Shown here in pieces: positions 1-64,000 of a stretch of DNA of 64,000 nucleotides (position 1 is the stretch's first letter; every line of letters starts with the position of its first letter). The notes under the pieces were generated by a model. It was not told where the DNA came from. It saw nothing but the letters and a program-made list of their open reading frames with translations, and ran no database searches. The stretch is taken from positions 806,001-870,000 of the forward strand of contig JABTUV010000001.1 of the NCBI GenBank assembly GCA_015075175.1, read 5' to 3'. This DNA comes from a bacterium. GTDB lineage: Bacteria; Hinthialibacterota; Hinthialibacteria; H5-UNCL2. Both the position numbers and the translations under genes were made by a program.

Positions 1-330
1 AGCGATGAGGAACTCTTCTCCGGCCTGGTGCGGGTGAAGAATTACACCGCGCGCGTGCTCGACCTGGCCAACGACATCGAGGGCGACCGGCGCGCCTACC
101 TGGTGAGCGGATTGGCCGTGAATACCGGCCAGGAGCCGCTCTCCAACGTGCAGTTGGAGATCACGCTGGTCGATCTCTTCGGCAACATCATGGACACCCG
201 CACCGTCAACCTGGGCCATCTGCGGCCCAATGCGCAGAAGCCCTTTGCGGTGCGCTTTTATAATTTCGACGACAGCAACGTCAACGTGTTCAACGTGGAC
301 CGGGTCAAGTTCACGGCCTCCTATGACTAG
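1..330 (+). CDS. FxLYD-type hypothetical protein, 5' end outside the window
   Basis: This is an open frame already running at base 1 and ending at TAG 328-330, so only the last ~109 residues are seen. The segment has the pattern of FxLYD/DUF3426-like beta-sandwich domains: an 'LVSGLAVNTG' strand, then 'NVQLEITLVDLFGN', then 'LRPNAQKPFAVRFYNFD'. Such domains usually sit in exported or membrane-anchored proteins of unknown role. Two secretin genes follow on the same strand, and the remains of a second FxLYD gene lie just beyond them, so the domain probably belongs to the same cell-envelope assembly. Function beyond the fold is not known. The domain call is by pattern only. Confidence 0.6.
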   Translation, partial: SDEELFSGLVRVKNYTARVLDLANDIEGDRRAYLVSGLAVNTGQEPLSNVQLEITLVDLFGNIMDTRTVNLGHLRPNAQKPFAVRFYNFDDSNVNVFNVDRVKFTASYD

Positions 331-388
331 GTTGAGAACAAGGGCGATGAACACGCAGAAGGATGCAGAGCGGCAAGAGGCAGCCACG

Positions 389-457
389 CTCCCTACTCCC
401 CCCTTGACAAGGGGGGCGGGAGGGGATCGTGCGCGGCAGCAAGCAGCCGCAGTCCAC
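389..457. repeat. Composite dispersed repeat in front of the first secretin gene
   Basis: A C-run/G-run hairpin (CCCCCCTTGACAAGGGGGG, about 398-416) is followed by a copy of the GCGGCAGCAAGC...CCGCAGTCCACA family that ends directly against the ATG at 458. Related copies occur near 5240, 18575, 22985, 51000 and 54770. The element occupies the place where a ribosome-binding site should be. Confidence 0.7.
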
Positions 458-1516
458 ATGTGGGCCGTCTTGCGGGCCGCGGCGTTGGCCGCGCTGCTGG
501 TCTGTACCTGCGTGGCCTATGGAGCGGAGAAGAAGGAGCAGGGCGAGGCGCCCCCGCCTCCCCCCGATCCCTTCGCCCAGCGGCAAATCTACATCGAGGT
601 CTTGGTCGTCGAAACCGACTACGACGCCGACCACAGTACCGGCGTGATCCACGAGTACCTGCAGCGGGTCAACGGCGAGCTTCGCGGACGGCCGTATACC
701 GGCGATCCTGACGACGACCGCGGCAGCCTGCGGCCCAGCATCATCAACTTCCCCACCCTGCCCAACGAGGACACCGGGACCCAGATCGTCGGGACGGCCG
801 ATCTGGACACCGGCCTTTTGCGCTCGACCTTGCAGGCGCTGGTGGAAAGCGGCAAGGCGCGCGTCCTCTCCAAGCCCAGCATCCTGGTCCTCAACGGCAA
901 GCAGGGCGTCATCCAGGCGGGCGAACAGGTCCCTTACCTCGCGCGCGTGCTCGGCAACAAAGATACCGTGCTGGCCACCAGCCACAAGGACACCGGCATC
1001 ACCATGAAGGTGACCCCTACCATCTGGAACGAGTGGACGGTCGACCGCCAGGCGCCCCCGGAAGAAGTGATGAAGTGGTCGCGCTACATCGTGCTGGACG
1101 TGGAGGCGGACGACCGGGTGCTCACGCGCTACCGCAAGGAAGCCAGCAACCCCATGCCCATCTTCGACGTGCGCAAGCAAAACACGACGGTGGTGGTCGA
1201 ATCGGGGCGGACCTTCATGATGGGCGGGCTGTTGCGCCAGCGCGACAGCCGCGCGGTCACCGGCATTCCGGTGTTGGCGGACGTGCCGGTCGCCGGGCGG
1301 GCCTTCTCCAGCCACAAGGAGAGCAAGGTGACCAAGGAGCTGTCGATCACCATCACGCCGACCATCCTGGCCGACGAGGTCGCCCTGGCGGGCCAGATCG
1401 ACCGCACGCTCGACCTGTCCGAGCAGATTCGCGCCGAGCAGCGGCGGGTCGAACAGGACGCCGCCAACGCCGGCAGCATCGAAGAGAAGTTCGCCAGGAA
1501 GAGGCAGCAGAAATGA
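458..1516 (+). CDS. Small secretin-domain protein (type II/III secretion secretin family)
   Basis: This 352-residue protein contains little more than the secretin beta-barrel domain that forms outer-membrane multimers in type II secretion, type IV pili and related systems. The start ATG at 458 opens a convincing signal peptide (a basic-free hydrophobic 'AAALAALLVCTCVA' followed by a Gly/Glu/Lys linker). An in-frame ATG at 347 would add repeat-derived residues and hide the signal peptide. Secretin landmarks are 'GKARVLSKPSILVLNGKQG', 'AGEQVPYL', a 'VVVESGRTFMMGGLL' stretch and the closing 'LSITITPTIL' strand. The N0-N3 ring domains of full-length GspD/PilQ are missing. It overlaps the next secretin gene by ATGA, so the two are translationally coupled. 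An identical role for both is unlikely, and a hetero-multimer or specialised pore is possible. Confidence 0.8.
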   Translation: MWAVLRAAALAALLVCTCVAYGAEKKEQGEAPPPPPDPFAQRQIYIEVLVVETDYDADHSTGVIHEYLQRVNGELRGRPYTGDPDDDRGSLRPSIINFPTLPNEDTGTQIVGTADLDTGLLRSTLQALVESGKARVLSKPSILVLNGKQGVIQAGEQVPYLARVLGNKDTVLATSHKDTGITMKVTPTIWNEWTVDRQAPPEEVMKWSRYIVLDVEADDRVLTRYRKEASNPMPIFDVRKQNTTVVVESGRTFMMGGLLRQRDSRAVTGIPVLADVPVAGRAFSSHKESKVTKELSITITPTILADEVALAGQIDRTLDLSEQIRAEQRRVEQDAANAGSIEEKFARKRQQK

Positions 1517-2493
1517 AGCGGTACCTCGCTCTCCTCGTTCTGGCGGCGCTCACGCTCGGCGACGGCAGGCTGCCGCACTTCACCGGCGGGCCGGCCTGGG
1601 GGCGGCCGCCGGACATGGTGCAGATCGAAGTCGAGGTCTTCGAGGTCATCCACGAAGCGGGCCAGGACCTGGGCTTCACCTGGAACTGGGTCAATACCAA
1701 CCCCTCGGGTGATCTCAAGGACAGTTTCTCGCGCTTCCCGGTAGGACTGAACGAGCGCGGCCAGCTGACGCTGGAATTGTTGGATACGCGCTTCGGCGTC
1801 CTGACCACGAGCATTGAGGCGGCCATGCGGCGCGGCAACGCCAAGCTTCTGTCCCGTCCTACTCTGGTCACCCTGGACGGCAAGCAGGCCTTTATCACCT
1901 CCGGGGAGGAGCTGCCCTTTAACGATTTCAAGAAGAGCATCAACCAGCAGCAGTACGTGGTCGCCTTCAAGAATACCGGCGTGCATCTTGAGGTGACTCC
2001 GCGCGTAGTGCGGCAGGCCAGCATGGAGGATCGCATCCACCTGGTGGTGAATACCGAGGTCAGCGAGGTGGCGCGCTTCGAGCGCTTCGAGAACGCCGAG
2101 GGCGTCTGGGAGCTGCCGGTGATCTCCAAGCGGGCGGCGCAGACGCCCCTCCTGGTCAACGACCGCAGCACCATCGTCATGGGCGGGCTTCTGGAGCAGC
2201 GTCATCGCACGACCGAACGGGCGGTTCCGGGCCTGTCGCGGATTCCGCTGCTGGGGGCGGCCTTCAGGAGCAAGAGCGAGCGCGACCTGGAGTCGGAAGT
2301 GATTATCTTCATCACGCCGACGGTCCTGCGCCCGGGAGTGGCGCCGGAAGTGGTGCGCGAGGAACGAATCCGCAAGGTCGTGAGCGGGACGGCGGACGGC
2401 GAAGGAGCGGAAGTCGCCGCGGCGGGCACGGGCGGGTTTCAGGGCGCGACGGCTGAACCGCCGCTCGTGGTGGTAGAGGCGGCCCGCCGATGA
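1513..2493 (+). CDS. Second small secretin-domain protein
   Basis: This 326-residue protein starts at an ATG overlapping the previous stop codon. It has a short N-terminal hydrophobic signal ('YLALLVLAALTLG') and then a secretin domain. The domain shows 'VQIEVEVFEVIHEAGQDLGF', 'GNAKLLSRPTLVTLDGKQA', 'SGEELPF', a 'RSTIVMGGLLEQ' strand and the final 'SEVIIFITPTVLRPG'. It lacks the N-terminal ring domains of classical secretins, like its upstream partner, and ends in a low-complexity Gly/Ala/Glu tail of about 40 residues. The two secretins are diverged paralogues, not a recent duplication. No pilotin, inner-membrane platform or ATPase is visible in the window, so the secretion system they serve is unknown. 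Confidence 0.8.
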   Translation: MKRYLALLVLAALTLGDGRLPHFTGGPAWGRPPDMVQIEVEVFEVIHEAGQDLGFTWNWVNTNPSGDLKDSFSRFPVGLNERGQLTLELLDTRFGVLTTSIEAAMRRGNAKLLSRPTLVTLDGKQAFITSGEELPFNDFKKSINQQQYVVAFKNTGVHLEVTPRVVRQASMEDRIHLVVNTEVSEVARFERFENAEGVWELPVISKRAAQTPLLVNDRSTIVMGGLLEQRHRTTERAVPGLSRIPLLGAAFRSKSERDLESEVIIFITPTVLRPGVAPEVVREERIRKVVSGTADGEGAEVAAAGTGGFQGATAEPPLVVVEAARR

Positions 2494-2793
2494 GGACGCC
2501 CCAGAGCGCCGCCCCGAACCCGCCGGCCTTCAGGTCTCCGCGTCACCATGCCCTCTCCGGCGATGCGCAGCTGGTGGTCACGGGCAGCCTGGAGAATCAT
2601 AAGTCCGCCACGGTCAGGCACACCGACGGCGGGTGACGCTCCTGGACCGCTCCGGCGCCATTACGACACCCGCACCGTCACGGTCAGAATCTGCGTGCGG
2701 GCGAAAGCCTTTCAAAGTCGTCTTCAAGGACTTCGACCAGGACTTCATGTCCGGGTGCACTAGCGCATCCAGATCACGCCCTACGAACCGTAA
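2490..2793 (+). pseudogene. Frame-disrupted second FxLYD-domain gene
   Basis: It begins with an ATG overlapping the stop of the second secretin. Reading needs at least three frame changes, but the pieces join into a recognisable domain: frame 3 gives 'GDAQLVVTGSLENHKSATVR', frame 2 'VTLLDRSGAIT', frame 1 'YDTRTVTVR', frame 2 'KPFKVVFKDFDQDFM', and the end 'RIQITPYEP' before TAA 2791-2793. This matches strand by strand the FxLYD protein at the start of the window. Either the gene has decayed or the sequence has lost bases here. The layout FxLYD-secretin-secretin-FxLYD suggests one operon. Confidence 0.55.
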
Positions 2794-2911
2794 CGCCGGC
2801 ATCCTGCCGGCGTGACGGCGTCCGCCCGCTTCGCGGCGATTTCGGCGAGCAACCGAGCGTGTGGGCAAGATGCCCACACGCGAGCCGGCAAGATACCCGG
2901 CTGACAGGCCG
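2791..2911. repeat. Dispersed palindromic repeat, 'CGCCGGC..GCCGGCG / GTGTGGGC..GCCCACAC' family
   Basis: An inverted repeat around CGCCGGCATCCTGCCGGCG is followed by GTGTGGGCAAGATGCCCACAC and a further GCCGGCAAGATACCCGGC. The same modules recur at 20405-20531, 29768-29895, 36610-36670 and 55040-55080. The TAA of the preceding reading frame is the first triplet of this copy. Confidence 0.75.
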
Positions 2912-3039
2912 TCTCGCCGCTACGGGCGAAAAATGGGCATGGACGCTCCGCCTGCTTGCGGCTATTTTCTAACCCGATGCGGCCGCCCGCGGGCGTGACT
3001 AGCAATATAGGGACGTGTTCTGATGCCCATGGATTCCAC

Positions 3040-3471
3040 CCGATCCTGGGAGATCGTCCATCCCGAAACATCCTGGGCTGGACGTCGCCACGCGTGAAGA
3101 AGCCATGGACGCGCTGCTGTTCCGGCTGGTTCCCGAAGACCAGGCCGGGACAAGCTGCCAGAGCTGTTCGACCGGAGAAGATGGCCTCGACCGCGCTGGC
3201 CTGGGGTGGCGGTACCGACGTGCGCTCGCCGCACGTCGAGGACTGGGCGTTGGGCTTCGCCCGCGTGCGCCGCGGCCTGGAATGGGACAGCATGGACGGC
3301 CAGCCCGTTCGCCTCGTGTTCATGCTCCTGGCCAACCAGCGTTACGCCCTTACGTTCGTCAAGGTGATCAGCCAGATCGTACGTTTCGTCAAAGACGGCC
3401 AAAACCGGCTGGCCCTGCTGGAGAGTCCCCGCGACCAACTGGTGAAAGTCCTGAAACGGTTGGGCACGTGA
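3040..3471 (+). pseudogene. Frame-disrupted PTS EIIA (PtsN/fructose-type) domain gene
   Basis: The C-terminal two thirds read cleanly (frame 1): 'HVEDWALGFARVRRGLEWD', 'MDGQPVRLVFMLLA', a 'VISQIVRFVKDGQNRLALLE' helix and 'DQLVKVLKRLGT'. This is the pattern of PTS EIIA type-2 domains, which accept phosphate from HPr on a histidine; the likely active-site His is the H of 'HVEDW'. The N-terminal part is in frame 2 ('LDVATREEAMDALLFRLVPE', 'DKLPELFDRR'), so at least two frameshifts separate the pieces. The stop TGA overlaps the GTG start of the ClC gene, so the intact gene would be translationally coupled to the channel. Standalone EIIA proteins often regulate transporters, and that link is my inference here. 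Confidence 0.6.
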
Positions 3472-5228
3472 ACGCGGAGGCCGATGCGGAAGCCGTCGAA
3501 GTACGCGGCGTGCACAGCGTCAAGCTGGGGCGCGTGGTCCTGGGCCGCAGCACCGTGCTGCTGGTGCTGGGCGCGCTGGTCGGCCTGGTCGTCGGCGCGG
3601 TCACAGTGGCCTACCGGCACGTGGTGCATTGGGGCAACAGCTTTCTTCTGGAGAAGGGCCCCCTGGCGATGGAGGGCTCCTGGTATCTGCGGTTGCTCTT
3701 TCCTGCTGCGGGCGGGCTTCTGGTCGGACTGCTCCTGCGACGCTACTATTCACAACCGCATGTTTACGGCATTCCCTCCGTAATTCGCGCGGTGCAGCGC
3801 AACCGGGTGCTGTTTCCCTGGACGATGCTGTATCCGTCGCTGGGTTCGGTAGTGATTCTTTCCAGCGGCGGCTCGGCCGGACCGGAAGGGCCGATCGCCG
3901 AGATCGGGTCGGTCTTCGGAGCCAAGATCGGACGCTTGTTTCGCGTGCACCGACGCATGTACCGCACGCTGGTCGCGGCGGGCGTGGCCGCCGGCATCTC
4001 CGCCATCTTCTCCGCCCCCATCGGAGGGGTCCTCTTCGCCCTGGAAGTGATCCTGCTTGAGTTCGAGCTGGTGTCGTTTGCGCCCGTCGTCATCGCCTCG
4101 GTTGTGGCTTCGCTGTTCTGCCAGGCGGCCTTCGGACAGGAGCCGGCCATCCGCGCCGGCCAGTTCCAGATCAACCACTGGGAGATTCCCTATTTCGTGC
4201 TGTTGGGACTGGCGATGGGACTCTTGTCGCTGGCCTATATCCGGTTTTTGGACTTCTCCGCCTACCACTTCAAGCGGATTCCTCTGCCCCGCTGGGTCCT
4301 GCCGGCGCTGGGAGGACTCCTGGTGGGCTGCGTCGGCATTCCCTTCTACCAGGTGATGGGCGAGGGCTACGGATTCATCAACACGGCTTTGGCGGGCCGC
4401 TATCCCGCTACGATTCTATTGGCGCTCCTGGTGGCCAAGTTCCTGGCGACCGGCATCACCCTGGGTTCGGGCGCGCCGGGGGGCAGCTTTGCTCCCGCCC
4501 TGTTTGTGGGCGCGATGGGAGGGTGCCTCCTGGGCAGGGTCTTTCACGCCATGAGTCCCGGCGTGGTCGGCGAAGCGGGCATGTATGGACTGATGGGGAT
4601 GGCGGGCATGATCGCCGGCGCCTTCAACGCCCCCATGACCGCCATCATGATCTTCTATCGTGAAACCCACGGCGAGTATCACATGCTCCTGCCGCTGATG
4701 ACCACGGTCGCGTTCTCCATCGCCGTGATGAGCCGCTGGGGCAACGTCTCGCTTTACACCAACACGCTGCGCAAGCTGGGCGAGTGGATCCCTCCCGGCC
4801 AGGAGCGGGACCCGCTGTACGGACTGGTGGTGGGCGACATACTCTCTCCGCGCGCCGAGGTCATGCCCGCCCACGTGACCGTAGCCCAAGCGATGGCCCG
4901 CATGAACGAGCTGGACGCCGCCAGCGTCGTTGTCGAAGACGACAAGCACCAATACGTGGGGCTGGTGAACCTGGACGATTTGCGACTGGCCCTGGCCGAT
5001 CCGATGATGGAGAACCTGATTACGCTGGGCGATGTGGTGGATCCCACGCTTCCGTGGCTGGAGCCGAACTCCAGTCTTTCGGACGCGATTCGCGTGTTTG
5101 CTTCCAGCCGGCGCGAGGCGCTGCCGGTGTTCGAGGATTCGCCGGTCAGGAATTTCGTGGGCATTGTCTCGCGCGGGGCGGTGATCGACGCCTATCGCGA
5201 TTCGCGCATCGAAACCCCGCAATCGTAG
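3468..5228 (+). CDS. ClC-family chloride channel or H+/Cl- exchanger with C-terminal CBS pair
   Basis: This 586-residue integral membrane protein starts at a GTG overlapping the EIIA stop. ClC signature elements are present: 'GIPSVIRAV', a 'GSAGPEGPIAEIG' selectivity loop (residues ~134-146), which keeps the gating glutamate (GPEGP for GREGP), and 'GSGAPGGSFAPALFVGA' (~336-352), the GxFxP motif. About ten further hydrophobic segments surround them. Two CBS domains follow (about residues 450-580), which in this family bind adenine nucleotides and modulate gating. The retained gating Glu allows either a channel or an exchanger. The final TAG is the first triplet of a palindromic repeat that fills the gap to murJ on the other strand. 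Confidence 0.9.
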   Translation: MNAEADAEAVEVRGVHSVKLGRVVLGRSTVLLVLGALVGLVVGAVTVAYRHVVHWGNSFLLEKGPLAMEGSWYLRLLFPAAGGLLVGLLLRRYYSQPHVYGIPSVIRAVQRNRVLFPWTMLYPSLGSVVILSSGGSAGPEGPIAEIGSVFGAKIGRLFRVHRRMYRTLVAAGVAAGISAIFSAPIGGVLFALEVILLEFELVSFAPVVIASVVASLFCQAAFGQEPAIRAGQFQINHWEIPYFVLLGLAMGLLSLAYIRFLDFSAYHFKRIPLPRWVLPALGGLLVGCVGIPFYQVMGEGYGFINTALAGRYPATILLALLVAKFLATGITLGSGAPGGSFAPALFVGAMGGCLLGRVFHAMSPGVVGEAGMYGLMGMAGMIAGAFNAPMTAIMIFYRETHGEYHMLLPLMTTVAFSIAVMSRWGNVSLYTNTLRKLGEWIPPGQERDPLYGLVVGDILSPRAEVMPAHVTVAQAMARMNELDAASVVVEDDKHQYVGLVNLDDLRLALADPMMENLITLGDVVDPTLPWLEPNSSLSDAIRVFASSRREALPVFEDSPVRNFVGIVSRGAVIDAYRDSRIETPQS

Positions 5229-5273
5229 TTGCGCAGCGTGCTGCGCGGGAGCAAGCAGCCGCACTCCACATCA
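5226..5273. repeat. Palindromic repeat filling the 3'-3' junction of clc and murJ
   Basis: It consists of GTAGTTGCGCAGCGTGCTGC followed by the AGCAAGCAGCCGCACTCCACA module. The left end supplies the TAG of the ClC gene, and the right end abuts the TGA of murJ (5271-5273). Other copies of the left module are at 55018, 57679, 57710 and, inverted, 57790. Confidence 0.75.
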
Positions 5274-6944
5274 TCCGCGGCGCCGCAGGTCCCGCACGAA
5301 AACCTGCAATTCCTCCCGCGCCAAAAGCCACGTCAGGCCCAGGTAGGCGACGACTCCCAGCGGGATGCCCAATCCCAGTTGCAGCGCCGCGGTTCCCTTG
5401 CTGTCCAAGGGCCACGGCAGCATCCCCAGGAGGGCGGTCACGGCTACGCCCATCCCGACCGAAGCCAGGAGGCATCCCCAAAAAGACCGTGCCAGCCCCC
5501 CCTGCCAATCGCGCCCGATGAAGCGACCTAGGAGCCACGCCAGGAGCGAAACGTTGGTCAGCGCCGAGATGGTCGTGGCCGCCGCCAGTCCCGTCGCCCC
5601 GAAGTCGAGCACCAGGATGAACAGAATCGAGCACGTCACATTCAAGCCCAGGCAGGCCAGCGTCACGCGCACCGGCGTCTTGGTGTTATGAAACGAGTAG
5701 AAGGCCGTTGACAATACCTTGACGCCCGAATGGCCGATCAACCCGATGCTGTACGCGACGAGCGCCCAGACGGTGCGGTCGAAGAGATTCTCGTGCGCGA
5801 AGCGGCCATGCTGGTAGACCAGGTAGACCGCCGGTGCGGAGAGTACCACCAGCCCGACCGTGGATGGCAGCATGACGAAAAACAACATGCGCAGACTGTG
5901 GTTCACCTCGCGGTGGAACGGTCCGCGGTCTTCGGACAGCGTCCGCCCCGCCAGGCGCGGAAAAGCCGCCGTCGAAATAGCGATGGCCAGGACGCCCAGC
6001 GGGAATTGAAACAGGCGGTTGGCGTAGTAAAGGGCCGACACGGCGCCCTCCTCCACGTGAGTCGCCAGCATGGTGTTGATGAGCAGGGCCAGTTGGTTGC
6101 CTGCCAGGCCGAGGACCATGGGGCCCATCAGCAGCATGATGCGGCGCGTCTCCGGATGCCACAACCCGCCCCGCAGTTGGCGAAAAAGGCCCTCGCGGCG
6201 CAGGCTCGGAACTTGAAACAACCATTGAAAAGCCCCTCCCAAAACGAGCGCGACGGACAGGCCGACGACCATGAGGACCTGGGTGGAAGGAAACCGGCCG
6301 GCGACAAAGTCGAGGGCGTTGACGGCGCCCCACAGGTCGGGCGCGACGCCGGCGAAGAAGGCGCCGGCGGCGACGAGAAAGATGATGTTGGTCAAGTTAA
6401 AAAGGACCGGCGACAAGGCCGGAATGCCCAGCCGTCCCAGGCTGTTCAACTGCCCCATCGCCAACCCGGCCAGGCAGATGAAAATGAGAAACGGAAACAT
6501 GATGCGGATCAGGAGCAGGGACAGGGAGATCTTCTCGGGATCATCCGACCAGCCGGGGAGATAGATGGAGACGAACCACGGCGCGGTGAGGATGCCCACG
6601 ATCGACACGACAGTCGTAACCAGGGCCAGCAGGCGCAGGAGACTCGTGGCCAGTCGGTCGGCTTCCTCTCGCCCGCGCTGCTTGTGGATGCGGATGAAAG
6701 TGGGAATGAAGGCGGCGGAAAAAGCGCCCTCGGCGAAGAGAAACCGCAACAGGTTGGGTACCCGGGAAGCCGCCAGGAAAGCGTCGGAGACGGGCGCGGA
6801 GAAGTAGTTGGAGATGAGAGCGTCGCGCACGAGGCCGGTAATGCGCGACAGAAGCGTCGCCGCCGAGACCACCCCGGTAGACCGCAGGAGGCTGCCGGAG
6901 CGTTGGGCGGGCGCGCCGGGAGGCAGCTCGGGCATGGCCGGCAC
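5271..6944 (-). CDS. murJ: Lipid II flippase MurJ (MviN family)
   Basis: It moves lipid-linked peptidoglycan precursor across the inner membrane. The 557-residue product has about fourteen hydrophobic segments and MATE/MOP-superfamily sequence typical of MurJ: 'SAATLLSRITGLVRDALIS', 'SDAFLAASRVPNLLRFLFAE', 'GAFSAAFIPTF', 'YYANRLFQFPLGVLAIAIS'. A longer open frame extends upstream to 7205. However, a GGAGGAG stands eight bases before a GTG at 6944 (an ATG follows at 6935), so I take the GTG as the start and treat the upstream part as untranslated. The gene converges on the ClC gene, with only a palindromic repeat between them. Confidence 0.92.
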   Translation of the reverse strand: MPAMPELPPGAPAQRSGSLLRSTGVVSAATLLSRITGLVRDALISNYFSAPVSDAFLAASRVPNLLRFLFAEGAFSAAFIPTFIRIHKQRGREEADRLATSLLRLLALVTTVVSIVGILTAPWFVSIYLPGWSDDPEKISLSLLLIRIMFPFLIFICLAGLAMGQLNSLGRLGIPALSPVLFNLTNIIFLVAAGAFFAGVAPDLWGAVNALDFVAGRFPSTQVLMVVGLSVALVLGGAFQWLFQVPSLRREGLFRQLRGGLWHPETRRIMLLMGPMVLGLAGNQLALLINTMLATHVEEGAVSALYYANRLFQFPLGVLAIAISTAAFPRLAGRTLSEDRGPFHREVNHSLRMLFFVMLPSTVGLVVLSAPAVYLVYQHGRFAHENLFDRTVWALVAYSIGLIGHSGVKVLSTAFYSFHNTKTPVRVTLACLGLNVTCSILFILVLDFGATGLAAATTISALTNVSLLAWLLGRFIGRDWQGGLARSFWGCLLASVGMGVAVTALLGMLPWPLDSKGTAALQLGLGIPLGVVAYLGLTWLLAREELQVFVRDLRRRG

Positions 6945-7381
6945 GGGTGGGTCTCCTCCTGGATTTCGCCGAAATGCGCGGATGGCGCGGGCAGATTGGC
7001 ACAATCGCCGGACGGGGTCAATGCGCGACGGAAACCAATGGCGAACGCCCGGTCGCAGGCGTTCCCCTGTATGATGATACCAGAACCAACCTCGCGCAAC
7101 CAAGGAGGCAATCCCCCTACACGTGCGTTGCGCAGCGAGACGGTACGCTGCGAGCATAATGGCTCCCGGAGGCCGTGTCAAGGGCAAAATGCGCCCTGCC
7201 ATCAATTCAAATGACGGCGTCCGTCCGGTGGTTGCAAGTCGCTCGATAATTCAGCAACATGCTGAAATAATCAGGAGTGAAGGAGTTTTAATCTCCGGCA
7301 GGACAACGCCAACAGTCTGTCTCCGCCGGTGCAAGTGAGCGTTCCCCACTCGGCCCAAATCCTTACTTGAGGTTAAATCTT
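6945..7381. other. Intergenic region between murJ and citrate synthase (divergent)
   Basis: No coding signal is seen. It holds the ribosome-binding site of murJ at its left end and, at 7250-7266, a 7-bp inverted repeat (TTCAGCA-ACA-TGCTGAA) that could be an operator. The citrate synthase ribosome-binding site (GAGG, 9 bases from the ATG) is at its right end. I see no convincing sigma-70 promoter. Confidence 0.5.
7250..7266. promoter_or_regulatory. Perfect inverted repeat upstream of citrate synthase, possible operator
   Basis: TTCAGCA, a 3-base gap, then TGCTGAA. It lies 116 bases before the citrate synthase start in a gene-free stretch. Its symmetry is perfect, but function is inferred only from position. 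Confidence 0.3.
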
Positions 7382-8707
7382 ATGCCCTCCACAACTTACG
7401 TTCAGTCCCACAAAGGCGCGGTCTCGAACACGACGATGCTGAAGGACGTTCTGGCGGCGCAGATTCCCGCCTTGCGCGCGGAGATCAAGGAGCTGGTCAA
7501 GGCGCACGGAGAGAAGGTCATCTCGGAAGTGACCATCGCCCAGCTCTATGGCGGGATGCGTGGGGTCAAGGCGCTGATCTGCGACACGTCGCTGGTGGAA
7601 CCGGATCGCGGTTTGATCCTGCGCGGCCATCCCATTAATGAACTCACGCAGTGCTTGCCGGACGACATCTTCTTCCTCCTGTGCACGGGACGGTTGCCCA
7701 GCACCGCGGAGCGCGCCGATCTGCAGCGCGCGCTGGCCGAGCGCGCCGACGTGCCCGACTACGTCTGGGACGTGATGCGCGCCCTGCCTGCGGACAGCCA
7801 TCCCATGTCCATGCTGGTGGCGGGGATCATCGCCATGCAGCATGAGTCGGTGTTCGCCCACGAATACGCGGCGGGTACGCTCTCCACGGACGACTACTGG
7901 ATCGCCACGCTGGAGGATGCGCTCACGCTCCTGGCGCGCATGCCCGGGCTGGCCGCCGGCATCTACCGCCTGCGTTTTGGGAAGGGCGATCTCATCCCCT
8001 ACGACAAGAAGCGGCAATGGGGCGCCAACTACGCCCACATGCTGGGCATCCCCGATCCCAGCGGCGAGTTCACCAACCTCATCAATCTCTATCTGGTGCT
8101 GCACAGCGACCACGAGGGCGGCAACGTGTCGGCGTTCTCGTGCGCAACCGTCGGCTCGGCGCTGTCGGACGCCTACTACTCCGTGGGCGCGGGCCTGTCC
8201 GGCCTGGCCGGGCCGCTGCATGGCTTGGCCAACCAGGAATGTCTGGCCTTTGTCCTGGACATCCGCGACCACTTCAAGGGCGTGCCCAGCGACGAGCAAC
8301 TGGTCCAGTACGCCTGGGACAAGCTGAACAGCGGCCACGTGATTCCCGGTTACGGCCACGCCGTCTTGCGCGCGACCGATCCGCGCTTCACCGCCTTCCA
8401 CGAGTTCGGTAAGCGCGTCTGCCCGGGGGACGAGGTGTTTCAGATCGTGGACAAGATGTTCCGCCTGATTCCCGACGTGCTGAAGAAGCAGGGCAAGGCG
8501 AAGAATCCCTATCCCAACGTGGACGCGGGCTCGGGCGCGCTGCTCCACCACTTCGGCATGACGGAAGTGTCGTACTACACCGTGCTCTTCTCGGTCTCGC
8601 GGGCCATGGGCATGCTTTCGCAACTGGTGATCGCGCGGGCCATGGGGTATCCCATCATCCGGCCCAAGTCGGTGCAAACCGACTGGGTCAAGGCGCAGTG
8701 CAAGTAA
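7382..8707 (+). CDS. gltA: Citrate synthase, eukaryote-like long type
   Basis: It condenses acetyl-CoA and oxaloacetate to citrate, the entry step of the TCA cycle, in the cytoplasm. At 441 residues it has the size and sequence of the mitochondrial-type enzyme rather than the E. coli hexameric type: 'LYGGMRGVKALICDTSLVEP', 'LPSTAERADLQRAL', 'SKPLHGLAN'-like 'GPLHGLAN', and 'PGYGHAVLRATDPR'. The catalytic His-His-Asp set is visible in 'HSDHEGGN' (~H240), 'GYGHAVLR' (~H326) and 'PNVDAGSG' (~D379). ATG 7382 is preceded by GAGG at 9 bases; a TTG at 7367 lies upstream of that site and is not used. A strong hairpin terminator follows. Bacterial enzymes of this type are known, for instance in Geobacter and relatives. 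Confidence 0.93.
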   Translation: MPSTTYVQSHKGAVSNTTMLKDVLAAQIPALRAEIKELVKAHGEKVISEVTIAQLYGGMRGVKALICDTSLVEPDRGLILRGHPINELTQCLPDDIFFLLCTGRLPSTAERADLQRALAERADVPDYVWDVMRALPADSHPMSMLVAGIIAMQHESVFAHEYAAGTLSTDDYWIATLEDALTLLARMPGLAAGIYRLRFGKGDLIPYDKKRQWGANYAHMLGIPDPSGEFTNLINLYLVLHSDHEGGNVSAFSCATVGSALSDAYYSVGAGLSGLAGPLHGLANQECLAFVLDIRDHFKGVPSDEQLVQYAWDKLNSGHVIPGYGHAVLRATDPRFTAFHEFGKRVCPGDEVFQIVDKMFRLIPDVLKKQGKAKNPYPNVDAGSGALLHHFGMTEVSYYTVLFSVSRAMGMLSQLVIARAMGYPIIRPKSVQTDWVKAQCK

Positions 8708-8732
8708 CTGGACGCTTGTCCAGCGGCATCTA

Positions 8733-8764
8733 CCGGGGCGCGGGTGACCGCGCCCCGGCTGTTT
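8733..8764 (+). terminator. Rho-independent terminator of citrate synthase
   Basis: A perfect 11-bp stem (CCGGGGCGCGG / CCGCGCCCCGG) with a GTGA tetraloop is followed by CTGTTTT, 25 bases after the stop codon. Confidence 0.85.
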
Positions 8765-8909
8765 TGGGGACGCCTGCGCGTACGCGGCCCCTGCGCGGCG
8801 CGGGCGCGGCGTCGGTCCCGCCGGCACGGGGCGCCTCTGCGGCTCACGCGCCTTCCGTCCCACAGGTCTCATCGGTCCCATTCGGCTTTCACCGGCTGGC
8901 GCTTTTCGG

Positions 8910-8938
8910 TTGTACCCGATGGGCCGCCTTGGTATACT
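8910..8938 (+). promoter_or_regulatory. Sigma-70 type promoter
   Basis: TTGTAC (8910-8915), a 17-base spacer and TATACT (8933-8938). It points into a 350-base stretch without an intact gene, followed by the damaged cpoB/ybgF-like gene. Confidence 0.7.
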
Positions 8939-8944
8939 GAGCGC

Positions 8945-9285
8945 GGTTGAGGGTGCTGCCAAGTCAAGGGAAGTTTCCCTGCCTGGTGCGTGACAAGTGC
9001 GGTTTTCTTTTTGCCAGTGTTAAATCAAATGGAATCCCTTCCTGGCCACGGCATTTACGCCCCCAAGTCGGGGATTAGTAAAGTGGACATAGGGATCCAC
9101 CCTTGAGAGAGGGCCAAACAAGAGAACCGCCGCAACGGCCTTATGGCGGGGAGGTTAACTGAAACCGCCCCGTCGTGGTGGAAAACCCGGCGGGGGCGGA
9201 AGCTTTGTTTGTTACGCGCAATTGAGTTGGATTTTCACCGGCAGCGCGCTTCAGGCGCCGGACTCAGTCGAGGGCGTGGATACAA
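8945..9285 (+). other. Transcribed, structured region of unknown nature between promoter and cpoB-like gene
   Basis: No coding frame is convincing. Downstream of the promoter are several self-complementary stretches: GTGGACATAGGGATCCAC (about 9081-9098), CCGCC...GGCGG (9131-9153), GGTTAACTGAAACC (about 9156-9169), and a longer arm pair CCGCCCCGTCG / CGGCGGGGGCGG (about 9168-9200). The pattern suggests a long 5' leader or a small RNA. I tested it by eye against RNase P, tmRNA, SRP and common riboswitch cores and found no match. Confidence 0.35.
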
Positions 9286-9911
9286 ATGAAAGCCAAGCCA
9301 CACCCCATGGTGGACGGCGACGGCGCTGCTGATCGCGGCAGGCCTGGCCTGGACCGTGCCCCAGCGCTCAACGACATTTAATCAAGAGGGCGTAATCCGA
9401 GACTTATTGGAGACCATCCGCCTGCAGCAGCAGTCATAACGATATGAAGCAGCGCATGGACTCCACCGAAGCGCAATTGTCGAAACGCGCGAGATGATCA
9501 GGCGCCAGAGCGAGCAGTTCAAGGCCGCCAGAGCCTGGAACGCACCCGGCAGGAAATCAGGCCCATGGTCCGCAGGCCGCGGAGGGCTATCGTGCCACCG
9601 ACGAGTACGGCGCCGAGCTGCAATTCAAGAACGCCTACAGCGTGCAGCGCATGGCCATGTTCGATCCCAACATCAAGCGCAGGGACCAACCGCCGTATTT
9701 TCGGCAGGCGATCAAGGAGTTCCAGTTGGTAGTCGACCGGTATCCCAAGACGCGCTACGCGGACGAGGCGCTGGTGCGGATCGCGCGGCTGCATCGGCGG
9801 CTGGACGAACCGGCCGAGGCGCGGGCGGCCTACGAGCGCCTTCTGCGCGATTATCCCGAGAGCGAGTACACGGAAGAGGCCAACGAGCAGATCGCGCAGC
9901 TGGGCCGATAG
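9286..9911 (+). pseudogene. Frame-disrupted CpoB/YbgF-like TPR protein gene
   Basis: The last 90 codons (from about 9642) read as two TPR repeats of the CpoB/YbgF type: 'YFRQAIKEFQLVVDRYPKTR', 'YADEALVRIARLHRRLDEP', 'ARAAYERLLRDYPESEYTEE'. Upstream pieces in other frames give a start (MKAKPHP at ATG 9286), a hydrophobic signal ('WTATALLIAAGLAWTVPQ'), 'EGVIRDLLETIRLQQQS', a coiled-coil-like 'MIRRQSEQFKAA' and 'YGAELQFKNAYSV'. Together these form a normal-sized periplasmic CpoB-like protein with at least four indels. CpoB works with the Tol-Pal system and septal peptidoglycan synthesis. No tol or pal gene is visible here. It could be intact in the real genome. Confidence 0.6.
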
Positions 9912-9920
9912 CGCGGCGAA

Positions 9921-9986
9921 GCGCGGGCGAGTCGTCGCCCGCGCGGACAGGAGTAGCCATGGGCTTGTCCCGTGGCTATTTTTTTG
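9921..9986 (+). terminator. Double hairpin and Rho-independent terminator after the cpoB-like gene
   Basis: A 10-bp stem GCGCGGGCGA-GTCG-TCGCCCGCGC (9921-9944) is followed by TAGCCATGGG-CTTG-TCCCGTGGCTA and a run of T (9953-9986). Confidence 0.75.
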
Positions 9987-10007
9987 GCGAAGGACGAATG
10001 AGAGCGA

Positions 10008-10066
10008 AAATGGGTGGGTCGGGCATTTTTGCCCGAAAGTCAGGCAGGCATGCCTGACCCACCCTG
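10008..10066. repeat. Palindromic repeat upstream of the NtrC-type regulator
   Basis: GGGTGGGTC and GACCCACCC form the outer arms. Inner hairpins are CGGGCATTTTTGCCCG and CAGGCAGGCATGCCTG. A related fragment (GGGTCGGGTATTCCAACCCG) lies at 11662-11681. Confidence 0.6.
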
Positions 10067-10081
10067 TCGGGCAAGAGCAAC

Positions 10082-11515
10082 ATGGACGAGCGGCATAAGG
10101 GTCGGATACTTCTGGTGGAGGATGACGCCCGCTACGCGGAGCGGCTGGCGCGCAACCTGGCGCTGGACGGCTTCGCCGTGGACGTGGCGGCTTCCGGCGA
10201 GGCGGCGCTGGAGGCGCTTTGCAGCGTCCGGCCCGACCTCGTCCTGACCGACCTGAAGATGCCCGGCATGAGCGGGATCGAGCTTTTGGAGCGCATCAAG
10301 AGCGGCCGCCATCCCGGCGTGGATGCGGACGTGCCCGTGGTCGTCCTGACCAGCATGGACTCGGCGCGGCTGGCGGTGGAGTCGCTCAAGAAAGGCGCGG
10401 CGGACTACCTAACCAAGGAGGGGGAGCGCGACGAGATCAGCCTGCGGGTGGCGCGCGTGATCCGCGAGAGTCGCCTGGCGCGCCAGAACGCCCTCCTGCG
10501 CGACCAGATTCGCACCCAGAGCGAATTCGGCGAAATGGTCGCGGTCTCCGCCGCCATGCAGCGCGTGTTGGAGGAGGTGCGGCAGGTCGCCGACAGCGAC
10601 GCGACGGTGCTCGTGCGGGGCGAAACCGGCGTGGGCAAGGAACTGGTCGCGCGCGCCCTGCACAACCTCTCCAGCCGCCGCGACCAGGTTTTCCTGGAGG
10701 TCAACTGCGCCGCCCTTCCCGACGACAACATGTTCCAGTCCGAGCTCTTCGGCCATGAGCGGGGCGCCTTTACCGGCGCGGACGTCCAGAAGAAGGGGCG
10801 CTTTGAGCTGGCCGGCGAAGGCACGCTCTTTCTGGACGAAGTCGGCGACCTTTCGCTGGATTGCCAGGGCAAGATCCTGCGCGCGGTCGAGAATCGCGAG
10901 ATCACGCGGCTGGGGGGAGAGAAGAAGATTCGCGTGGATGCGCGCTTCATTTTTGCGACCCATCGCGACTTGGCCCGGGAGGTCGAGCGGGGGCGCTTCC
11001 GCGAGGACCTGCTGTATCGCATCAACGTGATTCAGATTCATATACCGCCCTTGCGGGAGCGGCCGGAGGACATCGATGCGCTGGCGCAGCATTTTCTCTT
11101 TCGTTTCGCCGAGCGCTACCGGCGGACGCCGCTCCTTTTGGAGGAGGACGCGCGCCGGCAGTTGGCGGCCCATGCCTGGCGGGGCAACGCGCGCGAGTTG
11201 CGCAACCTGATGGAGCGGCTGGTGCTGACCCATCCGGGCGAGCGCGTGACCGCCGCTGATCTGGTCGCCGGCGGCATCGCCGGCCGCCCCAGCGACGGTC
11301 TCTTCCGCCTGCCTCCGGGGGGCATGGCCTTGGAGGACCTGGAGCGCCATGCCATCCTTTCCGCGCTGGAGCAGTCCGGCTGGGTGCAAAAGGACGCCGC
11401 CGCGCTTCTATCAATCTCTCCCGATCGCCTGCTGTCGCGCATCCGCAAGTTCGGGATAACTCATCCCTCCTGGCGCATCCATCGCGGAAGCGAGGATTCC
11501 TGCCATGAATCTTAA
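10082..11515 (+). CDS. Sigma-54-dependent two-component response regulator (NtrC family)
   Basis: A 477-residue transcription activator. The receiver domain (residues 1-125) has the acidic pocket E13-D14-D15, phosphoacceptor D57 in 'LVLTDLKMPG', and switch residues T90 and K112. The AAA+ domain has Walker A 'GETGVGKE' (~180-187), the sigma-54 contact loop 'GAFTGA' intact (~229-234), Walker B 'GTLFLDEVGDL' and arginine-finger region 'GRFREDLLYRINVI'. A Fis-type helix-turn-helix ends the protein ('KDAAALLSISPDRLLSRIRK'). It would open sigma-54 promoters after phosphorylation. No kinase is adjacent; the GAF-GAF histidine kinase at 53 kb is a candidate partner only by family. The stop codon falls at the start of a hexanucleotide repeat. 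Confidence 0.92.
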   Translation: MDERHKGRILLVEDDARYAERLARNLALDGFAVDVAASGEAALEALCSVRPDLVLTDLKMPGMSGIELLERIKSGRHPGVDADVPVVVLTSMDSARLAVESLKKGAADYLTKEGERDEISLRVARVIRESRLARQNALLRDQIRTQSEFGEMVAVSAAMQRVLEEVRQVADSDATVLVRGETGVGKELVARALHNLSSRRDQVFLEVNCAALPDDNMFQSELFGHERGAFTGADVQKKGRFELAGEGTLFLDEVGDLSLDCQGKILRAVENREITRLGGEKKIRVDARFIFATHRDLAREVERGRFREDLLYRINVIQIHIPPLRERPEDIDALAQHFLFRFAERYRRTPLLLEEDARRQLAAHAWRGNARELRNLMERLVLTHPGERVTAADLVAGGIAGRPSDGLFRLPPGGMALEDLERHAILSALEQSGWVQKDAAALLSISPDRLLSRIRKFGITHPSWRIHRGSEDSCHES

Positions 11516-11628
11516 TCTTGCTCTTGTTCTTAATCTTAATCTTAATCTTGCTCTTAATCTTGCTCTTGCTCTTAATCTTGCTCTTGCTCTTGCTCTTGCT
11601 CTTGATTTTGGTCTTGCTCTTAATCTGA
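11505..11628. repeat. Hexanucleotide microsatellite (CTTAAT / CTTGCT units)
   Basis: About twenty 6-base units alternate between CTTAAT and CTTGCT with a few variants, starting inside the last codons of the NtrC-type gene and running toward prfA. On the plus strand it would encode alternating Leu-Asn/Leu-Ala, on the minus strand Lys/Ser/Arg-rich sequence. Neither reading has other gene features. Confidence 0.85.
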
Positions 11629-11723
11629 TGCCAGGGTGGTTCGGGTGTGCGGCAAACGGGGCGGGTCGGGTATTCCAACCCGAGCCACGGGCGAGAATGC
11701 TTGTACCGGTATGAGAAAGCGCC

Positions 11724-12821
11724 ATGATGTCCGAAGATAACCATACCCTTTTGGCTACCGCAGAGTTGGTGCTGGCGAAGCTGGCGGAGTTGGAGACGGC
11801 GCTGGCGGACCCGAAGTTGCACGGGGACCGCGAGCGGGCGCAGGAGGTGGGCCGGCGGCATAGCGCCATTCTGCCGGCGGCGCAATTGGCGCGCCGCTAC
11901 AAGCATCTCTGCGATGAAATCGCCGACTTGCGGTCGGTGCTTGCCGAGGGCGATCCCGAGCTGGCCGAACTGGCGCGCGAGGAACTGCCCGGCAAGGAGG
12001 AGCAGCGGGCCGCGCTGGAGCAGCCGCTGCGCGAGGCCCTCCTGCCGCCCGATCCCGACGACCAGCGCAGCGTGGTGGTCGAAATCCGCGCCGGTACCGG
12101 CGGTGAGGAGAGCGCGCTCTTCTGCGCCGACCTCTTTCGTGCCTATTGCCGTTACGCCGAGCGGCGCGGCTGGAAGGTGGAACTGATCTCCTCGCACGAG
12201 ACCGGCATCGGCGGTTTTAAAGAAGTCATCTTCACCGTTGAGGGCAAAGAGGTCAACAAGGCGATGAAGTACGAAAGCGGCACGCATCGCGTGCAGCGCG
12301 TGCCCGTCACGGAAGCCAGCGGTCGCATTCACACCTCCGCGGTGACGGTCGCCGTGATGCCGGAGGCGGAGGAAGTGGACGTGGATCTCAACCAGGCCGA
12401 TCTTCGCGTGGATCGATACTGCTCGTCGGGGCCGGGCGGGCAGGGCGTCAATACCACCTACAGCGCCATCCGGCTCACGCATCTGCCCACGGGCCTCGTG
12501 GTCACCTGCCAGGACGAGCGCAGCCAGATCAAGAACAAGGCCAAGGCGATGAAGGTGCTGTTGGCGCGGCTGCGCGACCTGGAGCGGTCCAAGCTCGAGG
12601 CGGAGCAGCGCGACCTGCGACGCAAGCAGGTCGGCAGCGGCGACCGCAGCGAGCGCATTCGCACCTACAACTTCCCGCAGAGCCGCGTCACCGACCATCG
12701 CATCGGGTTCACGGTGTACAATCTTCCGGAGGTGATGGAAGGCGACTTCACCGCGCTGCACGAGGCGCTGGCCGCCGAGGACCGCCGACTGCTTCTGGAA
12801 TCCGGCGCCAGCGTCCTATAG
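11724..12821 (+). CDS. prfA: Peptide chain release factor 1
   Basis: It recognises UAA and UAG stop codons in the ribosomal A site and triggers release of the finished protein. Its 365 residues match the usual ~360. The GGQ catalytic motif is in '[18 protein letters not shown]' (~239-241), and the tripeptide anticodon region reads PVT in '[18 protein letters not shown]', as expected for RF1 and not RF2. The N-terminal coiled-coil domain and the C-terminal '[13 protein letters not shown]' segment are complete. No methyltransferase prmC is next to it. The gene ends in TAG, which forms one end of a palindrome shared with the convergent HDAC-family gene. UAG is an RF1 codon and is common beside repeats in this window. 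Confidence 0.95.
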
Positions 12822-12845
12822 GTCCCATGGGTCCCATACGTCCTA
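12819..12845. repeat. Short GGTCCCATGGGTCCCAT repeat between convergent stop codons
   Basis: TAG-GTCCCATGGGTCCCATAC-GTC-CTA: the whole gap between prfA and the HDAC gene is this repeat, and both stop codons are its ends. A relative lies between the convergent bacilliredoxin and ilvN stops at 29900-29920. Confidence 0.6.
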
Positions 12846-13760
12846 ATCTCCGGCGAGTGCCGCCAGATGAGTCTCGACCGACTCCCGCAGCGCCGCCGGA
12901 TCATACCCACCCTCCAGAAACGAAATGATCCGCCCGTCGGCGTATTTGTCGGCGACCGCGACGATCTCGCGCGTCATCTCGCCGAAATCCTCCGCTTCCA
13001 AGAGCAGGTTGGCCAGCGGATCGGCGCGGTGCGCGTCGAAGCCCGCGGACACGAGTACCAGCCTGGGCCGGGCGGACGCCGAGACCTCGCCCAGCACTTC
13101 TTTAAAGAACGCCATCTGCTGGCGGCGCGGCGTGCCCGGAGGCACGGGCAGGTTGCGCGTCCAACCTTCTCCCTCGCCTTCACCGCGTTCGTGCGCCAGC
13201 CCGGTTCCCGGATAGAGCGGATACTGGTGCATGGAGAAATAGAAAACGTCTCCTCGCGTGTAAAAGATGTCCTGCGTTCCATTGCCGTGATGCACGTCGA
13301 AATCGACGACGAGCACGGGCGAGAGGGCGCAGTGGGCGGCGGCGTGATGGGCCGCCAGCGCAATATGGTTGAAGAGACAGAAGCCCATCGACTGCTGCCG
13401 GGTCGCGTGATGTCCCGGCGGCCGCGTGGGCAGAAACAATCGTAAGCCCGGCTCGCGCGCCGCTTCTTCCACGGCCAGCAAAGCCGCCGTCTGTGCCAGG
13501 AGCGCCGCCCGCCAAGTCGCCGGCGATGTGGGCGTGTCGGGGTCCAAGTCGCCGCTTTCCGCGCTCCGAAGCTCCGCTCGGCGGACCATGCGCTCGGAGT
13601 GGACTTCCGCCGTGTGGCGCAGCACGTTGGGATGGGGCGATTCGAGCAGCTCCTGCGGGTATTTCTCCAAGATGGGCCGGATCGCCTCCAACCGCCCGGC
13701 CGACTCGGGATGCCCCAGCCGCGCGAAGCCCCACGTGGAAGAAGTGATGATTCTGAGCAT
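12843..13760 (-). CDS. Histone deacetylase family protein (acetoin utilisation/acetylpolyamine type)
   Basis: A 305-residue zinc-dependent amidohydrolase. Family signs are 'HPESAGRLEAIRPILEK' at the N-terminus, 'RPPGHHAT' (tandem catalytic histidines), 'GFCLFNHIALAA', zinc ligands in 'VVDFDVHHGNGTQDIFY' and 'SAGFDAHRADPL', and the closing 'EGGYDPAAL'. Bacterial members deacetylate small amines such as acetylpolyamines, or proteins. The sequence does not distinguish these. It starts at ATG 13760 and is divergent from the beta-helix gene at 14170; it converges on prfA with only a palindrome between them. Confidence 0.88.
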   Translation of the reverse strand: MLRIITSSTWGFARLGHPESAGRLEAIRPILEKYPQELLESPHPNVLRHTAEVHSERMVRRAELRSAESGDLDPDTPTSPATWRAALLAQTAALLAVEEAAREPGLRLFLPTRPPGHHATRQQSMGFCLFNHIALAAHHAAAHCALSPVLVVDFDVHHGNGTQDIFYTRGDVFYFSMHQYPLYPGTGLAHERGEGEGEGWTRNLPVPPGTPRRQQMAFFKEVLGEVSASARPRLVLVSAGFDAHRADPLANLLLEAEDFGEMTREIVAVADKYADGRIISFLEGGYDPAALRESVETHLAALAGD

Positions 13761-14169
13761 ACCGTCAGTATTACGCTTGTGAGATTATGACCGAAATCAA
13801 AATAATTAATCCTGCCGGTAATCTTGCCGAAGTGTCTTGACATGCCACGGTTACGATAGTATATTTTTTCCGTAAATAAAGATATGACTCCGGGTGGGTT
13901 GAGCAGGCTGGCTGGACAGCGCGGCCGGACTTCTGCCTATGTACTCCCCCGCGCAGTGTGATGGACGGCCGGAGCCATCGGTTGGCGACGGAGCATGTCG
14001 TGTCGTCGATATTCGACCATTCCGTCGGACACCTTTCGCCTGCGCGGCGCAGCACGCCCGTGCGGTCGCCGCCTCGTGCCCGTTCCCCTATCGATACCTC
14101 GACCGTCTCGCGTTGTATAACACAAGTCGTTCGTGTTCCCAATCTCGCGTCAAGAAGGAGGTTGTGTCG
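13761..14169. other. Divergent intergenic region with one strong promoter
   Basis: The left third is A+T-rich compared with the rest of the window and holds the promoter at 13837-13865. The remaining ~300 bases are a long leader ending in AAGGAGG before the ATG at 14170. I see no gene or known riboswitch in it. Confidence 0.5.
13837..13865 (+). promoter_or_regulatory. Consensus sigma-70 promoter for the beta-helix genes
   Basis: TTGACA (13837-13842), a 17-base spacer and TATATT (13860-13865): five of six -10 bases and all -35 bases match consensus. The leader to the ATG is about 300 bases. Confidence 0.8.
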
Positions 14170-16108
14170 ATGAAACAACGATTTTACCGGTGGGTCGTCG
14201 CCGGTCTGGCGGCGACGCTTGCGTGCCAGCCGGGTTGGGCGCAAGTCACCATCGTGGGTTCGCCGCAGAACTACACAACGATTGCGGCGGCGGTCGCCGC
14301 GGCCGGACCCAACGCCACTATCGAAGTCAGCGCCGCCGGAACCTACAGCCAAGAGAGCTTCAGCATCTCCAACTCGGGCATCACCATTCGCGGAGTCAAC
14401 GGCACGCCGGTCATTTCGGCGACCTCGCAATGGATGATTCTTTCGCCCGGATTCACGATGGAAAACCTGCGATTCGAGTTCGGGCGCATGGGAGCCAATC
14501 CGATCCGGGCGGGATTCTTCGCCGACGACTTTACCGCGCGCAACTGCACCTTCATCGATCCGGGGCCGGGGAGCGTGTCGGCCAACCGGATCGGCAACGC
14601 GGCCGCGGCGGCGGCGGTCTCGTGCGCCCTGACGGTGGAATGCCGCAATAACGTCCTGATCGGGGACTGCACCTTCTCATCACGGACACGGCATCGCGGC
14701 GGTCAACGACGGGGGACTTCGCTTCGCCGACGCCTCCGGCCAGGGCCAGAACGCCGTGGTGCGACGCTGCGCCTTCCGCTCCGCCCACGTCTGCATTCAG
14801 ATCGACGAGGGCTGGACGGACATGACCATCCGCGACTGCCGTTTCGAGGTCCCCAATCGCACGGCCGGCAGCGCCCTGTACCACGCCGGCATCTGGGTGG
14901 ATCCGCTGCTCTTCGATGAGCAGCCCGCCGTCAATGTCACTCGCCGCCTGCGCATCCACGACTGCGTCTTTCCCTTCATTGAGGACATCGCCATCGCCTT
15001 CAACATGGCCCAACTGGACGACGTGGAGATCAGGAACTGCGACCTCGGCAATTCCGGCAACCACTGTATTCACACCGGGAACACGGGCGGTTTCGGTCTG
15101 GTGGTGCGGGACTGCCTGCTCGACAATAAGCCTGCGGCGGAGACGGAGACGGTCAACACCGATCCGGTCTGGTTCAATCCCAACAGCTTCGGGAGCGGCC
15201 TGCCGGTCAACGGGATCGTCATCGCCGACAACGAGCTGCGCGAGTGGGGCAACTCGGCCATCAACTTTCACGGCAAGTACCGGCAGGTGCTGGTGGAGGA
15301 CAACGTATTCGGCACGGGGACGTTCGTACCCACTTTCTACGGCGTCTTGCAGCGCCACAGCGACCAGCAGATGCAAGTGCGGCGCAACCATTTCTTGAAG
15401 TTGAACGGCGGCGCCGTTTACGTGTACGGCCGCGGCTGCACCGTGACCGACAACCTGATGATCCAGGTCGGCTCGCCGGGGGGGACCAGCACGCGCGGCG
15501 TCTATCTTCTGGGCGCGCTGCCGGCCGACGGCGTCCCGGTGGAGCCGGGCGGCAACGTGGTCGCCTACAACCTCATGGTGAACCTGAAGTCCGACGGGAT
15601 CACCGAAGTCGCCCACACCAGTGACTTCCGGCACCGCGACAATCGCATCTTCAACAACACCATCGTTTACTGCGGCGGCAACGGGATGCTGTTGGGCGGG
15701 GACCGACACATGGTGTTCAACAATATCATCGTGGCCTGCGGCAGCACGGGCAGCCAGGCGGGACTGAACCTGCAGTCGGGCGCTACGCTGGCGCTGGAGG
15801 ACTTCAACCTGCTCTTCAACACCATCAACTTTCTGGGTTGGAGCACGCCCGGCCCGCATGACCTATTGGGAGTCAATCCACGCTTCGTGGACATCACCCC
15901 GATTGAAGCGGCCAAGGGAGCGGACCAGCCGGTCAGCGCGGCGCTGGTGCTGGCCAGCCTGGCGCTGGCGGCGGACAGTCCGGCGCGCGGCGCGGGCATG
16001 AATCCGTCCGGGGCTGCGGCGCCCGATTACTTCACCGACCTGGGCGCGATCCGCGCCGTGGGCGTGGCGACGGGCATCCCCGCCTCCCGCTGGGCGCTCT
16101 ATCGCTAA
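14170..16108 (+). CDS. Secreted right-handed beta-helix protein (one frameshift)
   Basis: It starts at ATG 14170 with AAGGAGG nine bases upstream and a clear signal peptide ending 'GWAQ'. The body is rich in short strand-turn repeats with stacked Asn/Ile/Val ('ISNSGITIRGVNGTPVIS', 'MENLRFEFG', 'IRDCRFEVPNR', 'NHCIHTGNTGGF', 'FNNTIVYCGGNGMLLG'). These are typical of parallel beta-helix proteins that bind or cut polysaccharides. The frame changes once near 14680-14690, where one base appears to be missing. Both halves are otherwise open, and the second half runs to TAA at 16106-16108 with the ending 'SRWALYR', like other members in this window. About 645 residues in all. No pectate-lyase catalytic triad could be assigned. 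Confidence 0.75.
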
Positions 16109-16150
16109 CCGCCGATGACGATGAACGACAGGTACGAAAAGAGGTTGAAC

Positions 16151-18562
16151 ATGAACGCACAAGTGAACATAAGAACAACTCTCGCCCTCCTGGCGCTGGC
16201 GCTCCTGGGGACGCCGTGCTTTGGAGCGGATGTCTGGGTCAGCACGAGCGGCGCCGACGGCAACGACGGCCTCTCCGCCGGTACGCCCAAGGCCACGCTG
16301 GCGGCGGCCATCACGCTCTGGAACGGCCAGGCGGCCGGCTCGGATCTGCACGTGATCGGCGGCGGCCTTTTCACCGAGTCGGGGCCTTTTGACATCACGA
16401 TCAGCGGAACCGCCGGCGACTCCGCCCGCCTCTTCGGCGACGGCGCCCTGCCCACCCTGCGCTCGGTCCGGCTCAATATCATCGGCGCCAGCGTCGAGGT
16501 CAGCAATCTCATCTTCGAGTCCACCGGCGTGGCCAACGGGCCGTTTACGATCCAGAACACCGGCGTCGGCCTCACGCTCTCCAATGTGCAAGTGTACGGC
16601 GATCCGCACTGCCTCAACATCGACGACAACCTGGGCTCGGGCAACCAGATCGACGGGTTGACCATCCGCGACAGCTGGCTGCAGGCCGCCAATAACGGCG
16701 ACGTGCTCAACTTTCTGGCCGGCGTGCGCGTCACCAATCTGCTCCTGGAGCGCGTGGGCGTCCTGCGCCTGGGCACGGCCGGCGGCGGCAACGAAATCGC
16801 CGTGACCGATTCCACGCTCGCGCACGAGAACCTCACCCTTCGAAACTGTTACGTGGTCGTGGCCGAGACCGCCAATCCCAACGCGGGGGCGGTCGTCTTT
16901 TCCGGCAGTCCGGTCAAGAACATCCGTCTGGAAAACACCGTCATCTTCACCAGCAACAACCGCGCTCTCTTGATCACCGGCGGCAGCCTGGACGGCATGA
17001 TCGTGCGCGATTGCACCATGACTTCGTGGTGGCATACCATCCACCTCTACGTGGGCGGACGGCGCAACGTCACCATTGAGAACTGCGACCTGTTCCTGAC
17101 CGGCTCGCGGGCCAGCTATCGCAACGCCTGCCTCACCTTCGAGCAGCAGTGGTACAAGGAGACGTGGGCGCGCTACGGCGACGGCAGCCGGGACTACGTC
17201 AATGTCACGGTACGCAACGTGCGCTGCAACGGCGGCTCCAACGGGATCCTCCTGCAGGGGGAAAACGGCGGCAGCCGCTACACCTACACGAACGTCTTGT
17301 TTGAGAACATCCAGGTGAGCGGCCAGACGCTGCACGCCATCGCCGTGCACGGCTGTCACGTGGACGACGTGACATTCCGCAACATCCTCGCCCTGCCCGG
17401 GTTCACCAACGACATGGTGACGCTGGAGACGACGGACGGGGAGGGACTGTGGTTCGACGGCGTGATCGGCAACGGCGCGTCGCAAGGGGCGGGCTACGAG
17501 GCCTTTTGGTGCCCGGCGACCAGCCCCGCGCCTAATCCGCTGACCGGACTTGTCATCCAGAACTGCAACCTGCTCAATCATCCGCGCAACGGCATCCGCA
17601 TCGTCTCCGGAATCGACAACGTGACCATCCGCGACAACATCATCACGGGCGGATGCCTCACCGATCCGGCCATCCGCCTGCAGGCGCAGGCGGGGGTGAT
17701 GCACACGGGCGGGGTGATTTCCGGCAATACCATCAATGGCGTGGCGGCGGGCGGCATCCGCGTCGAGGCGCCCTGGTCCGACGTGGCCATTGCGGGCAAC
17801 ACGCTTACCGCCATCCGCGGCAACGGGATCGAGGCCTTTGACGGCAGCACGACCGACGTGTTGCGCAACGTGACGGTTTCCGGCAACACCATCAATAACG
17901 TGAGCGGAACCGCGGCCATCAAGGTGCAGGGCGGACAGATCGAGGTCTTCCAGAACAAGCTGACCAACGCCTCGACGGGCATTCACGTCTCGCCGGGCAG
18001 CGGTCCGCTGAGTAATCCCGAGATCGCGCACGGCACGGCCGTGAAGGTCCATCGCAACGCCATTCTGGCGGGCACGGGCACGAACGCGGGTCTCGTGATG
18101 GAGGCGCCGCTCGGCGTCAACTTCGGCATCGGCAACCAGCTCGTCAACAACACGATTCACGGCTTTCCTATCGGCATGAAGCTGGTCAAGCAGGGCAACA
18201 CCGCGAGCGTGTACAACAACGTGCTCTCCGGCAACGGCGTGGGCATTCAACTGGAGGCGGGGACGGGGTCGGGGCCTTCGTTCACGTTCAACGGATACGC
18301 CGCCAACTCCGTCAACAACACCGGCTTCACCGCGGTGGGACACAAGGACGCTTTCTACAACATTCTGGACGCGGCGGCGGGTTACGTGTCGATGGACGTG
18401 ACCTCGGCGGAGTTTCTCAAGCTCCTGCCGGGCAGCCCGTTCATCGACATGGGTTCGCTGGACGGAGTATCGCCCGACCCGACGCCGGATGCGGATGACG
18501 ATATCGACATGGGGTGGATCGAATCGGGGGCGTCGGAGGTATCGGCCTGGCGACTGTGGTAG
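16151..18562 (+). CDS. Secreted right-handed beta-helix protein
   Basis: 803 residues. I chose ATG 16151 because GAGG lies six bases upstream and it opens a clean signal peptide ('TTLALLALALLGTPCFGA'); an ATG at 16115 has no such site. After the signal comes 'DVWVSTSGADGNDGLSAGTP', a recurring N-terminal module of exported beta-helix proteins, then some 20 rungs with motifs such as 'NVTIENCDLFL', 'VTIRDNIITGG', 'VSGNTINNVSGTAAI' and 'LVNNTIHGFPIG'. It ends in an Asp-rich stretch and 'SAWRLW'. It follows the previous beta-helix gene by 42 bases and is probably cotranscribed. Binding or degradation of extracellular carbohydrate is the family-level guess. Confidence 0.82.
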   Translation: MNAQVNIRTTLALLALALLGTPCFGADVWVSTSGADGNDGLSAGTPKATLAAAITLWNGQAAGSDLHVIGGGLFTESGPFDITISGTAGDSARLFGDGALPTLRSVRLNIIGASVEVSNLIFESTGVANGPFTIQNTGVGLTLSNVQVYGDPHCLNIDDNLGSGNQIDGLTIRDSWLQAANNGDVLNFLAGVRVTNLLLERVGVLRLGTAGGGNEIAVTDSTLAHENLTLRNCYVVVAETANPNAGAVVFSGSPVKNIRLENTVIFTSNNRALLITGGSLDGMIVRDCTMTSWWHTIHLYVGGRRNVTIENCDLFLTGSRASYRNACLTFEQQWYKETWARYGDGSRDYVNVTVRNVRCNGGSNGILLQGENGGSRYTYTNVLFENIQVSGQTLHAIAVHGCHVDDVTFRNILALPGFTNDMVTLETTDGEGLWFDGVIGNGASQGAGYEAFWCPATSPAPNPLTGLVIQNCNLLNHPRNGIRIVSGIDNVTIRDNIITGGCLTDPAIRLQAQAGVMHTGGVISGNTINGVAAGGIRVEAPWSDVAIAGNTLTAIRGNGIEAFDGSTTDVLRNVTVSGNTINNVSGTAAIKVQGGQIEVFQNKLTNASTGIHVSPGSGPLSNPEIAHGTAVKVHRNAILAGTGTNAGLVMEAPLGVNFGIGNQLVNNTIHGFPIGMKLVKQGNTASVYNNVLSGNGVGIQLEAGTGSGPSFTFNGYAANSVNNTGFTAVGHKDAFYNILDAAAGYVSMDVTSAEFLKLLPGSPFIDMGSLDGVSPDPTPDADDDIDMGWIESGASEVSAWRLW

Positions 18563-18569
18563 TCAAGAC

Positions 18570-18638
18570 CTGTGGAGTGCGGCTGCTTGCTGCCGCGTGC
18601 CATCGCCCCCAGCCCCCCTTGTTAAGGAGGGGAGTGTT
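18570..18638. repeat. Composite repeat after the beta-helix genes
   Basis: TGTGGAGTGCGGCTGCTTGC plus GCCGCG, then a C-run/G-run hairpin (AGCCCCCCTTGTTAAGGAGGGG). It has the same two modules as 389-457, in reverse order and orientation. Confidence 0.7.
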
Positions 18639-18641
18639 TCT

Positions 18642-19016
18642 TCACTCGTCGGGCGCGTCGACGTCCACGCCCTCATGGTGGGCGACGGCGACGCGCCCGC
18701 TGGCATCGATGTCGATGGCGATCACGTCAAACGCGTACAGGCTCCTCCAGCTCGGGACGCTCCTGGAGAACTGCTCAGCCATGCGGTAGATCTGGCGGGC
18801 CTTGCGCTGGTCCACGGCTTCGGCGGCGCTGCCGTAAGGGTCTCCTCGGCGCATCTTGACCTCGACGAAGACGAGGAGGTCTCCGCGTCGCGCGATGCGG
18901 TCGATCTCGCCGTAACGGGTGCGAAAGTTGCGCGCGACGATGGCAAAGCCGCGTTCCCGCAGGAGCTCCTCGGCCCGCTCCTCGAAGGCGGCTCCCACGC
19001 GACGGCGATTGGGCAT
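18642..19016 (-). CDS. yraN: YraN/UPF0102 nuclease-like protein
   Basis: 124 residues, the usual size for the family, starting at ATG 19016 five bases after the rnhB stop. It has the restriction-endonuclease-like core: 'GAAFEERAEELLRERGFAIV', 'RYGEIDRIARRGD' and 'LVFVEVKMR', which supply the acidic and lysine residues of a PD-(D/E)XK active site. The biochemical role is not firmly known. The gene typically follows rnhB, as here, in the rpsP-trmD-rplS cluster. Confidence 0.9.
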   Translation of the reverse strand: MPNRRRVGAAFEERAEELLRERGFAIVARNFRTRYGEIDRIARRGDLLVFVEVKMRRGDPYGSAAEAVDQRKARQIYRMAEQFSRSVPSWRSLYAFDVIAIDIDASGRVAVAHHEGVDVDAPDE

Positions 19017-19021
19017 GGCGA

Positions 19022-19909
19022 CTACTTCGCCTCTTCCAGTGAGAATAGCGGCGCGAAGGCGGGTTGAAAAGGGCCGACGACCTCGCGCATGCGGCGCCCG
19101 GGCAACTCCAGCGACTTGCCCGTTTGTTCCGCCAGAAGACCGAGCAGGCGGCCTTCGGAAAGTGTGAGAAAACCAAGAGTTGAATGAATCTGCTCGACGG
19201 CGGCCAGCCAGGCGGCCTCGTCGCCGGCCGCCTCCAGCGCAGCGCGGGCGTGGCAGAAACACGGCGCGGGCCGGCGCGGGCGCAGATGTTCCGCGACCGG
19301 CGCAAAACTCCTGCGATGCAGCGCGCAGGCCCCGAATACTTCCAGCGCCAGCCGATGGCGCGGCGTGCCGTAACCCTTGTGCTGATCGAATCCGTAATCG
19401 GGAAAGCGGCCATGCTCGGCAGACATGATGCGGTCGCGCTCGACTTTGGCCAGAATGCCGGCGGCGGCGATGGAGAGGCTCTGTGCGTCGCCGTCCACGA
19501 TCGCCTCGAGGTTGGGCGCCAAACCGGGCACGGGGCGGCCATCGACGAGCACGAAGTCGCCGGGTTCTGCAATGGCTTCCAGCGCGCGCGCCATGGCCAG
19601 GTGCGTGGCGCGCAGAATGTTGAGTCGGTCGATTTCCTCCACCTCGGCGCGGGCGACGGCGCAGGCGAGGGCGCGCCGCCGGATCAGCGGCGCCAAGCGC
19701 TCGCGCGTCGCCGGCTCCAGCGTCTTGGAGTCGTTGATTTCGGCCAGGTCCTCCCAACCTTCACGGGACAGGTCGAAGGCCACGGCGGCGGCGGTCACGG
19801 GACCGGCCAGCGGGCCGCGCCCCGCTTCATCCACGCCCACGAGCCTTCTGCCGCGGGTGGAAAACCCGCGATCGAAGGTCAACAGCGAGTAAAACGCGGC
19901 CGGCCGCAT
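19022..19909 (-). CDS. rnhB: Ribonuclease HII with a C-terminal extension
   Basis: It removes RNA from RNA-DNA hybrids and misincorporated ribonucleotides. The hallmark '[15 protein letters not shown]' (~24-38) carries the DE catalytic pair. '[11 protein letters not shown]' gives the next Asp, and '[17 protein letters not shown]' plus '[15 protein letters not shown]' complete the domain. The enzyme is usually 200-220 residues; this one has 295. The extra ~80 C-terminal residues (from about '[12 protein letters not shown]') are unlike the catalytic core and include '[15 protein letters not shown]'. It lies 14 bases after rplS and five before yraN. Confidence 0.92.
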
Positions 19910-19923
19910 CGGCAGCGTCCGGC

Positions 19924-20310
19924 TCAGCTCTCCGACTCGACCGGCTCGGCCACGCTGCGTTTTCTGCTCCTGACTCGGCTGGCCTTGCGTCCCACGCGGT
20001 CGCGCAGATAATAAAGGCGGGCGCGCCGCACGTGGCCCTCGCGCACCCGCTCGATGCGCGTGATGATGGGCGAGTTGAGAAGATAGGTGCGCTCGACGCC
20101 CACGCCGTGGGAGATCTTGCGCACGGTGAAGGTCTCGCCCAGTCCGCCGCCCGCGCGCCGGATGCAGATGCCCTCCAAGCGCTGCTCGCGCGTGCGGTCG
20201 CCCTCCTTCACCTTGGCGAAAACCCGCAGCGTGTCCCCCGGACGGAAATCGGGCAGATCGCTTCGAATCTGCTTCTGCTCGAACTGCTCGACAATGGCTC
20301 GTGCTTTCAT
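19924..20310 (-). CDS. rplS: 50S ribosomal protein L19
   Basis: 128 residues. L19 sits at the 30S-50S interface. Conserved blocks are '[20 protein letters not shown]', '[19 protein letters not shown]', '[15 protein letters not shown]', 'NSPIITRIE' and '[17 protein letters not shown]'. GAAGGAG precedes ATG 20310. The short C-terminal tail is Arg/Ser/Glu-rich. It is downstream of trmD and the RNA methyltransferase, the standard order. Confidence 0.96.
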
Positions 20311-20404
20311 CGTGTCTCTCCTTCTTCTATTTCAATCATCCGAAATGGAAAACCGGGGAAAATCGCCGGCTATTTGCTCGCGCAATCGACGGTGCGCGCC
20401 GTAT

Positions 20405-20531
20405 GGTAGCGCCGGCGTCCCGCCGGCTCGCGTGGAGGGCGTCCCGCCCCCACGCTTCGCGCGTTCTGTGTCGCCTGGCCGAAGCGTGTGGGCAAGATGC
20501 CCACAGGCGAGCCGGCAGGATGCCGGCGCTA
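20405..20531. repeat. Dispersed palindromic repeat cluster between rplS and the RNA methyltransferase
   Basis: GGTAGCGCCGGCGTCCCGCC at one end and its inverse GGCAGGATGCCGGCGCTACC at the other enclose a GTGTGGGCAAGATGCCCACA hairpin. The TAG of the methyltransferase (20529-20531 on the minus strand) is part of the right arm. Confidence 0.8.
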
Positions 20532-21083
20532 CCGGCGCAGTCGATCCAGGTAGATCGCGGCGGCGCTGCGCACGGAGAGATGGTTGTACTCTCCCACGCC
20601 GCGAATCGGCTCCAGCATCTCGTGGCACTGGGCCAGCGCCTCGGGCGCCAATCCGGCGCCCGTTCCCAAGACCAGCACCAGCGGCGGGCCGTCCCGTGCC
20701 AGGCGTTCGCGCAATTCCGCCAAGGTCGTGTACGGCGGCGTCGCGCTCGCGCTGGTCGCCAAGAGCACCGGCGCCGCGCCTTCCCGTCGCGTCAGGCGCT
20801 CCGCCAGTTCGGAGAGGTCGCCCGCCGTCTCGACCCGCTGCATCGCCTGCTTGCGATTGTGGCACCATTGCCCGCCCAGCCCATGCCGCCAGTACGCGAG
20901 CATGGTTTGTGCCAGCCCCAGCTGCGAGCGCAGGGGCGTCACAATCACCAGCGCCTCCGCGCCGTAGGTCGTCGCGCTGCGCGCGATGTCGTGCAAGTCC
21001 AGCGTCGTCAGCGAGGTCGAAACGATCCGCCCGCGTCGATCCAGCACCGGATAATGCACCAGCGCCAGATAGAGACGACTCAC
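20529..21083 (-). CDS. SAM-dependent RNA methyltransferase (TrmD-neighbour family, PF09936 type)
   Basis: 184 residues, starting at a GTG that overlaps the trmD stop. The sequence resembles the small SPOUT-like family commonly found beside trmD in delta-proteobacteria and thermophiles: 'LYLALVHYPVLDRRGRIV', 'TTLDLHDIARSATTYGA', 'VTPLRSQLGLAQTMLAYW', 'PPLVLVLGTGAGLAPEAL' and 'GVGEYNHLSVRSAAAIYLDRL', the last two shaping the knot and cofactor site. Its RNA target is not established. Its stop TAG is the first triplet of a repeat. Confidence 0.82.
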   Translation of the reverse strand: MSRLYLALVHYPVLDRRGRIVSTSLTTLDLHDIARSATTYGAEALVIVTPLRSQLGLAQTMLAYWRHGLGGQWCHNRKQAMQRVETAGDLSELAERLTRREGAAPVLLATSASATPPYTTLAELRERLARDGPPLVLVLGTGAGLAPEALAQCHEMLEPIRGVGEYNHLSVRSAAAIYLDRLRR

Positions 21084-21793
21084 GGCTCGCGCTCCGCGTG
21101 CCTCCGGCGCAGAAACGCCTCCCACAGGTCGGGGCGGCGCAGCCGCGTGCGCTCCTCCGCCTGCTGTCTTCGCCATTTCTCGATTTCGGCGTGATGGCCG
21201 GACAGGAGCACTTCAGGCACGTTCACGCCGCGCACTTCCTGCGGCCGCGTGTAGCGCGGGCAGTCCAGAAGGCCCTGATAAAACGAGTCCTCCTCGACCG
21301 AGGCGTAGCTGCCGACCACACCCGGAAGCAGGCGCACGACCGCGTCGATGACCACCATGGCGGGCAATTCGCCGCCGGTCAGGATGTAATCGCCGATGCT
21401 CACCTCGCGTCCGCCGGAAAGCTGGATGGCGCGTTCGTCGATGCCCTTGTAATGGCCGCACACGATGACGAGATGGCCCACGCGCGACAGTTGCATGGCC
21501 ATGGCATGGTCAAAGCGCTCGCCCTGCGGCGAGGTGAAGAGTATCTCGCACGGGCCGGGCGAGTCGGCGGAGAGGGCGTCCAGCGCCTCCAGGATGGGTT
21601 CCGCCTTCATGACCATGCCGTCGCCGCCGCCGAACTGCTCGTCGTCGGTCTTCTTGTGCCGGTCGTGGGTGTAGTCGCGCAGGTTGACGAGGCGAATCTC
21701 CACTTGTCCCGACTGGCGGGCGCGCAGGAGGATGCTCTCGTCGAGAGGGCCGCGGAACATCTCGGGCAGCGTGGTCAGGACGTCAATCCTCAT
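21080..21793 (-). CDS. trmD: tRNA (guanine-N1)-methyltransferase TrmD
   Basis: It methylates G37 of tRNAs next to the anticodon to prevent frameshifting. The 237 residues are normal. Motifs are 'MFRGPLDESILLRARQSG', 'DEQFGGGDGMVMKAEP', 'LFTSPQGERFDH', 'VCGHYKGIDERAI' and 'SIGDYILTGGELPAMVVIDA', the trefoil-knot SAM site. It overlaps rimM by 11 bases and the downstream methyltransferase by 4. Confidence 0.97.
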   Translation of the reverse strand: MRIDVLTTLPEMFRGPLDESILLRARQSGQVEIRLVNLRDYTHDRHKKTDDEQFGGGDGMVMKAEPILEALDALSADSPGPCEILFTSPQGERFDHAMAMQLSRVGHLVIVCGHYKGIDERAIQLSGGREVSIGDYILTGGELPAMVVIDAVVRLLPGVVGSYASVEEDSFYQGLLDCPRYTRPQEVRGVNVPEVLLSGHHAEIEKWRRQQAEERTRLRRPDLWEAFLRRRHAEREP

Positions 21794-22307
21794 GGTCGGC
21801 TGTCTCCGGGTCCCAGGCCACGATCAAGCGCCGGGTTTCGCGGTCGAAGTCCAGCAGCATCGCGTCCCCGGTGGGAATCAGCCGCTCGCGCGTTCCGTCG
21901 CGGACCACCAGCAGGTCGCAGTCGTCCCCGGGGACGTAGCCCTGGACGGTTCCGAGCGTTTCGCCGCTGCGCAACTGGCCGGTGGAACCGAGGATTTCGC
22001 AGAAGTAGTACTCGCCCGGCGGAAGCGGCGGCAGACAGCGATAGGGTACGGCGACGCGGGCCATGCGGAGCGCATCGGCCGATTCGGGCGTGTCGTAGCC
22101 GGCCAGCTTGAGCAGGGCGAAATTGCCGTGCGCGCGCGCGCCTTCCAGCGCGATGGGTCCATGGGTCCTCTCGCCGCAGAGGAGGTAGACTTCGGTGAGG
22201 CCCGACAAGAGTTGCCCGGGCGCGTCGACCGGGCGCACCTTCAGCTCGCCGCGAATCCCGAAGGGGCGCACGATCTGACCCAGCTCGACCAGTTCATCCG
22301 GCAGCAC
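21783..22307 (-). CDS. rimM: Ribosome maturation factor RimM
   Basis: 174 residues. It helps assemble the head of the 30S subunit and binds S19. The N-terminal RimM domain shows 'LGQIVRPFGIRGELKVRPV' and the C-terminal PRC-barrel part 'YYFCEILG', 'GTVQGYVPGDDCDLLVV', 'LLDFDRETRRLIVAW'. It starts 12 bases after khpA and overlaps trmD. Confidence 0.93.
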   Translation of the reverse strand: MLPDELVELGQIVRPFGIRGELKVRPVDAPGQLLSGLTEVYLLCGERTHGPIALEGARAHGNFALLKLAGYDTPESADALRMARVAVPYRCLPPLPPGEYYFCEILGSTGQLRSGETLGTVQGYVPGDDCDLLVVRDGTRERLIPTGDAMLLDFDRETRRLIVAWDPETADHED

Positions 22308-22319
22308 GGTCGCTCTCCG

Positions 22320-22545
22320 CTATTCCGCGATCTCGATGGAGACAGAGCGGCCCTCGCGCGCGCCACGGCGCCGACCAGGGTGCGAATGGCCATGGCGGTC
22401 TTGCCGGAGCGACCGATCACGCGCCCGCGGTCTTCTTCCGCCACTTCCAGCCGCAGGAGCACCCGCCCTCGCGTTCGCTCTGGGTGACCTTGACCGCGTC
22501 GGGATGGGTCTCAAGCGACTTAGCCAGGGATCGAGGCTCTTTCAC
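22320..22545 (-). CDS. khpA: KH-domain RNA-binding protein KhpA (YlqC), two one-base deletions
   Basis: The expected gene between rpsP and rimM. The GTG at 22545 overlaps the rpsP stop and gives 'VKEPRSLAKSLETHPDAVKV'. The KH core 'LLRLEVAEEDRGRVIGRSG' and 'KTAMAIRTLVGAVARA' is in a second frame, and the end 'GRSVSIEIAE' before TAG is in a third. Adding one base near 22462 and one near 22365 restores a 75-residue protein, exactly the family length. GRSG is the RNA-binding GxxG loop. Because khpA is conserved and the damage is two single bases, I read this as sequence error, not gene loss. Confidence 0.75.
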
Positions 22546-22877
22546 GAGCCGGCTCCTTCAGGCGGGAATACCGGCGTGGGCGCTTCCGCGGGTTGGGGGG
22601 CGGGCGCCGGCGCTGCGTCCACCAACTTGCCCTGCACCAGAATGCCCGCGCGCTTCAAGAGGCTGCGCGCCGTCTCCGACAACTGCGCGCCCCGCTCGAT
22701 CCACTTTCGCACCGACGCCCCGTCGATCTGCACGATCGCCGGGTCCTTCATCGGATCGTAGAAACCCAGCTCCTCCAGGAACCGTCCATCCCGCGGCGAC
22801 CGGCTGTCCGTCGCGATCAGCCGATAGAACGACCGGTGCCGGTTGCCCATTCGCTTCAGCCTGATTTTTACCGCCAT
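22542..22877 (-). CDS. rpsP: 30S ribosomal protein S16
   Basis: 111 residues. The start ATG 22877 has GGAGG six bases upstream; a longer open frame to 23009 runs through a dispersed repeat and is not used. Conserved blocks: 'AVKIRLKRMGNRHRSFYRL', 'DSRSPRDGRFLEELGFYDP', 'VRKWIERGAQLSETARSLL'. A Pro/Ala-rich tail of about 30 residues follows the ~80-residue core. Confidence 0.95.
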   Translation of the reverse strand: MAVKIRLKRMGNRHRSFYRLIATDSRSPRDGRFLEELGFYDPMKDPAIVQIDGASVRKWIERGAQLSETARSLLKRAGILVQGKLVDAAPAPAPQPAEAPTPVFPPEGAGS

Positions 22878-22984
22878 TGGCGACCTCCGTAAGTAATCGA
22901 ACCGGAGTTGTTCCGGTCCGCGAAAGACTTTCTTCTCCTCAGCACCCTCTCGAGTACAAAAGGGCGCCACGCGACGCTTCACCT

Positions 22985-23012
22985 GCGGCAGCAAGCTGCC
23001 GCACTCCAAACT
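22985..23012. repeat. GCGGCAGCAAGCTGCCGC hairpin repeat between ffh and rpsP
   Basis: A copy of the GCGGCAGCAAGCTGCCGCAC family lies in the ffh-rpsP gap, about 10 bases after the ffh stop on the minus strand. Confidence 0.7.
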
Positions 23013-23022
23013 CCAGATCCCG

Positions 23023-24543
23023 TCAGTTCTTCTTCTTGAGCATCTCGCGCAGTTTCTCCATCATGTCGGCACCCCCGGCCTCGGGCGATTCAGGCGCCTG
23101 CCCCAGGGCGCGCGGGTCGAAGCCCGGCAGGCCGCCCATCCTGCCCATCTTGCGCATGGCTTTGGAGGTGGGCTGCTGCTTGCCCTTCCTGGCCATCGCG
23201 GCCAGCGCCTTCTTGTCGTGGGTACGCAGCTTCTTGACCAGCCGCTCGCGCGCGGGGGCGGTCATGGCCTTGATCATGCGCTTCATCTCGCCGAATTCCT
23301 TGATCACCCGGTCCACGTCGGAGACGTTGGCGCCGCTGCCGGCGGCGATGCGCTTGCGCCGGCTGCCCTGCACGATGTGCGGCTCGCTGCGCTCCCGCTT
23401 GGTCATGCTGTTGATGATCGCCTCCATGCGCACCATCTCGCGCTCGTCGGGCAGCTTGTCGGTGGGCAGATTGCCGCCCAGGCCGGGCAGGAGCTTGAGG
23501 ATCGCCGACAATCCGCCCATCTTCTTGACCTGCTGCATCTGCGAGAGCCAGTCGTCCAGGGTGAAGGACTGATCGAACAGCTTTTGCTGCATTTTGAGGG
23601 CTTCTTCGCGGTCGACGGCGGCCTGCGCCTTCTCGATCAGGGTGAGTACGTCGCCCATGCCCAGGATGCGGCCGGCCATGCGGTCGGGATGGAAGGCCTC
23701 GAAGTCGGCGGGCTTCTCGCCCACGCTGGCGAAGACGATGGGCTTGCCGATGGCGTGTCGCACCGAGAGCGCCACACCGCCGCGCGCGTCGCCGTCCAGC
23801 TTGGAAAGGATCACGCCGGACACGTCCAGCCGGCTGTTGAAGTGCTCCGCCTGTCGCACCGCGTCCTGGCCCACCATGCTGTCGATGACGAGAAAGATGC
23901 GCTGCGGGGAGGCCAGCTTGCGGATGCGCACCAGTTCATCCATCATGCGCTCGTCGATGTGCAGGCGGCCGGCGGTGTCCAGGATGAGGAGATCGCGGCC
24001 CTCGGCGCGGGCGAAGGCCATCGCGCGCTCGACGATCTGTTCGGGGCGCGCGCCCTGCGGCTGGCTGAAGACCGGCACGTCTACCTTCTCGCCCAGCACT
24101 TTCAACTGCTCGACGGCGGCGGGACGATACACATCGGCGGCCACCAGCAGGGGTCGGCGGCCCTCGTTTTTCATCTTGAGGGCCAGCTTGGCGCAAGCGG
24201 TCGTCTTGCCGGAGCCTTGCAGGCCGCAGAGCATGGTGACAATCAGTCCGCCGGCGGGAATCGGGTCCAAAAGGGCGTCGCCGCCCAACATGCGAGTCAG
24301 CTCTTCGTAAACGACCTTGATGGCGTGCTGGCCGGGTTCCAGGGACGCCAAGACTTCCTGGCCGAGGGCGCGCTCGCGCACGCGGGCGATGAACTCCTTG
24401 ACCGCTCCCACGTGCACGTCCGCCTCCAGGAAGGCCAGCCGCACTTCGCGCAACGCCTCCTGGATGTTCTTCTCGGTCAGGTGCGACTGTCCGCGCACCC
24501 GCCGCAGCGCCTGGTTTAACCTGTCGGTGAGGTTTTCAAACAT
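23023..24543 (-). CDS. ffh: Signal recognition particle protein Ffh
   Basis: The GTPase of the signal recognition particle; it binds signal sequences and 4.5S RNA and delivers ribosomes to FtsY. 506 residues from ATG 24543. NG domain: 'FENLTDRLNQALRRVRGQ', P-loop 'GLQGSGKTTACAKLA', 'DVYRPAAVEQL', 'LILDTAGRLHIDERMMDEL', 'LSKLDGDARGG'. M domain: 'RIAAGSGANVSDVDRVIKEF' with the SGS RNA-binding element and a Met-rich tail ('SKAMRKMGRMGGLPG'). It follows ylxM. Confidence 0.97.
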   Translation of the reverse strand: MFENLTDRLNQALRRVRGQSHLTEKNIQEALREVRLAFLEADVHVGAVKEFIARVRERALGQEVLASLEPGQHAIKVVYEELTRMLGGDALLDPIPAGGLIVTMLCGLQGSGKTTACAKLALKMKNEGRRPLLVAADVYRPAAVEQLKVLGEKVDVPVFSQPQGARPEQIVERAMAFARAEGRDLLILDTAGRLHIDERMMDELVRIRKLASPQRIFLVIDSMVGQDAVRQAEHFNSRLDVSGVILSKLDGDARGGVALSVRHAIGKPIVFASVGEKPADFEAFHPDRMAGRILGMGDVLTLIEKAQAAVDREEALKMQQKLFDQSFTLDDWLSQMQQVKKMGGLSAILKLLPGLGGNLPTDKLPDEREMVRMEAIINSMTKRERSEPHIVQGSRRKRIAAGSGANVSDVDRVIKEFGEMKRMIKAMTAPARERLVKKLRTHDKKALAAMARKGKQQPTSKAMRKMGRMGGLPGFDPRALGQAPESPEAGGADMMEKLREMLKKKN

Positions 24544-24591
24544 CCCGTTTCCTGTTCGGTACTGGTCCGTGCTGATGCCGTTCTCTCGATA

Positions 24592-24775
24592 CGCGCCTTC
24601 GGCGCGACTCGAGAACTCGGGTTTAGTTATCGGCGCGCGACTCGACCACTCGGACTTTCCTCTTACGCAAGCTTCAAAGCCGTGTCCTCGACTGTCGCCG
24701 TGCGGAAAACGTAAGCCGTGGCCTCGAGTGGCCCGCAGTCTGCGCAGGGCCGTATCGAGAGGCACGGCGGCTTTG
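24592..24775. repeat. Two partial CTCGATACG...CTCGAG repeats between ylxM and ffh
   Basis: TCTCGATACGCGCCTTCGGC with its inverse GCGCGACTCGAG lies at 24592-24633, and CCTCGAGTGG...CCGTATCGAGAGG at 24727-24765. They are related to the longer copies at 25953-25998 and 47937-48165. Confidence 0.6.
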
Positions 24776-24781
24776 GACCGC

Positions 24782-25159
24782 TCAACCCTCTACGTCCGTC
24801 ACCCCCGCCGCCAGCGCCGCCTCCAGGCGCGCGACAATCGCCTTCAGCGGGGCCGTGTCGGAGAGCCTGCCCCGTCCCGCCAGCCGCCGCAACTCCTCCA
24901 GTTCAGAGTAAAGCCGCGCCTCCCGCGCCTGCCGCCGCCACAACCCCAGCGCCTGTTCGTAACGCAAGAGACGCCGCACGCCCAGCCGGATGGCGTCGTG
25001 AACCGCCTGCCGCGAGATGTCCCGCGTCTCGGCGATCTCCGCCAAAGAAAGGTCCTCGTTATAATGCAGGTCGATAAAAGCACGCTGCCGCGCGGGCAAC
25101 AGCTCTCCGTAAAGACTCCAGAGCGAGGCGATCTCGTGCTTCCGCTCCAGCGACTCCAG
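24782..25159 (-). CDS. ylxM: YlxM-like helix-turn-helix protein (SRP operon regulator)
   Basis: About 125 residues. The core 'LPARQRAFIDLHYNEDLSL' and 'AEIAETRDISRQAVHDAIRL' is the UPF0122/YlxM winged-helix pattern found directly before ffh in many bacteria; YlxM modulates SRP function. Upstream, the frame continues through 'ESLERKHEIASLWSLYGEL', which is also YlxM-like, so the real start lies beyond the TTG at 25099. The only start with a ribosome-binding site (AGGAGG, 25166-25171) is a CTG at 25159 (or the preceding ATC). Either the start is non-standard or a base is wrong. Confidence 0.75.
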   Translation of the reverse strand: MESLERKHEIASLWSLYGELLPARQRAFIDLHYNEDLSLAEIAETRDISRQAVHDAIRLGVRRLLRYEQALGLWRRQAREARLYSELEELRRLAGRGRLSDTAPLKAIVARLEAALAAGVTDVEG

Positions 25160-25200
25160 GATGACCCTCCTGTCAAGGCGATAGGCTTTACGCTATTCCC

Positions 25201-25230
25201 ACCTTAAAGGGAAGGTTGGCAGGCTGTCAA
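25201..25230 (-). promoter_or_regulatory. Probable promoter of the ylxM-ffh-rpsP-trmD-rplS operon
   Basis: On the minus strand, TTGACA (25230-25225), an 18-base spacer and TAAGGT (25206-25201), about 42 bases before the ylxM start. The -35 lies in one arm of a GGCTGTCAA / TTTGACAGCC inverted repeat (25222-25250). Confidence 0.5.
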
Positions 25231-25335
25231 GATTTTTTCTTTGACAGCCCCGACACTCATCCGGTTATTCACCGCTTGTCAACTCCGCCCGTCGCCCGTA
25301 TGCTGATTCACGAAGCGGGATTCGCTTGAAACGCA

Positions 25336-25562
25336 ATGAGGTTCAAGAGGATCACTGTGAGACCTGGACAAATGGGCGGGCTCCCTGCATCCGTGGTTTG
25401 CGCATACCCGTGGCCACGGTCGTCGGGATGGTTGCCGACGGCATGACGGAAGCAGAGATCACCCGCGAATACCCCGATCTGGAAGCAGAGGGCGTCCACG
25501 AAGCACTGGCCTACGCGGCCCAGGCCGTGCGGGAGCGCGAGCTTCCGCTGGCGACGCCATGA
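25336..25562 (+). CDS. DUF433 antitoxin-like protein (one frameshift)
   Basis: About 75 residues. 'MRFKRITVRPGQMGG' from ATG 25336 continues, after a one-base shift near 25385, into 'PCIRGLRIPVATVVGMVADG', 'MTEAEITREYPDLEAEGVHE' and 'ALAYAAQAV'. This is the DUF433 (VapB-like) pattern, a small HTH protein typically paired with a PIN-like toxin. An alternative unbroken frame starts at ATG 25326 but lacks the family's N-terminus. The stop TGA overlaps the ATG of the next gene. Confidence 0.7.
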
Positions 25563-26021
25563 GGTTCCTTGTCCACAACGCCCTGTCTCCAACATTAGCG
25601 GAATTATTGCGGCGGCCACGACGCAGTTCACGTGCGAGACCTCGGTTTGCAGGCGGCTGACGACGGCACGGTTTTTGCCGGCGCCCAAGAACAGCGGATT
25701 CTCGTTTCGGCAGACACTGACTTCAGCACCCTTTTGGCCCTGAGGAGAGAAACCAGGCCATCCGTCATCCTTTATCGGCGCACCACGGCGCGGCGTCCGG
25801 AACAGCAGGCCGTGATCCTGCTTGCCAACCTCCCAGCGGTGAAGGAAGCCTTGGAACAGGGAAGTCTGGTCGTTCTGGAGGAGTCTCGAATCCGAATCCG
25901 CTCGCTGCCATCTGCTAGTGCCGTTTCAAGAAAAGTTGTAGCGCCCGGGTCGTCGTCTCGATACGCCGGAGTACCGGCTACTCGAGGACTCGGTTTTTGC
26001 CTTCCCGCAACTACTTTTTGA
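25559..26021 (+). CDS. DUF5615 PIN-like toxin with repeat-derived C-terminus (one frameshift)
   Basis: '[18 protein letters not shown]' then, after a frame change near 25620, '[18 protein letters not shown]', '[16 protein letters not shown]', '[19 protein letters not shown]' and '[15 protein letters not shown]'. This is the PIN-like nuclease fold of the toxin usually encoded after DUF433. Acidic residues of the PIN site are D in 'SADTDF' and the early 'N/D' position ('VHNALS' where family members have D). The last ~35 codons lie inside a 120-bp inverted-repeat element (25915-26034), which supplies the stop codon. The native C-terminus should be close to 'IRIRSLP'. Confidence 0.65.
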
Positions 26022-26034
26022 GAAACGGCACTAG
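25915..26034. mobile_element. MITE-like 120-bp element with imperfect terminal inverted repeats
   Basis: The ends CTAGTGCCGTTTC(A)AGAAAA and TTTTTGAGAAACGGCACTAG form ~29-bp imperfect terminal inverted repeats. The centre is a 43-base segment (25955-25997) that recurs nearly unchanged at 48119-48161. No transposase is inside. It has landed at the 3' end of the toxin gene. Confidence 0.7.
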
Positions 26035-26164
26035 AATGGTCGAAGTTTACACGGCGAGGGTATAGTCGTGCGCTTACCTCGCTTTTTGTGCTCTTTGACG
26101 CCCCACTTGTGGTTGCCGTACTAAACCATGACATCGCCCGCCCCTTCTGCTAGGCTTTCCCATC

Positions 26165-26716
26165 ATGCGTAAGCCTTTGCGTTTCCTTTCGTTGTTCCTG
26201 CTGGTGGGCTTGCAGCCGGCCCCCGCGACGACCATGGTCCCCCTCACGCTGGCGCAACTGGAGGCGGCTTCCGAGCGCATCGTGATCGCCAGCGCCGTGG
26301 CCCGCGAGTGCCGTTGGCAGGACAAGAAGATCATCACCGTCTATCGCCTGGAGGTCGCCGAGTCGATCAAGGGCGCGGCCACGAGTACCCTGGAGGTCAC
26401 GCTCCCCGGCGGCAGCGTCAAGGAGCCCTATCCCTTGGCCATGACGGTTCCCGGCGTACCGCACCTGGCGCTCAAGCAACGCGTGCTGTTGTTTCTGCAA
26501 GCCCGGCCGGCGGGCGGTGATACCATCACCGGATGGACGCAGGGCTGCTACGACATCCGGCGCGACGAAACCGGCCGCGAGCGCGTGGACGTGCCCTCGT
26601 TCGTGCTGGGCGAGAAGGCCAAGGCCCGACTTGATTCTCAGGGTACGATGGCGTTGGCCGATTTCCTGGCCGAGATACGCCGCACCGTCGTCGAGAGAGA
26701 GGCGCGACCGAAGTAA
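26165..26716 (+). CDS. Secreted protein of unknown function coupled to the matrixin gene
   Basis: 183 residues with a signal peptide ('LRFLSLFLLVGLQPAPA'). The mature part reads 'MVPLTLAQLEAASERIVIAS', 'ITVYRLEVAESIKGA', 'LEVTLPGGSVKEP' and 'LFLQARPAGG'. This beta-rich pattern recurs in exported proteins encoded beside matrixin-like proteases in myxobacteria and candidate phyla. I do not know its function. Its TAA shares a base with the ATG of the protease gene, so the two are cotranslated. A role as protease partner or pro-region carrier is only a guess from this coupling. Confidence 0.75.
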   Translation: MRKPLRFLSLFLLVGLQPAPATTMVPLTLAQLEAASERIVIASAVARECRWQDKKIITVYRLEVAESIKGAATSTLEVTLPGGSVKEPYPLAMTVPGVPHLALKQRVLLFLQARPAGGDTITGWTQGCYDIRRDETGRERVDVPSFVLGEKAKARLDSQGTMALADFLAEIRRTVVEREARPK

Positions 26717-28524
26717 TGCGCCTCCGCCGAACCGCCGCGCTCTTGTCGCTCTGGCTTCTCTGTACCCCCGCCCTGGCCGGGCACAATCTACTTCTCTCCG
26801 ATCCCGTCGCGGGGACTCCCATCCTGGATGAAGAGGGCCGCACCATCCCCATCCGCTGGGACGACCGCGCGCTCCCCATCAAGTGGTGGGTTCATTCCGG
26901 CGGCAGCCCCGCCTCGCAGATTTCCGCCCAACAGGTCGCGGACGCCATGGACGTGGGCTTTCTGGAGTGGGAGAACGTCGAGACTTCCCGGATCGCCTTC
27001 CAGTTCGCCGGTTTCACCAGTCAGAGCAACGGCAACGCCGGTTTTGACGGGATCAACCTGGTCACGTTCGCCGACGAGGAGGAGTTTCCCTGGGGAGACA
27101 CGTCCATCCTGGCGTTCACACCTTCATTCGTCCTGACGGAGGACACGGTCCTGGACGCCAGCAACCCCCTGGGGCTTCCGGCGGGTTTGTATCCGCGCGG
27201 GACCATTCTGGACGCGGACATCATCTTCAATCCCCGGCGGGCGTTCTCGTTGATCGGTACCGACCTGGACGTGCGCTCGATCGGCTGCCACGAGATCGGG
27301 CACCTGTTCGGACTGTCGCACTCGCCCATCAGCGCGGGCGGCGCGCCCAACACGAGCGGGTATGCGCGCGCGACCATGTATCCCTTCGTGAGCTTTTCGC
27401 AATTGTCGCTGGAAGAGGACGACAAGTCGGGCGCGGCGTTTTACTATCCTGACCCCGGAAGCGGCGCTCATCCGGGCGGCCAGGCGCCATTTACCCGCGG
27501 CGCCATCGCCGGCCGCGTGACCGAACCTTCCGGACGCGGCCTCTCCGGCGCCATGCTGATCGCCCTGCCCGTGGACATCGGTCTCTACCCCATCTTCACC
27601 CTCTCCGACTGGGACGGCTCTTATCTCCTGCCCAACGTCCTGCCGGGCCGCTACAAGCTGCAGTTGTCGCCGTTTTCAACGACCAATTCGCAGGGCCTTT
27701 GGAACCTGCGCTACAATCCCCTGACGTTTTCGGCGCTTACTTACGGTTATCCGACGGAGTTTTACAGCATCCCCGAGACGGGCGACGATCCGCTGGACGC
27801 GGCGGAGATCATCAGCGTGACGGCGGGGACCACGACGACCGGCATCGACCTGGTCGCCAACGTGCTGGCGCCGCTGGCGGACGATTTCGAACCCAACGAC
27901 ACGTCCGCGACGGCGGCGCCCATTGCACCCGCCAGCCTACCCATCGGGCGCACGCTGATCGATCCCTTCGACGACCAGGACTGGTTCCGGTTCACCGTTC
28001 CCGCGGGCACGCGGCTGACGCTCAACGTGGACGCAGAGTCGATCCAGTCCACGCTGGATTCGCATCTGTTTCTCTTCGAGGATCGCGCGGGAGTGCTCTC
28101 GCTGGTGGCGGAGAACGACGACGAGTTTCCCGGCGTGACGCTGGACAGCGCGATCAACCTGTACGTGACGGCCTGGTCCGGCCCGCACCTGGTCCTGGTG
28201 CGATCCTACCAGGAGGACGGGCGGCCGACTTCGCGCGGGCAGTACCAGTTGGCCGTCGCCGCAGTGTATCCCACGCCCACCCCGACGCCGACGTTTACGC
28301 CCACGTCAACGCCGACTTGGACGCCCACCCCGACGCCCACGGGCACGCCCACGCCCAACAAGTTCGACCTGGTGCGCGACGCGCGCGTGGATGAGTTGGA
28401 CCTGTTGGAGTTCCTGCGGCGCTACGAGACGGGCGACGTGTCCGTGGACTTCACCGGCGACGGCCGCGTCGACCGCGAGGACCTCCTGCTCTTCAGCCAG
28501 CAGTGGTCTCCGGGGGAAAATTAG
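26716..28524 (+). CDS. Secreted matrixin-type metalloprotease with PPC and dockerin-like domains
   Basis: 602 residues. Order of parts: signal peptide (1-23, 'LLSLWLLCTPALAG'); matrixin catalytic domain (~25-250) with the zinc motif 'HEIGHLFGLSH' (~193-203) and a later 'YPFVSF' turn region; a carboxypeptidase-regulatory-like beta domain ('GAIAGRVTEPSGRGLSGAML', ~255-340); a pre-peptidase C-terminal (PPC) domain ('DDFEPNDTSATAAP' to 'YQLAV', ~390-510); a Thr-Pro linker; and a dockerin-like pair of calcium loops ('DARVDELDLLEFLRRY', 'DFTGDGRVDREDLLLF'). It probably acts outside the cell. The tail 'GEN-stop' is encoded by the arm of a palindromic repeat. Confidence 0.88.
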   Translation: MRLRRTAALLSLWLLCTPALAGHNLLLSDPVAGTPILDEEGRTIPIRWDDRALPIKWWVHSGGSPASQISAQQVADAMDVGFLEWENVETSRIAFQFAGFTSQSNGNAGFDGINLVTFADEEEFPWGDTSILAFTPSFVLTEDTVLDASNPLGLPAGLYPRGTILDADIIFNPRRAFSLIGTDLDVRSIGCHEIGHLFGLSHSPISAGGAPNTSGYARATMYPFVSFSQLSLEEDDKSGAAFYYPDPGSGAHPGGQAPFTRGAIAGRVTEPSGRGLSGAMLIALPVDIGLYPIFTLSDWDGSYLLPNVLPGRYKLQLSPFSTTNSQGLWNLRYNPLTFSALTYGYPTEFYSIPETGDDPLDAAEIISVTAGTTTTGIDLVANVLAPLADDFEPNDTSATAAPIAPASLPIGRTLIDPFDDQDWFRFTVPAGTRLTLNVDAESIQSTLDSHLFLFEDRAGVLSLVAENDDEFPGVTLDSAINLYVTAWSGPHLVLVRSYQEDGRPTSRGQYQLAVAAVYPTPTPTPTFTPTSTPTWTPTPTPTGTPTPNKFDLVRDARVDELDLLEFLRRYETGDVSVDFTGDGRVDREDLLLFSQQWSPGEN

Positions 28525-28606
28525 GGTCAGCGCCTAATTTTGCGAGCAGCCTTGCCAATTACGACAAATCTCTCGGCGAAATTAGGCGCTGACCCTAATT
28601 TTCCCC
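28513..28606. repeat. 94-bp palindromic repeat with perfect 28-bp arms
   Basis: The left arm (28513-28540, beginning GGGGAAAATTAGGGTCAGCG) is repeated inverted and without mismatch at 28579-28606, around a 38-base centre. Both flanking convergent genes (matrixin, ruvX) end Gly-Glu-Asn-TAG inside its arms. A second copy lies at 49693-49781. GGGTCAG-type palindromes of this kind are often moved by RAYT/Y1 transposases; none is in the window. Confidence 0.85.
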
Positions 28607-29023
28607 GCGCCGCGCGTCCAGCCACGATTGCAGAATCAGCATCGCCGCCGACTCATCCACGACCTTCCTGCGTTTCTCCCGCCGCATTCCGGCGCCGATG
28701 AGCATTCGCTTGGACTGCGCCGTGGTCATGCGCTCGTCCCACGTCTCGACCGTCAGGGCAGGGAACGTCCCGCGCAGCCTGGCCACGAACCGTTCGACGC
28801 TCTCCGCCGCCGGACCGGCCTTGCCGGAAAGCGTCCTGGGATAGCCGACCACGATCCGCTCGATGTCCTCTTCCGCCTGCACCAATTCCCGCAGTCGTCT
28901 CAAATCGTCGGCGTCGTTCCTGCGTTGGAGCGTGGGGCGGCCGAAGGCCATGCGCCTCTCCGGATCGGAGATGGCGACGCCGATGCGGACCTGTCCAAAG
29001 TCGAGGGCGAGGATTCGGGCCAT
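28595..29023 (-). CDS. ruvX: RuvX/YqgF putative pre-16S rRNA nuclease
   Basis: 142 residues, the usual size. RNase H-like resolvase fold: 'MARILALDFGQVRIGVAISD' supplies the first Asp, 'IERIVVGYPRTLSG' the middle block, and 'TWDERMTTAQSKRMLI' with 'KVVDESAAMLILQSWLD' the last acidic residues. The family is implicated in maturation of the 5' end of 16S rRNA. I start at ATG 29023; the open frame continues upstream through a repeat to a TTG at 29197, which adds non-family sequence. The last three codons and TAG are in a palindromic repeat. Confidence 0.9.
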   Translation of the reverse strand: MARILALDFGQVRIGVAISDPERRMAFGRPTLQRRNDADDLRRLRELVQAEEDIERIVVGYPRTLSGKAGPAAESVERFVARLRGTFPALTVETWDERMTTAQSKRMLIGAGMRREKRRKVVDESAAMLILQSWLDARRGEN

Positions 29024-29347
29024 GCGGGATGCTAGCGCGGATGGAGGGGGATGGTCACCGACTTTTCGCGTTGGACTGACGATTGCGCGGAGAACCCGCG
29101 TGGCCCGTGGTGCGCGTCGCTGGCCCGCAGCGTGCGGCGCCGCCGCGTGGAATCCCCCCCAACCCCCCTTGTTAAGGGGGAAGGAGAGGGATTGCAACCG
29201 AGTTTCATTCTTATCTTGACAAGGCCCAGCGGGCCGCCTAAACTGAACGGTAAAGGATGCTTGACAGGCTTTGCATCACCTTGCAAATCCTGAAGTTACA
29301 TGCATCCCATCCGGCGCCGTCGCGGCGCCCTTCAAGGAGCCTCTTTC
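29024..29347. other. Divergent intergenic region between ruvX and the bacilliredoxin gene
   Basis: It contains a C-run/G-run hairpin repeat (CCCCCAACCCCCCTTGTTAA and GGGGG, about 29150-29190), the promoter at 29216-29244, and a ~100-base leader ending with AAGGAG nine bases before ATG 29348. I see no gene. Confidence 0.55.
29216..29244 (+). promoter_or_regulatory. Sigma-70 promoter of the bacilliredoxin gene
   Basis: TTGACA (29216-29221), 17-base spacer, TAAACT (29239-29244). Confidence 0.75.
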
Positions 29348-29902
29348 ATGCATTCGCTTTACGATCGAGAAGCCGTCCGGCCCATGTGGGAAGAACTGGA
29401 GCGTGTCGGGGTGCGGTCCCTGACGACGCCCGAGGAAGTGGATGCCGTGCTGTCGCAAGAGCAGGGCACGACGTTGGTCGTCATCAATTCCGTCTGCGGT
29501 TGCGCGGCGGGCGGGGCGCGCCCCGGCGTCATGCTCAGCCTGCAGCACAGCGTGATTCCCGACGCCTCGATTACCGTGTTTGCGGGTGTGGATCGGCCCG
29601 CCGTCGAGCGCGCGCGCAGCTATATGACGGGCATCGCGCCGTCTTCGCCCAGCATCGCGCTCTTTAAAGACGGCAAGCTGGTCCACGTGCTGGAGCGCCG
29701 CCACATCGAGCAGATGGACGCGAACATGGTCGCCGAGAACCTCAAGCAGGCGTACAACCGCTTCTGCGGCGCCGGGACCCTCATCCCGCGGAGGTTCGCC
29801 CGCATCGCCCCGTACCAGCAGTGCGGCTCCATGGTCCCCGGCTGCAACGCCGGCGTCCTGCGGCTCGCGCGGGGCGTCCCCCGCTTCGGCGCATGTCCAT
29901 AA
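29348..29902 (+). CDS. brxA: Bacilliredoxin (BrxA/BrxB, YphP/YqiW family) with repeat-derived C-terminal extension
   Basis: A thioredoxin-fold protein that removes bacillithiol (or a related thiol) from proteins. The sequence 'LTTPEEVDAVLSQEQGTTLV' is followed by the family motif CGC in 'VINSVCGCAAGGARPG', then 'TVFAGVDRPAVERARSYMTG' and 'PSSPSIALFKDGKLVHVLER'. ATG 29348 has AAGGAG upstream. Family members end near 'AFDAHC', equivalent to 'AYNRFC' here (about residue 140). The remaining ~44 residues are encoded by a dispersed repeat (29768-29895) and look foreign. Bacillithiol itself is not shown for this organism; other low-molecular thiols are possible. Confidence 0.85.
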   Translation: MHSLYDREAVRPMWEELERVGVRSLTTPEEVDAVLSQEQGTTLVVINSVCGCAAGGARPGVMLSLQHSVIPDASITVFAGVDRPAVERARSYMTGIAPSSPSIALFKDGKLVHVLERRHIEQMDANMVAENLKQAYNRFCGAGTLIPRRFARIAPYQQCGSMVPGCNAGVLRLARGVPRFGACP

Positions 29903-29925
29903 GGTCCCTAGGTCCTATTACGCAG
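29768..29925. repeat. Dispersed repeat fused to brxA and GGTCCCTAGGTCC linker
   Basis: 29768-29895 resembles the CGCCGGCGTCCTGCGGCTCG / GGGGCGTCCCCCGC family seen at 20405-20460 and is read as protein. 29895-29925 holds TAAGGTCCCTAGGTCCTATTA, which joins the stop codons of brxA and, on the other strand, ilvN. Confidence 0.6.
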
Positions 29926-30199
29926 CAGAGCTCCTCAATCGCACAAACCTGATGCTCCGCCGCGTGCGCGCATCCTCAACGTCCTCCAGCCAGGCGCACG
30001 ATCTGCTCCAGCCGCTCGTCTTCGTTAACCTTCAGCCAGATGCGGCTCCGGCCTGCCTCGCCGATGGGCAGGCACAGAATCCCTCGACGTTGTACGCCCG
30101 CCGCGAAAACAGCCCGCACACGTGCGACATCACCCCGCATGGTTGTTGACCGTCAGCTCCAGCACCGATTGTTTTTTCGTTTCACGCGGGCGTGGACAT
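29918..30199 (-). pseudogene. ilvN: Acetolactate synthase small subunit, frame-disrupted
   Basis: ATG 30199 follows GGAGGTGAGGCG directly after the ilvB end. Across about four single-base losses the minus strand reads 'MSTPA', 'ETKKQSVLELTVNNHAG', 'VMSHVCGLFSRRAYNVEG', 'LCLPIGEAGRSRIWLKVNED', 'ERLEQIVR' and 'LEDVEDARTRRSIRFVRL'. This is the ACT domain of IlvN, which gives valine feedback inhibition of acetolactate synthase. The ~93-residue total equals the short IlvN type of enterobacteria. Because ilvB just upstream has the same kind of damage, sequence error is more likely than loss of the pathway. Confidence 0.7.
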
Positions 30200-30204
30200 G
30201 CGCC

Positions 30205-31852
30205 TCACCTCCGATCATGTCTTTGTTGGCCGCTCCGGGTGGGACCATGGGAAGACCTTCTCTTCGCCCGCAATCGGGCAGTTGATAAGGCAGGGACCGT
30301 CAATGCCGAGCGCCTCTTCCAGCATGGCCAGCGGATCGTCGCCGGCGCCGGATCGCGGCCGGAACGCCAGAACCGCGGGCGATGGCGGCGAAATCCGGCG
30401 TGGCGTGGAACCGCAGGCGGAGATGCGTCTGCCGTAAAACTCCTGGCCGCCGCACGAGGCCGAGATGGTCGTTGTTCATCAGAGCACCTTCACGTTGAGG
30501 TTTTCCTCGGCCAGGGTCGCCAACCCTGAATGTTCAGGCAGACTTCCATCACCGGAGATGCAGACCACGCGACTCTGTGGCTCGGCCAGGGCGGCGCCGA
30601 TGGCGGCCGGCAGGCCGAAGCCCATCGTGCCCAGTCCGCCCGAGGTCAGCCAGCGCCGCGGTTTGCGCAGGGGATACACCTGCGCCGCCCACATCTGATG
30701 CTGCCCCACGTCGGTTGTGATGATCGCGTCGTCGTCCAGCATTCTGGCGGCGGAGAGGAGCAGGCCGTAAGGCTGGCGCGGATCGTCGGCGCCGGGCAGG
30801 GTCAGCGGATGGCGCTCGCGCAGGGCGGCGACGCGCGCCATCCACTCGGGCCGCTCCACTTGCGGCATGTGCGCCAACACTTCGGTGATGACCTGCCCCA
30901 CGTCCGCTTCGATGGCCAGCATCGGCTGCTTGATCTTGCCCTGCTCTGAGGCGTCGATGTCGATGTGGATGATCTTGGCGTGGGGGCAAAACTGGGCGGC
31001 CTTGCCGGTGGCGCGATCGTCGAAGCGCACACCCGCGGCGATGAGCAGGTCGCATTCCTCCAGCGCCATGTTGGTAAAGCGGGCCGCGTGCATGCCCAAC
31101 ATGCCCAGAAAGAGGGGATGGTCGGAGGGCATGGCGCCCAGGCCCATCAGGGTGGAGGTGGTGGGGAGCAGGGCGCGTTCGGCCAGCGCGCGCACGGCGC
31201 GGCAGGCGTTGGACGCGATCACGCCCCCGCCGATGTAGAGGATGGGCCGGCGCGCCTCGCGGATCATTTCCACCATGCGGACGATCTGCGCGCGCTTGGC
31301 GTGGGGGGGAGGGGTCGGCTCGCCGGGTCGCGGCCAATGCTCCACTTCGATCTCCTCGTTCTGCACGTCCTTGGGCACGTCCACCACGACCGGCCCCGGC
31401 CGTCCCGACGCCGCGATGCGGAACGCCGCCGGAATCGCCTCCAGAAGCTCCGCCGCCGAGCGCACGAGGAAGTTATGCTTGGTGATGGGAATGGTCAGTC
31501 CGTAGGTGTCGATCTCCTGGAAAGCGTCGGTCCCGATCATGGGACGCGGGACCTGGCCGGTGATGGCCACGAGCGGAATCGAGTCCATGCGCGCGTCGGC
31601 GATGGCGGTCAAAAGGTTGGTCGCGCCCGGCCCCGAGGTGCCAAAGCAGACTTCCGGTCGGCCCGACACCCGCGCCATGCCCTGCGCGATGAAGCCCGCG
31701 CCCTGCTCGTGCCGCGCCAGCACGTGCTTGATGTCGCTCTGGCCCAAAGCGTCGTACAGCGGCAGGTTCGCCCCGCCCGGTATCCCCGCGATACATCGAA
31801 TCCCCTGCCGCCACAGCATCTCCACGATGATCCGTGCACCCGAATACTGCAT
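30205..31852 (-). CDS. ilvB: Acetolactate synthase large subunit, frameshifted near the 3' end
   Basis: A thiamine-diphosphate enzyme making acetolactate for valine/leucine (and acetohydroxybutyrate for isoleucine) synthesis. The first 457 codons are intact: 'GARIIVEMLWRQGIRCIAGI', catalytic Glu in 'RHEQGAGFIAQGMARV', 'CFGTSGPGATNLLTAIADA', 'PLVAITGQVPRPMIGTDAFQ', and the ThDP motif start 'CISGDGSLPEH'. A lost base near 30482 ends that frame. The rest continues as 'LLMNNDHLGLV' (the NN of the ThDP motif), 'GDDPLAMLEEALGIDGPCLI' and 'EEKVFPMVPPGAANKDMIG', then ilvN. ATG 31852 is preceded by GAGGAG. An attenuator and leader peptide lie upstream. Confidence 0.88.
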
Positions 31853-31879
31853 GATCGTCTCCTCTGTTTCTCCTGGACG

Positions 31880-31923
31880 TGAAAAACGAAAAACCCCCGG
31901 AGGCCTGTGCCGCCGGGGGTTTC
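31880..31923 (-). terminator. Attenuator hairpin upstream of ilvB
   Basis: On the minus strand AAACCCCCGG...CCGGGGGTTT forms a stem with a GC-rich core, followed by TTTTTCGTTTTT. It lies between the leader-peptide stop (31951) and the ilvB start (31852), as in transcription attenuators of branched-chain amino-acid operons. Confidence 0.75.
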
Positions 31924-31950
31924 ATTCTGCTTCTCTCTCTTCTTTTTACG

Positions 31951-32049
31951 TTACGTCACCCTCGACAGCACAAACCGGTCCGTGCGCGCTACCGCCAGTA
32001 CCGCTACCAGGAGGAGGACCGCAATGTACAGGTTGGCAAGTGCTGTCAT
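31951..32049 (-). CDS. ilvL-like leader peptide of the ilvBN operon
   Basis: A 32-codon frame from ATG 32049 to TAA 31953-31951. It reads MTALANLYIAVLLL, then VAVLAVARTDRF and VLSRVT. Fourteen of 32 residues are Leu, Val or Ile (7 Leu, 6 Val, 1 Ile), clustered before the attenuator hairpin. E. coli ilvL also has 32 codons and begins MTAL. Ribosome stalling on scarce charged tRNA-Leu/Val would let transcription pass the hairpin into ilvB. It is short, but position, composition and the hairpin agree. The ribosome-binding site is weak (AAAAAGAAAACC). Confidence 0.65.
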   Translation of the reverse strand: MTALANLYIAVLLLVAVLAVARTDRFVLSRVT

Positions 32050-32127
32050 GGTTTTCTTTTTCAGCGGTTCAACCGCTGCTTTGCTTTATTAATAGCAAGA
32101 TTTCCGGTTAATGCAGGCACTTTCTTC

Positions 32128-32305
32128 ATCCGCGGCGCCCTCACTAACCCTCTCCCCGGGAGGCTCACTCTCCCGGGAGGGACTCTTACCTCTCCCGGGG
32201 GAGGGCACTCTTACCTCTCCAGGGGAGAGGTCGTTCATCGCCGCGGCGGACGAGACGGGTGAGGAGTGCGCGCGGCACGCCGCGCAACTACGGCGCCCTT
32301 GCAAC
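32128..32305. repeat. CCTCTCCCGGGAGAGG repeat array before the DNA methyltransferase
   Basis: Three tandem variants of CTCTCCCGGGGGAG lie between about 32150 and 32230, introduced by CCCTCACTAACCCTCTCCCC. A GCGCGGCACGCCGCGCAACTAC fragment (about 32268-32290), the inverse of the GTAGTTGCGC repeat, follows. The same CACTAACCCTCTCCC module is inside the histidine kinase gene at 54667. Confidence 0.7.
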
Positions 32306-32333
32306 CGTGCCCCCCATCTCATAACGTGCCCCC

Positions 32334-33554
32334 ATGCCCCGACACCAGGACGAGTACCTGTACAACCAGTTGATCCCCTACATCGGCAACAAGCGCCGGC
32401 TGTTGCCACTCATCCGCCAAGCCTTGGCGCGAACCGGAGTCTCGTCCGGGCGCTTTCTCGACCTCTTCGCCGGCAGCACGGCCGTGGCCCGGCTGGGCAA
32501 GTGGTTGGGTTATACCGTCCTGTGCAACGACTGGGAGCCTTACAGCCGCGTGACCGCCGAGTGTTATATCGGTCAAAACCGTCCCCCCGCTTTTGCGGCG
32601 CTGAAAGGCATGGAGGCGGCCTTCCATCGGCTCAACCACCTGCCGCCGCGCCGTGGTTACATCGCCCGACACTACTGCCCGGCCGACGATGAAGCTCCCG
32701 ATCCCGAACACGAGCGCATGTTTTACACGCAGGAGAACGGCCGACGCATCGACGCCATGCGGGAACAGATCGCCGCCTGGCGCGCCGACGGCGCGATTGA
32801 CGCCCGCGAAGAGGCGGTCCTGCTGGCACCCCTCATCTTCCAGGCGGCCTATTGCAGCAATACCTCCGGCGTCTTCAAGGCCTTTCATCACGGCTGGGGC
32901 GGTCGCACCGGCACGGCGCTGTACCGCATCAGGAGCCGCCTGACCCTGTCGCCGCCGCTTTTCTTCGACAACGGGCGGGCGAACCGCGTTTACTGTGAGG
33001 ATGCCTTGGAATTGGCGAAACGTCTGGAGGCCGAGATCATCTATCTCGATCCGCCCTACAACCAGCATCAATACGGCGCGAACTACCACTTGTTGAACAC
33101 TGTCGCGCTGTGGGACTGTCCGGCGGTGTCGCCCACCCACCGGCAAAACGGCCGTTCGGTGGATAAAGCCGCCATCCGGCAGGACTGGAAGGCGTCGCGC
33201 AGGAGCCTCTTCTGCTCGCGGCAGCGTGCCGCCGATTCCTGGGTGCAACTTGTGGCGCGCTGCCGCGCAGACTGGATTCTGGTCAGTTACAGTTCCGACG
33301 GGATTGTGCCGCTGCCGGCCCTGGTCGAAATCCTGTGCGGGCGGGGGCAGGTGACGCCGATCGTCCAGACTTACAAGCGCTATCGCGTCAGTACCCAGCG
33401 TTTCTCGCCGCGCGGCTACAACCTGGAAGGAGTGTTTGTGGTGGAGACGCGGCGCCGCGGCGGCTCCGGCAACGCCCGGCTCGTGCTGGACGCTCTCTCC
33501 GCCGCGGCGGAGGCGCTGCCTGCCAGTAACACCGCCCCCAGGCGGAGCCTGTGA
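32334..33554 (+). CDS. D12-class adenine-N6 DNA methyltransferase (Dam-like), orphan
   Basis: 406 residues. Motif I is 'FLDLFAGSTAVARLGKW' (FxGxG-like, SAM binding). Motif IV is 'IIYLDPPYNQHQYGANY' (DPPY, target adenine). An N-terminal 'LIPYIGNKRRLLPLI' is typical of Dam/MutH-linked and type II D12 enzymes. The long insert between motif I and DPPY is a target-recognition region. No restriction endonuclease is next to it: the following gene is a membrane-anchored protein and a toxin-antitoxin pair lies 1.6 kb on. It is either a solitary regulatory methylase or a remnant of a restriction system. The start lacks an obvious ribosome-binding site because a repeat array precedes it. Confidence 0.85.
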   Translation: MPRHQDEYLYNQLIPYIGNKRRLLPLIRQALARTGVSSGRFLDLFAGSTAVARLGKWLGYTVLCNDWEPYSRVTAECYIGQNRPPAFAALKGMEAAFHRLNHLPPRRGYIARHYCPADDEAPDPEHERMFYTQENGRRIDAMREQIAAWRADGAIDAREEAVLLAPLIFQAAYCSNTSGVFKAFHHGWGGRTGTALYRIRSRLTLSPPLFFDNGRANRVYCEDALELAKRLEAEIIYLDPPYNQHQYGANYHLLNTVALWDCPAVSPTHRQNGRSVDKAAIRQDWKASRRSLFCSRQRAADSWVQLVARCRADWILVSYSSDGIVPLPALVEILCGRGQVTPIVQTYKRYRVSTQRFSPRGYNLEGVFVVETRRRGGSGNARLVLDALSAAAEALPASNTAPRRSL

Positions 33555-33555
33555 C

Positions 33556-35133
33556 ATGCGACGTCTTCCCGCCGGCAAGTGGACCGCCGTCGCGCTGCTG
33601 TCCGTGCTCGCATTGGTGGTCGGGGTGCACGAGTTTCTGGCTGCGCCCACGGTGACGCTTACCTACACCGCGCCCGAGGCTGCGGGTACGCTCTTTGCCC
33701 GCCTGTCCGGTGAGGAGCGGGACCGGCTGCTCTTCGCGACGCTGCAACACGTCCGGTCGCTTCACCCCGAGGATCGCGCGCGCTGGCTGTCGGGCCGCTC
33801 GCTGCGCATCCTTCCCGGCGGCGGGGTAGCCGCGAAGGATACGCCCGCCATGCACGATCGCTTCCGCGTTTACCTCACCAGCCTGTCGGACCGTGGCGCG
33901 GTGGAAACGCTGGCGTCCCTGCCTGCCGAGCGGCGCGTCACGCTGCGCCTGCAACTGGTCGATGCCGGCGCCTTCCATCGCGAGGTTCTCAACCAGGACG
34001 CCGGCGCGGAACTCGTGTGCGACGCCATCTCGCGCCGGCTCCTGGGGGACGGCGACCGCTTGACCCGCTATCCCGGCACGGGCGCCGCCGAGATTACTAC
34101 CACGGTCCGGCAGGTTCAGGCCATCGGACCATTGCTGGACGAGGTCAAGTGGAACCCCCCGCCCTATCCGACGCTTGCCTCCCTCTACGACGCGACCAAT
34201 ACCGCCCACTACTTCGAGACCGCGCGTGAGAGCGTCGAGCCGGCCTCGCGCTTCTGGCTGCGGCCTGAGTATCCCTCCGTGGCGGCGTCGCTGTCGGCTA
34301 CGGGACCTCTCACGCTCGACCAGCGCGAGCGACTCCGGACCTTTCTTGGAACCTGGGGCAAGGGGCATTATGCCCTTCTCTCGGGCGCGCGGCTGTCCGA
34401 CTTGCAGTACAAGACGTTGCCCGACCGCGATCCTTTCAACGCTTGGACAGGTGAGCCGGTCGCCGAGCACCTGGCGCGGCTGCTGTGGATGCGGGCGGTG
34501 CTTGACGCCAGCGAAGGCAAGCCCATCGACGGCGCGGGAGCGGCGGCGATGGCGATCTTCTGGGCCGACCGGTTGGAGCGCGGCGAGTCGCCGTACTATC
34601 TCTCGACGCCGGCGGTGCGCGCCATCGGCTGCCGGGCGTTTTCCGCCATGCTGCGGTCCGCGTCGCCCGCCTTTACGACGGACGAGTGGCGTGCACTTCT
34701 CGGCCTTTTCGCCCTGCGCATGGCTCCCTACGAGAAGCCCTGGCCGGAGGGGCGCTTCCTTCCCGCCGAACGCCGCGATCCGTTGGAACGATTCGTCAAC
34801 CAATGGCGGCGCGCTCAGGAACGCCGCTACTGGCAGCGCTGGCGCTTCAGCCAGAGCATGGTCGATCTCTTGCGCGTGGAGATTGCGCTGGAGATTTATC
34901 GCCTGGAGAATCCCGAGTATCCCGAACGCCTCTCGCGCCTGGCGCCGGGTATTCTGCCCGCCGTTCCCCAGGACACGCTGCATCGCCGCGATTTCGTCTA
35001 CAAGACCGACGGGCTGACATTCCAGCTTTACTCGTTGGGTTATGACGGCAAGGACGACGGCGGCGCCCTGCGCTGCGATCCGGACGATCCCGATTCGCCG
35101 GGCGACTGGAGCTGGCGGGTGGGTGGAACTTGA
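33556..35133 (+). CDS. Membrane-anchored protein of unknown function with planctomycete-type C-terminal domain
   Basis: 525 residues, beginning two bases after the methyltransferase stop. An N-terminal helix ('WTAVALLSVLALVVGVHEFL') anchors or exports it. The middle is mostly helical with no motif I recognise. The C-terminus ('IALEIYRLENPEYPERLSRL', 'FQLYSLGYDGKDDGGAL') is a recurring module in large hypothetical proteins of Planctomycetes, Verrucomicrobia and relatives. There it resembles the end of type II pseudopilins (YSxGxDGxDDGG). Its tight spacing to the methyltransferase suggests cotranscription, but I see no functional link. Confidence 0.75.
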   Translation: MRRLPAGKWTAVALLSVLALVVGVHEFLAAPTVTLTYTAPEAAGTLFARLSGEERDRLLFATLQHVRSLHPEDRARWLSGRSLRILPGGGVAAKDTPAMHDRFRVYLTSLSDRGAVETLASLPAERRVTLRLQLVDAGAFHREVLNQDAGAELVCDAISRRLLGDGDRLTRYPGTGAAEITTTVRQVQAIGPLLDEVKWNPPPYPTLASLYDATNTAHYFETARESVEPASRFWLRPEYPSVAASLSATGPLTLDQRERLRTFLGTWGKGHYALLSGARLSDLQYKTLPDRDPFNAWTGEPVAEHLARLLWMRAVLDASEGKPIDGAGAAAMAIFWADRLERGESPYYLSTPAVRAIGCRAFSAMLRSASPAFTTDEWRALLGLFALRMAPYEKPWPEGRFLPAERRDPLERFVNQWRRAQERRYWQRWRFSQSMVDLLRVEIALEIYRLENPEYPERLSRLAPGILPAVPQDTLHRRDFVYKTDGLTFQLYSLGYDGKDDGGALRCDPDDPDSPGDWSWRVGGT

Positions 35134-35184
35134 CATCCCGCCCGCACATGTGCACACTACAAGTGCGCACTGAAGGAGATGAGG

Positions 35185-35430
35185 ATGAAAGCCACCGTCC
35201 TGGAAATGCGGCGCAATCCGAAGAAGATTCTGGAGGCGATCGCAAGAAACGAAGCCGTGACCCTGTCCCATCGCGGAAAGCCCGTCGCCCGCATCCAGCC
35301 GATCGGGACCCGCCCCAGGCTGCGGGTAGAGGATCATCCGGCTTTCGGCATGTGGGCGGATCGGAAGGACCTGGCCGATCCTTGCGCCTGGGTGCGGGAG
35401 CTGCGCAAGGGGCGTTTTTGTGATCTTTGA
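35185..35430 (+). CDS. Phd/YefM-type antitoxin
   Basis: 81 residues: 'MKATVLEMRRNPKKILEAIA', 'RNEAVTLSHRGKPVARIQP'. This is the N-terminal DNA-binding fold of Phd/YefM antitoxins, followed by a toxin-wrapping tail ('FGMWADRKDLADP'). ATG 35185 is chosen over ATG 35179 because GGAG then sits six bases upstream. It overlaps the toxin gene by 11 bases. Autoregulation is usual; the region before it contains partial GTGCAC/GTGCGC symmetry (about 35150-35170). Confidence 0.82.
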   Translation: MKATVLEMRRNPKKILEAIARNEAVTLSHRGKPVARIQPIGTRPRLRVEDHPAFGMWADRKDLADPCAWVRELRKGRFCDL

Positions 35431-35797
35431 CACCGACGTCGTGATCTGGGCGCTTGGCGGCCGGCCCTCCGCCGCCGCTCTCATCAATCGCACCGAGCAG
35501 CGGGAGCTGTCGGTCGTCAGCTACATGGAACTGATCCGGGGCGCGCGGGGAAGGCAGGAGCTGCGCGCGGTGGAATCTTTCCTGGCGCAATTGGACTTCC
35601 TGCTGCTTCCCCTGACGGAGAATATCGGCCATCGCGCCAGCGTGTACGTGGAGGAATATGCGCTCAAGTCAAGCCTGGGCGTTCCCGACGCTCTGATCGC
35701 CGCGACCGCGATGGAAAACAACCGCATCCTGTGTACGGGCAACGCCAAACACTATCGAGTTATCGGGGATCTCCAGTTGCAGGCTTTCCGTCCGTAG
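35420..35797 (+). CDS. VapC-like PIN-domain toxin
   Basis: 125 residues starting at GTG 35420 inside the antitoxin gene. PIN-nuclease acidic residues are in 'MIFDTDVVIWALGG', 'VSYMELIRGARG' and 'GVPDALIAATAMENN', with the terminal 'CTGNAKHYRVI' block. Such toxins cleave tRNA or rRNA and are neutralised by the upstream partner. The gene converges on pcm with a three-base gap. Confidence 0.87.
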   Translation: MIFDTDVVIWALGGRPSAAALINRTEQRELSVVSYMELIRGARGRQELRAVESFLAQLDFLLLPLTENIGHRASVYVEEYALKSSLGVPDALIAATAMENNRILCTGNAKHYRVIGDLQLQAFRP

Positions 35798-35800
35798 ACG

Positions 35801-36516
35801 CTATTCGCGCTTCTGCGCCTCGCCGGTCATGGGCACGAAGCGCACCGCCTCCAGCGTCTCTTCTGTCAGGCCTTTGGGGGTCTTCTTGTAACGGCGCAGC
35901 CACTGCAGGCCGCCCTCGGAGCCGACCGGCGCGACCAGGCGTCCGCCGAGTGCCAACTGGTCGACGAGCGGCTGCGGCACCTTCTCCGGCGCGGCGGTGA
36001 GCATGATGGCGTCAAACGGCGCGTGCTCCGGCCAGCCGCGATAGCCGTCGCCGACGCGCACGTGCACGTTGCGGTAGCCCAATCTTTTCAAAGTCTCATC
36101 CGCCCGCTTGCCCAGCGCCTCGACGATCTCGATGGTGTAGACCTCCGGCACGATCTCCGCCAGCACCGCCGCCTGGTAGCCGGAGCCGGTTCCGATCTCC
36201 AGCACGCGCTCGGTCCCCGAGAGAACCAGCGCCGCGGTCATGAGCGCGACGATGTAGGGCTGGCTGATGGTCTGCTCGTAGCCGATGGGCAGCGGGCTGT
36301 CGGCGTAGCTATAGGCGCGCACGTTTTCAGGCACGGCCGTGCCCGGGACCTCTTCATGGCGGTCAGCACGCTGGCGTCGGAATGCCGCGCGCGGCAATGT
36401 CGTAGTGCACCATGTCTGCGCGCTGGCGCGTCCAGCGATCCGCCGTCGCCCCCGGGGCGACGGTTGCCCGCAGTCGAAAGGGCGGGACAGACCAAGAGGA
36501 GGACGCCGAGAAACAC
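35801..36516 (-). CDS. pcm: Protein-L-isoaspartate O-methyltransferase with signal sequence, frameshifted N-terminus
   Basis: It repairs isoaspartyl damage in proteins using SAM. The C-terminal ~190 residues are clean: '[20 protein letters not shown]', SAM motif I '[17 protein letters not shown]', '[18 protein letters not shown]', '[20 protein letters not shown]', '[17 protein letters not shown]'. The N-terminal part is split: '[17 protein letters not shown]' (a signal peptide from GTG 36516), '[18 protein letters not shown]' in a second frame, and '[18 protein letters not shown]' in a third. At least two bases are missing. The signal peptide suggests an exported enzyme, which some delta-proteobacterial and planctomycete homologues also have. 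Confidence 0.82.
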
Positions 36517-36604
36517 CCTGCCGTCGACGCAGATTCCACCTCCCGAGGCGCCTGGGCGCCAGTGTACCAGAGCGCAAAGGGAGAACCAAAGAGAATGTGA
36601 CGCC

Positions 36605-36672
36605 CCCCGGGATCCGGCCGAACGCCGGCATTCCGGCGGCTCGCGTAATGGGTGTTTTGCCCACACGCAGGC
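36605..36672. repeat. GCCGGCATTCCGGCGGCTCG / GTTTTGCCCACACGC repeat between beta-helix gene and pcm
   Basis: A copy of the family at 2791-2911 and 20405-20531, with the CGGCATTCCGGCGGCTCGCG and GCCCACACGC modules. Confidence 0.55.
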
Positions 36673-36691
36673 CCATGGACCAGTTCCGGTT

Positions 36692-39138
36692 TCAGAAAAC
36701 CCGCCAGCCTCCGATTTCCACGAAATCCCCGATATAGTCCCCACAGCCCGACAAGTGGCTGCCGTCCACGCCCCTTCCGCCGTAATCCGTCGAGCGAACA
36801 TCCAGGAACCCCGCCGCGTCGGGCGTCGTCGAAACGAACACCGGATCCGCGCTTACGATGTCAGCGGTGGTGATGATGCCGGGATTGTTGGCGGCGTCCG
36901 GAGAGTCGCCAAGGCGAAAGGCCCCGCCTGGATCAACCCGCAGTGGTGGACCGAGATGGGGCTGGACAAGGGCGCATTGACCAGCACGCCCGTTCCACCC
37001 GCCGCGCCGAGGATGCTGTTGGTGATCTCGACCGGCTGGCTGGCGAAGTTGGCTTCCATCCTGAAGCCCACGGGACTGCCGAGGAGGGTGGAGCGGTCCA
37101 GCCGCCACTGCGGCGCGGAGAGCTGGTTGGAGAGCACGCGCAGGCCCGGGCTGGCGTTATCGACCAGGCACAGGTAGGCAAGTCCGCCGATCTTGAGAGG
37201 AATACTGGGAGCGGCCGCGCCTTCGTTGCCGAAACTGACTCCGTGCTTGCCCGCGCCGATCACCTCCACCGTGGCCATCGTGACAGGGTCGGCTGCCAGG
37301 AGCTCGATGCCGTTCAGTCCCACCTCGCGGACGCGCGCCTCCGTGACGCTGACAACCCCGCCCGAGAGCGACAGGCCGGCGCTGACCATGGTGGTGACCG
37401 TTAGCATCGTTGATGGTCACCGCGCCGCCGAAGAGATGGCGCCGTTATTGCGCCGGTGGGCGATGGTGGCGCCGGAGGGCCAGGCCGCCGGTCGATCGGC
37501 GGGCGCCTCCACGCGCACGCCGTTGCCCTGCGCGGCCAGATTCCCCGTGGCGACGTTGCGCACCGACACGCGCGTGAGCGTGAAAGAGCAGGTGTTGGAC
37601 AGGCCGGGATTGCGGATGCAGATGCCCCCGCCGCCGCGATCCACGCTGTCCGGGCTGGTCAATGCCGCCGGTACCAGGCAGGCCCCGTTCACCTCCACGT
37701 CCTCCAAGAGGATGCTGCTGTCCGCGCCGGTGTGCCACAGCAGGATGCCGGTCATGCCGCAATGGGCGAAATAACATCGCCGCAAAGTCAGGTTGCTGCC
37801 GGCCAGCGATCCGGTGGCGTTGCGGAACAAACCGCAGCCCGGAGTCTGGCCCACGAACACATCCTCAACCAAGAGACTCTTGCCCCCCGCGATGATGCCG
37901 GAGAAAAACGTCGTATTGGTCGGCAGGCCGGTGTTGTTGACGCCCGTCACGGGGACCATCACGTTGCGGATCAGGGTGGCCGTTCCGGCGCTGTTCTCGC
38001 CGTAATTCACCGACATTCCACAGCCGCGATTGCCGTTGGAAAAGAACCCTTGGATGTCCAGGAGACCGATGTTGGCCGAGGTCTGAAGGCCGTGGGCGGC
38101 ATTGCCGGCGGGGGAGACAAAGTAATTGCCATTGCCTTCCGACGTGCAGTTGCGTACCTGCCCCGATTCGCCCGAGCCCATGAAGAAACCGCTGCCCGAG
38201 TTGCCGACGGCCTGGCAGTGCTCCAGAAGCCAGCGTCCTCCCACGCCGTCGGTGTCCGTACCCGGCTGCCAGTTGCCGTCCTGGATGCCCTGGTTTTCGG
38301 ACACGGAACCGTTGTAGCTGAACTTGCAGCGATAGAAGCGGTCGTCGCGGCCGATCTGGACGTGGCGCAGGCCGTCCAGTCCGTTGAACGAAAACGTGCA
38401 TTCATGGTAGTGGGCCTTGAGGGCGCCGCCCAAGGCGGGGTTGGTCTGGGCCGCGGTACTGGTGTCGCCGCCCAGGTAGAAGCCCTCCGCCAGAGCCTGG
38501 CTGCAGATCACGTCGGTCGCGCCGATCACCAGCGTGGGCACGTTGGCGGCCAGGGGCAGGAGATTGATGCAGGCGTTGGCGAAGCGGCTGGCGGTTCCCG
38601 CGTCCAGCGCCGGGTCGCGCAAGCCGTCCAACGATGTGGGCGCGTTGGCGCCGTTGTTGCCCGTCAGGAGCAGGTTGACGAAGTTGAGCGTGCAGCTGCG
38701 CAGCGTACTGCGCCCGCCGATGCCGATGGTGTTGGGATTGGTCGCGCCCCCGCCCGGGATCGCGGGCGGCAGAAGCACCAGGTCCCGGATGGTCAGGGTG
38801 GTGGTCGTGCCGGCGATGGAGATGGCGCCGTCTTCGGCGGTCGCGCCCACGTAGTTGGGACATACGATGACGGGCCGATCGGCCGCGCTCGCGCCGCGCA
38901 GCGTGATCTCGCCGTCGTCGTTCATGGCCACCGTGAGCGACGCGGACAGAAGATACGTGCCCGCGTTGAACACCACCTCGCCGGTCGGATCCGCGCTGGC
39001 GAGCACCGCGTCAATGGCTGCCTGGATGGTCGCCGCGCTGTCCCCCGGATTGACCGTCTGCGTCAGCGCCGGACTTGCGGGAGACAGGCCGGCGGCGGCC
39101 AGGAGAAGTATGAGCATGAAGGTCGTCATCTTGTTCAT
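36692..39138 (-). CDS. Secreted beta-helix protein A (two frameshifts)
   Basis: It starts at ATG 39138 (AAGGACGG upstream) with a signal peptide ('MLILLLAAAGLSPASPA'). The next segment, 'DSAATIQAAIDAVLASADPT' and 'GEVVFNAGTYLLSASLTV', is the typical N-terminal cap of pectin-lyase-like helices. Rungs continue to 'HGLQTSANIGLLDIQGFFSN' and beyond. The frame breaks near 37430 and again near 36900; the later pieces 'NGIELLAADPVTMATVEVIG' and 'IGDFVEIGGWRVF' complete it. About 815 residues in all. It is a close paralogue of the gene at 41477-43841 (shared 'RDPALD-GTASRF-NACINL', 'PVTMATVEVIGA', 'SNLSG-WDYIGDFV'). It follows gene B by 20 bases. Function likely extracellular carbohydrate binding or cleavage. 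Confidence 0.78.
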
Positions 39139-39158
39139 CGTCTTTGGGCCGTCCTTTC

Positions 39159-41054
39159 TCAGCGATAGCGTTCCCAGCGCGCGGCGGGGGCGGAGGCGGT
39201 GATGGCGACCTCCTGCCAGGCGCCGTTCTCGGTGCGATAGTCGGGCGCGAGGCCGTCGGCGGAGCCGGCGTTGCGGGCGGGGCTGCCGGGCAGGAGGGCC
39301 ACGTCCGCCGCGCCGGCCGGCGACAATCCGCCGGCGAACTGCGGATTGGCCGTCTTGTCCGTGGCGGTCGCGCTCATCCCCTGGTACGCATTGCCGTAGT
39401 TCAGGTTGAAGCCGCGTCGCCGGAAAGTGGGCGAAAAGGTCGTGGTGGTGATGGCCACGGGACCGCCGTGCATGATGTTGTTGAAGACGTCAAAGTCGCG
39501 CGAGCGCAGCGCCATGGCTCCCACGCCGGGCAGTGTGATGGTGTTGTTGACGATGCGGATGCCCACCGCCTGCCCGCCGGGGTCCAGCGCGCTGCCGTTG
39601 GTGTCCTCGATGCCGTAGCGCGTGCAGCGCAACATATAGTTCCCCGCAACCACGCAACGGTTGGGCCTGCGGATCGGCCCGGCGGGCGTGAAGTACTCCC
39701 GCTCGGGATCAAAGCTCACGCCGTTGCGGCAGTCCAGCATCACGTTGTCGGCTACCACCGATCCCTCGCTCTGCACCACGACCGCGCCGTCCACGCCCGT
39801 GTCGCGCGCGCCGCAGCCCGTGAAGGTGCAGGCGCGCAGGACGAACTGATTGGACGAGGCGTAGGTCCAAAAGCCATACATGGCGCACTGGTTGAAGAAG
39901 CAGTTCTCAATGCGCACGCCGTAGGTCATCTCGGTGATGGTCATGCCGCTGCCGTTGACGGGAGCGAAGGTCTCGCCGGCGATCACCACGTTGTCCAGCC
40001 GGAAGTCCGGGTCGCCGTAGGTCAGCTGCTTGCTGCGCGCTCCGATCACATAGCACCCGGACTGGTGCGAGCCGGGCGCGACGTAGTTGTTCTCCAGGAT
40101 CACGTCCCGCCCGTAGTCCCACAACTGGATGGCCTCGTAGACGACCGTGTTGTTGAAGGTGTTGTTTCTAATCACGAGACCTTCGACCGGTCCCCAGAAG
40201 GCCAGGCCGGAATTGTTCATACGGGGAAAGCCCGGCCCGCCGAAGCGATTGCCCTCGACCAGCATGTTACGCAGCGGCGCGCCCCGCGGGCCGTTGGCGG
40301 CGGAGAGATCGTTGAAGTCGGTCGTCAACATGACGCCCGTCACTTCCTCGTCGGCGAATTCGCCGGCCGTGCCGGACCACAGGAAGGTGTTGTTGCGGAT
40401 GGTGATGTTCGCGTGCGGGGTGTTGATCTGGATGCCCCGGCTGTGGGCGCCGAACGTGCAGCCCTCGATGAGAATCGGTCCGGCGGCGGGATCGACGCTG
40501 GTGAAAAACACGTTGACCTCGTTGTCGATGCCCGCGTCCACGGCGTTGTTGAAGTCGCAGTTGCGGAGGGTCACACGCGTCCCCATCTCCAGTTGCAGCG
40601 CCGAACCGGGACCGTGCAGCGAGACGGCGTTGTGCGCCAACCCATCCCCTTCGCCCGAGGCCGGATGCACCACGCGGCAGTTCTCCATGGTGAAATCGCC
40701 GGCGGTAGGCGTGACGCGGATGAGGTTGCGGCGTGCGGGATTGCGCCGCCCCTGCGAGTCCTTGCCGTCGATGACAAGGTCCCGGAAGACCACCCCGCCG
40801 GCGGTTACAAGGAACCCCATGTTGCGCAGCGTGATGCCGGCATGTTGGCCCCGGAGGGTGACCGCCTGGCCGATCAGGTAAGTTCCGTCCTCCTCCAGGT
40901 CCGTTGTCACGGTGATGGTCCCGCCGGCAGGGACCTGGCTGAGCGCGGCGTTCATGTCCGGCACGCCGACGCTGGGGACGGTGACCTGCGCCCCAACTTG
41001 CCCTGCGCACAACCAAGCCACGCCGCACGCGATCCATAGAGCTTTCTTGCCCAT
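39159..41054 (-). CDS. Secreted beta-helix protein B
   Basis: 631 residues from ATG 41054 (GGAGGAAGAG just upstream). The open frame reaches 41171, but the extra residues precede the signal peptide ('ALWIACGVAWLCAGQVGA'). Rungs are rich in Asn ladders: 'VTLRNCDFNNAVDAGIDNEV', 'ITIRNNTFLWSGTAGEF', 'LVIRNNTFNNTVVYEAIQ', 'VAGNYMLRCTRYGIEDTNGS'. It ends 'LLPGSPARNAGSADGLAPDY' and 'AARWERYR'. It is intact, a paralogue of the gene at 43863-45777, and is followed 20 bases later by gene A. Short 'x-RYR-stop' endings are shared by several members of this set and may be a sorting or structural signal. Confidence 0.85.
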   Translation of the reverse strand: MGKKALWIACGVAWLCAGQVGAQVTVPSVGVPDMNAALSQVPAGGTITVTTDLEEDGTYLIGQAVTLRGQHAGITLRNMGFLVTAGGVVFRDLVIDGKDSQGRRNPARRNLIRVTPTAGDFTMENCRVVHPASGEGDGLAHNAVSLHGPGSALQLEMGTRVTLRNCDFNNAVDAGIDNEVNVFFTSVDPAAGPILIEGCTFGAHSRGIQINTPHANITIRNNTFLWSGTAGEFADEEVTGVMLTTDFNDLSAANGPRGAPLRNMLVEGNRFGGPGFPRMNNSGLAFWGPVEGLVIRNNTFNNTVVYEAIQLWDYGRDVILENNYVAPGSHQSGCYVIGARSKQLTYGDPDFRLDNVVIAGETFAPVNGSGMTITEMTYGVRIENCFFNQCAMYGFWTYASSNQFVLRACTFTGCGARDTGVDGAVVVQSEGSVVADNVMLDCRNGVSFDPEREYFTPAGPIRRPNRCVVAGNYMLRCTRYGIEDTNGSALDPGGQAVGIRIVNNTITLPGVGAMALRSRDFDVFNNIMHGGPVAITTTTFSPTFRRRGFNLNYGNAYQGMSATATDKTANPQFAGGLSPAGAADVALLPGSPARNAGSADGLAPDYRTENGAWQEVAITASAPAARWERYR

Positions 41055-41476
41055 GCCTCTTCCTCCTCCTCCGGGCGATTTCCTTTCGGGCGATGCTTCC
41101 ACCTGGCCGCTCGAGGGGAAAGGAGTAGTAGGAGGGCGGCTGGCGAAGGCACTTATTTGCTTGTACGCCAATAAGAAGTAACGTACCCCACGACCGCGGC
41201 GGTCTTTGGCCCCATCTCCAGTCCACGCGCTTACTTGCGAGATTGGACGGGCGACGCTTCGGCGGCTCGAATGGATACGGTAGGGTTCTTAACACCTGCT
41301 AAGCATCAGTGTAGACTTTTTAATAGTCAAAAGTTTCCGGTCCCGCCGCGGACGAAAACGCACGAAACCTGCTGATTTTTAACGAATTGGCGGATATTCT
41401 GGAGGACTTAGAAAAGGCCGGCGGGCCGCAGGCAACCGCCCACGGCCCGCCGAGCCGGCCGCTGGAGAGCGAGCGC
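41055..41476. other. Spacer between the two beta-helix cassettes
   Basis: It contains the ribosome-binding site of gene B, an A+T-rich segment (about 41318-41335) that could hold its promoter, and the terminator of gene A' at 41411-41451. No gene is seen. Confidence 0.5.
41411..41451 (-). terminator. Terminator of beta-helix gene A'
   Basis: On the minus strand GGCGGGCCG...CGGCCCGCC forms a 9-bp stem followed by GCCTTTTC, 25 bases after the stop codon. Confidence 0.65.
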
Positions 41477-43841
41477 CTAGAAGCGGCGCCAAGCCTCGAT
41501 GTTCACGAAATCGCCGATGTAATCCCAGCGGCCCGATAGGTTGGAGCCGCCCGTACCCTGGCCGCCGTAAGCGGTCGAGCGCACGTCCAGGAAGTCCGGC
41601 AGACCCGGCGTGACTCCGGCAAACACCGGGTCCGCCGTGACCACGTTGCTGCCCAGAACCACGATGCTGGGATTGTTCACGTCGATGACCGACGTACCCA
41701 GCGCGTAGACTCCCTGTTGCACCAGCCCGCTGTGATGGACGGTGATGGGACTGGTCAGCGTGGTCACCACATCAATTCCGGTCTTGCCCGTCCCCGCGAT
41801 GATGGTGTTCTGGATGTCGACGGGCTGGCTCTGGAAGTTGGTGGCCTGCATCTTGAAGCCGCTGCCACAATTGAAGATGGTCGTGTGGTCCAACGTCCAG
41901 GCGGGGGAATTGATCTGGTTGGAGAAGACCCGCACGCCGGACGTGGCGCAATTCACCAGGGAGAGGTATTCCAGGCCGCCGATGAGAAGCGGCGTCGAGG
42001 GCGTTCCCTCGGTCTCCTGGCCCAGCGTGATGCCGTGGTTGACCGCCCCGATCACCTCTACAGTCGCCATGGTAACCGGGCTGGCGGCGGCGATCTCCAC
42101 ACCGCAGTTCAGCACGTTGGTGATCTTGGCGTTGGTGAGGCTGATGTTTCCCCCCGCCAACGACAGTCCGTTGTTGCTGCAGTTGCGGATGTCCACGTTG
42201 CTGACGGAAAGGTTGCCGGTGCTGGCCGCAGTGGCCTCCACGCGGATGCCGTTGCCTTGGTTGGTGAGGTTGCCGATAGCGGCTCCGTCCACGCCCACGT
42301 TGTTGATGGTGAAGTTGGCGTCGTTGGACAACCCCGGCGCGCGCACCACGATGGCATTGCCGCGGTTCACGCTGGTGGTGCTGGCCAGCGGGTTGTATGA
42401 CGTGTTCTCCAATTGCAGGTTCTCGAGCACGACGGTGCTGCCGGTTCCGGTGCGCCAGATCAGGAGTCCGGTCTGGCCGCAATTACGCACCAGGCAGCGC
42501 CGAATCTGGATGTTCATGTTGGCGACGGTCACTTCGGCGTCCGCCCAGAGCCCGATGGCGGGGCAGTTGTCCACGTACACATCCTCGATCACGTTGATCT
42601 GCCCGCCCCAGCGTACCGCAGACAACCCGTTGAAAGCGTCCGTGGGCAACGACGTATTGCCGATGCCGTTGGAGAGCGAGATCACGTTACGAATGATCGT
42701 CTCCGAGCCGGCGCGCTCCTCCAGGACGTTGGCCTGAATAGTACCGCCCTTGTTGCCCGCACCGAAGAAGTTCTGGATTTCGATGTAACCCTGCCCGTCG
42801 ATGAAATCCAGACCCCAGCAGGTGTTGGAGCTGCCCGGAAAGGTAGTTCCGTTGCCGATGGCGGTGCAGTTACGGATGATGGCGGATTCGGCGGTGCCCA
42901 TGTACCAGCCGCGATTCATGTTATAGCTGGCTTCGCAGTTCTCAAAATAGCTGCGCCCCCCCACGCCGTCGCGCACGCCGCCGGGGTTGGTGGAACTGTT
43001 GTGGATGCCCTGGTTGTTGGTGTCGTACCCGTTGTAGCTGAAGATGCAGTGGTAGTACCGGTCGTCCTGGCCGATCCGTACAATGCGGAAACCGTCGGCC
43101 GCGTTCCAGGTGAACACGCAGTTGTAAAAGTGACCCTGTTGCAGGCCCATTTGGGTAGCCGAACCGTTTCCGGCATTGCAATAGAAGCCCTCGGCATGGG
43201 ACGGCTGCAGATCCGTTGGTAGCCCCGACAATGATGGTGGGATGTTGAGCGATGCCGGAATCAGATTGATACAGGCGTTGTCGAAGCGGCTGGCCGTACC
43301 CACGTCCAGGGCGGGATCGCGCATGCCGTCCAGGGAAGTGGGCTGGTTGCTGCCATTGTTGCCGGTGATGAGCAGGTTGATGAACTTCAGCGTGCAGATT
43401 GGCCAGGCTGTTGCGTCCGCCGATCCCGATGGTGTTGGGGTTGGTCAGCCCTCCTCCGGTAATGGCCGGCGGCAGAATGATCAGGTCGCGCACCGTGATG
43501 GTGGCACCTGTTCCCGCCAATGAAATCGCTCCGTCTTCGCCGTCCCGCCATATGGTGGGACAGACGATGATGGGACGGTTGGCTGGATTGGCGCCCCGCA
43601 ACGTGATCTCCCGTCGCCGGGAGCCATGGTAACGGTCAACGATGCGTCCAATAGATACGTCCCCGCGTTGAAGATCACTTCGCCGGTAGCATCCGCGCTG
43701 GCCAGCACCGCGTTGATGGCCGCTTGGATGGTGGCGGCGTTGTCGGTGGGATTGACCGTTTGCGTCAGTGCCGGGGCGCCCGGACAGAGGGGCGGCCGCG
43801 GCCATGACCACGATAACCGAACTAGGTGAAGATGTTTTCAT
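41477..43841 (-). CDS. Secreted beta-helix protein A' (frameshifts near the 5' end)
   Basis: It starts at ATG 43841, 21 bases after gene B'. The N-terminus is spread over frames: 'MKTSSPSSVIVVMAAAAPL', then 'LASADATGEVIFNAGTYLLD', then 'EITLRGANPANRPIIVCPT' and 'GGLTNPNTIGIGGRNSLA'. From 43324 (MRDPALD) the frame is open for 615 codons to TAG 41477: 'GFRIVRIGQDDRYYHCIFSY', 'VTVANMNIQIRRCLVRNCGQ', 'VSNVDIRNCSNNGLSLAGGN', 'VDIQNTIIAGTGKTGIDVV'. Total about 785 residues. It is the same architecture and rung order as gene A (36692-39138), so the pair arose by duplication. Three or more single-base losses lie between 43330 and 43800. Confidence 0.78.
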
Positions 43842-43862
43842 GGTTTCTTGGGCCGTCGCTTC

Positions 43863-45777
43863 TTAGCGATAGGTTCCGGCGCTGCCGGAACCGCCGTATC
43901 TACCGCCGCCTCCTGCCAGGCGCCGATCTCAGTCACGTAGTCGCGGTCGACGCCGTTGGCGGCGCCCGCGTACGCGCCGGGCTGTCCGGCAGGAGCGCCA
44001 GCACGCCACGGTGGTCGGCGCCAGCCCGCCCAGAGCGCGGGTTGGCGGTGATGTCGGTCGCCGTCAAACCATCCCTGATGGTGTTGTTGGAGTTGAGGTT
44101 GAAGCCGCGCACTTGGAAGGTGGGCGCGAACGTGCCCGCATTGGGACCCGTGGTCACGTTGGTGATGGCTACCGTGCCGCCGTGCATCAGGTTGTTGTAC
44201 ACCAGCATCTCCTTGGAGCGCAGCGCCATGGCCGCAAGCCCCGGGAAAACAAAGGTGTTGTTGACGATCTTGATTCCCACCGCCGGCGGATCGGTCGCGG
44301 GCGCGTCGCTCTGGTTGGTGTCGTCGATGCCGTAGCGGGTGCAACGCAGCATGGTGTTGCCGGCTACCAGCACGTTGTTGGTACCCACGTTGGCGCCGGT
44401 GCGACCCAGGTTTTCCGGATCGAACGAGACCCCGTCGCGGCAATCGATCATCACGTTGTTGACGGCCGAGCTGTGCTCCGACTGGAACAGGATCGCGCCC
44501 TCCACGTTGCCGGCGCTGGGGCCCGAGCTCAACCCGCAGCGCGTGAACACATTGTTGCGGATGTTCATCACGCACGGCAGGTAGAAACTCCATACCCCGT
44601 AAACCGGGCAGTCCGTGAAGGTGCATTTCTCCACCAGTACGTCATACATGTTCTCGCCGAAGCCGACGCCGGTACCCTCGCGCGGAGTGAAGTCTTCGTT
44701 GCGGACCACCACGTTGTACAGATTGGTCCCCGGGTCCGGATAGGTCATCTGCGTGCTGTAGCCCAGAACCACGTACATGCCGGTGCTGTTGCTGTCGCCG
44801 TTGGCCACGTTGTCGTGGATGTAAACGTCGCGTCCATAGCCGTAAATCAGGACCGACTCACTGTCCACGCGGCGGGTGAAGTCGTTGTTGTAGATTTCCA
44901 CGCTTTCGATCCGGCCGCGCAAGCATACGGCGTTGTTTTCCATGATTTCCCCGACTCCGCCGCCGAAGACGTTGCCGTAAATGCGGAGGTTGCGCATGGG
45001 CGTGCCGGTGGGACCGTTGGCCGCCCCAACCGGATTGTAGTCGGTCGCTAGGAAGATGCCCGAAACCTCGGCGTCGTCAAACTCGGTCGTCGTGCCGGTG
45101 CGCGGAAAGTAGTTGTTGCGGATGGTCACGTCGCCGTGGGGCGAGTTGAATTGAATGCCGCGGCTGTGGGCGGCGAAAGTGCAGTCTTCGATGAGCACCG
45201 GTCCTGCGGTTGGATCTGCGGCGCTGAAGAACACGCACACCTCATTGTCGATGCCCGCGTCCACCGCGTTGCTGAAGTTGCAGTTGCGGATGGTTACGTT
45301 GGCGCCCGTGTCCAGGCGCACCCCCGCGCCCGGTGAGTCGAACGAGAGCGGGTTGCTGACCAGCCCGTCGCCCACGCCCGAGGCGGGGTTGATGATGGTG
45401 CAGTTCTCCAACAGGATGTTGGAGGAGGTCTGCGTAAAGCGCAAAAGGAACGACCGGTTAGGATTGCGTTGTCCCAGCGTGCTCTTGCCGTCAATGACCA
45501 GGTTGCGGAAGGTCACGTTTCCGGCCGTCACGGTGAAGCCCATACGCCGCAATGTGATGCTTGGATTCTGTCCCTGGATGGTGCAGGAGACGCCGACGAA
45601 GTAGTTCTGGTCCGCCTCCAGGTTGGAGACGACGGTAATGGTACCGCCCGGACCGACTTGACTGATCGCCGCGGCCATGTCGGGCGTTCCGCCGCTGGGC
45701 ACGGTTATCTGCGCCCAGCCCGGACCTGCCGCCCAGACGGCCAGCAGGCATGCGCAGCAAAATGCCAGCTTTCTCAT
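43863..45777 (-). CDS. Secreted beta-helix protein B' (one frameshift near the 3' end)
   Basis: ATG 45777 has GGAGGTG upstream; an in-frame ATG at 45822 precedes the signal peptide ('LAFCCACLLAVWAAGPGWA') and is not used. It is paralogous to gene B: 'NVTIRNCNFSNAVDAGIDNE', 'VTIRNNYFPRTGTTTEFDDA', 'VLVAGNTMLRCTRYGIDDTN', 'VGIKIVNNTFVFPGLAAMAL'. Near 43950-44000 the frame changes. The end then reads 'NGVDRDYVTEIGAWQEAAV' and, after another shift, '-YR' TAA at 43863, matching the 'ERYR' end of gene B. About 637 residues. It is the first gene of the four-gene minus-strand array; a possible promoter lies at 46046-46074. Confidence 0.8.
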
Positions 45778-46045
45778 TGTCCACCTCCGTGTTTTTTTCA
45801 CTGCCTCTGGTTCACGATTCATCCGAAGGCACGCTATGAGCCTTCATCCCGACTGGCACAGACTGCTACCATAGTCGCAGGGTGTGAAGTCTTGTTGTCG
45901 TTCGAGCTTGAAAACGGTAAAATAGAAAGTTCGCGCGGCGGTTACCACCTCCTTAACTTGCGGTCGACGTAGCCCGTGATGGCAAGTGGGGTTCCCGCGG
46001 AAGCCGGGGCGGCGCCAGACCTTAAGGCATTACATTTGTCTGAAT

Positions 46046-46074
46046 AGGTTAACACATCGTCGGCCCCTGGTCAA
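46046..46074 (-). promoter_or_regulatory. Possible sigma-70 promoter for the beta-helix array
   Basis: On the minus strand TTGACC (46074-46069), 17-base spacer, TAACCT (46051-46046). It lies about 270 bases before the start of gene B'. Confidence 0.5.
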
Positions 46075-46182
46075 GCTATTTTATTGAAATTCATTCAACT
46101 GCCGGGTGAGTCTCACTTGTCGAGCCGCGTCGCTTGCGCCCACGTCCCAGGCGCACACAGGGTTCCGGTCGCCTGCGACCCC

Positions 46183-46395
46183 GGCTGTCGTTTCGCCCCC
46201 GGCTGTCATATCGCCCCCGGCTGTCGTTTCACCCCCGGCTGTCATTTCACCCCCGGTTGTCATTTCGCCCCCGGCTGTCATTTCGACCGAAGGGAGAAAT
46301 CCTGGGCTTGGCGTGCGGCGTCCGATCCATGCTGGGAAAGATTTCTGCCTGCGGTCGAAATGGCAGGTTGGCCCCCCTTCAGTCGAAATGACAGT
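46183..46395. repeat. Tandem CCCCCGGCTGTCATTTC units joined to a TTTCGACCGAAGGGAG inverted repeat
   Basis: About six 18-base units of the form CCCCCGGCTGTCATTTCG (46186-46285) run into TCATTTCGACCGAAGGGAGA, whose inverted partner CCTTCAGTCGAAATGACAG closes the element near 46395. The second part belongs to a repeat widely seen in unrelated bacterial genomes. Confidence 0.75.
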
Positions 46396-46495
46396 GTGCC
46401 GTCCGACCATTCCCGTATCGCCGCGCGGCAGTCGGGCACGGACCAAGCTGGGCAGCCATAGGTTGGGATTGTCACGCACGTTTTTCCCGATCTCA

Positions 46496-46524
46496 TTGAC
46501 AAGGGGCAAACGCAGCTCTATGAC
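46496..46524 (+). promoter_or_regulatory. Sigma-70 promoter of gdhA
   Basis: TTGACA (46496-46501), 17-base spacer, TATGAC (46519-46524), 56 bases before the start codon. Confidence 0.75.
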
Positions 46525-46579
46525 ATTGATTGAATGTCTAGAATTACCACTTTTCCCCCCCGATAAGGAGTTGGCTTGC

Positions 46580-47815
46580 ATGGATCTCTTCACCCCGACT
46601 TACAACATGGCCGTGCAACAATTGGAGAATACCGCCCTGGCGATGGGCCTGGACGAGAACGTCCTGTCGCGCCTGCGCGTGCCCAAGCGGGCGGTGATGG
46701 TCACCGTTCCCACGCGCATGGACGACGGCAGCACGCACACGTTCATCGGCTATCGCGTGCAGCATTCGCTCACCAGCGGCCCCGCCAAGGGCGGGATTCG
46801 CTATCATCCCGCCGTAGACCTGGGCGAAGTCGCCGCCCTGGCCATGTGGATGAGCTGGAAGTGCGCCTTGATGAACCTGCCCTTCGGCGGCGCCAAGGGC
46901 GGCATTACCTGCGATCCCTCCAAGATGTCCATCGGCGAAGTCGAGCGCATGACGCGCCGCTTTACGGCTGAAATCATCACGCTCATCGGCCCGGAGCGGG
47001 ACGTGATGGCCCCCGATGTCAACACCAACGCCCAGACCATGGCCTGGATCATGGACACTTACAGCATGTACGTGGGATACGCCTGTCCCGAGGTGGTGAC
47101 GGGCAAGCCGGTCGGCATCGGAGGCACCTACGGACGTACCGAGGCGACGGGGCGCGGCGTCGTTTATACCACCTGCGACACGCTGGACGTGTTGGGGATG
47201 AAGGTGTCTGAATGCACGGCGGTGGTGCAGGGATACGGCAACGTGGGCGCCGTCGCGGCGGAGGACCTGCACGAATTGGGCGCCAGAGTGGTCGCCGTCT
47301 CGGACGTGCATACGGCCCTCTTCAACGACAAGGGCCTGGACATCCCGCGCGTGAGCGCCTGGGTGCGGGAGCACGGCACGCTGGTGGGCTATCCCGAAGC
47401 CGAGGCCATTCCGCGCGACGACGTGCTGTACCTGCCCTGCGATATTCTCGTGGCCGCGGCGCTGGAGCGCACCTTCACGCAGGAGAACGCCTCCCGCGTC
47501 CAGTGCAAGGTGTTGGCGGAAGGCGCCAATGAATCCCTGCCGGGCCGACAAATTCTTTTGGACAAGGGCGTCTTCATTATTCACATTCTCGCAACGCCGG
47601 CGGCGTGACCATCGTACTTCAGTGGGTTGCGGACGTGCAAAATGTTCTGGACCGCCGACGAAATCCGCAGCCGCCTCAAGCACCTGATGGACGATGCCTT
47701 CAACCGCGTCTACCGGCTGTCGACCGAGCGCAATCTGGACATGCGCACGGCGGCGCTGTGGCTGGGCATCTCGAAGGTTGCGGCGGAGAAGTCCGTGCGC
47801 GGGCTGTTCCCGTGA
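46580..47815 (+). CDS. gdhA: Glutamate dehydrogenase (Glu/Leu/Phe/Val family), frameshifted near the 3' end
   Basis: It interconverts glutamate with 2-oxoglutarate and ammonia using NAD(P). ATG 46580 has AAGGAG nine bases away. The intact part (343 codons) shows 'GPAKGGIRYHPAVDLGEVAA' with the substrate lysine region, 'NLPFGGAKGGITCDPSKMS', 'ERDVMAPDVNTNAQTMAWIM', 'TGRGVVYTTCDTL' and the Rossmann motif 'VVQGYGNVGAVAAEDL'. Then 'LLDKGVFII' breaks up. Within about 60 bases some five single-base losses separate it from 'MFWTADEIRSRLKHLMDDAF' and 'DMRTAALWLGISKVAAEK', the normal C-terminus ending at 47815. The restored length is about 415 residues, as expected. All the lesions are deletions, which points to sequence error. 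Confidence 0.85.
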
Positions 47816-48289
47816 GAGCAGAAGGGACAGTCACTTATTTCGGCCGACCGTCCGCCGATGGCGCGGAGGGAATGCTTCGGCAATGGATGTCTGCATTTTA
47901 AAGATGGGCCCTGAGAGGGTTTCGGGAGAAGAAAAACCGAGTCCTCGAGTAGCGGCGCGCCGGTTAGTCTGCTTGAAGTGCGAGATGTAGCTACGCGCCG
48001 CGTATCGAGAGGACGGTCGGCGGGACGAGGGACAATCCCCCACGAGGCTTCGCCTCACCCGTAGAGGATAAAAACCGAGGCAGCTCCGAAGGCGGCATGC
48101 TTGCGTCCAGCCCGTCCTCTCGATACGCCGGAGTACCGGCTACTCGAGGACTCGGTTTTTCTTGCTTTCGCCAGTCAATGAGGGGCCATTTTGAGAGCAG
48201 GCGCCGATTTCCGAAGATGGATGCGTGCGTGAGGCGAGGCAGGTCGGCGGAAATTGGTGACTGTCCCGAGGCTGTCCCGGCGTTCCCGT
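47816..48289. other. Gene-free repeat-rich region between gdhA and the NodB-like gene
   Basis: No gene is seen. It carries two CTCGAG/CTCGATACG repeat copies (see 47925-48165) separated by a short spacer, plus unassigned sequence on either side. Confidence 0.55.
47925..48165. repeat. Inverted pair of CTCGATACG...GGACTCGGTTTTT repeats
   Basis: The left copy (47933-48013) is inverted: AAAAACCGAGTCCTCGAGTA ... GTATCGAGAGG. The right copy (48117-48161) is the direct form and shares 43 bases with the core of the MITE-like element at 25955-25997. Confidence 0.75.
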
Positions 48290-49690
48290 CTACCGGCGCT
48301 TGAGCAATCGATAGCTCCACAGCATGCGCCGGCCCATTTCGGCGACGTTGCGGCCCTCGAAATCGGGCGGGAAAATCGGCCAGGTGCCTTTGACCTGGAA
48401 CGGCTTCCAGGCCGCTTCCATCTCGGGAAGGGAAGGATAGGGCGGACCGCGGCGGAGGGGCAGGCGCTCGGGAATGTGTCCCCGGGCGGCCCAACCGGAT
48501 AATCCCTCGGCCAAGGTATTGACCAAGTCGCCCGGCGACAGGCGGCAGCCTCCCACGACGAGTTCATGCGGCATGGGTCGATCGTGGGCTAGACCGGCTG
48601 CAAACACGCGCAGCGCCGGCAGGAGGTCGTGCATGGCCAGCTCGCCGGCCGCGGTTTCCTCCGGCGGAGCGACGGCCGGCCCCAGCGGCGAGGTCAGCGT
48701 GACGCGCACGGGCAGTTTGCCTTGCGGGTCTGCGCCCAGGTACGTCTCGACCAGCGCGGCCAGTACCTCCGCCGCCGACAGCGTGTCCTCGCCCAGGTCG
48801 ACCGGCCCCAGCCGGCGCAGGATGCGGTCTGACGCATCCAGCACCGTATCCAGCGTCACTTCCACGGGCCGACCGAGCGGATAGCGGGCCAACAGGTCTT
48901 CGTAGTTGATCCACTCCAGGCCCGGCTCGCGCAGCAGCCAGTCGAGGAACTCTTCCACGTAATTGAAAAAGAAGTCGGTCTGCTCGGCCGGGCGCAGGGG
49001 GGCGGGCAGCCAGGCTTCCGGCGCCGGGTTCCGGCCCTCCGCGAAGTTCACTGCGTCCCAGAACACCTTGGTCACGGCCATGGCCGGGTGGCTGAAGGGC
49101 ACGATCACGCCGTGGTCCGAGTCGGCGGTTTCCGCCATCGCCACGAAGCGCTCCTGAGCCGCCCGCAGGGGGTTTTCCAAGTCGATGAAGGTCTCCATCG
49201 CCATGCCGTAACGGAGCGTCAGGGCGCCGCAATACGAGGTGGGAATGCGATGGGGATCGCAGACGTAGGCGCCCGCGCTGATGGGAATGCCCATCTCCTT
49301 CATGGCGGCGATGACCTGGGGCGCCCAGGACTTGCCGGGCGGCACGTCGCATACCGGGCGCTTGCCGGTAATCGCCTCGACGTCGGCGACGCCCGCCTCC
49401 TCGCGTTCCAGTACCGCCGCGAGGCCGTCCTCCCAGCCACAGGCGTCCAGATAGACGGAAAACACCGGGGGACGCGAATGCCAGTTGCTGTGGTAGCCGA
49501 TTTCGTGCGGCCGCAGGGCGAACAGCACGTCGGTGCGGTCGCGCCGGCGAAGCGCCCGCGCCTTTTCGGCGACCAGGCAGAAGCTGCCCCTCACGTCCCG
49601 CCGCGACAAGAGCCGCGCCCATGACAGGAGCGCGTCGTCCGCCTCCGGCGTGATGTAGTCTTCAGTGTCGAAGCTCCACAGGATGTACAT
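48290..49690 (-). CDS. NodB-like polysaccharide deacetylase family protein
   Basis: 466 residues. The N-terminal half resembles NodB-fold deacetylases: 'LWSFDTEDYI' gives the catalytic/metal Asp, 'RPHEIGYHSNWHSRP' the metal histidines, and 'VPFSHPAMAVTKVFWD' the C-terminal groove histidine. A ~150-residue C-terminal region after 'WINYEDLLARYPL' has no motif I recognise. There is no signal peptide, so it may act on a cytoplasmic or lipid-linked substrate. ATG 49690 lies two bases from the arm of a palindromic repeat and has no ribosome-binding site of its own. Confidence 0.72.
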   Translation of the reverse strand: MYILWSFDTEDYITPEADDALLSWARLLSRRDVRGSFCLVAEKARALRRRDRTDVLFALRPHEIGYHSNWHSRPPVFSVYLDACGWEDGLAAVLEREEAGVADVEAITGKRPVCDVPPGKSWAPQVIAAMKEMGIPISAGAYVCDPHRIPTSYCGALTLRYGMAMETFIDLENPLRAAQERFVAMAETADSDHGVIVPFSHPAMAVTKVFWDAVNFAEGRNPAPEAWLPAPLRPAEQTDFFFNYVEEFLDWLLREPGLEWINYEDLLARYPLGRPVEVTLDTVLDASDRILRRLGPVDLGEDTLSAAEVLAALVETYLGADPQGKLPVRVTLTSPLGPAVAPPEETAAGELAMHDLLPALRVFAAGLAHDRPMPHELVVGGCRLSPGDLVNTLAEGLSGWAARGHIPERLPLRRGPPYPSLPEMEAAWKPFQVKGTWPIFPPDFEGRNVAEMGRRMLWSYRLLKRR

Positions 49691-49692
49691 AC

Positions 49693-49781
49693 GGAAAAAT
49701 AGGGTCAGCGCCTATTTTTTCGGCAACTGTCGCGATCTCGCAGCTACTGGCGGCAAAAATAGGCGCTGACCCTATTTTTCC
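49693..49781. repeat. Second copy of the AGGGTCAGCGCCTA palindrome
   Basis: GGAAAAATAGGGTCAGCGCC at 49693 and its inverse GGCGCTGACCCTATTTTTCC near 49763-49781 enclose a ~33-base centre. It is related to the copy at 28513-28606, with one A/T fewer per arm. The TAG of bioB lies at its outer edge. Confidence 0.8.
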
Positions 49782-50796
49782 TATTTTTCCGCCGTGGCGC
49801 GTTCCAACAGATGCGGCCGGTCGTGGACCAGGCCCAGGTCGGCGACCATGCGCAAGTCTTCTTCCACCGGACGGCCGTAAGTCGTCAGATAGTTGCCGAG
49901 CATGGCGGCGTTGGCGCCGGCGTAGAACATCCAGCTCTGCTGATCGCGCAGGTTGGCCTCGCGCCCGCCGCAGATGCGGATGTCGGCGCGGGGGTGGATG
50001 AGGCGCGCGATGGAAATGCAGCGCAGCGCCTCGCGCGGCGTGATCCGCGCCGCCCCCTCCAGCGGCGTGCCGGCAATCGGATTGAGAAAGTTGAGCGGCA
50101 GCGAATCAGCGCCGATTTCCGCCAGGGTGAACAAAGGTCCAGCCGATCCGATAGCCTCGCCCATGCCGAAGATGCCGCCCGAGCAGGCTTCATGCCCGCC
50201 GCCCGCACCGCCGAGAGCGTCGCCAGCCGCTCGGCGTAGCCGTGCGTGGTGCAAATCCTAGGAAAAAAGCGCTCGCTGGTCTCCAGGTTGTGGTTGACCA
50301 TCTCCATGCCGGCCGCGGCCAGTTCGGCCGCCTGCTCGGCGGTGAGAATCCCCAGCGAGCCGCCGCGGCGGATTTCACTGCGCTCGGCCATGCCGGCCAG
50401 CGTCTCCTTGAAATGCTCCATCTCGCGTTCGCTCGGGCCGTAACCGGAGACCACGAAGCCGAAGCAGCGCGCGCCGTTCTTCTCGGCGTCCACCGCCGCG
50501 CCGACGATCTTATCCACCGGCATAAGCCCGTACACGGGCGCGTCGGTCTTGTAGCGGGCCGCCTGCGAGCAAAAGCTGCAGTCCTCGCTGCACGCGCCCG
50601 ACTTAGCGTTGACGATGGAGCAGAACTCGATGCGGTCGCCCTTGAAATGCAGCCTCACCTTGTTGGCCGCGTACATGAGGTCGTGGAGATCGACGGCATT
50701 GCCGCAGAGCCTCTCCGCCTCGGGGCGCGTGATCGCCCCGCCGGCGATGATGCGCTCCGCCAGCGCCGACAGATGCTCGGGAAAAAACGTCGCCAT
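49781..50796 (-). CDS. bioB: Biotin synthase (one frameshift)
   Basis: A radical-SAM enzyme that inserts sulfur into dethiobiotin. From ATG 50796: 'DLHDLMYAANKVRLHFKGDR', then the 4Fe-4S cluster motif CxxxCxxC in 'SGACSEDCSFCSQAARYKTD', 'FGFVVSGYGPSEREMEHF', 'MEMVNHNLETSERFFPRICT'. Near 50185 one base is missing; the other frame continues 'CSGGIFGMGEAIGSAG', 'LPLNFLNPIAGTPLEG', 'RICGGREANLRDQQSWMFYA' and 'GANAAMLGNYLTTYGR'. The restored length is about 338 residues, normal for BioB. No other biotin gene is adjacent. Confidence 0.9.
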
Positions 50797-50876
50797 GTCG
50801 CATGGATCCTCTCGTACCTGAATGAACGTACCTGCCCTTTCAGTTTACCTTGCGCGGCGGCCAAATCCAATCCCCT

Positions 50877-51050
50877 TGTAGGGTGCGCACCGCGCACCGA
50901 CCGCACCGCGCACCGACGCCACCGCGCACCGATCGCACCGCGCACCGATCGCACCGCGCACCGACCGCACCGCGCACCGAGGCCACCCGCGCCAGCAAGC
51001 TGGCGCACTCCACACTCCCCCCTTAACAGGGGGGGCCGGGGGCATTGCGG
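50877..51050. repeat. 15-base tandem repeat (GCACCGCGCACCGAC) plus composite repeat
   Basis: It begins GTAGGGTGCGCACCGCGCACC, the arm of the palindrome at 56105-56173, expanded into about seven 15-base units to ~50985. A GCCAGCAAGCTGGCGCACTC hairpin and a CCCCCCTTAACAGGGGGG hairpin follow to ~51050. Confidence 0.8.
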
Positions 51051-51052
51051 CG

Positions 51053-51388
51053 CTACCGATTATGCCGGTAGAGCAGCACGCGCACGATCTCCTGTGTGAC
51101 CAGTCCCTCTTCGATCATGCCGTCCAGCGCAGGCAGAAAGGCGTCGATCTTGTCGGGAGCGTCCACGATCTCGACCACCATGGGCAGGTCTTCGGAGAGA
51201 CGCAGGATTTTGGCCGTATGCAGGCGGCTGTTGGCGCCGAAGCCGAGCGTGCCGCGCAAGACGGTCGCCCCGGCCAGCCCCATCTCGCGCGCCTTCAGCA
51301 CGATGGCTTCGTAGAGCGGCCGTCCGTCGTGCTTGTCGTTCTCCCCCACGAAGATGCGCAGGAGTTCCGCGTACATCGGCGTTTTCAT
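51053..51388 (-). CDS. DUF190 PII-like protein
   Basis: 111 residues from ATG 51388 (GGAGG five bases upstream). 'AELLRIFVGENDKHDGRPLY', 'EAIVLKAREMGLAGATVLRG' and 'GFGANSRLHTAKILRLSEDL' form a ferredoxin-like, PII-type fold. DUF190 genes are regularly adjacent to crcB, as here, and are thought to modulate fluoride export. The exact ligand is not known. The stop TAG is followed at once by repeat sequence. Confidence 0.88.
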   Translation of the reverse strand: MKTPMYAELLRIFVGENDKHDGRPLYEAIVLKAREMGLAGATVLRGTLGFGANSRLHTAKILRLSEDLPMVVEIVDAPDKIDAFLPALDGMIEEGLVTQEIVRVLLYRHNR

Positions 51389-51399
51389 GCCCGCCTCCC

Positions 51400-51777
51400 T
51401 TACAACCAGCGTCCTATCGCCCATCCCAGAAACAGCGCCACGATCCCCAGGCCATTCTGCACCAACACGTTGCCGGCGGCCAGCAGGTACTCGGATTCGC
51501 GCAAGAGTTCCCCGGTTTCAAACGCGAACGTGGAGAAGGTCGTGAACGCGCCCATGAACCCGACGAGAACGATGAGCCGCGTCTCGCCGGAAATCACCAA
51601 TCGGTTCTCCGCCAGCATCCAGACGACCCCGAACAGAAAACATCCGAGGACGTTGACGGCGAGCGTCCCCCAGGGGAATCCCGCGCCCGCCCAACGCTGT
51701 ACGATGCCGGACAAGGCAAAGCGCAAGAGCGTCCCCGCCGCCCCGGCCAAGGCTATGGAACCCAACTTCAGGAACAC
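51400..51777 (-). CDS. crcB: Fluoride exporter CrcB (Fluc channel)
   Basis: 125 residues with four transmembrane helices. Signatures: 'LAGAAGTLLRFALSG', 'PWGTLAVNVLGCFLFGVVW' (pore Asn), 'LVGFMGAFTTFSTFAFE' (Phe box, central Na+ site). It forms dual-topology dimers that leak fluoride out of the cell. The start is GTG 51777 with only a weak ribosome-binding site. It is cotranscribed with the DUF190 gene 11 bases downstream. No fluoride riboswitch is visible in the 140 bases upstream. Confidence 0.93.
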   Translation of the reverse strand: MFLKLGSIALAGAAGTLLRFALSGIVQRWAGAGFPWGTLAVNVLGCFLFGVVWMLAENRLVISGETRLIVLVGFMGAFTTFSTFAFETGELLRESEYLLAAGNVLVQNGLGIVALFLGWAIGRWL

Positions 51778-51918
51778 GAGAGTTTCTCACACATAGCCGT
51801 AGCTGCACCCAAACCGACAGCCCTGAGCGGGATCGACGCAAGCGGGTTGAACGATTTCATGGACTTGGCGTCTTCCCTGGCTTCCGGCCATCCGTGTCGA
51901 AGGGCGGCCTTCAACGCG

Positions 51919-52650
51919 TCACGCTCCGTACATTGCGTTTTTCATGTGTCGGCCTCCGTCCACGTACAACACCTGCCCGGTGACGAAGCCGCTCTGTAAC
52001 AGGTAAAGCGCGGCGTCGGTGATCTCCTCCAGGCTCCCCAGGCGTTCATGCAATTGGTATGGCGCCGCTTTCCAGAAGGAATCATCCTCGCCCGGCGGGG
52101 GCAGGATCAAACCAGCGCAATCGCGTTGACGGTGATGGCCGGCGCCAACTCGACCGCCAACATGCGCGTGAGGGCGAAGCATCCGCTTGGAGAGATGATA
52201 GGCGACATGGCCGGCGTCGTAGTCGATCATGCGGCTGTCCAGAAGGTTGAGGATGCGTCCCGGCCGGCCCTGGGCGCCAGCGCCCGCGACAGCACCAGCG
52301 GGCCGTAAGCGTTCACGGACGGGTTCTCAATCAGGTCTTCTGGAAGTCCGAGCCGAGACTTGGGATAGATGGAGGCGGAGTTGACCAGTACGTCCACGGC
52401 GCCAGCCAGTTCGATGGCGCTGCGCAGGGGCCGAGGGCGGCGTCGGCGTCAGAGATCGGCGGAAGCGTCCAGGCGTGCCGACCGACTGCGTGATGGCGTC
52501 GCCACTTCCTTTGCTTCGGGCGGGACTCATGGTGGTGCACCACCACGTGCGCGCCGGCGTCCGCCAAGGCCAGCGCCAGCGCGCGATGCGCTTGCCTGCG
52601 CCCGTCACCAGCGCTACCCGTCCCGCAAGGGAGAACTTCTCCGATCGCAT
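51919..52650 (-). pseudogene. Frame-disrupted short-chain dehydrogenase/reductase (pteridine reductase-like)
   Basis: ATG 52650 gives 'MRSEKFSLAGRVALVTGAGK' with the Rossmann TGAGKRI motif, then in other frames 'ALALALADAGAHVVVHHHES', 'LIENPSVNAYGPLVLSRAL', the active-site YxxxK in 'MIDYDAGHVAYHLSKRML', and the clean end 'LGSLEEITDAALYLLQSGFV', 'TGQVLYVDGGRHM'. Five or more frame changes are needed. The GKRI-variant of the cofactor motif and YHLSK are like FolM/PTR1-type pteridine reductases. With this many lesions it may be a real pseudogene or a low-quality stretch. Confidence 0.65.
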
Positions 52651-52776
52651 CGTCCCTTTCCCGCCTGGTATGCGGCAAGGCTAACGTCCCCGCGGCGATT
52701 TTTACAGAGGAATGTGCTATGTTGGCGAGGCGGTGGTGGGTTACACCCACCCTACGTCGCTTGGGAGGGATTGCGC

Positions 52777-53178
52777 ATGAAACGCTATGACGTTTCCACT
52801 CATGCCCACCAGGAGCTGGTGGATGTGACCGACAGGGTCCGCCGGGCCGTACAGGAATCGGGCGTCTCCGAGGGAATCTGCGTGGTGTTCGTCCCCCATA
52901 CCACGGCCGGCGTGACCATCAATGAAAACGCCGACCCGGACGTGGGGCGCGATCTACTCACGGCTCTGGAACGTGCGGTCCCCTGGAAGGGCGACTATCG
53001 CCACGGGGAGGGCAACAGCGCGGCCCACGTGCGCGCCAGCCTGGTCGGCAGTTCGTGCCACGTGATCGTTTCCGGCGGCGACTTGGAGTTGGGGACCTGG
53101 CAGGGCATCTACTTCGCCGAGTTTGACGGCCCGCGGCGCCGGCAACTGTGGGTGCAGGTATTGGAGCGCGCTTCGTGA
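52777..53178 (+). CDS. yjbQ: YjbQ/UPF0047 family protein
   Basis: 133 residues from ATG 52777 (GGGAGGG upstream). 'VDVTDRVRRAVQESGVSEGI', 'CVVFVPHTTAGVTINENADP', 'RHGEGNSAAHVRASLVGSS' and 'LELGTWQGIYFAEFDGPRRR' contain the conserved His/Asp/Glu cluster of the family. Some members can complement thiamine phosphate synthase mutants, but the normal role is unknown. The stop overlaps the possible GTG start of the kinase gene. Confidence 0.9.
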   Translation: MKRYDVSTHAHQELVDVTDRVRRAVQESGVSEGICVVFVPHTTAGVTINENADPDVGRDLLTALERAVPWKGDYRHGEGNSAAHVRASLVGSSCHVIVSGGDLELGTWQGIYFAEFDGPRRRQLWVQVLERAS

Positions 53179-53180
53179 CC

Positions 53181-55020
53181 ATGGCCGTGCGTTCGCGTGA
53201 AGAGCGCCTGGAGGCGCTCATCGCCATCGGCCGCAAGCTGGCCGCCGAACTGGAGCCGGACGGCTTGCTCCACTCCATCGTCGAGAGCGCGACCCAGCTT
53301 CTGGGCGCGACCAGCGGCTCCCTGATGACGCTCTCTCCCACCGACGGCGTTACGCTGGACATCCGCGTGGCGGTCGGGTTTAACACCGAGAAATGGAAGG
53401 CGCTCAAGCTGCGCCGCGGCCAGGGCATCACCGGCTGGGTCGCCGAGATAGGCCAGCCGCTGCTCGTGCCCGACGTGTCCCAGGACGCGCGATACTATCC
53501 GCTGGACGCCTCCATCCACAGCGAGCTGGCCGTGCCGCTCATTCTGGGAGGGCGGGTGATCGGGGTGCTGAACGTGGACAGCACGCGCCTGTCGGCCTTC
53601 CAGGAGGAGGACGTCGAACTGTTGTCCGCACTGGCGGCGCACTCGGCGGCGGTGTTGCGCAACGCCGAACTTTACCAGGAGAGCCGCAACCACGCGCGCA
53701 TGTTGCGTGCCCTCCTGTCGATTTCCGGCAGCCTCACTTCCAGCCTGGAGCGCGAGGAGATTCTTAACACCGTCGTGGCTCGCACTACGCAACTGATGCG
53801 CGTGAAGATGTGCGCGTTGTTTCTTCTGGACGAGTCGGGGACGGCCCTCTATCCCGAGACCGCCTACGGATGCAGCCCGCGCTACCTGGAGTCGCGCGCG
53901 CTGTCCTTGGAGAACTCGCTTCTGGGTCAGGCGGCGCGGGAGCGGCGGCCCGTGCTCTCGCTCAACGTGCGCACCGATCCTCGCTATCATCAGCCCGACT
54001 TGGCGCGCGAGGAGGGGCTCTATTCGCTGCTGGCCGCGCCCATGGTTTTTCAGGGGAAGCTTTTGGGCGTCTTGTGCGTCTATTCCGCGCATCCGCACGT
54101 CTTCACGCAGTCGGAGGAGGAGATTCTATGCACGCTGGCGGACCTCTCGTCGGCGGCGCTGGCCAACGCCCGCCTGCATCGGCAGGTGGTCGAGGCGGAG
54201 GAGCAGCGCGTGCGCCTGGAGAAACTTTCCGCGCTCGGCGAAGTCGCCGCCGGGCTGGCGCATGAAATCAGGAACCCGCTGGCGGTGATGAAAATGCTCC
54301 TGCATGGGTTGTCCTCGGAAGCGCCGCCGGGCAGCTCTCAATCCGAAGACCTGGAGATTCTCTCCTCGAAGGTGGCCGAGATCAGCGGCGTCGTCAACCA
54401 ACTGCTGCTTTTGGCGCGGCCCGTGCCGCTGGAGCGCCATCCCTTGCAGCTTTCCGAGTTGGTGCAGGAGACGCTGGGGCTGGTACGTCATCGCCTGCGT
54501 GAAAATCACATCGAGTTGGAGACCGAGCTGGCGGAAGGTCCGCCCGTGGTCGGCGACAAGGGGCGGCTGTCGCAGCTCCTGCTCAATCTGATTCTCAATT
54601 CGTGCGACGCCATGCCGCACGGCGGCCGCTTGTGCGTGAGATTGAGTTATACGGAGTGCGGCGTCCCCCTCACTAACCCTCTCCCTCAGGGAGGACGTTC
54701 ACCTCTCCGGGAGAGGTCGGCGCCAAGCGCCGGGCGGGGAGGATGCTGAAACCGGCCCGCTCCCGCCGCGGCAGCAATCTGCCGCACTCCACACGGCGGG
54801 CGAAGCGGTTCTTCTCATCGAGGACACCGGCCAGGGCATCGGCGTCGAGGTCCTGACGCGCCTTTTCGAGCCGTTTACCACTTCCAAACCCAACGGCATG
54901 GGCCTGGGGCTGTCGATCGCCAAGCGCATCGTGGAGGAGCACGGCGGCCGCCTCCTCCCGCACAACCATCCCGGCGTGGGGTTGACGATGGAGATCAGAC
55001 TACCGGTCAACACATCGTAG
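53181..55020 (+). CDS. GAF-GAF sensor histidine kinase interrupted by a repeat insertion
   Basis: ATG 53181 (or GTG 53175, overlapping the yjbQ stop). Two GAF domains (~25-165 and ~185-335) sense an intracellular signal; there is no transmembrane segment, so the protein is cytoplasmic. The dimerisation/phosphoacceptor helix has His361 in 'GLAHEIRNPLAVMKMLLHGL', and the N-box is 'LLNLILNSCDAMPHGG'. At about 54650 the gene is entered by ~140 bases of repeat sequence that end the frame at 54749. The ATP-binding remainder 'AVLLIEDTGQGIGVEVLTRL', 'FEPFTTSKPNGMGLGLSIAK' continues in frame 1 to TAG 55018-55020. Frame 1 is open through the whole insertion, so one lost base could explain the break. 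Confidence 0.82.
54652..54797. mobile_element. Composite repeat inserted in the histidine kinase gene
   Basis: It is bounded by GGAGTGCGGC at the left and GCCGCACTCC at the right. It contains the CACTAACCCTCTCCCTCAGG / CCTCTCCGGGAGAGG module and a GCGGCAGCAATCTGCCGCAC hairpin, both of which are dispersed elsewhere in the window. It lies between the N-box and G1-box codons. Confidence 0.75.
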
Positions 55021-55080
55021 TTGCACAGCGTGCTGCGCCGGCGTTCAAAGTCCACGCGCCGGCAAGGATGCCGGCGGTAC
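55018..55080. repeat. GTAGTTGCACAGCGTGCTGC repeat with GCCGGC hairpin
   Basis: Its first triplet is the TAG of the kinase gene. GCGCCGGCAAGGATGCCGGC then links it to the second family. Confidence 0.65.
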
Positions 55081-55085
55081 GGACT

Positions 55086-55268
55086 TCACACCACCTGGTC
55101 GAACCGATGTCCCGGCTCCGGCGGGCGCGTAAAGGGATGTGCGGCAGGCTTTTCCTCCGGGCGGGGCGGCTCCTCCTCCATCGGGAAGGGGCGCTGCTTC
55201 TTCTTGTGGTGTAACGTATTGAACACCGCGACGCCTTCACGTACGCGGTCGATGTCGGTCTCGAACAT
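55086..55268 (-). CDS. Small hypothetical protein
   Basis: 60 residues from ATG 55268, with AGGAGGAGC about ten bases upstream, starting 'MFETDIDRVREGVAVFNTLH' and followed by a basic patch and a Pro/Glu/Arg-rich tail ('MEEEPPRPEEKPAAH'). It has no membrane segment, and I recognise no family. The good ribosome-binding site and acidic/proline character support a real gene. It is divergent from the J-domain gene. Confidence 0.5.
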   Translation of the reverse strand: MFETDIDRVREGVAVFNTLHHKKKQRPFPMEEEPPRPEEKPAAHPFTRPPEPGHRFDQVV

Positions 55269-55379
55269 GCCCCCAGCTCCTCCTTTCCCATCCAGGTTAT
55301 CGACCTGGGTAGGGGCGGTATTGAGTCGCGCCTGCATGCGAGATCTCGGTCGGAGCACATATTTTTCTTATAATCGTTC

Positions 55380-55408
55380 TTGACAACTGGGGTTATCGAC
55401 AATAAATT
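55380..55408 (+). promoter_or_regulatory. Sigma-70 promoter of the J-domain gene
   Basis: TTGACA (55380-55385), 17-base spacer, TAAATT (55403-55408), 35 bases before GTG 55443. Confidence 0.78.
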
Positions 55409-55442
55409 AGAATCGCCCTCAAGCCATTCCCGGGGCGGTTCG

Positions 55443-56108
55443 GTGCAGACGACAGAATACCATCGCATCTTGGAACTGCCGGTCGATGCCGACCCGCCGG
55501 CCATCCGCGCCGCCTTCCGCCGGGCGGTCAAGCAGGTTCATCCAGACGTTCGACCCGGTAACGGCGCGGACAGCCGGGAACTCGACTCGATTCTACGCGC
55601 CTACCAGGCTTTGATGCGCGAGGCGCCGCCGGTCCTGCGCGCGCCTGTACCGCACCGCCCGACGTCTGACCCGGTGGAGGCGGCGGCGCGCACGTTCCTG
55701 GCCCCGATGCCGCGCTGGGAGGGCGACTTGGAGCGTCAACTGGACGCCCTGCCGCTGTCCGAGCTGGCGCACTGCCTCTCCACGTGGCTGGACCGGCATG
55801 GCCGCTGCGCGGCGGCGCGAGCCTTGGCCCGCCGGCGCCAGGCCGGCGCCATGCGACTCCTGCTCGTGGCCCTGGACCAGGAAGTGGACCGATCCGTCAA
55901 AGTGGAGATGATCCGCGCGCTGGGGCGCTCCGGCGACCGTCGCGCCATTTTTCGCCTGGCGGGACTTTTGGACGACCCCGATCCGCGGATTGCGCGGGCC
56001 GCGCGCCTGGCGGTGGAACGGCTGGACGCTTTCCACGCGCGCCACGCCACCTTTTCGCCCCACAGCCCCCACTGGCTGCGCCGCCTTGTTGCCTGGCTGC
56101 GCCTGTAG
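55443..56108 (+). CDS. J-domain protein with HEAT-like C-terminus
   Basis: 221 residues from GTG 55443, the first start after the promoter. An N-terminal J domain has 'EYHRILELPVDADPPAIRAA' and the HPD motif in 'FRRAVKQVHPDVRPG', so it can stimulate a DnaK-type ATPase. The C-terminal ~90 residues form two HEAT-type repeats ('KVEMIRALGRSGDRRAIFRL', 'AGLLDDPDPRIARAARLAVE'), suggesting a client- or partner-binding module. It lacks the Gly/Phe and zinc-finger parts of DnaJ. TAG is the start of a palindromic repeat. Confidence 0.82.
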   Translation: MQTTEYHRILELPVDADPPAIRAAFRRAVKQVHPDVRPGNGADSRELDSILRAYQALMREAPPVLRAPVPHRPTSDPVEAAARTFLAPMPRWEGDLERQLDALPLSELAHCLSTWLDRHGRCAAARALARRRQAGAMRLLLVALDQEVDRSVKVEMIRALGRSGDRRAIFRLAGLLDDPDPRIARAARLAVERLDAFHARHATFSPHSPHWLRRLVAWLRL

Positions 56109-56173
56109 GGTGCGCACCGCGCACCATCCCCGCGGGAAAGCGGTGGGCCGTAGGTGCGCGGTGCGCACCCTAC
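56105..56173. repeat. 69-bp palindrome with perfect 21-bp arms between convergent stops
   Basis: GTAGGGTGCGCACCGCGCAC(C) at 56105-56125 is inverted exactly at 56153-56173. The TAG of the J-domain gene (56106-56108) and the TAG of the glycosyltransferase (56172-56170) are in its two arms. The same arm is tandemly expanded at 50877-50985. Confidence 0.88.
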
Positions 56174-57570
56174 CGGCCCAGGAGGCGCTCCAAGAAGCCC
56201 TTGGGGCGGGCGCGCGGCGGCAGTTCCAGTGATCCTCCGGCCGTGCCCGGTTCCAGAAACATGTCCAGCGCCTCGTCCAGCGGCGTCGGTTCGCGGGAGG
56301 CGGCCGGCTCATGGTCGGGCGCGTAGCTGGGGTGCTCCGCCCAAGTCAACAGCGCCCGCGTCGTCGCCTCGAAACTGAAGTTCTTGAAGGCATACTCCTT
56401 CCCCACCATTCCCACACGCCGGCATCGTTCCCGGTTCTCCGACAAGTCTGCCAGCATGTCGGCGATTCCCGCCGGATCGCGCAAAGGCAGCGCAAACGCC
56501 GCGCCCGCATCCACCAGTTCGCGGCTGATCTCCGTGGTCACGGTCGTCGCAACCGGCAGGCCCGCCGCCATCCACGAGAGGAAGCGGTTCCGCGCCCCCA
56601 GCTCCGATTCATACACCGGCAAGTCCACGTTGATCCCCACGTCCGCCTCCAGATAGGTATTGTGCAGGTCGGAATAGGGAATCCAACCCAGCATCTGAAA
56701 ACGATCTTTGAAGCGGCTCGTTTCGATCTTGCGTTGAAAGCGCAAATATCCGTCGGTGTGGTGGCCGGAGAGTCCGCCGCCGGTAGCGGCGAAGACCAGC
56801 CGCGGACTGCGCTCCATCGCCAGTTCCAGCGCGGCAAACAGGCTGTCTACATCGACCCAGGTGTTGAACCCCCCGCTCCATAGCACCACAAAGTCCAGCG
56901 GACCGACGACCACTCCCCGCAAGACGTCGGCGTCGTGCACGAACTCCTGCCGGGCGTCGATGCCGTTGGGGATGACGTGCACGAGCTCGTAGCCCAGTGT
57001 GTTGCGGTTCAGGCGCCCCATCATCGCCAGTTGTCCAATGACGGCCAGGCGCTGGCGGGCGGAGACGGTGGAAAATACATCCCCGTGCCGCAGCATCCGG
57101 CCCGTATGACGCAGGAAGAAGTCCAGCTCCGCATCGCTGGTAAAGGGCAGCTTGGCCTGCACTTCGGTCATGATGTCGCCGTTCAAGTCGAACCAGGTGG
57201 GCAGGTCCAGGTCCAACTGGAGCGCCAGCATGGAGGCGATGGGCGAGCCGGCGGAGACGACCGCGTCGGGGCCGAACTCCTCGATTTTCGGCTCCAACTG
57301 CCGCGCCAGCGCGGGCAGGCGCTCGGGCAACGGCTCGGGAATGGGTAAATGGAACAACGCGCCGTAACACTCCGGCGGATGGGTGTACTTCACTTCGGGC
57401 GTGGTATGCACGCCGAACTCGCCGGAGACGAGAAACACCTCGTGCCCGGCCCGCAGGAGGGGCAGCGCCAACTGCCAGGTCCCAGTACCGATGCCGGACA
57501 CGTAATCGTTTTCGTAAAAGGGCAGCGGACCCACGCCCAGAAGGAGAATCTTGCTCAAGCTCTTCCCCAA
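56170..57570 (-). CDS. GT-B glycosyltransferase (GT4-like)
   Basis: 466 residues. N-terminal Rossmann part: 'ILLLGVGPLPFYENDYVSGI', 'GTWQLALPLLRAGHEVFLVS'. C-terminal donor-binding part: 'LDFVVLWSGGFNTWVDVDSL', 'FQMLGWIPYSDLHNTYLEAD' and 'VGINVDLPVYESELGARNRF' with the ExxE-like donor motif, then 'MAAGLPVATTVTTEISRELV'. It probably transfers an activated sugar to a cell-surface or lipid acceptor; substrates cannot be read from the sequence. The start is a TTG at 57570 (or TTG 57558, which has GGGGAAG upstream). It ends in an Arg/Pro-rich tail. No sugar-pathway neighbours. Confidence 0.82.
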   Translation of the reverse strand: MGKSLSKILLLGVGPLPFYENDYVSGIGTGTWQLALPLLRAGHEVFLVSGEFGVHTTPEVKYTHPPECYGALFHLPIPEPLPERLPALARQLEPKIEEFGPDAVVSAGSPIASMLALQLDLDLPTWFDLNGDIMTEVQAKLPFTSDAELDFFLRHTGRMLRHGDVFSTVSARQRLAVIGQLAMMGRLNRNTLGYELVHVIPNGIDARQEFVHDADVLRGVVVGPLDFVVLWSGGFNTWVDVDSLFAALELAMERSPRLVFAATGGGLSGHHTDGYLRFQRKIETSRFKDRFQMLGWIPYSDLHNTYLEADVGINVDLPVYESELGARNRFLSWMAAGLPVATTVTTEISRELVDAGAAFALPLRDPAGIADMLADLSENRERCRRVGMVGKEYAFKNFSFEATTRALLTWAEHPSYAPDHEPAASREPTPLDEALDMFLEPGTAGGSLELPPRARPKGFLERLLGR

Positions 57571-57678
57571 GCCGTCGGAATGCGCTAGAGTCTACCATGC
57601 GGGAGTGAGGTGTCAACACGAGCCGGGGAATCCCTTGCCTGCCGCATCTGCCATCCGCGCGCGTGGGCTGTCTAGCCT

Positions 57679-57809
57679 GTAGTTGCGCAGCGTGCTGCGT
57701 CGCCAGAACGTAGTTGCGCAGCGTGCTGCGCTTCCACGTTTCAAACCTGCCGCATTTACATCGGCGCAGCGGGCTGCCCGTGGGGAAGCGCAGCGTGCCG
57801 CGCAACTAC
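57679..57809. repeat. Cluster of GTAGTTGCGCAGCG repeats in both orientations
   Basis: Direct copies at 57679-57699 and 57710-57730, a partial at ~57764, and an inverted copy CGCAGCGTGCCGCGCAACTAC ending at 57809. The cluster lies between the glycosyltransferase and xylB genes, which are divergent. Confidence 0.8.
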
Positions 57810-57837
57810 GGGAGGCGGTGACGCAGGAGGGTTGACC

Positions 57838-59382
57838 ATGCGTTATCTGGTCGGATTGGACGTGGGGACCACGGGGGCCAAGGCGGCTCTGTACGACGAG
57901 ACGGGCCGGCGCGTGGCCGCCTCGACCAGCGAGTATCCGCTGGTCACGCCGCGGCCCGGCTGGTCGGAACAGGATCCGCAGGCGTGGTGGGAGGGGACGC
58001 TTGCCGCGCTGGAGGCGGTGGTCGCCGAAGCCGGCGTCTCGCCCCAGGCGATCGCCGGGCTGGGACTCTCCGGCCAGATGCACGGCAGTGTCTTTCTGGA
58101 CGCCGAAGGCGCTCCGGTGCGCCCGGCCATCCTGTGGAACGACAGTCGTACCGCTCGCCAATGCGACGAGATCGCGCAGCGCCTGGGGTTGGAGATTCTC
58201 ACCTCAGTCACGTGCAATCCACCCCTGACCGGTTTCACCGCGCCCAAGGTGCTGTGGCTGCGCGAGCATGAACCGCAAAACTATCGGCGCGTGGCGCATC
58301 TCGTCCTGCCCAAGGACTACATTCGCTTCAAGTTGACGGGGACGCTGGCGGCCGACCCCAGCGACGCGGCGGGCACGCTGCTCTTTGACGTGCCGCACGG
58401 CGAGTGGAGCCGCGAGGTTTTGCAGCGGCTGGAGATTCCGGTCAGCTGGATGCCGCCGGTCGTCGCCAGCGGTGCGCCGGCGGGCGAATTGCGCCCCGAG
58501 GTCGCCAAGCGCCTTGGGCTGCCCGCGCATATCCCCGTGGCGGCGGGGGGGGCCGACAACGCCTGCGCCGCCGTCGGCAGCGGCGCCGTGCGCGAAGGCC
58601 AGGGCATCGTCAGCCTGGGTACCTCGGGTACCATCGTCGCCCCTATGGCCAGTCCCGTCATGGACCCCAAACAGCGCGTGCACACCTTCAACCACGCCGT
58701 GGACCGGCTCTGGTACCTCATGGGCGTGGTGCTTTCGGCGGGACTTTGCCTGCGCTGGGTGCGCGATGAGCTGGCCCGTGACGTGGTCGCCAAGGCCCGC
58801 GAGCAGGGCCGCGACGCCTACGATCTCTTGACTGAGCTGGCCGCGGAGGCCCCGCCCGGATGCGAGGGACTGGTCTTCCTGCCCTATCTCATGGGCGAGC
58901 GCTCACCCCACAAGAATCCCGACGCCCGCGGCATGTTCTTCGGCCTGACCTACCGCCACCGCCGCGCCCATCTCATTCGTGCCGTCCTGGAAGGGGTCAG
59001 TTTCGCCCTACGCGACAGTGTCGAGATCATCCGGGGCCTGGGTGTGCGCTTCAAGCATCTGCGGGCCACGGGCGGTGGGGGCAGGAGTCTCTTCTGGCGG
59101 CAGATGCTGGCGGACGTGTTCAACGTGCCGATCGCGCGCCTTAACCAGGAGGAGGGCGCCTGCCTGGGCGCGGCCCTCATGGGCGGCGTGGCGGCGGGCG
59201 TCTACGTCTCCCTGCCCGCCGCCGCCGAGTCCGTCATCAACGTCGTCGAAGTGACCGACCCCAATGAACCGGAACTCTACGAGGAGCCGTATCGCCTCTT
59301 CCGCGCCCTGTATCCGGCGACGGTCGGCCTCCTGCCGGGGGCCACGGTAGGGACGGGTCTCTCGCTGTCCTCGACGGGTTGA
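57838..59382 (+). CDS. xylB: Xylulokinase (FGGY family)
   Basis: It phosphorylates D-xylulose at O5 to feed the pentose phosphate pathway. 514 residues from ATG 57838 (AGGAGG seven bases upstream). FGGY landmarks: 'YLVGLDVGTTGAKAALYDE' (phosphate 1), 'GLGLSGQMHGSVFLDAEG' (substrate region typical of XylB), 'PAILWNDSRTARQCDEI', 'VPVAAGGADNACAAVGSG'-type 'VAAGGADNACAAVGSGAV', and 'GIVSLGTSGTI'. Complete and intact. There is no xylose isomerase or transporter nearby. Confidence 0.93.
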   Translation: MRYLVGLDVGTTGAKAALYDETGRRVAASTSEYPLVTPRPGWSEQDPQAWWEGTLAALEAVVAEAGVSPQAIAGLGLSGQMHGSVFLDAEGAPVRPAILWNDSRTARQCDEIAQRLGLEILTSVTCNPPLTGFTAPKVLWLREHEPQNYRRVAHLVLPKDYIRFKLTGTLAADPSDAAGTLLFDVPHGEWSREVLQRLEIPVSWMPPVVASGAPAGELRPEVAKRLGLPAHIPVAAGGADNACAAVGSGAVREGQGIVSLGTSGTIVAPMASPVMDPKQRVHTFNHAVDRLWYLMGVVLSAGLCLRWVRDELARDVVAKAREQGRDAYDLLTELAAEAPPGCEGLVFLPYLMGERSPHKNPDARGMFFGLTYRHRRAHLIRAVLEGVSFALRDSVEIIRGLGVRFKHLRATGGGGRSLFWRQMLADVFNVPIARLNQEEGACLGAALMGGVAAGVYVSLPAAAESVINVVEVTDPNEPELYEEPYRLFRALYPATVGLLPGATVGTGLSLSSTG

Positions 59383-59640
59383 GAGCGCCCGGCGTTGTTC
59401 TCACGGGTGCCACCCTTTTGTATTCAAGAGGGTGGACGGGAGTCCGGGAGAGTACCCTTTAGAGTACTATGGGGTGGCGCCCCGGTGGTACCCGTTGATG
59501 ATCCGCCTGCCAGAATTGCCTAACCTGCCTGACAATTCCGTTGAGCGGTCCCGTGGGCTATGCTAGGGTCGCCGTCTCGACGTTTTTCGCCATCTCCGAT
59601 GGTCACCCTAACATATTCACAAGACGGGAGTTACTCAATC

Positions 59641-62499
59641 ATGGTTCGCAAGGTCACCAGGAAAGCCGCCCGCAAGGCGGCCGGTAAGAAGCCCGCCGCT
59701 CGCAAGCCCGCGGCGAAAAAGACTTCGCTCAGGAAAGCCCCTGCTCGCAAGGTCGCCACGCCCAAAAAGGACAAGTACGTTTACTTCTTCGGCGGTGGGA
59801 AAGCCGACGGCAACGAGTCGATGAAGAACCTCTTGGGCGGCAAGGGCGCCAACCTGGCGGAAATGGCCGGCCATCCCGAGCTGCGCCTGCCCGTGCCTCC
59901 GGGGTTTACCATCACGACCGAGGTCTGCACGTATTATTACGCCCACAAGAAGACCTATCCCAAGGAATTGAAGGCCCAGGTGGAGGAGGCCTTGGGCCGA
60001 GTGGAGACGCTCATGGGCAAGAAGTTCGGCGACGTGCACAATCCGCTGCTCGTCTCTGTGCGCTCGGGGGCGCGCCGCTCCATGCCCGGCATGATGGATA
60101 CTGTCCTCAACATCGGCCTGAACGAGCAGACGATTGCGGGCGTGATCGAGCAGAGCGGCAATCCGCGCTTCGCCTGGGACTCGTATCGTCGCCTCATCAT
60201 GATGTACGCGGACGTGGTGATGGAGAAGGCCATGGGCCGCGCCCCCGCGCGTGGCAAGGGCATCCGCAAGCTCTTGGACGAGCGCCTGGAGGCGATGAAG
60301 CGCGCCCGCGGCGTCCACCTGGACACGGAATTGTCCACGGATGATCTCAGGGAGCTGGTCGCCGAATTCAAGGAGATGGTGCGCCGGGAGATGGGTGAGC
60401 CTTTCCCCGAGACGCCCTGGGAGCAGTTGTGGGGGGGCATCGGCGCCGTCTTCATGAGCTGGCAGGGCAAGCGCGCCGTCGAGTATCGTCGCATCGAGAA
60501 GATTCCCGACGAGTGGGGGACGGCCGTCAACGTGCAGGCCATGGTCTTCGGCAATATGGGCGAGGACTCGGCGACCGGCGTGGCCTTCACCCGCAATCCC
60601 GGCTCCGGCGAGAACGAGTTCTACGGCGAGTATCTGGTCAACGCGCAGGGCGAGGACGTGGTCGCCGGCATCCGCACCCCCGCGCCCATCAACGAGTACT
60701 CCAAGAACGCCCAGAGCGCCCACCTTCCCACGCTGGAAAAGTCCATGCCCCCCATCTACCGGCAGCTCTACGACATCCAGAAGCGGCTGGAGAAGCACTA
60801 CCGCGACATGCAGGACATTGAGTTCACCATCGAGAAGGGCGTGCTCTACATGCTGCAATGCCGGGTCGGCAAGCGCAACGGCGTGGCGGCGGTACGCATG
60901 GCGACGGAGATGTACAAAGAGAAACTGATCGACGCTCCCACCGCCATCATGCGGGTCGCGCCCAACCAGTTGGTCGAGCTTCTCTTGCCGATGCTGGACC
61001 CCAAGGCCGAGTTGGCGACGCATCCCATCGCCAAGGGACTGCCGGCGGGGCCGGGCGGCGCCAAGGGCCGCGTGGTCTTCACCTCGGAGGACGCCGTTGC
61101 GTGGGCCAAACGCGGCGAGAAGGTCGTGCTTGTACGCGAGGAGACCTCGCCTGAGGACGTGGACGGCATGCACAAGTCCCAGGCCATTCTCACTACCAAG
61201 GGCGGTATGACCAGCCACGCCGCCCTCGTCGCCCGCGGCTGGGGCAAATGTTGTATCGTCGGCTGCGGCGAGATCGAGATCGCCCACGACCACAAGTCCT
61301 TCACCACCAAGTCCGGCGAGGTCGTGCGCGAGGGCGAGATCATCGCCCTCAATGGCACCAAGGGTCTCGTCTACCACCGCGACATGCCCCTGGTTTCTCC
61401 CGATTTGGAGCACAACCAACCCTATCGCGACCTGATGAAACTGGTGGACAAGGTGCGCGTCCTCTCGGTTCGCACCAATGCGGACACGCCCCGCGACACA
61501 GAGAACGCGGTCAAGTTCGGCGCGGAGGGCATCGGCCTGTTTCGCACCGAGCACATGTTTTACGGGGAGGGCAGCGAGCAGCCGCTGTTTCTCTTGCGCA
61601 AGATGATCATGAGCCGGACCGTCGAGGAGCGTCGGCGCGCGCTGGACGAGCTCTTCGTGTACGTCAAGAACGACGTGAAGGCCACCATGGAGGTCCTCGC
61701 CGGCCTGCCCATCACCATCCGGCTCCTGGACCCGCCGCTGCATGAGTTCGTGCCCCATAGCGAGGACAAGCTGGAGGCGCTGGCGGCGGAGTTGGGCGTG
61801 GATATGCGTGAGCTCCATAAGCGCGCCCACGGCCTGCGTGAAAACAATCCCATGCTGGGCCATCGCGGCGTGCGGTTGGGCGTCACCTATCCCGAGGTCA
61901 CCGAGATGCAGGTCCGCGCCATCCTGGAGGCGGCAGGCGAGCTGATCAAGGCGGGCAAGAAGGCCCTGCCCGAGATCATGATTCCCGTCACCTGCAACGT
62001 CGAGGAACTGGCCGACCAGAAGGCCATCGTGGAGCGGGTCTACGGTCAGGTATGCGCCAAACTGGGTCTCCGGAAGATCCCGTATCTGTATGGAACCATG
62101 ATCGAGATTCCGCGCGCGGCGTTGACCGCCAACCGCATGGCCGAGGTCGCCGAGTTCTTCAGTTACGGGACCAACGACCTGACGCAGATGAGCTTCGGCT
62201 TCTCGCGCGACGACATCGGCTCGTTTCTTCCCGAATACCTGGAGCGGAAGATCCTGCCCGATGATCCTTTCCAGACCATCGACCAGGAGGCGGTCGGCGA
62301 GTTGATGCAGCTGGGCATCCAGCGGGGCCGGTCGGTGCGCAAGGACCTGAAGGTCGGCATCTGCGGCGAGCACGGCGGGGATCCGGCGTCCGTCGAGTTC
62401 TGCCATCGCATCGGCATGAACTACGTGAACCACTCGCCTTTCGGGTCCCCATCGCGCCTGGCGGCGGGCCCAGCCCTGAAGGACAAGGCGCGCAAGTAG
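59641..62499 (+). CDS. ppdK: Pyruvate, phosphate dikinase with a histone H1-like N-terminal tail
   Basis: It interconverts pyruvate, ATP and Pi with PEP, AMP and PPi. 952 residues. After ~45 residues of Lys/Ala/Arg/Pro repeats ('KAARKAAGKKPAARKPAA' and similar), the nucleotide-binding domain starts 'KYVYFFGGGKADGNESMKNL' and 'LGGKGANLAEMAG', with 'SVRSGARRSMPGMMDTVLNI'. The phosphohistidine domain has 'TTKGGMTSHAALVARGWGK' (catalytic His). The PEP/pyruvate barrel has 'GAEGIGLFRTEHMFYGEG', 'ENNPMLGHRGVRLGVTYPEV' and 'VGICGEHGGDPASVEFC' (catalytic Cys). No later start codon exists before the catalytic domain, so the basic tail must be translated. TAG is the first triplet of a repeat. Confidence 0.95.
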   Translation: MVRKVTRKAARKAAGKKPAARKPAAKKTSLRKAPARKVATPKKDKYVYFFGGGKADGNESMKNLLGGKGANLAEMAGHPELRLPVPPGFTITTEVCTYYYAHKKTYPKELKAQVEEALGRVETLMGKKFGDVHNPLLVSVRSGARRSMPGMMDTVLNIGLNEQTIAGVIEQSGNPRFAWDSYRRLIMMYADVVMEKAMGRAPARGKGIRKLLDERLEAMKRARGVHLDTELSTDDLRELVAEFKEMVRREMGEPFPETPWEQLWGGIGAVFMSWQGKRAVEYRRIEKIPDEWGTAVNVQAMVFGNMGEDSATGVAFTRNPGSGENEFYGEYLVNAQGEDVVAGIRTPAPINEYSKNAQSAHLPTLEKSMPPIYRQLYDIQKRLEKHYRDMQDIEFTIEKGVLYMLQCRVGKRNGVAAVRMATEMYKEKLIDAPTAIMRVAPNQLVELLLPMLDPKAELATHPIAKGLPAGPGGAKGRVVFTSEDAVAWAKRGEKVVLVREETSPEDVDGMHKSQAILTTKGGMTSHAALVARGWGKCCIVGCGEIEIAHDHKSFTTKSGEVVREGEIIALNGTKGLVYHRDMPLVSPDLEHNQPYRDLMKLVDKVRVLSVRTNADTPRDTENAVKFGAEGIGLFRTEHMFYGEGSEQPLFLLRKMIMSRTVEERRRALDELFVYVKNDVKATMEVLAGLPITIRLLDPPLHEFVPHSEDKLEALAAELGVDMRELHKRAHGLRENNPMLGHRGVRLGVTYPEVTEMQVRAILEAAGELIKAGKKALPEIMIPVTCNVEELADQKAIVERVYGQVCAKLGLRKIPYLYGTMIEIPRAALTANRMAEVAEFFSYGTNDLTQMSFGFSRDDIGSFLPEYLERKILPDDPFQTIDQEAVGELMQLGIQRGRSVRKDLKVGICGEHGGDPASVEFCHRIGMNYVNHSPFGSPSRLAAGPALKDKARK

Positions 62500-62573
62500 C
62501 GGCGACATTCTGTCGTCGATTGCGTAGCGGCGACATCTTGTCGCCGGTCTCGGCGGCGTCCCCGCCGCCGGTG
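62496..62573. repeat. GTAGCGGCGACATTCTGTCG tandem palindromic repeat after ppdK
   Basis: Two copies, GTAGCGGCGACATTCTGTCG (62496) and GTAGCGGCGACATCTTGTCG (62524), each self-complementary (CGGCGACA / TGTCGCCG), then CGGCGGCGTCCCCGCCGCCG. The ppdK TAG opens the first. Confidence 0.75.
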
Positions 62574-62798
62574 CGTTAGGGCGATAAGGACGTCGCCCGC
62601 ACCGGCGACTGCCAGCCGCCGCCACGGTCACCGCTATCGCGAGAAACCTCGGGGTTTGGGCGTCGCCCCAAGCCCGACCTAAAATCAGTGATGATTTTTG
62701 TTGGCTTTTGTTATTTTGTCCCCACTTGGATCGACACATCCTTTGGAGGAGAGGGACTGAACGTTCTGTCTCAAGAGAGCGCGAGGGTTCGAGTTCCC

Positions 62799-63086
62799 AT
62801 GGCCAAGGCAAGAGAAACTTCTGCCTCCGCTGCAGCGGGCAGGTCGGCTGCGGTGGAACCGCAGGTCCCCAAAATCGAACGCTTTCCTGGTCGAATATAT
62901 TCTGCACTCATGGCGGCTTTTGGGCCTTTGTCTGGCGACCATGGCGGTGTTGCGGCTGGTCACCGGAGACACGCTGGGTCTCTGGTTCTTCTCTTAACCG
63001 TCGGCATCAGTTTCACGTTCGTGGCGATCTGTCACTGGATCTACGATCTCATCTATCGGGATGAGACCGCCCCGGACACGGACTAG
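62799..63086 (+). CDS. Small membrane protein, frame-disrupted
   Basis: From ATG 62799: 'MAKARETSASAAAGRSAAVE', 'PQVPKIERFPGRIYSALMAA'. A hydrophobic stretch in a second frame ('LLGLCLATMAVLRLVTGDTL', 'GLWFFS') then rejoins the first frame in 'LTVGISFTFVAICHWIYDLI' and 'YRDETAPDTD'. The hidden hydrophobic segment makes a plausible two-helix inner-membrane protein of about 95 residues with two single-base losses. I do not recognise the family. It precedes nnrD on the same strand. Confidence 0.5.
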   Translation: MAKARETSASAAAGRSAAVEPQVPKIERFPGRIYSALMAAFGPLSGDHGGVAAGHRRHAGSLVLLLTVGISFTFVAICHWIYDLIYRDETAPDTD

Positions 63087-63168
63087 GGCTTGGGCCGCAA
63101 TTTCCATCTCGATTCCTGACGTTTCAACGCGCCATTCTTGAGCCGAACGAGTCGGTGCTTGACCGGAC

Positions 63169-64000
63169 GTGGCCAAGATCGTGACGGCGGCCGAGATGGC
63201 GGCGCTGGACCGGCGCGCCATCGAGGACTGCGGCATCCCCAGCCTGGAGTTGATGGAGCGCGCCGGCGCGGGCATCGCGGTGGTGCTGGGACGGCGTTTT
63301 CTCAATCTCTCGCATCGGCGTATTCACGTGGTCTGCGGCCGCGGCAACAACGGCGGCGACGGCCTCGTGGTCGCCCGGTGCTTGCGCAGGCAGGCGGGCG
63401 CCTGCCCGGTCGTCTGGGTGGTCGCGGCTCCGGCGGAGTTGTCTGCCGACGCGAGAGAGAACCTCGCGCGCCTGCCGGAGGACGTGGAATGCCATACGGC
63501 GGCGGACGCGCGGGAGTTTGCGGCGGTCGCGGCGGGGCTGTCGCCTTGGGATCTGATCGTGGACGCCCTCCTGGGTACGGGCGCCTCCGGTCCCCCCCGG
63601 CCGCCCTATACCCAGTGGATCGAGGCCATCAACCAGTCTCCCGCCGCGAGGGTCGCGGTGGACCTGCCCTCGGGCATGGACGGCGACCGCGCCCAACCGG
63701 GCCGCCTGTGCGTGCGCGCGGACCTGACGGTCACGCTGGGCCTGCCCAAGCGCGGTCTGGTCTGCCATGGCAACCTGGACGCGGTCGGCGGGCTGGAGAT
63801 CGTCCCGCTGGGCTTTCCGCCGGAACTGACGCGCGAGGATGACGCGCATCCGGTCCTCTTCGGCGAGGAGCACGCACGGCGGCTGCTGCCGCGGCGACCA
63901 CCGACGACCGCCAAGTGGGACGCCGGTCGCCTCCTGGTGTTGGCCGGCTCGGAAACCATGCAGGGCGCGGGCGCCATGGTCGCCAACGCGGCGGTGCTGG
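63169..64000 (+). CDS. nnrD: Bifunctional NAD(P)HX repair enzyme NnrD/NnrE, cut by the window end
   Basis: It repairs hydrated NAD(P)H. The first ~215 residues are the epimerase (YjeF-N) domain: 'AEMAALDRRAIEDCGIPSLE', 'HVVCGRGNNGGDGLVVARCL', 'DLIVDALLGTGASGPPRPPY', 'VAVDLPSGMDGDRAQPG', 'ADLTVTLGLPKRGLV'. The ADP/ATP-dependent dehydratase (YjeF-C) begins at about 'DAGRLLVLAGSETMQGAGAM' and runs off the window after 277 codons. The start is GTG 63169 with a poor ribosome-binding site. The combined enzyme normally has ~500 residues. Confidence 0.92.
   Translation, partial: MAKIVTAAEMAALDRRAIEDCGIPSLELMERAGAGIAVVLGRRFLNLSHRRIHVVCGRGNNGGDGLVVARCLRRQAGACPVVWVVAAPAELSADARENLARLPEDVECHTAADAREFAAVAAGLSPWDLIVDALLGTGASGPPRPPYTQWIEAINQSPAARVAVDLPSGMDGDRAQPGRLCVRADLTVTLGLPKRGLVCHGNLDAVGGLEIVPLGFPPELTREDDAHPVLFGEEHARRLLPRRPPTTAKWDAGRLLVLAGSETMQGAGAMVANAAVL

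Follow-up and report, generated by a model that had tools for sequence, protein, structure and literature searches.

Why do the stop codons of so many neighbouring genes coincide with the first bases of palindromic repeats that differ in sequence? The question is raised by a stretch of 64,000 nucleotides, referred to here as the window (positions 806001-870000 of contig 1), from a 4.98-Mb bacterial assembly of 49 contigs that is approximately 84% complete. A first-pass annotation of the window had named 13 stop codons lying in or abutting such repeats and knew of no described repeat class defined by the supply of stop codons to its hosts. Our analysis resolves this puzzling pattern to a known repeat superfamily and quantifies the fit between repeat and stop codon.

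Materials and Methods

The sample comprised positions 1-800000 of contig 1 (loci L011-L050) and the window, together 864 kb, plus 40 other loci. The latter were picked for holding copies of repeat family A or H and are therefore informative on the offset between repeat and stop codon, not on its frequency. Genes were called with our own codon-statistics gene finder; single gene borders may be wrong, and the stop positions of long ORFs are independent of start choice. Repeat families were recovered de novo from 16-mers over-represented in the 864 kb, without a prior consensus. As copies were searched by ungapped consensus matching, diverged copies are missed, and judged by reversed-consensus controls some copies with five mismatches are possibly chance matches. 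Counts of the stop-codon fit refer to families A-D at no more than four mismatches and with GTAG or GTAA heads.

Repeat families and transposase genes

Families A (GTAGGGTGCGCACCGCGCACC), B (GTAGTTGCGCAGCGTGCTGCGC) and C (GTAGCGCCGGCATCCTGCCGGC) are REPs headed by GTAG, which is kept in 39/50, 39/59 and 13/34 of the scanned copies, respectively. Family D (GTARCGGCGACATCTTGTCGCCG), the consensus of which was derived from window copies, mostly carries GTAA. Families E (GGASTGCGGCAGCTTGCTGCCGC), F (GGAGTACAAACTTCAGTTTGCG) and G (GGAGTACAGGCTTCAGCCTGC) are headed by GGAG, and family H (TTRGGGTCAGCGCCYAATTTT) is a TIR-type miniature element. The 16-mer analysis also gave families I and J, which are unrelated to the others. 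The common (G/T)TAG start that had been noticed in several sequence families is real.

In the 864-kb scan, copy numbers were far above those of reversed-consensus controls. Genome-wide, family A (GTAGGGTGCGCACC) has 240 copies at up to two mismatches and its reversed pattern has none; no copy of family A was present in 13 further genomes from the same class. When all REP and TIR families are pooled, 31/237 clusters lie within genes, i.e. the repeats are dispersed and mostly intergenic. A-D combine a palindrome with an unpaired 5′ GTAG, high copy number and a location at gene 3′ ends, where they separate convergent or co-directional genes. Most likely, A-D are GTAG-tagged REPs, E-G their GGAG-headed relatives and H a TIR-type element. 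Arms of H number 101 at up to one mismatch, many of them arranged as inverted pairs about 60 nt apart, and TTGGGGTCAGCGCC is the most frequent head variant in the 800-kb sample. The spacers within these pairs are similar within subfamilies, which suggests that each pair moves as one unit of approximately 85-95 bp.

Only two Y1_Tnp (PF01797) genes, both above the cut-off, are present in the roughly 84% complete assembly, one on contig 46 and one on contig 5. They match NF047646 (REP_Tyr_transpos) with 70 and 74 bits at an equivalog cut-off of 80. With a Y1_Tnp domain, HVH/HYH motifs of the HUH type visible in the translations and association with REPs, both genes are of the RAYT/REP_Tyr_transpos-like type. 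The contig 46 gene (221 aa; L009 1130-1972) has H pairs in the TTAGGG form on both sides, and takes its own stop codon from the TTAG of a flanking H repeat. H can accordingly be placed among the TIR/TIRYT elements, in which TIRs of the type GGGGWSAS flank a Y1 transposase. The contig 5 gene (219 aa) is enclosed by clusters of GGAG-headed F repeats. Both layouts are of the REPtron/TIRtron kind known from the literature. For A-D, the assembly at this degree of completeness yielded no transposase gene with such repeats on its flanks.

Repeats and stop codons in the window

Eleven of the 13 named stops indeed lie in or abut a dispersed REP or TIR element. The clc gene (3468-5228; Voltage_CLC and CBS domains) ends with TAG 5226-5228 in the head, at offset 0, of a B-family GTAG REP (GTAGTTGCGCAGCG...; 5225-5246, plus strand) without mismatches to the consensus. 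It is followed by an E-family GGAG REP (5245-5267, minus strand) 3 nt from the TGA stop of the convergent gene 5271-6944, with a head offset of −7. The two stops that did not conform are those of prfA (PCRF and RF-1 domains; TAG 12819) and of an HDAC-family gene (Hist_deacetyl domain; TAG 12845). They form the two ends of a repeat with a 9-bp period, TAGGTCCCATGGGTCCCATACGTCCTA (TAGGTCCCA TGGGTCCCA TACGTCCTA; 12819-12845, without strand assignment), which is not a REP-type palindrome; GGTCCCAT repeats of this kind are present elsewhere in the genome, too. Apart from these, a short tandem array of TCTTAA/TCTTGC units occupies 11498-11638.

The consensus scan located a two-ended C-family unit GTAG...CTAC (GTAGCGCCGGCATCC...) at 20406-20532, whose right end provides the stop TAG 20531-20529 of the RNA methyltransferase gene (20529-21083). 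An H-family TIR element (GGAAAATTAGGGTCAGCGCC...; 28513-28606, inverted repeat I1) separates a matrixin-type gene from ruvX, the latter identified by its RuvX domain, and its TTAG ends are the stops of both genes (28522-28524 and 28597-28595). Two other dispersed families, CTGTCATTTCGACCGAAGGGAGAAATCT and CCGCTACTCGAGGACTCGGTTTTTC, occur without TAG heads at 46275-46366, 25975-25999 and 47931-47955; each has more than 30 copies in 800 kb, with no enrichment beside stops. At 46161-46302, a short tandem array of 18-bp CCCCGGCTGTCATTTCGC units adjoins a TGTCATTTCGACCG repeat.

At bioB, the stop of the bioB frame (TAG 49783-49781) abuts an ATAG variant of the H element (49693-49781, inverted repeat I2) at an offset of 9 nt but lies outside the repeat head. 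The gene itself is apparently split over two frames at 49781-50796, a radical-SAM ORF (49885-50796) and an ORF with the BATS domain (49781-50254), reflecting either a true frameshift or an assembly error. An A-family GTAG REP at 50878-50898 (plus strand) is not at a stop and leads into a tandem array of 16-bp CGCACCGCGCACCGAC units (50886-50997). The stop TAG 51055 of the DUF190 gene (51053-51388) is the head of a degenerate C-family GTAG copy with five mismatches (51035-51056, minus strand).

The histidine-kinase stop, TAG 55018-55020, does fall into the head of a B-family GTAG REP with one mismatch (55017-55038, plus strand), but it closes a separated C-terminal reading frame of an interrupted gene. 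Within 53175-55020, a GAF-GAF-HisKA ORF ends at 54749, and a different frame carries the C-terminal part on to 55018. The break holds a CCCTCACTAACCCTCTCCC-type repeat and an E-family GGAG REP (54768-54790, minus strand), and repeat insertion therefore probably interrupts the kinase. The gene 55674-56108, previously taken for a J-domain gene and found to contain a HEAT_2 domain, has its stop (TAG 56106-56108) in the head of an A-family GTAG REP (56105-56125, plus strand). The glycosyltransferase gene (56170-57534) has its stop (TAG 56172-56170) in the head of an inverted A copy (56153-56173, minus strand), both copies being recovered by the consensus scan. The stop of ppdK (59641-62499; TAG 62497-62499) is the head of a D-family GTAG REP with three mismatches (62496-62518, plus strand), and a second D-family GTAG REP without mismatches lies downstream (62524-62546, plus strand).

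Four convergent gene pairs had been described as having both stops at the two ends of one palindrome. This holds for the inverted pairs at matrixin/ruvX and HEAT ORF/glycosyltransferase. The arrangement at prfA/HDAC is similar but involves the other type of repeat, and the clc pair has a TAG in a REP head on one side only, with a TGA abutting a GGAG REP on the other.

Precision of the stop-codon fit

Among the GTAG- or GTAA-headed copies in the 864 kb and the 40 loci, 53 coincide exactly with a stop, 9 begin 1-30 nt past a stop and 2 fall narrowly within a gene. The 864 kb alone account for 31, 5 and 2 of these, and the separately fetched 40 loci (22, 4 and 0) replicate the offset pattern. GGAG heads of the same genome serve as an internal control: none is at a stop, whereas 33 (25 + 8) lie within 30 nt downstream (Fisher p ~1e-17 for GTAG/GTAA versus GGAG offsets). 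The two types are similarly close to gene 3′ ends, with 36/109 outward GTAG edges versus 25/83 GGAG edges at 0-30 nt.

Heads with TAG or TAA serve as stops in 53/178 copies (31/112 in contig 1 and the window, the remainder in copy-selected loci), compared to 68/3192 non-REP GTAG tetramers (2.1%) in the same 800 kb. The coincidence, including the suspected in-frame use of TAG beyond chance, is real and statistically strong, and the in-frame precision exceeds the neutral 1-in-3 expectation. Nevertheless, most copies are found away from stops: about 70% of the TAG/TAA-headed copies are not stops, many of them being inner members of arrays. Moreover, GTAA-headed copies of C and D give TAA stops, and the GGAG-headed relatives supply no stop at all. 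Contrary to what had been supposed, the repeats are thus not defined by stop codons.

In 13 convergent pairs GTAG/GTAA heads face both genes; at least one head is an exact stop in 12 of them and both are in 5. An H element can provide TAG at its TTAG or, to a gene reading in another frame, TAA 13 nt further inwards. These elements also bring the two preceding codons, so that the matrixin-type protein, RuvX and the contig 46 transposase all end with -EN*. In the 800 kb of contig 1, a G precedes 60% of TAG, 61% of TAA and 29% of TGA stops, most of which are not linked to REPs. Hidden REPs behind all GTAG/GTAA stops were considered and rejected, since a strong hairpin is missing behind most of these stops.

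Approximately 14 REP-stopped proteins have a profile that extends to the C-terminus. At most a few profile positions are missing in these proteins, which end 2-15 residues later. Complete Pfam/NCBIfam profiles include NtrC-like, Fe-ADH, T2SSE, GATase1_like, DUF123, DUF1634, GH123_N, RuvX, DUF190 and RNA methyltransferase. REP heads thus sit at or near natural C-termini; among ten ordinary genes taken as a control, about three were measurable. With the profiles complete, truncated coding tails are unsupported as a source of the stops.

Discussion

We consider it rather probable that mobile REPs are kept at gene ends where their head terminates the reading frame cleanly. A-H would be small non-autonomous palindromes spread by IS200/IS605-like single-strand transposases (RAYT/TIRYT), with GTAG as the unpaired 5′ motif that the transposase would require. 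Insertions into gene bodies would be lost, and copies would therefore build up at gene 3′ ends. A GTAG or GTAA head that lands in frame at the end of a gene would provide a new stop, and the copy would be tolerated. Landing out of frame would cause the protein to be read through the hairpin, and the copy would be removed. According to this scheme, families A-D are presumably mobile, and selective retention would account for the in-frame precision. The offsets are not in full accordance with it. With a simple frame filter, copies shortly after stops should be more numerous than observed; the GGAG and H repeats have them, A and B hardly, and the 53:2 ratio of in-frame to read-through copies is more extreme than such a filter suggests.

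Both the ratio and the scarcity of downstream A and B copies would be explained by guide-directed targeting, in which the tetranucleotide on the 5′ side of the hairpin would pick the target by base-pairing, in analogy to IS608. GTAG would pair with CTAC and GTAA with TTAC; read on the opposite strand, these targets are the stop contexts GTAG and GTAA. Insertion would rebuild the stop and thus leave the gene unharmed, so that a mobile element would reach harmless sites by restoring the very stop that it enters. In line with this idea, the 53:9:2 fit is above the neutral 1-in-3 frame expectation (binomial p ~3e-23 against read-through), GTAG and GTAA heads both occur and match TAG and TAA stops, and G is in excess before TAG and TAA but not TGA stops (60% and 61% versus 29%). 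Furthermore, both stops coincide exactly with heads in 5/13 convergent pairs with outward heads, and GTAG has been proposed as a cleavage-site guide for TnpA-REP (PMC8266576). We still regard targeting of this kind as unlikely. H carries its own E-N codons and its TAG or, at +13, other-frame TAA, so the stop arrives there with the element; published cleavage needs only a CT or CA dinucleotide; and in E. coli, where TAG stops are admittedly rare, the heads never are stops. Selection of the hairpins at stops as bidirectional terminators or mRNA stabilizers, akin to the bidirectional 3′ ends envisaged in the first pass, appears improbable as the main cause. Clusters of REPs are over-represented between convergent genes (54/206 intergenic clusters versus 76/616 gaps, in loci that are partly copy-selected), and in E. 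coli, REPs located within 15 nt of a stop cause ribosomes to stall, according to work cited in PMC12306157. A functional 3′ end, however, leaves unexplained why GGAG heads lie 4-13 nt downstream whereas GTAG heads lie on the stop. It is very doubtful that the repeats inserted just downstream and the native stop was lost later wherever the TAG of the head was in frame. The about equal frequency of GTAG and GGAG heads at gene 3′ ends would fit such a ratchet, but among copies 1-60 nt downstream, those in frame are not depleted (about 10/31 by hand count). Undiverged copies are already at stops (29/86 copies with no mismatch), which also disfavours it; neither frame distribution nor copy divergence lends it support.

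Empty sites should look different under targeting than under selection, which makes the choice of REP landing sites testable. The relatives from the same class, which lack family A, are too distant for a reading of empty sites (prfA identity ~52-57%).

The repeat class itself has been described. GTAG- and CGTC-tagged REPs form a superfamily with 24 GTAG families (PMC3733652), and the termini of GTAG REPs "often provide" the TAG stop, as reported by Di Nocera, De Gregorio and Rocco in 2013 (PMC3733652). The repeats of the window are therefore not a new class, contrary to the initial assumption, but GTAG-tagged REPs together with one TIR-type element. GTAG is essential or important for cleavage by TnpA-REP, depending on the enzyme, and has been proposed as a guide (PMC8266576). 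The start that the repeats share is this transposase recognition motif rather than a product of convergence on stop codons. REPs around rayt genes can sit immediately after the rayt stop (PMC2817692). In a literature search covering few subscription journals, no paper turned up in which the precision of the stop overlap is either explained or measured.

Like the REPs of PMC3733652, those described here are palindromes of 20-40 bp from many families with an unpaired GTAG at one end, occur as inverted dimers downstream of or between convergent ORFs, and have termini that give TAG stops. This likeness to the 24 published families is one of architecture. What differs here is that GTAA and GGAG heads are found as well in one genome and that the overlap has been measured for precision against an internal control. 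SMAG elements of Stenotrophomonas (PMC2613905) share the GTAG head, the GC-rich palindrome, the high copy number and the occurrence as singles, pairs and arrays; sequence and host differ. Family H resembles the TIRYT-associated TIRs (PMC3733652), since TTGGGGTCAGCG contains GGGGTCAG, which fits GGGGWSAS, a Y1 transposase gene is flanked on both sides, and small inverted pairs are dispersed in the genome. Its window copies are TTAG and ATAG variants one base off GGGGWSAS, and it is from these variants that the stop comes. The REP/BIME elements of E. coli with their TnpA-REP have the GTAG head and the location at gene 3′ ends in common with ours. In 350 kb of E. coli K-12, however, 0/45 GTAG/ATAG heads were at a stop, the heads lying downstream of stops (TAG stops are rare in this sample, 11/280 genes), so that not all GTAG REPs supply stops. 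In summary, the repeat superfamily and its stop-codon habit are known; what we add is the instance presented here, with a measured precision and a GGAG control from the same genome.
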